Origin: a virus
Reading direction: 5' to 3' (one strand)
Length of the DNA stretch: 28,891 bases
Virus record (IMG/VR): IMGVR_UViG_3300047553_000145
Location: 1 to 28,891 of that record
The notes beneath the pieces were generated by a model. That model was given only the letters and a program-made list of their open reading frames with translations. It had not been told where the DNA came from and did not search any database. Of the stretch, positions 1-28,891 are shown in pieces. The first letter of the stretch is position 1; the number at the start of each line of letters is the position of its first letter. A program made the translations under genes and the position numbers.

Positions 1-879
1 GTTATGTTCTGTATAAATATTTTTCATTAAACTTGTAATATCATTAATTAAATCTTTTGATATTGTTTTATTGTTATAAAAATTATCAATAGCGTCTTGA
101 TGTAGGCATGATCTATACACTGTATTGTGTTTTAAAGGATTGCCAGTGTTAATACTTATTTTAAAGAAATCTGGAAATCTATCTGATGCATCTGAAATTT
201 GAATTGGTTTATACCAATCTTCTTTGGTTAAACCTGGCATTGGTTCAATATGCTCAACAATTAACTTTGTTCTTTCTTTCATAATATCTGAATGTTGTTT
301 AGAAATTAATTTTGGCTTTTTATGCTGCATCCAAAAAAATATAAGATCTGTTCTTGAATTATCTTTTAATTTAAGTTGTTCTCGCCAATGAACTTGTCCA
401 GTGCCACTAAAAAGCAATGCTTCATTTTCATAAAAATTAAAAGTTTTACCTTCAACTACAACTCCCCAGTCTTCATCAGACTGCACATGATAATCAAATA
501 TATATATCTCTGTAGGTCTTGCATCATAGTGGGGTGCGAGTTTTGGATACCATCCGTACTCAGTGCTGTATCTTGTGCCACCAGCATCTAAAACTTCTAG
601 TTCTTCTCCAACTGCCTCACTTGCTATTTTTTCAAATTTAGCAATTGTTTCTTCACGATTTAACATACTAAAATTTAAAGTTCCTAATCCAGAATACCCT
701 TGAACATCTATTTCGCTATCTGGCATTTCGTCAAATTCTTTTTTGATATATGACCATTCTTCAAAAGATAAAAGATTTTTAAAAACTTGTGGGGTAAAAT
801 CTTCTCCAGCAACCTTACCTTGTTTGTTTTTTAATTCTATATACTCAGGAAAAGTATCAATTGTAAAAAAATTATTCAT
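1..879 (-). CDS. 2-oxoglutarate/Fe(II)-dependent oxygenase-like protein, 3' end beyond window
   Basis: The frame is open for 293 codons from the ATG at 879 to the window edge, so the C-terminus is missing. It resembles the prolyl-4-hydroxylase-like 2OG-Fe(II) oxygenases. A metal-binding HxD is visible as H117-Y-D119 (context APHYDARP), the distal histidine as H164 (GQVHWRE), and a candidate 2-oxoglutarate anchor as R176 (NSRTDLIFFW) just before a hydrophobic strand. These lie in the order and spacing of the double-stranded beta-helix fold. The region after about residue 185 is unassigned. The substrate cannot be read from the sequence; phage members of the family could act on protein or nucleic acid (inference). 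The start has no good SD but has TATAAT seven bases upstream. It follows the small zinc protein gene by 8 bases. Confidence is good for the coding region and moderate for the enzyme class. Confidence 0.75.
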   Translation of the reverse strand, partial: MNNFFTIDTFPEYIELKNKQGKVAGEDFTPQVFKNLLSFEEWSYIKKEFDEMPDSEIDVQGYSGLGTLNFSMLNREETIAKFEKIASEAVGEELEVLDAGGTRYSTEYGWYPKLAPHYDARPTEIYIFDYHVQSDEDWGVVVEGKTFNFYENEALLFSGTGQVHWREQLKLKDNSRTDLIFFWMQHKKPKLISKQHSDIMKERTKLIVEHIEPMPGLTKEDWYKPIQISDASDRFPDFFKISINTGNPLKHNTVYRSCLHQDAIDNFYNNKTISKDLINDITSLMKNIYTEHN

Positions 880-886
880 AATTTAC

Positions 887-892
887 ATTATA
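887..892 (-). promoter_or_regulatory. Probable -10 element (TATAAT) for a leaderless start of the oxygenase gene
   Basis: On the minus strand a perfect TATAAT, preceded by GGG, ends 7 bases before the ATG at 879. It overlaps the stop codon of the upstream gene. No recognisable -35 lies at the usual distance. Initiation 6-8 bases downstream would place the transcript start at or next to the ATG, giving a leaderless mRNA. This is inferred from spacing and from recurrence at other genes in the window. Confidence 0.55.
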
Positions 893-1073
893 CCCTATTT
901 TCTTTTTCTGCATAATCTCTTTTCTTTTTCGTTGCAAAAGATACTTTGCTAAGATGCTTGTCTTTACACATCCATGTGGCTTCAAGTGTAGCAGGATATA
1001 ATCTTAAGGTAGTAACTTCTTCTTTACATGTATGACAGGGGAAATGGCCTCGATAAACAGAATAACTAGGCAT
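888..1073 (-). CDS. Small zinc-ribbon-like protein
   Basis: A 61-residue protein with probable zinc ligands C13, C16 (PCHTC), C36 and H40 (MCKDKH), and a lysine-rich C-terminal tail (KKKRDYAEKENR). The paired CxxC and CxxxH suggest one zinc ribbon or knuckle that could bind nucleic acid or protein; the function is unknown. The start overlaps the end of the recA-like gene by 8 bases, and SD complementarity upstream is weak (AAGAAA), so translation is probably coupled. It is the last gene before the oxygenase gene, whose -10 hexamer overlaps this gene's stop codon. Its position inside a tight overlap and the conserved-looking ligands support it as a real gene. Confidence 0.7.
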   Translation of the reverse strand: MPSYSVYRGHFPCHTCKEEVTTLRLYPATLEATWMCKDKHLSKVSFATKKKRDYAEKENRV

Positions 1074-2079
1074 CTATTTGTTTCTTAATCATATCTTGAA
1101 GATCAAGGTCCTCTCTTAGTCTATTTATGAATGCTTCTCTTCCTTGAATTTTTGTGCCATCCTCTAGTTGATACCAAGCACCAGTTCTATTAATTATGCC
1201 CAATGACTCAGCAGTATCACAAAGATCGCCGATAGAGTCAATCCCAAGACTATCACCTCTAAAATAGAAATCATATTCACCAGACTGAAAAGCAGGAGAA
1301 GTTTTGGAAAACTGTAGTTCCCATCTAACTTTGCGACCAATCTTTTCTTCAATAAGTTTGTCACCAACATGTATCTTTCCTTTCAATGCTTGATTATCAG
1401 ATTCTGACGAAAATAGTTTAATAACTGTAGAGGAATAAAACTTAGTAGCCTGACCACCAGTAGGCTGCTGGCTAGTATACATAGCACTAATATTATTACG
1501 AGACTGACTAATAAGGACAAGCAGAGTAGGCTTGACTTTATTATTAGCATAGTTAAGCATCTTCCAAGCATTGCTAAAGTCCCTGGATTCTGCACCAATC
1601 TGCTTGGTATTCTCAAGTTGTTTAAGTTCATCAGAATCCTTTTCAAAATAGATTGCAGGTAGCAGCGATGTAATTGAATCAACTACGATCATATCTACTC
1701 CCGCCTCCATTAATTGTACACCAACATCTACCATTTCATTAATAGTACGAGCCTGTGAAACAATTAACTTTGAAGTATCCACGCCAAGACTTTCTGCCCA
1801 CTTTTTATCGTATGACATTTCAGCATCGATCCATGCACAGATTTTTCCTTCTTGTTGTGCCAGACCAATCATTTGTAGACATAGCGATGACTTGGCTGAA
1901 GACTTAGAGCCCCAAATTAGTACCTGACGACCATACGGTAAACCACCGTTTAGGGCACGGTTAAGACCAAAACTAGGGGTTGATGCATACTCTGTCTTTG
2001 GTATTTGATCACCTGACATTACATTTTTACGCAACTTTGGATTTAGGTTAGCCAATACTTCTTCAACTGTTACAGACAT
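1066..2079 (-). CDS. recA: RecA-family recombinase
   Basis: A 337-residue RecA/RadA-type ATPase that would form filaments on ssDNA and drive strand exchange in phage recombination and repair. The Walker A region is at residues 57-65 (GSKSSAKSS). It keeps the key lysine K63 but has alanine where the canonical GPESSGKT has glycine. The catalytic-type glutamate is E87 in WIDAE, and Walker B is MIVVD at 130-134. The L2-like region contains LISQSRN followed by a TGGQATKFYSS stretch similar to RecA TTGGxALKFYxS. The length is close to that of bacterial RecA, slightly shorter at the C-terminus. The ATG shares one base with the MazG stop (TAATG), and GGGGTAAG upstream can act as SD. It sits directly behind the polymerase and MazG genes. 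Confidence 0.93.
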   Translation of the reverse strand: MSVTVEEVLANLNPKLRKNVMSGDQIPKTEYASTPSFGLNRALNGGLPYGRQVLIWGSKSSAKSSLCLQMIGLAQQEGKICAWIDAEMSYDKKWAESLGVDTSKLIVSQARTINEMVDVGVQLMEAGVDMIVVDSITSLLPAIYFEKDSDELKQLENTKQIGAESRDFSNAWKMLNYANNKVKPTLLVLISQSRNNISAMYTSQQPTGGQATKFYSSTVIKLFSSESDNQALKGKIHVGDKLIEEKIGRKVRWELQFSKTSPAFQSGEYDFYFRGDSLGIDSIGDLCDTAESLGIINRTGAWYQLEDGTKIQGREAFINRLREDLDLQDMIKKQIDA

Positions 2080-2402
2080 TAGAATCTTACCCCATGCTTT
2101 TCTGGTCTAGTTTTATTAAACTGAGTTTTTTCTTCTAATGAATTGTCCAGGGATAGTCTTGTGTATCCTGCTTCAACCAGTCCAGCATAAAGATCTAGTG
2201 TACGAATTAGTATATCCGCAACCTCTTTAGTAATTTCTTCTTCGCCCTTATCTTTCCTTATTGCTTCCATGACCTCAGTAACCTCAGAAACAATCATCAT
2301 ACACTGTTTTGCAACAAAGATATCGTCAACATCTTCTACCTCTGGCCAAAATCCTTTTGTTACTGCTACCCTGTGTAATTCCATTGCTAAATTATCAAGC
2401 AT
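2079..2402 (-). CDS. mazG: MazG-like nucleotide pyrophosphohydrolase
   Basis: A 107-residue all-alpha NTP pyrophosphatase. The metal-binding motif is E40-V-T-E43 (SEVTEVMEAIR) on one helix and E60-V-A-D63 (KEVADILIRTLD) on the next, which is the ExxE...ExxD signature of the MazG/dUTPase superfamily. Phage MazG proteins hydrolyse non-canonical or stress nucleotides; the substrate here is unknown. The length fits a single-domain phage MazG. A strong SD (TTGGAGG, seven bases from the ATG) lies inside the end of the polymerase gene, with which it overlaps by 8 bases. It probably supports nucleotide metabolism during replication (inference from its place between dnaE and recA). Confidence 0.9.
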   Translation of the reverse strand: MLDNLAMELHRVAVTKGFWPEVEDVDDIFVAKQCMMIVSEVTEVMEAIRKDKGEEEITKEVADILIRTLDLYAGLVEAGYTRLSLDNSLEEKTQFNKTRPEKHGVRF

Positions 2403-5400
2403 TTATATCCTCCAATATAACCGTTCCATCTTTTGTTTTACCTAAAGTAAATTTATATGCTGTGCCCTCTTCAATTTTCATATAAGCCTTTGCAAATGAA
2501 GTAGGAAATACAGTAATTGAATGCAGATTCCTTGCAGTATCTGCAACTGTAAGTGATGCCATCTTTTTCCCTTGTTTAGTTACTCTAGGTTTAAATGATA
2601 CCACAAACATTTCTTCATCTTTAAATGGCAACTGCTTATAGTTTAAAAACTTTATCATTGCATTTGTAGAGCCTTTAATTTGATCAACTGGTATAGCAGA
2701 AATAATTCTATTATCATTAGCCAGAAGAATATAAGATGTTCCTGCTTCTATAGTTGTATTCTCATCATCAAAAATTCCTACACTGCCAGTCTTATCAAGA
2801 ACTTCTACTCTCGACCATCCCTTTGCTCTTTTAATGGACTTTACCATTCCCATCAATATAAAAGACCCCTTTTCTTCATAATCCTCTATTGGACTAATGA
2901 ATGCATGGTAATGGGAAGGTACTGTAATATTAAATTCTGGCAGATTTAAATATTCGTAGAGATTTTCTTTAATCTCTTGCTCGTTGCGTGGGTTATCATT
3001 AAATGTCGCTGCACCAATAATTCGTAGTGCTTGAAGAGCACGGCTGTTAACTCCGTTTCCTTTAGTAAAAGTAAACTCCTCAAGTTGAGCATATGAATTA
3101 AAGGGTCTACCCTGAATATAACGTTCAGCAATTTTATCGGATATATACTTAATACCACTAAGACCAAACCTAATGCCCTTACCCTCAATTTTAAAATCAA
3201 TATCTGAATCATTAATATGAGGTAGTTTAATGCTAATCCCCATTCGCTTTGCTTCAATAAGATATTCAGTTCTCGCATCTTTGTCCTTTTCATTTTTTAA
3301 TAGTGAGTACATAAATTCTAGTGGATAATGATATTTTAGCCATGCTGTCCAGTAAGATAAAGTGGAGTAGGCGACGGCGTGGGATTTATTAAAAGAGTAT
3401 CCTGCATGCGCTTCAAAGTCATGCCACAAATCACGAGCAGTATTAGGAGCAACAAAACGAGATGCACCTTCAATGAACTTGTCCTTAAAAACATCAAACT
3501 CTTTAGCATCCTTTTTCTTTCCAATGATCTTTCTAACTTTATCTGCTTCCGACATGGACATACCGCCAAGCGATACGCATGCTTGCATAACTTGTTCCTG
3601 GTAAAGAATACAGCCATAGGTTTCCTCCGTAAATTCTTTTAATACTTGGTGAGTATACCCAATATTTTGACGACCATGCTTGCGCTCAATATAGTCTTTT
3701 CCAATTGTATTCATCGCACCTGGGCGAACTAGAGCATTTGATGCAGCAAGTTCTGAAAGATTCTTTACCCCCATCTTAACAAGAAGATTTGTATATGGCG
3801 CTGCTTCGCACTGGAATACACCCTTTGTGTATCCGTCAGAAAGCATTTGATAAACATTAGCATCATCCATAGGAATTGTTAATGGATCTATCAACTTTCC
3901 TTCTCGCTCTTTAATAATATCTAAAGCATCTTTTACAACACTTAAAGTTTTAAGTCCAAGGGCGTCGATTTTGATGAGACCAATCTTTTCAGCCTCTTCC
4001 ATATCCACCGCCACAACAGGAATACGCTCATCGCTACCAGTAGAAGAACGTGTCTCCATCGGTGCGTACCTAAAAATAGGATCTTTACTAGTGACAACGC
4101 CAGCAGCGTGAATGCCAGTACCTCTAATACGACCACGTAATTGTTCTCCATATTTTTCTACCTCTGGATATTTCTCACGGAATTCCCGTGTTGTTTTAGA
4201 TGTGCAATACTCATCCCAAGTATCCACCAACTTCAAAACTTTGTTAACGTCTGATAATGGAATATTTAAAACACGTGCAACATCTCGAACTACACCCTTA
4301 TCTTTAAATGATAAAAATGTAGCAATAGACGCAACATGTCGATATTGTCTAACAAGATAATCTTTTACTTCTTCACGACGAGAGTCTTGAATATCGGTAT
4401 CAATATCTGGAAAGTCATTTCGCTCTGGATTAATAAAACGAAAGAAAAGAAGTTTATGCTTAATTGGATCAATGTCGGTAATCTTTAATGCATAACATAG
4501 TAACGAACCTGCTGCAGAGCCACGGCCAGGACCTACCATAATCCCTTCTTTTTTTGCCCAAGTAATCATGTTACGAACAACAAGAAAGTATGGACCAAAC
4601 TTTTTATCTTTGATTACTTTTAGTTCTTCATCTAATCGATCAAGATATTCTTGGTTGTCTGAAAGACCTCGCTCTTCTAATCCTGCTAAAGCAAGTTCTT
4701 TTAACTCTTTGTCTGGATTTTTATACTGCACTGGCAGGAGGTCTAGCCCTTCCTGAATTCCATAGTCTGTTACTTTTTCAGCAACGGCCAAAGTATTTTC
4801 ATAGATGTCAGGTCTATCAATTCCCTGTGCCTCCATAGCAGATTTCATTTCTTCATAAGTCAAAAGATGTATATCAAACTTATTAAAAGTAATCTGACGG
4901 TCTTCGCCATAAAGATAGTCTAAGCGCTCCATCATATTTTCTTTTTTCTTAGACTTTTCAAATGTATGTTCTTTGTCAATCTTAACATGTGTGTTAAGCA
5001 GTAGTTTAAATTCTTGAATCTCTTTTTGATCTGTAGAACTATGATGGCAGTCTGGTGTTACAACTACTTTAATCTTAAATTCATCTGCCAAGGCAATAAG
5101 TTGCTTATTAATTTCAGCAGGGTTGTGTGGCATTACTTCGATGTAATAGTCGTCATTGAATACTCTCTTAAACCATTCAATGTGCTTTTTGGCAACTGCG
5201 AATTCATTATTCTCAAGTGCTTTTACTAGCACACTACTTGGACAAGCAGAGGTAACAATAATACCTTCTGAATACTTCTCAAGAACCTCAAAGTCAAATC
5301 GTGGCTTCTTGAAATATCCCTCTGTCCAAGCAATCTCATTAATCTTATTAAGATTTTCTAAACCAATCTTGTTCTTGGCAAGAAGGACTATATGGTTATA

Positions 5401-5667
5401 GACCAGATCTAGATCTCCGTCTCTTTCAGACTTATCTCTAGTATCAAATCGATCTTGACACATATAGCCTTCTACGCCAAGTATAGGCTTAATACCCTTC
5501 GCTTTTGCAATACGGTGCAGTTCCCTATGCCCAGATAAAGTACCGTGGTCAGTGATGGCAATTGCTGGCATCCCTAACTCAACTGCACGGTCAATGTATT
5601 CTTCTGGAGTAGCGATTCCGTCAAAGAGGGAATAGTGGGTATGTACGTGTAAGCCTACGTAAGACAT
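2395..5667 (-). CDS. dnaE: DNA polymerase III alpha subunit (DnaE-type)
   Basis: A 1090-residue C-family replicative DNA polymerase. The N-terminal PHP domain (about 1-280) retains metal-ligand motifs: LHVHTHYSLFDG (H7, H9, D16), ITDHG (D40, H41), GVEGY (E66), MPHNP and TPDCHH. The palm carries PDIDTD with two catalytic aspartates and the third in KIDALGLKTL. GYSFNKSHAVAYS and WLKYHYPLEFM are typical of DnaE. The C-terminal region after about residue 900 contains an OB-fold-like segment. It is slightly shorter than bacterial DnaE. It starts just after the SSB gene (TAA, then TAG, then ATG) with little SD, so it is probably translationally coupled. No separate proofreading exonuclease, sliding clamp or clamp loader gene is in the window. 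Confidence 0.96.
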   Translation of the reverse strand: MSYVGLHVHTHYSLFDGIATPEEYIDRAVELGMPAIAITDHGTLSGHRELHRIAKAKGIKPILGVEGYMCQDRFDTRDKSERDGDLDLVYNHIVLLAKNKIGLENLNKINEIAWTEGYFKKPRFDFEVLEKYSEGIIVTSACPSSVLVKALENNEFAVAKKHIEWFKRVFNDDYYIEVMPHNPAEINKQLIALADEFKIKVVVTPDCHHSSTDQKEIQEFKLLLNTHVKIDKEHTFEKSKKKENMMERLDYLYGEDRQITFNKFDIHLLTYEEMKSAMEAQGIDRPDIYENTLAVAEKVTDYGIQEGLDLLPVQYKNPDKELKELALAGLEERGLSDNQEYLDRLDEELKVIKDKKFGPYFLVVRNMITWAKKEGIMVGPGRGSAAGSLLCYALKITDIDPIKHKLLFFRFINPERNDFPDIDTDIQDSRREEVKDYLVRQYRHVASIATFLSFKDKGVVRDVARVLNIPLSDVNKVLKLVDTWDEYCTSKTTREFREKYPEVEKYGEQLRGRIRGTGIHAAGVVTSKDPIFRYAPMETRSSTGSDERIPVVAVDMEEAEKIGLIKIDALGLKTLSVVKDALDIIKEREGKLIDPLTIPMDDANVYQMLSDGYTKGVFQCEAAPYTNLLVKMGVKNLSELAASNALVRPGAMNTIGKDYIERKHGRQNIGYTHQVLKEFTEETYGCILYQEQVMQACVSLGGMSMSEADKVRKIIGKKKDAKEFDVFKDKFIEGASRFVAPNTARDLWHDFEAHAGYSFNKSHAVAYSTLSYWTAWLKYHYPLEFMYSLLKNEKDKDARTEYLIEAKRMGISIKLPHINDSDIDFKIEGKGIRFGLSGIKYISDKIAERYIQGRPFNSYAQLEEFTFTKGNGVNSRALQALRIIGAATFNDNPRNEQEIKENLYEYLNLPEFNITVPSHYHAFISPIEDYEEKGSFILMGMVKSIKRAKGWSRVEVLDKTGSVGIFDDENTTIEAGTSYILLANDNRIISAIPVDQIKGSTNAMIKFLNYKQLPFKDEEMFVVSFKPRVTKQGKKMASLTVADTARNLHSITVFPTSFAKAYMKIEEGTAYKFTLGKTKDGTVILEDINA

Positions 5668-5670
5668 CTA

Positions 5671-6324
5671 TTACCAGTCGATGTTGGTGCTGGTAACAGA
5701 AGGTGTATCAAATCCAAAGTAAAATGCTTCTTGCTCTGGATATGGAACCTCACGAACAACCTTTTCTAGGTTGAAGAATTCAAAGCCATCCCAATTAAAT
5801 GGCTCTGCATCTGGCTTGCTTGGAAGAAGTGTATAGTTGGTTTCAGTTCCCTGACCATTACGCTTCAACTTCCATTCAAGATTTGAAATGCTACCTGTAT
5901 CAAGTGCATATTCACGAATATTGTTAAACGCCGACTGCTTTGAAATGCCTTGTGACCAAACAGCAATGTATGGATCTTCAAGTCCATCATTCATAAGTAC
6001 GTTGCAGTAAAAACGTAGACGTGCCTTCCAACCAGACTTTGGTTCCTTACGTGCCATCTCACAACCAAAGCATCGACCCTCAGACTCTTGGGTACATGCT
6101 GCTTTGCGCTTATAATCTTTTGGATTAGTATGTTCAGAAACCACAACAGATAAACCACGTGCTTCTGAATAGTTTGCAGAGTCAGAATCTAGTTCTTCTA
6201 CAAAACGAACCTTTGCTGACTGTCCATCCGCTAGTTTAACCCAGCGAACCTTTTGTCCTGTGCTTTCATATTTTGGCTTGTCGAGCAGGGCATTAATATC
6301 TTTGAGTCCCTTAATTACGCTCAT
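5671..6324 (-). CDS. gp32-like single-stranded DNA-binding protein with zinc site
   Basis: A 217-residue protein best read as the phage ssDNA-binding protein. Candidate zinc ligands H65, C77, C85 and C88 (EHTNP...AACTQ...RCFGC) follow H-x11-C-x7-C-x2-C, very close to the H-C-C-C zinc site of T4 gp32 in spacing and position. An OB-like core surrounds it. The C-terminus ends in a mildly acidic stretch with a terminal aromatic residue (TNIDW), as in SSBs that contact polymerase or helicase through the tail. A strong SD (AAAGGAGAAATAC) precedes the ATG. It is placed between primase and polymerase, as expected of an SSB. The family call rests on the zinc pattern and context, not on a database match. 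Confidence 0.8.
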   Translation of the reverse strand: MSVIKGLKDINALLDKPKYESTGQKVRWVKLADGQSAKVRFVEELDSDSANYSEARGLSVVVSEHTNPKDYKRKAACTQESEGRCFGCEMARKEPKSGWKARLRFYCNVLMNDGLEDPYIAVWSQGISKQSAFNNIREYALDTGSISNLEWKLKRNGQGTETNYTLLPSKPDAEPFNWDGFEFFNLEKVVREVPYPEQEAFYFGFDTPSVTSTNIDW

Positions 6325-6349
6325 GTATTTCTCCTTTGTTATTGTTATA

Positions 6350-7294
6350 TTAGTTTAGCATAGAGATGATATCTTTGTCAAATGAGACTTCCAACTTTTT
6401 TATATCTTCATCTAACATATCGCCTATATCCTTATATTGTTTATTTAGTTGTATAACGGAAACACGAGATCCAAGTTTTTCAATTATCTTATCTTTCATG
6501 TTTCCTCCCGCCTCATCGTTATCTGCAATAACAATAATATTATTGAAGTATTTTTGAAGCAATTCTATTTGTATGTTAGACACATTAGATCCTAGTGTAG
6601 CAACTGCTGGTAATCCAACCTGGTCTAAACGAATGGCATCGAATGATGATTCTACTACATACACTTTATCTGCTGTCTTAACACGATTTAAATTAAAAAG
6701 TGTTTTTGCTTTTGGAAGACCTGGTGTATTCTTAAACTCCTTGCCCTCAATTGATCTACCAACAAAACCAACTGGCATACCGTCTGGACTATGTACAGGA
6801 ACAGTTACCATATCTTGTTTTTCAGAATAGCCTAAAGAAAACTTTGACCAAGACGATGCATCAATCTTACGATACTTAAAGTAATCTTTTGCCCTATCAG
6901 AACTGAGCAAATTGTTATTTAGTCTTTTAATAATCAATTCGTCAAATGGGGTAAAGTCTGGCTTTACTACTAACTTCTGATTTATATCACGTTCTAGATC
7001 TTGCTCTGTTTCTTTGCTTTTGATAAAACGAACTGATTCAAAGTAGGTTCTGCCTGAAGTGTGCATAACAAATTCAACAAGATCGGCAATATGGTGGCAG
7101 GAAAAACAAAAGAAGGTCCCGTTATTCTTATCAATTTCTCCAGCAGGAGTACGGTTGTTATTATGAAATGGACAAAAAATTATATAGTCTGAGTCTACTT
7201 CTGATTCTACTGTGATTCCTGAACCTGTAATGACTCTTTTGATTTGCTCTTTTGTATATAAATTGGCTTGTTTACGTCTATCCCTAATATCCAT
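6350..7294 (-). CDS. dnaG: DnaG-type DNA primase (CHC2 zinc finger plus TOPRIM)
   Basis: A 314-residue primase that would make RNA primers for the phage polymerase. The zinc-binding domain has C41-P-F-H44 and C63-F-S-C66. The TOPRIM core has E215 and D219 (VVESSFDAI) and the metal-binding pair D258/D260 (IADNDEAGG). It ends soon after TOPRIM, so it lacks the C-terminal helicase-binding domain of bacterial DnaG. Helicase contact must therefore use another surface or a partner. The start is supported by AAGGAAAAGCG just before the ATG, although the ORF overlaps the preceding gene by 88 bases. The next methionine (M77) lies downstream of the zinc finger, so a shorter form would lose it. Confidence 0.94.
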   Translation of the reverse strand: MDIRDRRKQANLYTKEQIKRVITGSGITVESEVDSDYIIFCPFHNNNRTPAGEIDKNNGTFFCFSCHHIADLVEFVMHTSGRTYFESVRFIKSKETEQDLERDINQKLVVKPDFTPFDELIIKRLNNNLLSSDRAKDYFKYRKIDASSWSKFSLGYSEKQDMVTVPVHSPDGMPVGFVGRSIEGKEFKNTPGLPKAKTLFNLNRVKTADKVYVVESSFDAIRLDQVGLPAVATLGSNVSNIQIELLQKYFNNIIVIADNDEAGGNMKDKIIEKLGSRVSVIQLNKQYKDIGDMLDEDIKKLEVSFDKDIISMLN

Positions 7295-7539
7295 TCGCTT
7301 TTCCTTTTCCCTGCATATACTCCGTGTAGTGATATTTCAAATTCAAAATAGTTCTTATTCTCATTATAGTCTATAGTAAAATCTGGGTCAATGTCAATTC
7401 TTGGCACATAGCCAGACAAGCGCATTTCAGAAGTAAGTAGTCTTGTGTACTCACCTTTTAACCTACCCAGCATCGATTCATCGTGGATGATCCCGCTAAG
7501 GGAAAATCTCTTAATTGTCTTATGATGAAAATTTGACAT
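7207..7539 (-). CDS. Hypothetical protein overlapping the primase start
   Basis: A 110-residue protein that I do not recognise. It has a basic N-terminus (MSNFHHKTIKRFS), alternating charged and hydrophobic strands in the middle (RIDIDPDFTIDY, YFEFEISLHGVY) and a lysine/serine/glutamine-rich tail encoded in the part that overlaps the primase gene. It fills the otherwise empty 257-base gap between the helicase and primase genes. No SD is visible, but TATAAT lies five bases before the ATG, the same arrangement as at other genes here. It heads the primase-SSB-polymerase block. The 88-base out-of-frame overlap is unusually long. If the gene were spurious, the gap would be the largest non-coding stretch in the window. 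Function unknown. Confidence 0.65.
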   Translation of the reverse strand: MSNFHHKTIKRFSLSGIIHDESMLGRLKGEYTRLLTSEMRLSGYVPRIDIDPDFTIDYNENKNYFEFEISLHGVYAGKRKSEWILGIDVNKPIYIQKSKSKESLQVQESQ

Positions 7540-7544
7540 ACCAT

Positions 7545-7550
7545 ATTATA
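7545..7550 (-). promoter_or_regulatory. Probable -10 element (TATAAT) at the head of the primase-polymerase block
   Basis: A perfect TATAAT on the minus strand ends 5 bases before the ATG at 7539 and begins just after the helicase stop codon. No convincing -35 is seen 16-18 bases upstream. The spacing fits a leaderless transcript for the 110-residue protein and internal transcription of the primase, SSB, polymerase, MazG and RecA genes behind it. Confidence 0.55.
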
Positions 7551-7551
7551 A

Positions 7552-8772
7552 CTACTTATCTTCAAAATCTTTATATCGATAGTATCCCTTATCAAAGTCT
7601 ACTTGTACAAGAAAATCACCCATAAATCCATTACGGTTCTTTCTAAAGGCACACTCAATAACATCGCTATTTGTACCACGTCCAAGAGCAATAACCCAGT
7701 CTGCATCATAGGCAATCTGTCTAGACCAGGCAGTCTGACCTAATGTTGGAACTGTTGATAAATCATTCACATCGTCTGGTGTTGCAGATGAGATAGCAAT
7801 AATAGGCACTTCTTCACCAATGGCCATGAGTTTAAGTTCTCGTGAAAGATTCTTCATTCGTACAGTTTCATTATCTGATTTCTGATTAGGAGCCATTAAC
7901 TGTAGATAGTCAACAATTACAAAGTCAGGCTTGTATTGATCAATTTTTCCACGAAGAACAGATGGGTTAATCTCTCCACCTTGATCGTTTGAGATAATAT
8001 GAAACTCTGGCTTGCCTTGAAGGTTTTTTGCATGCCACTGCTTTAACATATCTAATTCAATTTCACCATTTGAAATCTTCCTATGTGACCAAAGACCTTC
8101 TCCCATAATAGTAAACACACGGTTACGGACTTCAGTCTCAGACATTTCAAGTGAGATCACTAAAGGTGTTTTTCCCTGCTTCCAAGCCTGTACAGCAAAA
8201 TACAAAGCCATCCATGACTTTCCAATACCAGGGTATGCAAGAAATACACCCAACTGCCCTGGCATAATTCCTGCAGGAAGATAGTTATCAAATCCTGGAA
8301 GATTAGTTTTAATTCCTACTTTACCTAAAGCCTGTTGCTCTTTTACATTTTCAAAGTATGCGATTGCAGACTCAAGGTCAGTCACATCAATATCACGAAT
8401 TGCAGAAGTATTCTTTTTAAGTTCTGAGGTTTGTGTAATAAGATTATCTAAAGCCTTGGTTCCCTCTCCCTGCTGTACATCTCCTGCAGCAGAGCGCAAA
8501 ATATCTTTCAGGCTATCATTTAAATATTCTGTTTGTAATTCTTCTAGATGATGTTTGGTAGCGCCAACACCAGATACTGGATCAAAATCTCTAAACTTTT
8601 CAACGACCAGTGAAACTGGTGGCACTGCAGAGTTGTGCTCAAAATAGTTTCTAATAAAAGCCCAAACATCATTATGAGTTCTTAGTAGATTATCGACATT
8701 GGCTTGAAGCAACACATGAACCTGCTTATCTTCAAGTACAGCAGTAATTAGTTTTGCTTCTGTGTTATTCAC
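7552..8772 (-). CDS. dnaB: DnaB-type replicative DNA helicase
   Basis: A 406-residue RecA-fold hexameric helicase. A short N-terminal helical domain (about 1-125) precedes the ATPase core. Walker A is AYPGIGKSW around residue 178, followed by PLVISLEMSETEV, a hallmark of DnaB. Walker B is FVIVDYLQLM around residue 292. ARTF-like C-terminal strands follow (GRGTNSDVIECAFRKNRNG). It is shorter than bacterial DnaB, mainly at the N-terminus. The start is GTG: AAGGAG lies upstream at good spacing, and the GTG overlaps the end of the preceding gene by 8 bases. It would unwind DNA at the phage fork together with the downstream primase. Confidence 0.94.
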   Translation of the reverse strand: MNNTEAKLITAVLEDKQVHVLLQANVDNLLRTHNDVWAFIRNYFEHNSAVPPVSLVVEKFRDFDPVSGVGATKHHLEELQTEYLNDSLKDILRSAAGDVQQGEGTKALDNLITQTSELKKNTSAIRDIDVTDLESAIAYFENVKEQQALGKVGIKTNLPGFDNYLPAGIMPGQLGVFLAYPGIGKSWMALYFAVQAWKQGKTPLVISLEMSETEVRNRVFTIMGEGLWSHRKISNGEIELDMLKQWHAKNLQGKPEFHIISNDQGGEINPSVLRGKIDQYKPDFVIVDYLQLMAPNQKSDNETVRMKNLSRELKLMAIGEEVPIIAISSATPDDVNDLSTVPTLGQTAWSRQIAYDADWVIALGRGTNSDVIECAFRKNRNGFMGDFLVQVDFDKGYYRYKDFEDK

Positions 8773-9073
8773 TTAACCACTCCTTAGCCATTTTTCTTCG
8801 CTCTGCCCTCTCTTTATCATCCTGCTCTTTATCTCTTTTTGCCTGTAAAATTTTTTCTGTATTATATGCAAAATAGTTCCATGAAGGAGACTGTGCAACA
8901 TTAAAATAATGCTCAAGCAAATCGTAGCATTGACTCATACCATATGACTCAATAAGTGCATCTGCTGACCATTGCTCTACATTTAAATTTAATGATGGCT
9001 TTTGCTCATACCTTGCAGTATGATATTTGCTGTAGCGTGAAAGCAAAGCCATGCGGTCTTTGCGTTCTGCCAT
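8765..9073 (-). CDS. Small protein next to helicase, possible helicase accessory or loader
   Basis: A 102-residue, largely helical protein with a basic N-terminus and a long charged C-terminal helix rich in K, E, D and R (KRDKEQDDKERAERRK). The central part (ALIESYGMSQCYDLLEHYFNVAQSPSW...AYNTEKIL) resembles the small helical modules of DnaD or helicase-loader proteins in style, but I cannot confirm homology. It overlaps the helicase start by 8 bases and shares a TAATG junction with the gene before it, so helicase and this protein are probably translated together. A loader or helicase-regulator role is an inference from position only. GAAGG lies before its ATG. Confidence 0.7.
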   Translation of the reverse strand: MAERKDRMALLSRYSKYHTARYEQKPSLNLNVEQWSADALIESYGMSQCYDLLEHYFNVAQSPSWNYFAYNTEKILQAKRDKEQDDKERAERRKMAKEWLSE

Positions 9074-9276
9074 TAGCCTTCTGCAGCCTCCGATTGGGCT
9101 TCCTTGATCTTCTCTGTCAGTTTGTCTTCAACAAACTTGTATACACGCTCAAACGCCTGATCCGTGTTCTCTCCGTCACGCTTAGAGTCTACGACCCCAA
9201 GGTCAAGTCTGAGAGATTGAAAATTTCCTAAATTCAGTGTGTACCCTAGTGTAACTGATACTTTTGTGTCTTCCAT
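9073..9276 (-). CDS. Hypothetical small acidic protein
   Basis: A 67-residue protein with a beta-rich N-terminal half (VSVTLGYTLNLGNFQSLRLD) and an amphipathic helix in the C-terminal half (FERVYKFVEDKLTEKIKEA). I do not recognise a family. A strong SD (AAAGGGG) precedes the ATG, and its stop overlaps the next start as TAATG. It opens the short run leading to the helicase gene, so a role in replication initiation is possible but unsupported. Confidence 0.7.
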   Translation of the reverse strand: MEDTKVSVTLGYTLNLGNFQSLRLDLGVVDSKRDGENTDQAFERVYKFVEDKLTEKIKEAQSEAAEG

Positions 9277-9290
9277 TTTATACCCCTTTG

Positions 9291-9833
9291 TTAAATAGAT
9301 TCATTCCAAATTGGAACAAATCGTCCATCTTCTGTCTTCGTATATGTAAGTATACCATCGCCCATTCTACGTGTCAACTCTTGTTTTGTAGGCGTAATAT
9401 CATTTGTTATTAAATTATCTTTTCTTGGTCTTCCAATATGATGAGATGCAAGTATATCACGAATCTCTCGTACTTGTGACTCAGAGTAATAAGACCTTAC
9501 CTGCCATCCTCTAGCCCCACCCTTTTGAGATCCAGTAGGAAATGGGATTACCCCACGTTTCATTAAATCTGGCATATATTTTTTGTGTCTATTTACTAAC
9601 TCTGCAGTTTGTCCAACTGTATATGCTCTTTCCCTTTTGGTTTTAAAATCACTAATTAAACAACTTTCAATCTGATCCTTTGTAATATTATAAACAGACA
9701 TAATTCCATTAGATTTATTGAAATGATGAATTCTAACCAAATCCCCATTTAAAAACCAAACCTTTTTATTTCCAGGAATTATAGGCTTGAGATTGTAACC
9801 TTCGCTCTCAGTTGTTCCTTTTTTAGTAGCCAT
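9291..9833 (-). CDS. MerR-like helix-turn-helix DNA-binding protein
   Basis: A 180-residue protein. Residues about 70-130 look like a MerR-type winged helix: AYTVGQTAELVNRHKKYMPD (first helices), then LMKRGVIPFPTG and YYSESQVREIRDIL. A basic GRPRKDN patch follows, resembling an AT-hook. The N-terminal part has small beta segments (KVWFLNGDLVRIHHF). Such proteins in phages are taken as transcription or replication-initiation regulators; the target is unknown. I chose the ATG at 9833 over the upstream one at 9893, because GAGGGAAG lies immediately before 9833 and the longer form would overlap the zinc-ribbon gene much further. Even so it overlaps that gene by 55 bases. Confidence 0.75.
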   Translation of the reverse strand: MATKKGTTESEGYNLKPIIPGNKKVWFLNGDLVRIHHFNKSNGIMSVYNITKDQIESCLISDFKTKRERAYTVGQTAELVNRHKKYMPDLMKRGVIPFPTGSQKGGARGWQVRSYYSESQVREIRDILASHHIGRPRKDNLITNDITPTKQELTRRMGDGILTYTKTEDGRFVPIWNESI

Positions 9834-9970
9834 CTTCCCTCTTCTGAATCCTCTGGTGGATGAAAAAATTTTCTTGATCCACAGTATAAACAATATGTCT
9901 CAATATGCCCAGCAGCAGTATATTGTCTATCAACAAACATATTCTTAAAACATTTTGTACATTTTAGCAT
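9779..9970 (-). CDS. Small zinc-ribbon protein
   Basis: A 63-residue protein with two CxxC knuckles, C4/C7 (KCTKC) and C27/C30 (YCLYC), predicting one zinc ribbon, followed by a charged C-terminal helix (SEEGRWLLKKEQLRAK). The function is unknown; nucleic-acid or protein binding is the usual role of such ribbons. Its ATG shares one base with the stop of the preceding tail gene (TAATG), and no SD is seen, so coupling is likely. Its 3' end overlaps the MerR-like gene by 55 bases. The preserved cysteine pairs argue that the frame is real. Confidence 0.7.
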   Translation of the reverse strand: MLKCTKCFKNMFVDRQYTAAGHIETYCLYCGSRKFFHPPEDSEEGRWLLKKEQLRAKVTISSL

Positions 9971-10413
9971 TAGTTAGGTATTCCAATGGCAATAATGTTA
10001 ACTGCAACAGATAGATCACCAGTAGAGTTAAACCTAACAATTCCTTCAACCTTTGATGTTGTAACTGTTTTTAAAACAACAGACACATTTTTACCAGCAT
10101 CAGTGCCACCAGTATTAATTGGTGTTGCTGTTACCACGGGAGCATACTTAAAGTCTGCTGCAAAATCATATGAGAAACCAACTTCATTTCCAGCACTCTT
10201 GGTTGCACTTGACACAACATCTACATACCCTCCAATTATTCGGGCCTCTGAAGCCTTTACGCTTTGTTTTCCGACACCAGCAGTATCTACGGTAACATAC
10301 TTATAGGTAGCAGGAGAGATCTGTGTAGACAACTCGTTTATAGCGTTTGCTAATTGATAGATGTATGAAACATCTAGTGGTTGTCCTCGTTCTGGAAGTG
10401 GTAGTTTTGCCAT
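9970..10413 (-). CDS. Small tail or fibre protein, lectin-like beta-sandwich
   Basis: A 147-residue protein. The N-terminus has an extended start and a helix (VSYIYQLANAINELSTQI), as in trimerising fibre proteins. The rest is beta-rich, with FKYAPVVTATPIN, VSVVLKTVTTSKVEGIVRF and a final VNIIAIGIPN. This layout recalls H-type-lectin-like tip domains of phage fibres, so a role in host surface contact is inferred. It is the last of the tail genes before the DNA-binding and replication genes. There is no SD; a perfect extended -10 (TGGTATAAT) lies six bases before the ATG, so it may be translated from a leaderless mRNA. Confidence 0.7.
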   Translation of the reverse strand: MAKLPLPERGQPLDVSYIYQLANAINELSTQISPATYKYVTVDTAGVGKQSVKASEARIIGGYVDVVSSATKSAGNEVGFSYDFAADFKYAPVVTATPINTGGTDAGKNVSVVLKTVTTSKVEGIVRFNSTGDLSVAVNIIAIGIPN

Positions 10414-10419
10414 TATTCT

Positions 10420-10425
10420 ATTATA
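10420..10425 (-). promoter_or_regulatory. Probable extended -10 element (TGGTATAAT) between tail and replication genes
   Basis: A perfect TATAAT on the minus strand, with TGG directly before it, sits in the 15-base gap between two tail genes and ends 6 bases before the ATG at 10413. No -35 is evident. It would give a leaderless message and could also supply transcription for the helicase region downstream. Confidence 0.6.
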
Positions 10426-10428
10426 CCA

Positions 10429-10860
10429 TCAAAAGGTCATTAATTCTGTCTCAAACAATGTAGACGTAGTAAAGCGATTTTTGGGAAAAGTTGGCACTTG
10501 TACAGCAAACATAACTTCTGTAATTCCTTCTTTAATTAAACAACTATAAGTATTGCTATATGTGGGTCCAAGATATTCCCAAGATTCTGCATCCCATTTA
10601 ACATAAATGTCATATTCTGATAGATCTTGGACCTGTGCCCAAACTAATGTAATAATATTTAAACTAGTATCAACAGACATTGCATAGTTAATTGCTTGAA
10701 CAGTATTTGGTGATAATTTATATTGAGGGGACCAATGTGATACTCTGTTACGATCTTCTGAAACAATACGATATCTAACTATATACTTATTATCGGTACC
10801 AAAAACAGATGGAAGATTCTTTTTTTGAATAATAACCTTTTTAATGCCTGAGTCAGCCAT
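10429..10860 (-). CDS. Small tail protein, fibronectin type III-like
   Basis: A 143-residue protein. The segment YIVRYRIVSEDRNRVSHWSP and the following strands (ITLVWAQVQDLSEYDIYVKW) look like a fibronectin type III or related Ig-like module, a frequent part of tail tips in actinobacteriophages. A second set of strands (YSNTYSCLIKEGITEVMFAV) completes the sandwich. It is probably a structural or adhesion subunit. The ATG overlaps the stop of the preceding gene as TAATG with only weak SD, so the pair is likely coupled. Confidence 0.7.
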   Translation of the reverse strand: MADSGIKKVIIQKKNLPSVFGTDNKYIVRYRIVSEDRNRVSHWSPQYKLSPNTVQAINYAMSVDTSLNIITLVWAQVQDLSEYDIYVKWDAESWEYLGPTYSNTYSCLIKEGITEVMFAVQVPTFPKNRFTTSTLFETELMTF

Positions 10861-11981
10861 TATTGAACATCCATTGCAAATCTAAATTCAATATAGTTAG
10901 TTGTATTTGCTGATTTAATGATTGTTCGTGCATCAACATTTTTTACCACGGAATAACCAGTAAGGCCATAAAGTGGATTTGAGGTTCCTGTATTTTCAAA
11001 TCTAATGGCATCTAGGCAAATATAAAAATCAGATGACGGTGAGCCATTGTCTATAACGCATGCATATATTTGAACTACATCGATACTAGCCCAAGTAAAA
11101 CCAGTGCTCTTAGTAAGTTGCTGCAACTGTTTTGTAGCAACAAAATATCTATTTGTATTAAAATCAAAATCTTCGGCATCTAGGACAACTTCAAATCTAG
11201 CGTATTCTCCAGTACCATGAATATCAGTAGAGGAAAATTGCAAAAGCAGACGTACAGAATCAGGGATTGCGGTTGATTGACCATCCTTGTTTGCTAATGT
11301 AAAAGAAAATTTTAATTCATCTGTTGGTGCATTTTTATTAAAATCTAGTGTTGCTCCAGTTAAATGAATATGCTCAGATCCAGAATTTACAACAAGTTTG
11401 TTATTTTCATCTAAAGAAAGATTTGAAGAATCCCCAGACATCATAACTGTATTATTGAAGAACCTGCATCTCTCATATCTTTCAACTCTTTCTGTACTTG
11501 TAAAGATTCTGTTATCTGCGTTTGTTTGAAACACTGAGTAAGGTTGATCAATAATATTGTCATCATTATCCCCGTCTAAAGGCTGATAGATTATAGGAAT
11601 TTCTCCTGCAGTATCGGTTGTATGATGTTCCCAGTTTTCATCCTGCGTAAATGCATAAATAGATTTACTGTCATATGCTCCTGCAATTGGATTAGATCCA
11701 GCAGAATATACACCAACTTCGGTTATCTCATAGCGTTCTTCTGTAGGTAATTCAGCAGTTAAAACAATTTTAGATACTCCATTTTCATTTACGTATCCCC
11801 TAGAAGTTATAGGAACCCTAAACATCTCGAAGTCAAGCGCTGACTTTGCGGAGTAGTCTCCAAGCACAGCGTCAGAGTTGACTGGCGTTGCTCCACAACC
11901 AATGGCAATATACGAAGCGTATGCTGGTGCTTGACCAATTAAATACTTTGCCAAAATGCCTTTTCCAATATTTGTTATCAT
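10860..11981 (-). CDS. Tail fibre or minor tail protein with collar-like N-terminus
   Basis: A 373-residue protein. The N-terminal part (about 1-120) has features of tail-collar fibre proteins: an IGKGILAKYLIGQAP start, YIAIGCGATPV, and YEITEVGVYSAGSNPIAGA near residue 95. The C-terminal half is a predicted beta-sandwich with FEVVLDAEDFDF, IDVVQIYACVID and FYICLDAIRFEN, similar in style to carbohydrate-binding jelly-roll modules. It likely attaches to the tail tip through its N-terminus and presents the sandwich to the cell surface (inference). TGGGGTGG lies before the ATG, which directly follows the stop of the upstream gene. Confidence 0.75.
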   Translation of the reverse strand: MITNIGKGILAKYLIGQAPAYASYIAIGCGATPVNSDAVLGDYSAKSALDFEMFRVPITSRGYVNENGVSKIVLTAELPTEERYEITEVGVYSAGSNPIAGAYDSKSIYAFTQDENWEHHTTDTAGEIPIIYQPLDGDNDDNIIDQPYSVFQTNADNRIFTSTERVERYERCRFFNNTVMMSGDSSNLSLDENNKLVVNSGSEHIHLTGATLDFNKNAPTDELKFSFTLANKDGQSTAIPDSVRLLLQFSSTDIHGTGEYARFEVVLDAEDFDFNTNRYFVATKQLQQLTKSTGFTWASIDVVQIYACVIDNGSPSSDFYICLDAIRFENTGTSNPLYGLTGYSVVKNVDARTIIKSANTTNYIEFRFAMDVQ

Positions 11982-12470
11982 TTATTCCACCCCATATATT
12001 GTATCACTAAAGATTGATCCATTATCTAGTATTTCTACCTCAACTTGCTCATCTTCGTTTAAATTGATGACATTAATAATAAGATTGCCAGTCGAAGCCT
12101 CAATATATACTGTCTCACCATTTGGACCAGTTCCAACATTTGGGATAGTGTTTTCTAGTTTAATTGGAAATTTTTTAAAGTATTCTTCTGATGTGTTTTG
12201 CAAGCCCAAAATATTTTGAGGATTATACTGAAAGTTGATACCAGTTAAATTTTTAATAGGCTGATAGATTACGCTCTGACCATTAATAATATCATTTCTA
12301 GCAATATTAATAATTTCTTGTCCACCAATATTTTCAAATATAAGATCTGTCATAACCTCAATCGGTGTTGACTCATCATTGTAAAGGATAATGTCAGTTG
12401 TTGGTATTTTAACACCACTGCTTGATGATGATGGCACAATTTGTGGTATATTAGGATTTGCACTAACCAT
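11982..12470 (-). CDS. Small tail protein of unknown function
   Basis: A 162-residue protein located between the large hub-like gene and the fibre gene. It has an alanine/serine/proline-rich N-terminus (NPNIPQIVPSSSSSG), then beta strands with asparagine-rich turns, including ETVYIEASTGNLIINVINLN and VEVEILDNG. I do not recognise a family. Its place in the tail-tip cluster, the TAATG overlap with the previous gene and GAGG at good spacing make a minor structural or connecting role likely. Confidence 0.7.
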   Translation of the reverse strand: MVSANPNIPQIVPSSSSSGVKIPTTDIILYNDESTPIEVMTDLIFENIGGQEIINIARNDIINGQSVIYQPIKNLTGINFQYNPQNILGLQNTSEEYFKKFPIKLENTIPNVGTGPNGETVYIEASTGNLIINVINLNEDEQVEVEILDNGSIFSDTIYGVE

Positions 12471-15400
12471 TAGACAACCTCACTCAAATAAATAGTCATA
12501 TCTGAGCCTTCCTGTGTTTTAGAATAATCTATATTATATACCAAAAATCTTGAGTCTAGTGGTGCTAATTGATCTACCCCGTCATGACTCTTATAATGAA
12601 TATTGACAATATCACCAAGTTGTAAGATCGGAAGATTAAAGACCCTAAGTCCAATTGACTTTCTTGGCTTAGAAACTTTTGATATCACCCAAGACATGAT
12701 TTCTTCTGCATCATCCTGTGTTTGAATATATGGGGTATCTAATGTAAAGTCTTTTTTGCCATAAGTTAGTCTACTTATTTTAATATCTTCATAGTCCTGA
12801 AATGCTTTTAAGGGTGATTTAACAAACTCTGTATTATTAAAATCTGTATTAGAAAAATTACTATTTTTAGAAAAATAGGAATCTACTGTCAATTCGTTTT
12901 GTGACTGCTGAGTAAACGTGACTCCTTGAATTCTAAGATAATTTCCAGTTGTTTCGTCTAGGCTTAGCGCTGTATCTGTTGCATTAAATATTAAAAATTC
13001 CGCACCATATGATCCTGCTCTAAAACCAGAAACAGTGTACCCCTTAATTCTATTAAATGTTGGAGACATCTTTGCATATATTGCTGGATAGGCTTTGTCA
13101 TAACGAACATTAAAATATGCAGCCTCTCTCATGATAGTTCCAAATTCATCAAAATACATGTTATATTTTGGTGGCTCAGATGGGCTGATTCCAGAAAGAT
13201 ATGTAGACTGAACGATTCCACTCATAGCATATTTACCAAATGATTCATTAGCACTAATTTCAGAATCTTCAATTGCAGATATTACTGGTGTGTCCAGTGC
13301 AAACACTGTATTCTGAGAATAGTTATTATTTAGCGCATAGATGTTTTCAAACATACATTTTGATGCACCACGAGTAAAGAGGGCCATATTATTGTATAGT
13401 GGCAATGGGTTGGTGTCATCAACGCTAGTAATTAGTTTATTATTAATGTATAGGTAGAATCTTCTTGTTGTACCTATATCCTGGTATTCTACAGCCAAAT
13501 CATATACCGTTGGGTTTTGCTCTCCAACCATGCGATATTGTCCAGTAAACTTGCCATTATCAACAATGATGTTAGAAAGACCTCCCCATAACTTAATTGG
13601 TACAGCCTTGGCTGATGATGGATCTTTTGCTATTTTATAGAAAATAATATTGTGAATAACATCTGATGTATCTGTATAAGCACTAATATTATTTTCTGTA
13701 AGTGCTACTATTTCAAAATAATATCCGTTGTTTGTTTCTGGATTAAGCATTACGGCTAATCCACCGCTTCCGCCACCAATATTAATATTTTGGTTTGGCT
13801 GTGATCCAGTCACCACATAGTAGGTTGATGTTCCGATTGGGGTTTGTCCACGAGTTTCATTATTTTCGATCTTACCAACAATACGCATTCTTGTTCCGAA
13901 ATGTTTAAACTTATCTGTTAAAGGCTTATATACATAGGATAAAAAGTTAATCGGTGACTCAGTAGTGCTAAATGACGGACCTTCTAATATCAGAGCAGAT
14001 GACTGAATTGTACCAGTTTGTGTAGACTTTAGACTATTAACCTCAGTCTCAGTCATATATGTGCTGGAAAGAAAATTCTTTATGATACCAGTTCTTACTG
14101 ATTTTTGTGCTAATATATTGTTTACTCCTGCTGCTGCAACAGTATAAGGTGTTGTCTGGTTAGACTGACTATTTGTAGAAAATAGATATTGCGAATTCAT
14201 ATCACAGCCACGAACATTTGAATTGTCGGACCAGTAGGAACTAATACCAGCAGGATGAGACACAATACTAGTGCCAAACTGCCCTCTTCCATGCTTTGCT
14301 ACTGCTCCATTTTTATATTTGAAGACACCGTCTATGGTTTGATAGTTAGGCTCAGAATAGATTCGAATTAATCCTGTTGGGTATATCTTTCCATTAAAGG
14401 TTATTTTAGAAAAATAGTTTTCATATTCTTGGGCACTAGAAATCCAAACATTGCCTATACCACCAACATTATATTGAACAGCATCGTATTTAATAATTTC
14501 TGAGTTAGCATAAAAATATCCAGAATTTCTTGTTAACCAATAAACACCTTCACCAAGATCAATAGTGTTATTGATCACGGTATTGTTAATAACCGTTGGA
14601 ACGCTATCTGATAGGGCAGAGTTTAATGGGATTGCACCAAGAACATAACTAGACTGCGAAGAAACCTCAGCATTGACAGATTTGGTATTATCTGAACCAA
14701 CCACTTCCCACAAAAGAACTGGCTTATATATCCAAGTTTTATCTGAATCAATCATGCTTGCCTGTTTTAAAGATCCAAACGTTTTTTGTATATACCTTGT
14801 TGTATAAGTTATCTTTCCATCATTAAACACATCTTTTTCTTCTGATGCTACTTCTAAAATATTTGCTAGATTTGTTGAAGTTGATTCATTTTCAAGAACA
14901 CCAGAATCCTGTTGGTCATCTGAACCGTATAGTGTTAGAGTAGTGTCTCTCTGCTCTTCAGATGGCATTAGATATTCTTTACTCATCATAACAAAATTAT
15001 TGTATTCATCAAAGAACATTGCTGTCTGACTTGAGACTGCAAGATCATTTAATATTTCTGCAATGCTTTTATCTGGTGGAATATAAAAGAATGGAATAAC
15101 TAACTCATTTTCATTTGTAGTTCTATAAAAAACATAATTAGAAAACCCTATTGAATCTAATAATAAAGAAATTGCATAACTTAGCGATGCGCTTGTAACT
15201 AGCATTTGTGGTGCTGTTAAAGACTCTAAGTAAAAAAACATGTCCCTTAGTTGTAGTTGAACAACCTTAGTTGCTGTAACTATTTGAGGAAATCCCTCTG
15301 AATACATAGTTTTTATTGGAACAAAGTAATCATAACCATCCACATTAACAACAATGTCATAAAACTTAATTTGAATATTGTTTGATACATAGTTTGAAAT

Positions 15401-16768
15401 GATGCTATTTGTATTATGCTCATTGAATGCATCATCATAGTCAAAAATAGATATAGATCCAGTTGAGGCTAAAAGTTGTCCTACTGGTAATCCATTAGAT
15501 CCTAAATCTCCCGCAGTCTTTTTAACTGTAAAATCTGAAACCTTATCTGATAGATCTACGGCAAGTCTTGGAGATAACTCAATTAAATCAAAGGTGGAGT
15601 CAACCTTGTTCATGGTATCTACAACAATACGGAGACCATCTATATATGCAAACTCTCTATAAGAAACATTGCCACTTGAAGAATTTAAATATTGAACTGG
15701 GTTTGTAAGATCTGTTACAAAATTGGTTAGTCTATCAACTGTCTCTTCTTCTAAATGCCAACCATAGGAAGGAGTAAATGATTCATAATGACCATCAAAC
15801 CAAATATGATATGTACCAATATCTAAGTCATTTTCTTTAATTAAGTATGCATAACCATTAATAGACTGTTCTGGCAAAAAGTTAATGTTACTATATTCTT
15901 CCGCTTTAATAAAATAGTCCCTATATCTTTCTGGAACAATTAGACCATAAGAAATCTCCACATATCCATCTGATTTAATAACTGGTGTTCCATCTCTTCT
16001 TGTAGATGACTGATTAAATGTAAGCATATCAACCCAGTTATTATTTTCTAAATATTGAACTTTCCACTTTATAGGAGTAGTTTGGTTTGTAATTCCATAT
16101 AGGGGATCTGAAATTGATCCTGATGAGCCTCTGAAAGGTCCTAAATCAACACTGCCAACATTTGTCTGCATTTTAATTACTACTCTATTTGCTGGCACCT
16201 GATTTTTATAAACAACAAAAGGTGAAGCATCATCTATAAAATATGAGCCATTTACTAACTTATTTGCAATCCCACGCTCACTATTATCTTCAGTTCTATA
16301 GGATGTCCAGTATTTAAATATGTCATTTTTATCTGCCATGTAGTATCTTGGTCTTTTTGCCATATCAATATTCGAATTATGTAAAAATCTTGAATTTAAA
16401 AAACTTGCTTTATTAATTCCAGATCTTGGTCTAAATTTTTTAAAACAATCTTCTAAAGAATAAAGCATCTTTACTTTTTCTTTGTTAGATGCAAACGAAA
16501 TTGGCTGATTTAAATCATCAAATCCTCCATCAATAGTAATATCAGCATCTGTTGCTCCAGTATAATAGTTACCAGAGTCATTATCATCAAAAGCACCTAT
16601 GATATTTTTATACTTTGTTCCTGCCTCATCTGTTGGTCTATACCTATAATTTCCAATCTTTTTAAGATTATCTGCAATATTCATATTCCATTCTGCAATT
16701 ACAGCAGATTGACTTCTAACAACAGAAGATGTTTGCAAAAAATCTTTAAGTTCATCGTTTATAAACAT
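12470..16768 (-). CDS. Large tail-tip protein (hub/Tal-like) with inserted lectin-like domain
   Basis: A 1432-residue protein. Around residues 410-600 it has hub-like beta segments (DLSDKVSDFTVKKTAGDLG, MFFDEYNNFVMMSKEYL). The last 90 residues (DAEEIMSWVISKVSKPRKSI, LQLGDIVNIHYKSHDG, RFLVYNIDYSK) resemble the closing part of baseplate hub proteins. Between them, about 925-1150, a concanavalin/LamG-like sandwich is suggested by GGLAVMLNPETNNGYYFEI and RRFYLYINNKLITSVDD. It probably plugs the tail tube and binds surface glycans. I use the ATG at 16768, which overlaps the preceding stop (TAATG) and follows GGAAGAAG; the ATG 33 bases further upstream lies inside the previous gene. Domain calls are by pattern only. 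Confidence 0.8.
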   Translation of the reverse strand: MFINDELKDFLQTSSVVRSQSAVIAEWNMNIADNLKKIGNYRYRPTDEAGTKYKNIIGAFDDNDSGNYYTGATDADITIDGGFDDLNQPISFASNKEKVKMLYSLEDCFKKFRPRSGINKASFLNSRFLHNSNIDMAKRPRYYMADKNDIFKYWTSYRTEDNSERGIANKLVNGSYFIDDASPFVVYKNQVPANRVVIKMQTNVGSVDLGPFRGSSGSISDPLYGITNQTTPIKWKVQYLENNNWVDMLTFNQSSTRRDGTPVIKSDGYVEISYGLIVPERYRDYFIKAEEYSNINFLPEQSINGYAYLIKENDLDIGTYHIWFDGHYESFTPSYGWHLEEETVDRLTNFVTDLTNPVQYLNSSSGNVSYREFAYIDGLRIVVDTMNKVDSTFDLIELSPRLAVDLSDKVSDFTVKKTAGDLGSNGLPVGQLLASTGSISIFDYDDAFNEHNTNSIISNYVSNNIQIKFYDIVVNVDGYDYFVPIKTMYSEGFPQIVTATKVVQLQLRDMFFYLESLTAPQMLVTSASLSYAISLLLDSIGFSNYVFYRTTNENELVIPFFYIPPDKSIAEILNDLAVSSQTAMFFDEYNNFVMMSKEYLMPSEEQRDTTLTLYGSDDQQDSGVLENESTSTNLANILEVASEEKDVFNDGKITYTTRYIQKTFGSLKQASMIDSDKTWIYKPVLLWEVVGSDNTKSVNAEVSSQSSYVLGAIPLNSALSDSVPTVINNTVINNTIDLGEGVYWLTRNSGYFYANSEIIKYDAVQYNVGGIGNVWISSAQEYENYFSKITFNGKIYPTGLIRIYSEPNYQTIDGVFKYKNGAVAKHGRGQFGTSIVSHPAGISSYWSDNSNVRGCDMNSQYLFSTNSQSNQTTPYTVAAAGVNNILAQKSVRTGIIKNFLSSTYMTETEVNSLKSTQTGTIQSSALILEGPSFSTTESPINFLSYVYKPLTDKFKHFGTRMRIVGKIENNETRGQTPIGTSTYYVVTGSQPNQNINIGGGSGGLAVMLNPETNNGYYFEIVALTENNISAYTDTSDVIHNIIFYKIAKDPSSAKAVPIKLWGGLSNIIVDNGKFTGQYRMVGEQNPTVYDLAVEYQDIGTTRRFYLYINNKLITSVDDTNPLPLYNNMALFTRGASKCMFENIYALNNNYSQNTVFALDTPVISAIEDSEISANESFGKYAMSGIVQSTYLSGISPSEPPKYNMYFDEFGTIMREAAYFNVRYDKAYPAIYAKMSPTFNRIKGYTVSGFRAGSYGAEFLIFNATDTALSLDETTGNYLRIQGVTFTQQSQNELTVDSYFSKNSNFSNTDFNNTEFVKSPLKAFQDYEDIKISRLTYGKKDFTLDTPYIQTQDDAEEIMSWVISKVSKPRKSIGLRVFNLPILQLGDIVNIHYKSHDGVDQLAPLDSRFLVYNIDYSKTQEGSDMTIYLSEVV

Positions 16769-17391
16769 TATGCTTCTTCCAGCGTAACAGAGATATTCCA
16801 AAGATCATGATTGGTACCACCACGCTTTTCAACAGAGTATGAAAAGTCTGCAAAGAACATCTCTATGACTTGGCTATATTGTCCCAAATGTCCATACGCA
16901 TTATCATCTTTACCAAAATTAGCATACTTGTCATATGATAGATATACCCAAAATGAACCTTGATGATTCTCGTACCAGTCAAGCATTTCTACTCCGCCTG
17001 CACCACCGTCAGAGGTGTACTCAGTCGTACTTGATTTTCCTAATGAACTAAAATCTGGATTAACATAATGTGAACGAGAAGGCAACATTGACCAACTTGT
17101 TGAAAGTGTTAACTTATCAGCAATGTGTGTTGATCTCATTCTGCCATTAATCATTCTCTCACGTTTTTCAATTCTTGTTGGGGTAAAGGCTAATGGAGTT
17201 CTTCCATCATCAGATAAAATTAGGAATTGATTAAATGTACTTTCATCTGTTTCAGATCCAGTATTAGAGTTAATTTCATATCCGTTTGGAATATATAGTC
17301 CATCTACAAGGGTGCCAGAATTATCTGCCCACAGCATACCTTGTGGTCGTGCATACTTTTTTCTTCCCAACATATAGTTTGCAGATGTCAT
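16768..17391 (-). CDS. Distal tail or minor tail protein
   Basis: A 207-residue protein directly behind the tape measure gene, the usual place of the distal tail protein. It has beta-rich stretches, including GSFWVYLSYDKYANFG and a C-terminal strand pair (VIEMFFADFSYSVEKRG, LWNISVTLEEA) typical of tail proteins that describe a ring structure. No enzymatic motif is seen. AGAGGGG lies upstream and the ATG shares a base with the tape measure stop (TAATG). The identification rests mainly on gene order. Confidence 0.7.
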   Translation of the reverse strand: MTSANYMLGRKKYARPQGMLWADNSGTLVDGLYIPNGYEINSNTGSETDESTFNQFLILSDDGRTPLAFTPTRIEKRERMINGRMRSTHIADKLTLSTSWSMLPSRSHYVNPDFSSLGKSSTTEYTSDGGAGGVEMLDWYENHQGSFWVYLSYDKYANFGKDDNAYGHLGQYSQVIEMFFADFSYSVEKRGGTNHDLWNISVTLEEA

Positions 17392-20300
17392 TATTGTCTA
17401 ACCCCTCTTAGTCTTTGTGAATCTATTTGTTTAATCTGAGCCATAACTGTTTTTGCAATTTCATTTGGATTAGCATCAGACTTAACATTAACACTTAGGT
17501 TATAAGTATACACCGAATCACCAACTGATGAACCATTATTAATCGCCTTCATCTTATCCACACCATGGGCATTAACTGCATACTTACTCATAACAAATTC
17601 TCCAGGGGTTAGCATTGCTGGAACTGTATCTGTTCCTCTGGCAAAACCTCCTGCTGCAAAATACTTTGGAACAAGTCCGCCTTTACTTAAATATCCAAGA
17701 GCCTGCTTTCTTGCATTGACAATATCAATTGAAGCAAGAGGCTTGATGTCTGCAAGTTCTTTCATCATAATAACGGTTGCCTGCTCTGCTACATCAATCT
17801 GCCCATCATTAACTAGATCTTGAATATATGAAGATGTTTCATTTAGGAGTTCTGTTTGTTCAGTGTTAAGTCCTGGCTTTGGTGGTTGTTTAGTAGTTTG
17901 ATTCTTTCCTCCTCCACTGCCTCCTGCTCCTCCTGCTCCTGCTGCTGCAGCGTTTGCTTCTTGAATTGCAGCCAAAACCTTTTTCCATGCAGCCTCCAGA
18001 TCCAATGCTGCATCTGCAAGGTCATCTGTTAATCCAAGCAGCCCCTCTTCTCCTAACCAATCCGCAGTTGTTTCAATAACAGTATTGATTGAATCCCACT
18101 CTGCTTTAGTTTGTCCAGCAGCATTTGTAACATTATTAATTGCCTTGGTCATATCATTATTATATTTATCAATAATGCGCTGCATATCTTTAAGTATTGT
18201 TTCTTGAACTTTAACCTTATCGTTTAATGTTTTTAGTGTTGTTTGTTCAGATAAATAAATCTCATCTTCTTTAACAATAATTGCATCCTGTAACTGTGTT
18301 CTAGTATAATACTGACCATTAATCTCTACCTGTATATTCTTAAGTTCTTGCTCTTTCTTAAGTTCTAGATTTTTCTTTTGATTTTCTAGATTACTAATAA
18401 ATGTTTCTTGAGAATTTTTGGCAGCAGTTGCCCTCATGTCTTGAGCAATTTTTGCTGCTGCTCCGATATCTCCAGAGGAAAGCGCACCAGCCAAATCTGT
18501 CTGTTGCTTTTGTTGATCAATTAGTTGATCATTAATTTTTACAACTTCTTCTAATGCAGAGATTTGAGAATCAATGGCTTCAAACTGTTTATCATATGAC
18601 TCATTTATCTTATTCTCTTGTCTAGATATAAGTTCAAGGCCTCTACTGTATCGATCAATCTCCTCTTGACGGACATTATTCTTTTCTTGTTCAGCATCAA
18701 TTTCTTCCTGAATTCCGTCAATGATGTCTTGCTGATCTTTTATTAATTGCTCATATTGCTCTGGAGAGTATCCTCTTAGTTTAGTAAAGTCTGCTCTTGC
18801 TTGCTGCTTGATAATTGCTTCTTGTGCAGCAAAATATTCATTCATTCTATCGGTTGATGTTTCTTGTTCTTGCTCATTTCTGAATGCTAAAATCTTAAGT
18901 GTTTTTGCAAGTTCTTTAACTGAAGAATCTGCCTGCTTAGCACCTGAAATAAAATTATTCCAATCTGCACTTCCAACTTTTTCTACTGCAACTGCAGCAG
19001 TTAGCGCTTCGTTCCCAAGTATCTCTGTAATCTTGGCAGCAGATACACCAGCCTCTGAAAGTTTCTTGTATGCTTCAACCTGCTCGCCTGCATTAGTTTT
19101 AATTTTTTGCTGGGTATTTACAAAATCTCCCAATTCTATTTCAGTAGCAAACTTATTAATAGCATCGCCAAGTTCTCCAAAAACTACCTTTCCATCTTTT
19201 CCAAATGTATAGAGTGCATTCTTTTTATTGAGAATCTTAAAGTCTGCTGGATCAATTCCACGCATAATCTCGATAAAGCCTTCTGTTGCGCCACCAAGTC
19301 TAAGCATTTCTTCTGTTCCCTTAAACCCAGTAAGATTACCCTTTAATTGGGCAATAAACTCCTTGGTTCCTCCAGTTGCATTAATAGATGCTTTTCTTAC
19401 TTCTTTTAATCTCTTTAGTAACCCATCAATAAATGCATATGGATCATTACCCTTGGATCCAGCATCGTTGATTCCTGTTGTACCATTCACAGTTGGTGAA
19501 TCTGGCTTAACTTTATTTAATTTATCTAGTTCCTTCTTTATTCCAGCAATTTTATCAAGTTGTGCATTATAGGCTACGCTAGCACCAAGATTTAATGCCT
19601 TGCCACCTCTTGCACGATTAATTTTATTGATAGAATCCTGATTAATCTTTTCAATTTGTAATACAGTTAATCTCTCGTATTCTACACGCAACTGCATCAT
19701 TGCTCTAAGTCCCTTTTCAGAACTTGGAATATCTGCAATAAAAGCAATCTTTTCTTCATATGTTTTGCCAGAAAGATTTTTAAGCATTAGGTCCATCTGC
19801 AGAATATCAGTCTCAGTTAAACTTCCTCTAGCATAATTCATTAAAATTTCTGTTTGCACACTCTTTGGCATTGCTTTTAAGATTCCCTTAATCTGACCAG
19901 CAACCTTTTTATTTGTTTTTTCAAACGGTGCTAAAAGTGTATTTGCAAGATCTTCCAAAGCCATTCCTGCTAACTCTCCAGAAGAATCAATTTCATTAAG
20001 TTGTTTAATATACTTAGCAGAAGACTGTTGTAATAAATTAAAGTTAGCCATAGTTACAGCATGCTTAGCGTTATATTCTTCTTGAGATATTGTACCGTCA
20101 ACATATGCTGCATTAAGTAGTGCTAAAGACTGTCTTTGCTTTTCAAAATTAAGTGCTAGCGTATTTGTAACACTGGCAACATTATTTTGATTGGCAATAT
20201 ATTTATCTTCTTTTTCCTGGATTCCTGACATTGCTGTTCCAACTCCAGCACCTGTAATATCACCCAAGAATCCAGCCTTAAACTTATCCCATAGGCTAGG

Positions 20301-23300
20301 GGCGCTTACCTTTTTAATCTTTGGAATAAGAAGATCTAGTTGTTCTCCAACAGATTTTACATCAGCACCGAGATAGTTCATTCGAACGTCAAGAGTTAGT
20401 GGTGTACTCAAGATGTCGTCTCCATTAGGAGCAAAAATCTTATTTAGTCTAGCCTTTACCTCTAGTTCATTTGCACCGCTTTGTTCTGTTGCTGCTTTTA
20501 TATTTGCTGCGATGTCTGCTGGATCTAAACCATTGACAGCAATTCTATTTGCGATATCTTTAACTGTTGCAGTAAGCGCTTGCTCAATGCCTTTGCCCTT
20601 TGCTGCTTTTAGAACTGCTGCATCTCCAGCACCCTGGTTTGCATAGAAGTCTCTAAACTTTGCAAGTTTTGCTTTATCTGCACTGATAAATCTTTCATTT
20701 CCAACTCTATTAAACTGTCTATCTGAAGGCAATCCACCATCGCCAATAAATGCTCCATAAGACTGTAGAGATCCAACAGATCCTTGACGTATTTCTGCTT
20801 CTTTCTTTGCAGATTCATTCAATTTCTTGACATAGTCATCTTGTGCTTTTCTTGCCAATAAGAATCCAGCGGTAAGTGCAGCAACTCCTGCTACTGCTAA
20901 TCCTATTGGATTAGTAAGCATTGGTAGAAGCATTGCAAATGTTTGCAGCCCCATAATAGCAGGCATTAGGCTTTGTGCAAACTGTCCTACCTGTCCAGGC
21001 ATCATTGCTGCACCCATTGCTACACCTGATGCAACCATTCCATACTTCATTGCTCCGCCTGAGATTGCTTGAGCATTGGCTCTCATTTTACTATTTTCAA
21101 ATCGGTTGGAGATTCTTTGTCTTAGTGACTGTCTCTTTGGCACTGATGGCATTCCCAAAAATACTGGAGATGATTTTGAACCACTAGAACCTGAACCCTT
21201 TGGAACTAATAAACCAGAAGAAGTTTGTTCAAATTCATCAAGGGCCCCTTGTGCAATTCTTTGTGCTGCTGCCTTAACTTCTGGAGCCTTTTTATTCATT
21301 CCAACAATTAGTCCTTCAGAAATATTTTGACCTACTTTTTCCGTAAACTCTGATGGAGATGCAGTTTGTGCTCCCTTTGCTACTGCTGTTACTGCAGCCT
21401 TTCCTAGTTGAGATCCTCTTTGTTCTAGTACTGCTCTTAACTTAGAAACTTTACGCTCTACAGTTTGTGCTGACCTTGGATCTAGAGCAGAGTCATATGC
21501 TCTTTGTTCTAATGTATCATAGTAATTACCAGAAAGTCTAACTCCAAGACCAGCCTCCGCTGCTTTAGCCTGATACCCAGTATCTGTTTTGGCAATTTCT
21601 CTTAATACACCCGCTGCTTGTGCAGTTGTTGGATGTATACCTGCCTTAAACTTTTCAACCTCACCACGTACTTCTTCTACTGAAATTCCTAATTTAATAG
21701 CAGCGTCATCTACATTTGACTTAGAGAAGTTATCTAAAACATCTTTGTTTTGTTGTAATGCATTTATATAGTTATTAACATATCCAAGATCTGCTTGAAG
21801 ATTTTCTGCTCTCCAATTTTTAATAGCAATATCTTGTCCACCAATATCCATACTAGAAACATCTGGAGCAATGTGTGATGCCTGCTTTCTAGTTAAGTTT
21901 CCAATTTTCTTTGCTGCTCTATCTGCATTTTCTCCAACAGCATCAAGCGCCTCTTGTGCAGCATTAGTAACAGCAACTAACTCATCAGCAAGTGTATCCC
22001 ATGAAAGAGTCTTGCTTTGCTTTAATACTGAATATGGTGCTTTAAAGAGTCCTAATTGCTTCTTTAGATTTCCTATACCTAAAGACTCTAATCCACCAAC
22101 TACTGAACCTGGATCTTTTGCATATCCAGGAATATCAATCTTTCTACCCTGAAGCAGCCCAGCAACAATTCCAGGGTTCTTCTTTACAGTGTTTACAGAT
22201 AAAACGACTTCTCCATTTGAAAGGTTTGCTGGAACCATGTCATCTTTAGGTCCTCCAGGTCCAGAAACAATGCCACCATTTGCAAATCTTTTTGGCTGTC
22301 TAGACTGTGGAACCATCATTCCTGGATTATTAAATGCAAACCTTTCAGAAGCAGCGGCTGCGGAAAGATAAGCATTACGTAAATTATTTACTGCATCTGC
22401 TTCAACTGTAAAGCGTTGTGTAAGTCTAGCGTGAACCTGATCAAGTGAGTGGGCTACTGCTTCTGCCTGCATTTGCTCACTTGTTAAATATTGTGTTTGC
22501 TCTCCTAAATATTTTGACTGTCCAGTTAGTTTCAAGTAGCCATTTCTAATTATTCCAAACAATTTCATCATCTGTCCAGCAAAGTTTGCTATCAAACCAA
22601 CAAGCATTAAAACAACTGGACCAACTCCTGCAAACAATGTGACTAATGTTGTAATTACTTTTTTAGTTCCGTCAGACAATCCATTAAACTTATCTGCTAT
22701 CTTTGTAAAAAACTCAATAATTGGTGTGACAACCTTTAAGAATGCTTCTCCAACTGGTGCAATAGATGCTCTTAATGATTCTACTGCTGCTTTAAATTTA
22801 GTTGCAGAATTTTCTTCAATTGCATTTAATTCTTTGTTTGCAATTGCAGCAAGGTCTTGTGATGACATCTTAACAAGTTCAAGTGCATTTGCTGCTTGAG
22901 ATCCAGATCTAGCAACGTTGTCAAACAATGCAGATACTCTAGCAAATTGAAACTTTCCAAACAATTTTTCTAAAATTCTTTGTCTTGCTAGTGGCGTTAA
23001 TTCCTTCATTGCATCTGCAAGATTAAGTACCGTACGCATAATGTTTCCTTCATTTTTAGAAACAATAGCATCAATATCTATATTAACGCCCTGAAGCATT
23101 TCTCTTGCAGCCTTGCTTGGATTGATGATAGATGCCAATGCTGACTTTAAACCGTTTGCTGCTTCTGCTGCATTTACACCACCCTCTTGCATTGCTGCAA
23201 GGAATACTGACATATCTTTAATATCTCCACCAAGACCTTGAATAACTGGAGCCACTCTTGGTATAGCATCGGTTAAATTCTGCAGGCTAACAACAGATTG

Positions 23301-24284
23301 GTTTTCAACTGCGTTAAGGAAGTTAATTGATTCAGCAAGTTGATCACTGTTCATCTTAAATGCAGTTTGTATTGCAATTGTTGCTGAAAGGGCTTGCTGC
23401 TTATCCACCTCGCCAAGCACGGATAGTCTAGTTGCAGCCTTTACCTGATCTGCAAGTTTTTGTCCTTGAAAGCCTGCTGCTGCTGCATCTGCTGCAATAG
23501 ACATTGTGTCTGCAATTGCAACACCATACTTGGTAAATTCTTCTGCAAGTCCTCTAATAAAAGTTAGGTTTGCATCTGTCTCTGATGGAAGTGTGAGAAG
23601 ATCTCCATAAACTCTTCTAAACCTAATAACTTGTTTTTCAAGGTCCATAAATACTTTAGATGCCGTGGAACCAAAAATGCTTAATGGTATTGTAAAACCT
23701 ACCATCAATTGTCGACCAGCCCACTGTGTATTCTTACCAAAATTAATTAAGTTTGTTGTACCTTGTGCTAAAAGTTGATTAAACAACTGCTGCTTTTGAG
23801 CAGCCATCATTGTCTTGGTGCCAAGGTTTTCCATATCAAGAGCAAGTGGTGTGACAGCAATTGCTTTCATTGCTCCAGAGGCATCTCTGCCCATCTTAAT
23901 ATACTGTGTCTGTAATCTTCTTACACGCTCTTCAGCAACCTTGTTAATGGTTTCAAACTCAGTCTTAAAGACTTTACCAAAATTTTTAGAGGAGGCTACT
24001 CCGTATCTAAAGTATTCACGCATTGAGAATTTATTCTTCTCAAGTGAATTTGTGAATGACTCAGCGGATGTTTTTATTGTCTGCATTCGAGCAGCAAATT
24101 GACCCGTAGCATTTATAGAATTAAGAAATTCTTGCTGCAGGTTTCTTTGTGCTATCGTTGCCGATGCAGACGATTTTGCTATCTGATTGTGAAATTGTGA
24201 GATCTGTCGCTGTAGGTTTTTTAACTCACCTAGGGCTGCAGACGTGTCAATATTAACGCTGATATTAGCATTAACATCTGACAT
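17391..24284 (-). CDS. Tail tape measure protein
   Basis: A 2297-residue tape measure protein that sets tail length and is ejected with the DNA. The TP901-type core is at about 190-400 (IADTMSIAADAAAAGFQG, AVENQSVVSLQNLTDAIPRV, MQEGGVNAAEAANGLK). Hydrophobic segments lie near 545-575 and 1105-1145. A long coiled coil occupies about 1840-2050, rich in E, Q and K. A glycine-rich linker follows near 2115. A GG-rich motif with VPA-LS-GE occurs twice, near 665-700 and near 2205-2235. At roughly 1.5 angstroms per residue, the rule for such proteins, the tail would be in the range of a few hundred nanometres (estimate). The ATG follows AGAGGTGAGA, downstream of the two chaperone genes. Confidence 0.96.
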   Translation of the reverse strand: MSDVNANISVNIDTSAALGELKNLQRQISQFHNQIAKSSASATIAQRNLQQEFLNSINATGQFAARMQTIKTSAESFTNSLEKNKFSMREYFRYGVASSKNFGKVFKTEFETINKVAEERVRRLQTQYIKMGRDASGAMKAIAVTPLALDMENLGTKTMMAAQKQQLFNQLLAQGTTNLINFGKNTQWAGRQLMVGFTIPLSIFGSTASKVFMDLEKQVIRFRRVYGDLLTLPSETDANLTFIRGLAEEFTKYGVAIADTMSIAADAAAAGFQGQKLADQVKAATRLSVLGEVDKQQALSATIAIQTAFKMNSDQLAESINFLNAVENQSVVSLQNLTDAIPRVAPVIQGLGGDIKDMSVFLAAMQEGGVNAAEAANGLKSALASIINPSKAAREMLQGVNIDIDAIVSKNEGNIMRTVLNLADAMKELTPLARQRILEKLFGKFQFARVSALFDNVARSGSQAANALELVKMSSQDLAAIANKELNAIEENSATKFKAAVESLRASIAPVGEAFLKVVTPIIEFFTKIADKFNGLSDGTKKVITTLVTLFAGVGPVVLMLVGLIANFAGQMMKLFGIIRNGYLKLTGQSKYLGEQTQYLTSEQMQAEAVAHSLDQVHARLTQRFTVEADAVNNLRNAYLSAAAASERFAFNNPGMMVPQSRQPKRFANGGIVSGPGGPKDDMVPANLSNGEVVLSVNTVKKNPGIVAGLLQGRKIDIPGYAKDPGSVVGGLESLGIGNLKKQLGLFKAPYSVLKQSKTLSWDTLADELVAVTNAAQEALDAVGENADRAAKKIGNLTRKQASHIAPDVSSMDIGGQDIAIKNWRAENLQADLGYVNNYINALQQNKDVLDNFSKSNVDDAAIKLGISVEEVRGEVEKFKAGIHPTTAQAAGVLREIAKTDTGYQAKAAEAGLGVRLSGNYYDTLEQRAYDSALDPRSAQTVERKVSKLRAVLEQRGSQLGKAAVTAVAKGAQTASPSEFTEKVGQNISEGLIVGMNKKAPEVKAAAQRIAQGALDEFEQTSSGLLVPKGSGSSGSKSSPVFLGMPSVPKRQSLRQRISNRFENSKMRANAQAISGGAMKYGMVASGVAMGAAMMPGQVGQFAQSLMPAIMGLQTFAMLLPMLTNPIGLAVAGVAALTAGFLLARKAQDDYVKKLNESAKKEAEIRQGSVGSLQSYGAFIGDGGLPSDRQFNRVGNERFISADKAKLAKFRDFYANQGAGDAAVLKAAKGKGIEQALTATVKDIANRIAVNGLDPADIAANIKAATEQSGANELEVKARLNKIFAPNGDDILSTPLTLDVRMNYLGADVKSVGEQLDLLIPKIKKVSAPSLWDKFKAGFLGDITGAGVGTAMSGIQEKEDKYIANQNNVASVTNTLALNFEKQRQSLALLNAAYVDGTISQEEYNAKHAVTMANFNLLQQSSAKYIKQLNEIDSSGELAGMALEDLANTLLAPFEKTNKKVAGQIKGILKAMPKSVQTEILMNYARGSLTETDILQMDLMLKNLSGKTYEEKIAFIADIPSSEKGLRAMMQLRVEYERLTVLQIEKINQDSINKINRARGGKALNLGASVAYNAQLDKIAGIKKELDKLNKVKPDSPTVNGTTGINDAGSKGNDPYAFIDGLLKRLKEVRKASINATGGTKEFIAQLKGNLTGFKGTEEMLRLGGATEGFIEIMRGIDPADFKILNKKNALYTFGKDGKVVFGELGDAINKFATEIELGDFVNTQQKIKTNAGEQVEAYKKLSEAGVSAAKITEILGNEALTAAVAVEKVGSADWNNFISGAKQADSSVKELAKTLKILAFRNEQEQETSTDRMNEYFAAQEAIIKQQARADFTKLRGYSPEQYEQLIKDQQDIIDGIQEEIDAEQEKNNVRQEEIDRYSRGLELISRQENKINESYDKQFEAIDSQISALEEVVKINDQLIDQQKQQTDLAGALSSGDIGAAAKIAQDMRATAAKNSQETFISNLENQKKNLELKKEQELKNIQVEINGQYYTRTQLQDAIIVKEDEIYLSEQTTLKTLNDKVKVQETILKDMQRIIDKYNNDMTKAINNVTNAAGQTKAEWDSINTVIETTADWLGEEGLLGLTDDLADAALDLEAAWKKVLAAIQEANAAAAGAGGAGGSGGGKNQTTKQPPKPGLNTEQTELLNETSSYIQDLVNDGQIDVAEQATVIMMKELADIKPLASIDIVNARKQALGYLSKGGLVPKYFAAGGFARGTDTVPAMLTPGEFVMSKYAVNAHGVDKMKAINNGSSVGDSVYTYNLSVNVKSDANPNEIAKTVMAQIKQIDSQRLRGVRQ

Positions 24285-24308
24285 TCATTCTCACCTCTTT
24301 AGTTGTTA

Positions 24309-24641
24309 TTAAGCATTTGCTGCAAGTGCGGAATTCAAGAATGAATCCTCACCTAGTTTAATACCAGAAGCAACATCCACAATCTTATATACTGTTGGAA
24401 GATCAATATTTGCTTCCAACGCTGCTGCATCCTTTGCCAATTCTGGCTTATATTGTTCTAGTGCAATTTGTACGCACTCCATTAGAACTGTCATTGACTT
24501 ATCATTATCATCTGCTACCTTTGCAATCTTGTCAAAGGTCTTCATAAACTTACGAAGCAAAGATACGCTTAGTGGCTTAAGTTCAAGTTCTGTACCGTCC
24601 ATAAGAGTTACTTTATTTGCTTCATATACTGTTGTTGTCAT
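24309..24641 (-). CDS. Tail assembly chaperone-like protein, short form
   Basis: A 110-residue protein placed before the tape measure gene, where tail assembly chaperones (lambda gpG-type) are found. Its helical core (LKPLSVSLLRKFMKTFDKIA, then MECVQIALEQYKP and LPTVYKIVDVASGIKL) lines up with the N-terminal part of the upstream 225-residue protein, so the two are probable paralogues. It lacks the C-terminal extension. I prefer the ATG at 24641 because GGAGG lies four bases before it. An in-frame ATG at 24662 has TATAAT five bases upstream and could give a form with seven extra residues. It probably coats the tape measure during assembly. Confidence 0.8.
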   Translation of the reverse strand: MTTTVYEANKVTLMDGTELELKPLSVSLLRKFMKTFDKIAKVADDNDKSMTVLMECVQIALEQYKPELAKDAAALEANIDLPTVYKIVDVASGIKLGEDSFLNSALAANA

Positions 24642-24667
24642 TTTTCCTCCATTTTTAGACATTACTA

Positions 24668-24673
24668 ATTATA
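24668..24673 (-). promoter_or_regulatory. Probable extended -10 element (TGCTATAAT) before the short chaperone gene
   Basis: A perfect TATAAT preceded by TGC on the minus strand lies in the gap between the two chaperone genes. It ends 5 bases before the in-frame ATG at 24662 and 26 bases before the SD-led ATG at 24641. It may raise expression of the short chaperone, the tape measure and genes behind it. A TTGACA exists further upstream but at 21 bases, too far for a normal -35. Confidence 0.6.
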
Positions 24674-24688
24674 GCATGAAACATACGC

Positions 24689-25366
24689 TTATTTTGTCAA
24701 ATCTTCGTAATCTAGTCCCATACCAATACCAAATCCTGCTTTCTGTGCTTTTGGACCTTGAAAAGAAACAATATCATTTGCATCAGACGTCTTGCCACCA
24801 CTAAATACTCTAGCCTTCATTTCTTCCCAAGCGTTAGACTTATCACTTTGCTCATCAAGATTTACACCTTGCATAGCAGCATCAAACTTCTTTTGTTGAT
24901 ATTCTAAGTCTCTTTTAGTTGATAGCAATAGCGTAAGTTCTGGCATAGATATAGAGTCTTCTAGTTCTTCAAAGTTTTTCCATATTCCCGTCAAAAATGC
25001 CTCTGCCTCAAGCGTTGGTAAATCTATTTCTGCCCACGTAGTTCCATCTTTATTTTCTACACCAGGATCTGCTGTGTTGGATGTTTTAATTTCTGCAGCA
25101 TATTCTAATATTTTGTACAATGTTTTTAGATCGAAACTATTTGCAATAACATCTTTATTTAAATAAACATTTGGTGCAAACTGGTGCATGGCAATAAATA
25201 CACAGTCTATGACTAGATCTAAGGCCTCATCTTGATCATCAGTTTGAGAGACAAGAACGAACTTGTCCATAAACTCTCTCATATATTTTATTTTAAGTGG
25301 ATAAACTTTTATAACATTTCCGTTGATGTCTTCTACATATCCAGTTTTATAAACTTCTTTTGCCAT
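24689..25366 (-). CDS. Tail assembly chaperone-like protein, long form
   Basis: A 225-residue protein. The N-terminal half (about 20-100) has the helical chaperone pattern (VYPLKIKYMREFMDKFVLVS, IDCVFIAMHQFAP, LKTLYKILEYAAEIKTS) shared with the next gene. The C-terminal half (MPELTLLLSTKRDLEYQQKK, AMQGVNLDEQ, NAWEEMKARVFSGG) resembles the T-extension of gpG/gpGT systems. It would link the tape measure to the tube protein during tail assembly. There is no overlap with the next gene and no clear slippery heptamer at a useful place, so frameshifting is not apparent. There is no SD; TGGTATACT lies six bases before the ATG, suggesting a leaderless start. It follows the terminator behind the tube gene. 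Confidence 0.8.
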   Translation of the reverse strand: MAKEVYKTGYVEDINGNVIKVYPLKIKYMREFMDKFVLVSQTDDQDEALDLVIDCVFIAMHQFAPNVYLNKDVIANSFDLKTLYKILEYAAEIKTSNTADPGVENKDGTTWAEIDLPTLEAEAFLTGIWKNFEELEDSISMPELTLLLSTKRDLEYQQKKFDAAMQGVNLDEQSDKSNAWEEMKARVFSGGKTSDANDIVSFQGPKAQKAGFGIGMGLDYEDLTK

Positions 25367-25372
25367 CTAAAC

Positions 25373-25378
25373 AGTATA
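25373..25378 (-). promoter_or_regulatory. Probable extended -10 element (TGGTATACT) for the long chaperone gene
   Basis: TATACT with TGG directly before it ends 6 bases before the ATG at 25366 on the minus strand. It stands right after the T-rich tail of the terminator, where a new transcription start is needed. There is no SD between it and the ATG, so the transcript is probably leaderless. Confidence 0.6.
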
Positions 25379-25384
25379 CCAAAA

Positions 25385-25422
25385 GAAAAATAGAAAAGCC
25401 CAGACTTTTTACGGTCTGGGCC
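25385..25422 (-). terminator. Rho-independent terminator behind the major tail protein gene
   Basis: On the minus strand an eight-base-pair GC-rich stem (GCCCAGAC pairing with GTCTGGGC, positions 25421-25414 with 25405-25398) encloses an eight-base loop. It is followed by TTTT and further T-rich sequence. The T tract is on the minus-strand 3' side only, so it acts on transcripts of the tail tube gene. It starts about 20 bases after that gene's stop codon. Confidence 0.9.
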
Positions 25423-25441
25423 AATCCTATATTAAATTGTA

Positions 25442-26056
25442 TTAGGCTGTTACTGTACGATCAACGATCTTACCGTATGAACCATCATTGTTTGGAAGAA
25501 GACGGAAAGTTACATCGAACATTGTCGCTGCATCTCTCTTAGCAGATACTGTAACGCTCTCAATTGAAAGTGCACGGTATGCTGTATAGATTCTCTCCAA
25601 GTTTGAACCTTCAGCACAGTCACCTGTACCTGGTCCTACTGCAACAAGACCACGCTCTACTGGACATTCGCCAATTTCGCCTGCTGACATGTTGAGCACT
25701 GTTCCACCACCTGTAAGATCTCCTTCTGCGCCTGCGATAGCGAAGAGAAGATTTTCCAAAGTTGCTTCTGCAAATGATGTTGCAAGGCTGACCTGCATTC
25801 CCTGCTTGAACAGTTTTGCTGCGTCAAGGACTTGGTCAACTGAAACTTCTGCGAAGTCTGGTTGGAATGTAATTTCGAGACCATTTGATGTATATCCGAT
25901 ATTACGGAAATCTGCATCGTCTGAAAGTGTATCCTTGAAAGAATCACCATCTACGTATGCTGGTAGGTCTGCTGCGGCTAGTTCGCCAGCCTCGTATGTG
26001 AACAGCGCTGCTGCTCCAACGATAATCTGAGAACTGTTACCTCTTGTATATGCCAT
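25442..26056 (-). CDS. Major tail (tube) protein
   Basis: A 204-residue protein predicted to form the tail tube. It is beta-rich with an acidic surface (MAYTRGNSSQIIVGAAALFT, GLEITFQPDFAEVSV, ESVTVSAKRDAATMFDVTFR). Its place between the tail terminator and the chaperones is the standard one for the tube gene. I use the ATG at 26056, preceded by AAGAGGTGAAAACT. A GTG three codons upstream lies inside that SD and is less likely. The gene is clearly richer in G and C than its flanks, and it has its own promoter and terminator. All this fits a very abundant structural protein with selected codon use. No Ig-like C-terminal extension is present. Confidence 0.88.
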   Translation of the reverse strand: MAYTRGNSSQIIVGAAALFTYEAGELAAADLPAYVDGDSFKDTLSDDADFRNIGYTSNGLEITFQPDFAEVSVDQVLDAAKLFKQGMQVSLATSFAEATLENLLFAIAGAEGDLTGGGTVLNMSAGEIGECPVERGLVAVGPGTGDCAEGSNLERIYTAYRALSIESVTVSAKRDAATMFDVTFRLLPNNDGSYGKIVDRTVTA

Positions 26057-26110
26057 AGTTTTCACCTCTTTTTTCTGTTTGAAATAAAGGCGTTTGTTTC
26101 CTCACTACCA

Positions 26111-26116
26111 ATTATA
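26111..26116 (-). promoter_or_regulatory. Extended -10 promoter (TGTTATAAT) for the major tail protein
   Basis: A perfect TATAAT with TGT before it lies in the 77-base gap upstream of the tube gene on the minus strand. It should give a leader of about 48 bases that contains the AGAGGTG SD. No good -35 is seen. Unlike the other -10 sites here, it is followed by a real leader. With the terminator behind the gene it makes the tube gene a separate strong unit. Confidence 0.65.
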
Positions 26117-26133
26117 ACAGCGTTTATTATGAG

Positions 26134-26757
26134 TTATAGGATGATTTTTGTGGCTAGTTTAGGCTCAGGGGTCCAATCAGCATTAGTCATTGAGGTATTT
26201 GAATGGTGATAATCATAATCAATAATTATCTTATTTCCACCATATGTACGGGCTGTTCCAAAGTCAATAATATCTCTGGTTTCCTGAAGTTGGTAAACCT
26301 TAAAGTTGTGGAAGTAGAACTTACAATCAACTACGGTATTAGCATCTAGCCTAATCTGTCTATTTCTGGCCCAGTTGTTGATCTCTTCCGCAGACTCATC
26401 TAGGCGGTCCATGAGTCTAAAAACAGACTCCTGAATTCTAATCATTTTTTCTATTGGGTTCTCTCCAGTAGCATAAAAATAATACATAACTTGCTCACAC
26501 TTAATGTGTGGAAAACTTGTTTTATTCATTTTAATGAGCCTATCCCAAGTTGCTGCTACACCTTGGGTGCTTTCTCCAAAATATTCTGTTAAATCATTAA
26601 TCGTTGATGGTGTAGATGGGAAAAATGGAAACGATGCCTTTTCATTGGTTCCTGCAGAAAATATTTCAGAAACCTTCTCCTGCAAATACTTGTTGATCCA
26701 TAAAACTGGTGTATTTAGTGCGGTAGAATCTTCTGTCCAGATTTCGCCATATGTCAT
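26134..26757 (-). CDS. Tail terminator protein
   Basis: A 207-residue protein assigned as tail terminator (gpU-like, capping the tube and joining it to the head) mainly from its position just before the tube gene and after the gp10-like gene. It shows an N-terminal helix (VLWINKYLQEKVSEIF), a middle section with KCEQVMYYFYAT, a helix IEKMIRIQESVFRLMDRLDES and C-terminal strands (CKFYFHNFKVYQLQET, NKIIIDYDYH). This alternating layout fits the family. The ATG overlaps the preceding stop (TAATG) with AAAGG upstream. Confidence 0.65.
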   Translation of the reverse strand: MTYGEIWTEDSTALNTPVLWINKYLQEKVSEIFSAGTNEKASFPFFPSTPSTINDLTEYFGESTQGVAATWDRLIKMNKTSFPHIKCEQVMYYFYATGENPIEKMIRIQESVFRLMDRLDESAEEINNWARNRQIRLDANTVVDCKFYFHNFKVYQLQETRDIIDFGTARTYGGNKIIIDYDYHHSNTSMTNADWTPEPKLATKIIL

Positions 26758-27428
26758 TATGATACCTTTGCATTTGCAATCCAGCGATAGCCAGTCTCAA
26801 TGCCCTTTCTCTTCCCCTGCTTTGAACCAGCAGCAAAATTATTTTTATACACTTGTGCATTTTCTAATTCTGATAAAGCACCAGACTTACGTAAAAATGC
26901 CTGAGTAAAATATTGACTAAAGAACTGATCAAACACAGATTCAAATCCACCCTGTGTATCTCCGCCAGGATTATCTACGGTAACTGGTCCCTTTGTAAAT
27001 ACTTGTTCTCCATCAACTTCAAAACTTAAGACTTTTGCCTCAACTGGAACTATAGTTACTGGAATTCCTTCTTCCATAATTTTTGCTTTGTCGTAAAATG
27101 GCACACGTGAACCATTCTTTATTGTTCTAGACTGAGAGAAAGTTGATTTAAAGGATAAGCCAAGGTTGCTAACAGTATAATCAATATCAAACAATCTAGC
27201 ATTTGGACTACCAGTTTGATACCATTCATAGATGTGGTGTAACCTAGATGGATTTACTCTAGCACTAGCATCAATGTATTCTTTCAAAAACTCCGTTACA
27301 TCTTTACCTAAATTTTTAAGAAAGACCTGCTTGCCCTTTTGAATTCCATCTAAAAAACCAACAGAATAGTCAATTATGTTATTAAGACTTTTCATAAGTG
27401 TGCTATCGTTTAGTCTTACCGCTATCAT
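26757..27428 (-). CDS. HK97 gp10-like head-tail joining protein
   Basis: A 223-residue protein in the neck cluster between the stopper and the terminator. The N-terminal helices (LMKSLNNIIDYSVGFLDGIQ, FLKNLGKDVTEFLKEYIDA) and the motif HHIYEWYQTGSPNARLFDI are typical of gp10-type neck or tail-completion proteins. The C-terminus is basic (GSKQGKRKGIETGYRW). The start ATG overlaps the stop of the stopper gene in an ATGA arrangement. The assignment is from the pattern and from gene order. Confidence 0.65.
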   Translation of the reverse strand: MIAVRLNDSTLMKSLNNIIDYSVGFLDGIQKGKQVFLKNLGKDVTEFLKEYIDASARVNPSRLHHIYEWYQTGSPNARLFDIDYTVSNLGLSFKSTFSQSRTIKNGSRVPFYDKAKIMEEGIPVTIVPVEAKVLSFEVDGEQVFTKGPVTVDNPGGDTQGGFESVFDQFFSQYFTQAFLRKSGALSELENAQVYKNNFAAGSKQGKRKGIETGYRWIANAKVS

Positions 27429-27871
27429 ATATCTACCGCCTGATTTTCAGAACGACGTAGTACTAACTTGTAATACTCTACTCTACCAAATGGACCAACA
27501 AATGGTTCTTGTGAGGCTACCTCAAAAATTGTTGGCTTGCCAGCACGAACGCCAGATGTCTCCATATAAATACTATTGCAGTTACGATCCTGGATGTTTG
27601 TTAGAACAACATTTGTCAAAGATGTTCCTGAGTCTAAGTTAGATACTCTGATATCAGACTTGACTCTACCGATTAATAGGGTGTCTTGCGTAATGTTGAC
27701 ATTAGGAACAATTTCTTCTTTAGTCTTGAGCCCTGCTGTAGTAAAATGACATGCAATAGTTTTATCTAGCATCCACTGCTTTTTAACATTGCCATATGCG
27801 CCTTGCTCAACGGTAGGATAAAAAACATCTACCTGCATAGGGAACATAAAATCTTTTCCCTCGCATTGCAT
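27425..27871 (-). CDS. Head-to-tail stopper (head closure) protein
   Basis: A 148-residue beta-barrel-like protein with strands such as FPMQVDVFYPTVEQGAYG, IRVSNLDSG and a C-terminal VEYYKLVLRRS. Small proteins of this kind between the connector and the gp10-like gene close the portal channel after packaging. CAGGAATAATCT lies before the ATG, which shares one base with the preceding stop (TAATG). The identification is by size, strand pattern and position. Confidence 0.6.
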   Translation of the reverse strand: MQCEGKDFMFPMQVDVFYPTVEQGAYGNVKKQWMLDKTIACHFTTAGLKTKEEIVPNVNITQDTLLIGRVKSDIRVSNLDSGTSLTNVVLTNIQDRNCNSIYMETSGVRAGKPTIFEVASQEPFVGPFGRVEYYKLVLRRSENQAVDI

Positions 27872-28767
27872 TAGATTATTCCTGGCTTAGGAATTGTAAC
27901 CTGATACTTATCCAAAATCTTGTCAACAATCATGTTGCCAGTCCCCTCAAGCATTGACTTGTCAAACTGTATTCTAAACTGATCTGAATTATAAGATGTA
28001 ACGTAGCGTGTATAATAATCTAACTTTCCACACTTAATATCTTCAATAAGTAGTTTAGTTGCATACTGCACATCTGAAGGAACTGTCTTATATCCAATAT
28101 CAAATACAAAGGTATAGTCCCAACCTCTTGGAAATCCTACCGCTAAAGATCCAGCCGAATGTCCTAAATCACCAAATGCTCTTGGGTATTGTTGCACACC
28201 CTGTTCTGATCTATTATACGTCTCCGCAATTACTCTTTCTATTGCAGAATTATCTAAAGTTACTCTAAAATCAAACTCATTGGTTTCTGGTGTATCAATA
28301 TCATAAATTAAAGTATTGTTTTCGTACACCTTTAAAACTTTATTAACTGTTTCCCAAATTGAAAAATAATCTGATCCATCTGCTGCCCTTTGAACAATAT
28401 ACTTTTGATTATAAAAACCATTAACTATAATGGTGTCAATTATTGAACGTGCAGCCATTTCTAAATTCTTATACTCTTCAATCTCTGAAGCAGTAGTACC
28501 CAATGTATTTGGGTCTACATATGGTCTAACTACGGATATCTGTTCAGTTAGAAAAACTGATGAATCTCCTAAAACTGATAACTCATACTCACCATCAATA
28601 GATGATGGTATGTTTACTGTCACAACATCTGTGACTAATTCTATAGAAAAATCTTCTGTTGTTACTGAGCGGTCCGCCAAGTCAGTCAGGATATATGAGT
28701 ATTCTCCTGGCGCTAGGCCAGTTATCTCATATTCAAATGTGCTTGACGGAACCCTCAATATCTCCAT
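27871..28767 (-). CDS. Head-to-tail connector (adaptor) with N-terminal Ig-like part
   Basis: A 298-residue protein. The first 85 residues form an Ig-like beta module (FEYEITGLAPGEYSYILTDL, VTVNIPSSIDGEYELSVLGD). The rest has helices and strands of adaptor proteins: EEYKNLEMAARSIIDTIIVN, a mid beta part (VLKVYENNTLIYDID), and C-terminal helices (VQYATKLLIEDIKCGK, GNMIVDKILDKYQV). Adaptors bind under the portal. An Ig-like addition at the N-terminus is not needed for this and may decorate the neck surface. The ATG has only a weak upstream GGTAAG and sits 2 bases after the preceding stop. Confidence 0.65.
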   Translation of the reverse strand: MEILRVPSSTFEYEITGLAPGEYSYILTDLADRSVTTEDFSIELVTDVVTVNIPSSIDGEYELSVLGDSSVFLTEQISVVRPYVDPNTLGTTASEIEEYKNLEMAARSIIDTIIVNGFYNQKYIVQRAADGSDYFSIWETVNKVLKVYENNTLIYDIDTPETNEFDFRVTLDNSAIERVIAETYNRSEQGVQQYPRAFGDLGHSAGSLAVGFPRGWDYTFVFDIGYKTVPSDVQYATKLLIEDIKCGKLDYYTRYVTSYNSDQFRIQFDKSMLEGTGNMIVDKILDKYQVTIPKPGII

Positions 28768-28769
28768 AC

Positions 28770-28891
28770 TTACTTACCGAATGCCTTTGCAACTTCGTCT
28801 GGTGTTGCCACACGAATGTGTGGTCGAGTTAGCCACTGATCAGCAGCATCCTTGTCAACGATGTTGTATCCTGTATAGACTTTTCCAACTC
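28770..28891 (-). CDS. 3' end of an unidentified head-region gene
   Basis: The frame is open from the window edge to a TAA at 28772-28770 and encodes at least 40 residues. The visible end includes YNIVDKDAADQWLTRPHIR and a final VATPDEVAKAFGK. The fragment is helical and basic at places, and I do not recognise it. It lies directly before the connector gene, so it is likely a small head or head-connector gene. The 5' part lies outside the window. Confidence 0.6.
   Translation of the reverse strand, partial: VGKVYTGYNIVDKDAADQWLTRPHIRVATPDEVAKAFGK

Follow-up and report, generated by a model that had tools for sequence, protein, structure and literature searches.

The question raised by this locus is whether -10 boxes placed almost directly before an ATG, at genes lacking a Shine-Dalgarno (SD) sequence, mark genes that are transcribed without a leader. 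The window, i.e. the whole stretch of 28,891 nt analysed here (virus record IMGVR_UViG_3300047553_000145), has a GC content of 36%. The first-pass annotation had proposed four such genes, with a box 5-7 nt before the ATG, and a fifth site at an alternative in-frame ATG. We re-read these positions and found the boxes as claimed, all five on the minus strand: TATAAT at 887..892 (7 nt before ATG 879), TATAAT at 7545..7550 (5 nt before ATG 7539 and directly past the stop codon of a DnaB-like gene), TGG-TATAAT at 10420..10428 (6 nt before ATG 10413), TGG-TATACT at 25373..25381 (6 nt before ATG 25366) and TGC-TATAAT at 24668..24676 (5 nt before the in-frame ATG 24662). A TGn ahead of the box was thus present at three of the five sites (10413, 25366 and 24662), as had been noted, and not at 879 or 7539. 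The upstream sequence contained no SD at 879, 7539, 10413 and 25366, and the genes listed as SD-led (6324, 7294, 9276, 24284, 26056 and others) carried no -10 box at 5-8 nt. Together with an ATG or GTG start, a -10 at a distance that would place the first transcribed base (+1) on the start codon, here a spacing (d) of 5-7 nt, and the absence of an upstream SD are the marks of the leaderless class.

The annotation had also judged chance to be an unlikely explanation. Boxes without SD at d = 5-7 were found at 4 of the 26 window starts, against a mean of 0.59 after each 45-nt upstream stretch had been dinucleotide-shuffled 4,000 times, and at least four starts were reached in 10 of the 4,000 shuffles (P = 0.0025); this value is post hoc, with motif and distance chosen on the same sequence, so the weight is carried by an independent test in relatives. 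A sigma-70 scan demanding a -35 element over 24000-26200 found 6 promoters against 5.9 expected, and did not include the boxes at 24662 and 25366, as is to be expected of boxes lacking a -35. No known RNA family was found in the window at Rfam gathering scores.

The window is probably part of the genome of a phage of a low-GC freshwater actinobacterium. A WhiB gene was present in all 13 related records and, as an actinobacterial mark, supports the assignment to actinophages, while the sigma-70 region 2 domain (PF04542) was found in none of the 13. The best 20 of 1,360 DnaE matches were Streptomyces phages (53-56% identity), the weaker ones including Pseudomonas and other phages, and all 127 records with a match to the tail-assembly chaperone were Streptomyces phages; WhiB in the related records and nearest named relatives that infect Actinobacteria are what is expected of an actinophage. 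Two scans of genome contigs found no relative. Low GC and WhiB, and only these two features, point to Ca. Nanopelagicales as the inferred host.

The enrichment on which the leaderless reading depended was present in the genome and its relatives. We used nine related virus records with 1,304 testable genes, with each start set at the earliest ATG in the longest open frame; these records are mutually related and their gene counts are not independent, so family counts are given alongside. In 78 genes of 37 families the first ATG had an extended -10 (TGn before the box) at a spacing of exactly 6 nt, versus 1 of 3,591 internal ATGs taken as a control (5 over d = 5-9). Further extended boxes were found at d = 7, 8 and 9 (22, 7 and 17 genes, respectively), at d = 10-13 (2 genes of 2 families in all) and at d = 14-33 (120 genes). 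Those at d = 5-9 amounted to 9-21 genes per record, about a tenth of all genes, and to 49 families in all. An SD match of at least 4 nt was present in 12 of 100 genes at d = 5-7 (88 being without one), in 37 of 42 at d = 14-20 and in 71 of 78 at d = 21-33. Independently of gene calls, 66 of the 256 exact TGNTATAAT sites had an ATG opening at least 40 codons at exactly 6 nt, and one had a GTG at that position. The base before the ATG was a pyrimidine in 77% of the 124 genes at d = 5-9 versus 36% of 1,038 boxless genes, in line with transcription starting at the A of the ATG. Boxes of any kind also showed a smaller excess at d = 1 (34 of 1,304 genes versus 24 of 3,591 internal ATGs), mostly without TGn.

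At the clade level the boxes have the form of an extended -10 of sigma70/SigA promoters, with TGn before TATAAT and a dispensable -35. The peak in spacing, the gap after it, the inverse relation to SDs, the conservation and the control counts are observations; from these sequence patterns we infer the transcription start, the use of the host's sigma factor and leaderless initiation. The explanation that we hold to be very probably correct is a single sigma70/SigA-type promoter code, presumably that of the host, with two fixed geometries. One has an extended -10 (TGnTATAAT), mostly accompanied by a poor -35 or none, 6 nt (range 5-9) before the ATG; transcription would begin at the A of this ATG or no more than about 3 nt away, and the ribosome would take the 5'-terminal AUG directly. 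The other has such a box 14-33 nt before the ATG and would give a short, mostly SD-bearing leader. Spacings of 10-13 nt are avoided; the leaders of about 4-7 nt that they imply would be longer than leaderless initiation allows and too short to hold an SD. All other genes would lie inside operons, either SD-led or close behind or overlapping the previous gene. The mixed start code suggested for the window (leaderless, SD-led and close-packed, possibly coupled genes) is thus supported at the clade level, and leaderless transcription of the genes with close-set extended boxes is strongly indicated.

We then considered homologues of single window genes. Context counts leave out tblastn hits that fall short of the query's first residues or lie near a locus end, as well as repeated upstream contexts and, for 25366, hits below 45% identity; those for 10413, 25366 and 24641 also exclude hits without an ATG at the aligned start. 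The gene at 9970..10413 (minus strand) encodes 147 aa in the tail module and is conserved in relatives; PHROG, Pfam and the named phages gave no match for it. Of its 35 distinct contexts, 29 carried the extended -10 at d = 5-9, four had it at d = 15-16 with an SD and two had none. As d = 9 accounted for 17 of the 35 contexts and 7 of the 29 contexts at d = 5-9 had a 4-nt SD match, some of these may be very short leaders. The gene at 7207..7539 (minus strand; 110 aa, replication module, family phrog_17515) begins 12 nt past the previous stop codon. All 26 contexts of this family had TATAAT 5-7 nt ahead of an in-frame start codon (GTG in 3, otherwise ATG); counting the nearest box of any kind, 17 of 23 contexts were at d = 5-7, the other six having another box-like hexamer nearer. 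The gene at 1..879 (minus strand) is cut by the contig end and has a weak phrog_2954 hit; no start-aligned homologue was found among the relatives except a copy in L002. It is a plausible candidate for leaderless expression, and a single case. The boxes of 879 and 7539, at d = 7 and d = 5 and without TGn, are off the sharp mode at 6. A candidate for the leadered geometry is TGA-TACAAT at 11998..12006 (minus strand), inside the coding sequence of the preceding gene and 16 nt before the start at 11981; this gene had an extended -10 in 22 of 24 cluster representatives.

The leaderless reading was well supported for 25366 (35 of 37 contexts), 10413 and 7539, all three of which keep the arrangement in divergent homologues, and was not supported for 24662. 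The gene at 24689..25366 (minus strand) encodes a long tail-assembly chaperone whose N-terminal and C-terminal parts resemble ORF 1 and ORF 2, respectively, of the chaperone pair of Streptomyces phages. Its extended -10, probably a leaderless promoter, lay at d = 5-9 in those 35 distinct contexts (window included) and at d = 14 in the other two. The short paralogue lies at 24309..24641 (minus strand). Its start, placed at 24662 in the first-pass annotation and the list of open reading frames, is corrected to 24641, which lies 26 nt past its -10 box and is preceded by the SD GGAGG at 24646..24650 (minus strand). All 33 distinct contexts combined an extended -10 at d = 23-29 with this SD-led ATG, and L085, L087 and L089 have a codon other than ATG at 24662; the box at 24668..24676 is thus a conserved promoter of the leadered kind, and 24662 was rejected as a leaderless start. 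Over its first 94 residues the long chaperone is 31% identical to the short copy.

A terminator-like hairpin with a T tract (25397..25422, minus strand; z -3.72) lies just upstream of the 25366 promoter. A scan for terminators found one against 1.0 expected in shuffles, which is weak alone, and a strict terminator regex upstream of genes was uninformative (1/123, 0/119 and 0/1,035), so a folding-based test was used instead. It detected a hairpin of -9 kcal/mol or better followed by a T-run before the 25366 homologues in 37 of 37 contexts and in 0 of 37 reversed controls. In lambda, the second part of the G/GT chaperone is reached by a frameshift. The gene at 25366 does not have this arrangement: in the window both parts form a single frame, and a frame of at least 180 codons was open in 37 of 37 contexts. 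Each of the 13 Streptomyces-type loci (7 distinct upstream contexts) consisted of a single leadered gene whose second part lies in a different frame. The ancestral gene may have had the terminator, the extended -10 and an SD leader, with G followed by T in another frame; with that terminator still ahead of it, it would have turned into a fused GT gene without a leader, and a duplicated G-like gene would have retained the promoter and SD-leader form. The proportion of the long chaperone to the short one could then be set by a leaderless versus an SD-led start together with the extra promoter. We offer only tentatively, as a possibility somewhat short of even, that initiation mode replaced ribosomal frameshifting as the device setting this ratio.

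Three other explanations were weighed. Close-set boxes could be true promoters whose transcripts have leaders of 1-5 nt or start inside the ATG, translation depending on coupling or read-through instead of leaderless initiation. The range of spacings from 5 to 9, the short distance from 7539 to the previous stop and the cluster of 10413 contexts at d = 9 would fit; however, the mode at exactly 6 and the pyrimidine at -1 indicate the A as +1, the terminator-like hairpin precedes 25366 in all 37 contexts, and the nearest called upstream neighbour was on the opposite strand in 38 of 123 genes at d = 5-9 versus 151 of 1,035 boxless genes, an orientation that makes coupling unlikely unless a short uncalled frame exists. 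We regard this explanation as unlikely. Slightly less likely again is that a phage factor, e.g. a WhiB-like protein on region 4 of the host sigma, redirects polymerase to extended boxes without a -35, the spacing being a by-product. AsiA of T4 acts on sigma region 4 and WhiB acts on sigma; WhiB in every record, the lack of a detected sigma-70 region 2 domain and the scarcity of -35 elements (at least 5 of 6 matches to TTGACA) at extended boxes with d = 5-9 (8% of 124; 1-2% at shifted positions) are consistent with it. Against it, a -35 was present at 27% of the 120 leadered extended boxes (shifted positions 1-9%) and at 26% of the 34 non-extended boxes at d = 6 (shifted positions 0-6%), which fits ordinary sigma70 logic, with TGn replacing a missing -35.

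That the boxes are coincidences picked from AT-rich sequence is very improbable: there are only four window cases of a motif chosen post hoc, and exact hexamers counted over all open ATGs of 161 redundant loci and the window gave no clean peak (47 at d = 6, the top value, with counts of 42 and 40 at d = 9 and d = 12), the signal probably being drowned by internal ATGs and repeated contigs, but the d = 6 peak far exceeds its internal-ATG control, a loose pattern gave 153 matches in 13 records (91 forward, 62 reverse) against 13 for the reversed pattern (9 and 4), versus 12 against 8 in T4, SPO1, P-SSM2 and HTVC008M together, and no d = 6 peak was found gene by gene in three AT-rich phages of other hosts (T4, SPO1 and HTVC008M). 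Chance is thereby refuted at the clade level and could still hold for 879 alone.

Under the two-geometry promoter code, start calling by SD or by longest frame can misplace such genes, as in the case of 24662 and the conserved 24641; some newer gene-finding programs do model leaderless starts. It has long been asked how one initiation mode turns into the other, and the relatives form a natural series in which one gene is both leaderless and SD-led with its promoter kept. This series, together with the gap at leaders of about 4-7 nt, makes mode interconversion and unusable leader lengths testable by reporters. In the chaperone pair, two modes of initiation may have taken over from a programmed frameshift.

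Actinobacteria are already known to have leaderless genes, and such genes have been predicted in mycobacteriophages. The clade-wide leaderless system and the chaperone rearrangement look new. In the passages covered by our literature search, beyond which most subscription papers lay, there was no report of leaderless genes in freshwater actinophages or a nanopelagic context, and one search on the chaperone pair gave no papers. As far as the accessible text of the sources goes, leaderless genes of Actinobacteria have a TANNNT -10-like box about 10-12 bp before the start and no SD, and SD-like and TA-like signals replace each other among orthologues (Zheng et al. 2011, PMC3160421; Shell et al. 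2015, PMC4633059). The window clade shares the box near the start, the missing SD and the signal swaps, and differs in being phage genomes with an extended TGnTATAAT at low GC and a sharp 6-nt mode; it starts almost only with ATG, whereas mycobacteria, in the same partial sources, use ATG and GTG. Leaderless promoters are predicted in Cluster O mycobacteriophages (PMC4351075) and for Adephagia gene 90 (PMC11373665), likewise actinophages with a SigA-like promoter that places +1 at the start codon's first base; the portions of these papers available describe few promoters per genome, in contrast to the 9-21 genes per record tested here against controls. The leaderless mRNAs of lambda cI and P2, with a 5' AUG (PMC9031893, PMC4633059), concern few genes, and in their host E. 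coli leaderless translation is weak according to the part of PMC4633059 available. Finally, the G/GT pair of lambda and of the Streptomyces phages BillNye and Moab lies, like the window's chaperone, between the major tail protein and the tape measure and consists of the same two protein parts; the Streptomyces type has one leadered gene with its second part out of frame, whereas the window clade has a fused form, probably leaderless, and an SD-led short paralogue.

The spacing between promoter boxes and gene starts was examined in related viruses, represented by 160 related loci (the best 80 of 436 confirmed relatives by polymerase and the best 80 of 317 by the protein starting at 25366) and, for gene-based counts, by nine long records (G001, G002, G005 and G008–G013; 991,793 bases) out of 13 long related virus records. 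Gene starts were taken as the first ATG of the longest frame, which was testable in 1,304 of the 1,426 called ORFs. The distance d is the number of nucleotides between an extended -10 (TGn + TANNNT, at least 5/6), measured from its last T, and the ATG. The box was found at d=6 in 78 genes, at d=7 in 22, at d=8 in 7 and at d=9 in 17, with none at d=5; at d=10, 11, 12 and 13 it preceded 0, 1, 1 and 0 genes, and at d=14–33 it preceded 120. Among 3,591 internal in-frame ATGs used as control, it appeared once at d=6 and five times over d=5–9. The nine records are mutually related and only family counts approach independence: at d=6, 7, 8 and 9 the contributing protein families numbered 37, 14, 5 and 7, two contributed at d=10–13, and among 427 testable families there were members at d=5–7 in 45, at d=5–9 in 49 and at d=14–33 in 54. 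When TGn was not required, boxes of any kind stood at d=6 in 112 of the 1,304 genes versus 23 of the 3,591 internal ATGs; a coarser initial tally, of bare hexamers before every open ATG, gave no clean peak. We also observed a smaller excess of box-like hexamers without TGn at d=1 (34/1,304 versus 24/3,591 internal ATGs), for which we have no explanation.

The same distance was recovered independently of gene calling: 66 out of 256 exact TGNTATAAT sites had an ATG at exactly 6 nt that opened at least 40 codons. Such ATGs were found at 5, 7, 8 and 9 nt in 1, 14, 6 and 9 cases, respectively, and at 10, 11 and 12 nt in 0, 0 and 1; a GTG followed at 6 nt once. A loose pattern matched 153 times in the 13 whole records versus 13 times when reversed. 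Summed over T4, SPO1, P-SSM2 and HTVC008M, it gave 12 matches versus 8 reversed, and BillNye and Moab had 0 and 2 (reversed, 0 in each). Gene by gene, extended boxes at d=5–9 formed no peak in T4 (1/250 genes), SPO1 (0/173) or HTVC008M (1/178), all of 33–40% GC; with a looser box (4/6) SPO1 had 2 at d=6, and HTVC008M had 17 any-kind boxes at d=0. BillNye (53% GC; 154 genes) showed a weak peak, with 3 extended and 8 any-kind boxes at d=5–9 and 0 boxes at d=10–13. Within the limits of so small a set of controls, the feature is associated with actinophages and is strong in the AT-rich window clade.

Shine-Dalgarno (SD) matches of at least 4 nt were present in 12 of the 100 genes at d=5–7, 4 of 24 at d=8–9 and both genes at d=10–13, and in 37/42 at d=14–20, 71/78 at d=21–33 and 614/1,038 without an extended -10. 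Around a transcription start, a pyrimidine usually stands at -1 and a purine at +1. Genes at d=5–9 had a pyrimidine before the ATG in 77% of 124 cases, which is what a +1 at the A of the ATG would give; the share was 53% of the 120 leadered genes (d=14–33) and 36% of 1,038 others. The nearest called upstream neighbour lay on the other strand for 38/123 genes at d=5–9, 17/119 leadered genes and 151/1,035 genes without a box; gaps of at most 5 nt to an upstream gene on the same strand made up 4%, 16% and 55%, respectively. From these sequence features we infer that the window-clade genes with a box at d=5–9 are leaderless. Leaders in the range of about 4–7 nt (d=10–13) are therefore avoided, in our reading because they would be longer than leaderless initiation accepts and too short for an SD. 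In E. coli, the start codon reportedly needs to be near the 5' end, according to a 2010 paper. An alanine codon (GCN) followed the start codon in 33% of the 124 genes at d=5–9, 21% of 120 leadered genes and 15% of 1,038 without a box.

Upstream -35 elements (at least 5/6 matches to TTGACA, spacer 15–19) were counted per gene, not collapsed by family. They accompanied 8% of the 124 extended boxes at d=5–9 (1–2% at shifted positions), 27% of the 120 leadered extended boxes (1–9%) and 26% of 34 non-extended boxes at d=6 (0–6%). This pattern is ordinary sigma70 logic, with TGn in place of the -35. Leaderless extended boxes being mostly without a -35 and leadered ones often having it, the two may represent separate promoter classes that differ in timing.

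In the window itself, the first-pass annotation had placed -10 boxes 7, 5, 6 and 6 nt before the minus-strand starts at 879, 7539, 10413 and 25366, with no SD at any of them, and we found exactly this; two of the four (879 and 7539) have no TGn. Its argument that chance was an unlikely source was put to a count: for TANNNT with at least 5/6 matches to TATAAT, 4 of 26 curated starts were boxed at d=5–7 and the shuffle mean was 0.59 (P=0.0025, post hoc). The box at a fifth site, before an alternative ATG (24662), proved to be a genuine promoter element, but the gene does not start at that ATG. This extended -10 is conserved 23–29 nt before an SD-led ATG in 33/33 contexts of the short tail-assembly chaperone, and the codon at the 24662 position is not ATG at three related loci (L085, L087, L089); aligned in this way, the short chaperone starts at 24641.

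Per-gene counts are of upstream contexts that differ from one another, and they include that of the window. The gene at 25366, the long chaperone, had 37 contexts (48–100% identity), of which 35 had an extended -10 at d=5–9 (23 at d=6; SD in 1 of the 35) and 2 at d=14. A terminator-like hairpin with a T-run (25397–25422 in the window) lies directly upstream in 37/37 contexts versus 0/37 reversed controls; since the scan that located it expects 1.0 such site by chance, the evidence is the conservation of the hairpin. The same test gave 1/33 contexts for the short chaperone and 0/33 for 10413. The 10413 gene had the box at d=5–9 in 29 of 35 contexts (17 of these at d=9; a 4-nt SD match in 7 of the 29) and at d=15–16 in 4, all with an SD; 2 had no extended box. 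In its homologues in L064, L071, L072 and L080 the -10 is retained, and an SD-bearing stretch comes before the ATG. For 7539, TATAAT preceded an in-frame start (ATG 23, GTG 3) in 26/26 contexts, at 5 nt (18), 6 nt (2) or 7 nt (6); taking the nearest box-like hexamer instead, 17/23 were at d=5–7 and a nearer one occurred in 6. Because this box lies beyond the stop codon of the DnaB-like gene, its conservation is not explained by the coding of that gene. The start at 879 could be aligned only with the copy in locus L002, and a leaderless start there is at most plausible. The 879 gene (1–879) shares a PHROG match with one of two large families (L164, L165; 26 and 41 testable members in the nine records) that have 2OG-Fe(II) oxygenase or 'ferrochelatase'-labelled PHROG matches and several members with leaderless-type starts. 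Family 118 (loci L113, L115, L149, L153 and L160), a protein of about 430 aa that we take to be protease-like from a reading of its start, had an extended -10 9 nt before the ATG in 5/14 representatives. Finally, a conserved TGnTACAAT lies inside the 3' end of the 11982–12470 coding sequence, before the tail gene 10860–11981.

The window, an IMG/VR virus record of 28,891 bases with 36% GC, holds 27,513 of its 27,939 bases of called ORFs on the minus strand. Its replication module comprises RecA/UvsX-like, MazG-like, DnaE-like polymerase, SSB, primase and DnaB-like genes, and its tail module an Ig-domain protein (25442–26056), the chaperones, a 2,297-aa protein in tape-measure position and minor tail proteins. 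No tRNA genes were found in the window; each of the nine related records carries between 2 and 24 tRNA genes in arrays, with the most in G012. The best-ranked 20 of 1,360 named records matching the polymerase were Streptomyces phages (53–56% amino-acid identity), with weaker matches to Pseudomonas, Mycobacterium and other phages. A WhiB-like gene was present in 13/13 long related records (L163 among them), and a sigma-70 region 2 domain in 0/13. WhiB is treated as an indicator of actinophages in one report (PMC10202952), and together with the low GC it would point to a host among freshwater actinobacteria, for instance Ca. Nanopelagicales.

Leaderless phage genes as a kind are already known, because leaderless genes are described as common in actinobacteria (PMC3160421, PMC4633059), predictions of leaderless promoters exist for Cluster O mycobacteriophages (PMC4351075) and for Adephagia (PMC11373665), and lambda cI is presented as the classical case (PMC9031893). 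Our searches of the literature on leaderless phage genes, the hosts and the chaperone pair turned up no clade-wide phage system with measured spacing, no 10–13 nt gap and no such chaperone arrangement.

The long chaperone (24689–25366; one open frame, predicted leaderless start) is a paralogue of the short one (24309–24641; separate, SD-led), to which its first 94 residues align (31% identity, E=2e-16), and the long one matches both chaperone ORFs of Streptomyces phages. We compared them with 13 Streptomyces-type loci that have 7 distinct upstream contexts between them: 11 loci plus BillNye and Moab; L252 has the length of BillNye at 100% identity. There, the first ORF has 115–116 residues and starts with ATG (6) or TTG (7), the second chaperone part lies in another frame in 13/13, and no second copy was found within the up to 1.3 kb searched downstream. 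By eye, the 62 nt before that ORF hold boxes resembling TGGTAAGAT or TGGTAAACT and a leader that is rich in purines and SD-like, with a terminator-like inverted repeat ahead of the boxes in BillNye. The Streptomyces type has a single leadered gene whose second part lies in a different frame, whereas the window clade has a fused, apparently leaderless long gene (one frame, open for 180 codons or more in 37/37 contexts) and a separate, SD-led short one. A conservative account would derive the pair from gene fusion and duplication with the loss of one leader, a polarity suggested by the Streptomyces outgroup. In a bolder account, the mode of initiation would by now govern the ratio that frameshifting sets elsewhere.

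Follow-up and report, generated by a model that had tools for sequence, protein, structure and literature searches.

The stretch of DNA analysed here, referred to as the window, is a virus record of 28,891 bases carrying a putative pair of tail chaperone genes on its minus strand, flanked by the tail-tube and tape-measure genes. In the order of minus-strand transcription, the gene for the major tail (tube) protein (25442..26056, phrog_2175, with its own leadered promoter TGTTATAAT at 26111-26119) is followed by those for a 225-residue protein (24689..25366), a 110-residue protein (24309..24641) and a 2297-residue tape measure protein (17391..24284), the last of which has a Shine-Dalgarno (SD) sequence and is without a promoter of its own. 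The two middle open reading frames (ORFs) lie where the original prediction had placed them. The longer, termed GT (TAC-NC), is an in-frame fusion of a G-like (TAC-N) domain (residues 1-97, 25076..25366) and a T domain (residues ~111-225, 24692..25036), the same fused ORF being present in 127 distinct relatives. The shorter is termed G (TAC-N), a stand-alone short chaperone.

The signals upstream of the two genes, also on the minus strand, differ in kind, as had been predicted. G is preceded by an extended -10 element of its own, TGCTATAAT (24668..24676), and by a strong SD, GGAGG (24646..24650). GT has the extended -10 TGGTATACT (25373..25381), a predicted leaderless promoter that is conserved in relatives, and no SD; that the element is set 6 nt upstream of the GT ATG, a leaderless spacing, had been missing from the prediction. 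An intrinsic terminator hairpin with a predicted stem of -15.9 kcal/mol (25397..25422) separates the tail-tube gene from the GT promoter. An in-frame ATG at 24662, upstream of the G start, would give a protein of 117 instead of 110 residues; both here (window region 24641-24676) and in a few near relatives it lies 5 nt after the -10 of the G promoter, again a leaderless spacing, and a 117-residue leaderless form of G is possible.

The paralogy of the two proteins was evident from BLASTP (31% identity over 95 residues, E=2e-16) and from profile-profile comparison (probability 99.9, E=1.4e-37, 98 columns). An in-order alignment of the short protein with residues about 20-100 of the longer one had been proposed; the similarity is real, and its extent is to be corrected to residues 1-95. 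The motifs listed with that proposal were all located, including W-x-x-M after A-x-QG. Phrog_10504 matches both proteins (2.5e-9 for the G-like domain of GT, 6e-22 for G), while phrog_10474 matches residues 128-186 of the 225-residue protein (6e-17). Given that the T ORF of Streptomyces phage Evy, annotated as a separate chaperone, also matches phrog_10474, the 225-residue protein was recognised as a G-T fusion. The annotated tail assembly chaperones of Streptomyces phages were matched by tblastn with E down to 3e-21, and two traits of such chaperones were seen, namely a short and a long form with a common N-terminal domain and a position between the tail-tube and tape-measure genes. Judged by these comparisons, phrog_10504 and phrog_10474, both labelled “unknown function”, represent the G part and the T part, respectively, of a tail assembly chaperone. 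The predicted folds of G and of the G domain of GT contain the same strands and helices. For both models the closest structural neighbour was the HK97 chaperone 2OB9, a weak match (Z 4.8 and 5.0) that came first only in the second structural aligner, and Foldseek against the PDB returned nothing at E<=0.001 for either model. Both genes are under purifying selection, with dN/dS well below 1 wherever computable. A host or prophage search across bacterial genomes found nothing.

Relatives of the locus were surveyed among IMG/VR records and Streptomyces phages, with domains assigned by fixed domain profiles. Two arrangements were distinguished: type A, in which a fused GT is followed by a separate G, and type B, in which G is followed by T in the -1 frame. 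The survey yielded 127 distinct usable type A loci and 52 of type B; a later search added 9 and 51, respectively. No intermediates between the two types were present among the surveyed loci, the few incomplete cases being contig edges. The frame of G relative to GT takes all three values in type A, as would that of separate genes, and the relative frame is always -1 in type B. In one locus (L042, 4753-5039) the stand-alone G is split across two frames, through either a sequencing error or a broken gene. In another (L036), 776 nt lie between GT and G and hold an ORF of ~200 residues resembling, by eye, a SAM-dependent methyltransferase; adjacency of GT and G is therefore not required.

The signals for programmed frameshifting are kept in type B and lost in type A. 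An in-frame slippery heptamer lies within the G/T overlap in 42 of the 52 type B loci (GGGAAAC in 33, CCCAAAT in 7; CCCAAAC also occurs), and the -1 frame is open for 68-133 codons beyond the G stop; the 10 loci without a strict heptamer come from Streptomyces phages resembling Evy and from relatives of these. A heptamer is absent from 122 of the 127 type A G tails, and in type A the -1 frame closes no more than 19 codons beyond the G stop. Within the window, neither G nor the GT linker contains a heptamer, the sole one in GT falling in the middle of its G domain. To judge from these sequences, the type A lineage has lost both the heptamer and the -1 T frame from G, and related phages obtain the counterpart of the T domain of GT by moving to the -1 frame at a slippery heptamer.

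The direction of this change was read from a tape-measure tree (~600 columns, rooted on the Streptomyces phages), in which type B occupies the base as a paraphyletic group, with type A nested inside it as one clade (support 100/100); frameshifting is thus ancestral and the two-gene form derived. Together with the loss of the relatives' heptamer and -1 T, this bears out the central proposal of the original prediction, that two paralogous genes stand in place of a G/GT frameshift. In the G tree, the stand-alone G proteins (A_G), 44 of them including that of the window, group in a single clade (98/97), and a second (96/94) comprises the G domains of GT (A_GTn). As far as these two trees show, duplication with fusion appears to have happened once. 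The T and tail-tube trees did not resolve the A/B split, and an arrangement holding A_T together was not rejected (p-AU 0.31). Four loci (L216, L338, L340 and L341) combine a type A tape measure with a type B cassette carrying CCCAAAC/T, and the G of this subclade lies outside the A_G clade (99/98). On the simplest reading, they have apparently regained the frameshift cassette through recombination.

The two copies of the G sequence have not evolved alike. Mean identity between representatives is 67% for stand-alone G, 48% for the G domain of GT and 67% for T; G and the G domain of GT in the same genome are only 29-50% identical, the N-domain of GT being the fastest-evolving. Such divergence would suit a G-like domain of GT that had acquired a new task, for example that of a mere tether between T and the tape measure, and that no longer co-assembled with G, in which case the functions would have been split and not replaced like for like. 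That reading is nevertheless considered rather unlikely, since the fold elements predicted by modelling are equal in G and the G domain of GT, and since one clade exchanged the gene pair for a frameshift cassette with identical G parts, which implies that the divergence is not essential.

Across type A, an extended -10 (TGNTANNNT) was found 4-9 nt upstream of the GT start codon in 121 of 126 genes, where shuffled sequences would be expected to give 2.3; the spacing is exactly 6 nt in 81 of the 126, and an SD core is present upstream of none. The G genes have an extended -10 within 60 nt of the start in all 127 cases, at a distance of 14-38 nt, with an SD core in 98%. Upstream of the tape-measure genes there is an SD, and a promoter in only 3/119. 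A generic sigma-70 scan, which requires a match to the -35, detected promoters no more frequently than in shuffles; the extended -10 statistic is the one that discriminates. A hairpin like the terminator of the window was recovered by a lenient scan in 126/126 relatives, a weak count since a control region gives 54/127. According to PMC3160421, about one-fifth of genes in Actinobacteria are leaderless, and such genes are recognised by a TANNNT ~12 nt upstream of the start codon in combination with the lack of an SD; the GT of the window has this combination. In type A, the GT mRNA would accordingly be of the leaderless kind and the G mRNA leadered.

A second promoter of the leaderless type, TGGTATAAT-N6-ATG without an SD, was noted in the window at the gene 9970-10413 (region 9970-10428), so that leaderless expression in this phage probably extends to genes other than GT.

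It could be argued that the -10-like element beside the GT ATG is not the promoter of GT at all, and that GT is translated without an SD from transcripts reading through from the tail-tube gene; consensus matches are indeed no proof of function, and some SD-less genes are translated otherwise. Against this stand the tight spacing of the element, its 121 occurrences compared with the 2.3 of shuffles and the terminator just upstream, and read-through as the source of GT is regarded as improbable. In mycobacteria, leaderless mRNAs are translated about equally to leadered ones and are perhaps transcribed less (PMC4633059, PMC7148126), so that a leaderless start alone is no sign of low GT. Since GT and G carry different expression signals, the G:GT ratio is probably set by promoter and initiation, and the conserved signals support the original prediction on this point. 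That the ratio might still come from frameshifting, with a slip in the GT linker yielding the short form in the manner of dnaX and the downstream G serving as a spare or specialised factor, is highly improbable, for although some X-XXY-YYZ heptamer occurs near the linker in 38 of 127 GT genes, as expected from AT-rich DNA, no heptamer is conserved, 89 of the 127 (and the linker of the window) have none, and the stand-alone G, as the better conserved copy (67% compared with 48% mean identity), is unlike a spare.

Read directly from the sequences are the paralogy of the two genes, the fusion in GT, the loss of frameshifting, one origin on the tape-measure and G trees, and conserved leaderless and leadered signals. 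The explanation proposed, which is considered very likely overall, is that a G (TAC-N)/GT (TAC-NC) gene pair, generated by duplication and fusion, replaces the -1 frameshift, with a leaderless GT and a leadered G. In the ancestor, a single gene would have given both the short and the long chaperone via -1 programmed frameshifting. G would then have been duplicated, with an in-frame fusion to T in the upstream copy and neither T nor a slippery site in the downstream one. GT would be produced from a leaderless mRNA beginning at its ATG, right after the terminator. For G, a separate promoter would yield a leadered mRNA with a strong SD, and G would probably also be produced by read-through from GT, along with the tape measure gene. 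By analogy with lambda, G would bind the tape measure and GT would recruit the tube protein, G being likely in excess and GT the minor product. A fuller account is given about an even chance of being right: that the frameshift was replaced once by duplication and fusion, that the leaderless/leadered mRNA pair sets the ratio via transcription start and initiation, that the change is reversible through cassette exchange, and that the G domains, once freed, diverged to become partners with distinct surfaces.

It has long been asked why ribosome slippage is so widely retained for tail chaperones. Here, the frameshift was lost from a large clade, retained by its near relatives and apparently regained by one subclade, which makes it possible to compare the two modes of ratio setting among closely related phages. 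In addition, the G sequence in G and that in GT, which frameshifting locks together, are separated in this clade, and the copy in GT evolves much faster.

The nearest cultured relatives found are Stanwilliamsviridae, represented by the Streptomyces phages Blueeyedbeauty, Wakanda, TunaTartare and Evy, which have homologous G, T, tail-tube and tape-measure genes; they differ from the window in having a single G gene, T in the -1 frame and a leadered promoter only. Lambda G/GT and other -1 frameshift tail chaperones have reportedly been treated by Xu, Hendrix and Duda and are reviewed in PMC5009743. The window resembles lambda G/GT in the position of the genes in the interval between tail tube and tape measure and in the provision of G alone and of a G-T fusion, and its direct cousins frameshift in this way; unlike lambda, it involves no frameshift, the two products coming from two genes with diverged G parts. 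The lambda tape measure becomes coated with G, and the less abundant GT brings in the tube protein through its T part, G and GT standing at ~30:1 (PMC5009743). Microbacterium cluster EA1 phages (TeddyBear genes 15/16) have two chaperone ORFs with no evident frameshift (PMC7302621); they were rejected as an instance of the same arrangement, the two genes having no mutual similarity and corresponding to the N and C halves of the fused family phrog_18843.

In some T4-like phages, frameshifting is dispensed with in favour of two chaperone genes, one short and the other longer and fused, according to what PMC10885494 relates of Vladimirov et al. (2022). In T4 itself (L397), gp26 and gp51 match each other by BLASTP (E=2e-6), both belong to Pfam PF12322 and their genes lie on opposite strands; by this comparison they would fit as the short and fused-long pair of T4. 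These paralogous T4 proteins are annotated as baseplate hub proteins. The window is like the T4-like pair in having a separate short gene and a paralogous fused long gene, with no need of a frameshift. It differs from that pair, which belongs to contractile tails and lies on opposite strands, in its tandem genes, its frameshifting lineage, its leaderless/leadered signals and its traceable origin. PF12322 gave no match in the window proteins at E<=1, and the sequence families of the T4 pair are unrelated; the likeness to T4-like two-gene chaperones is treated as convergent and would have been reached independently. Within the literature covered, which was incomplete, no paper was found on leaderless expression of a tail chaperone or on such a chaperone duplication in siphoviruses. 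A short and fused-long chaperone pair without a frameshift is thus already known from T4-like phages, and what is new is this variant, with its unusually clear history.
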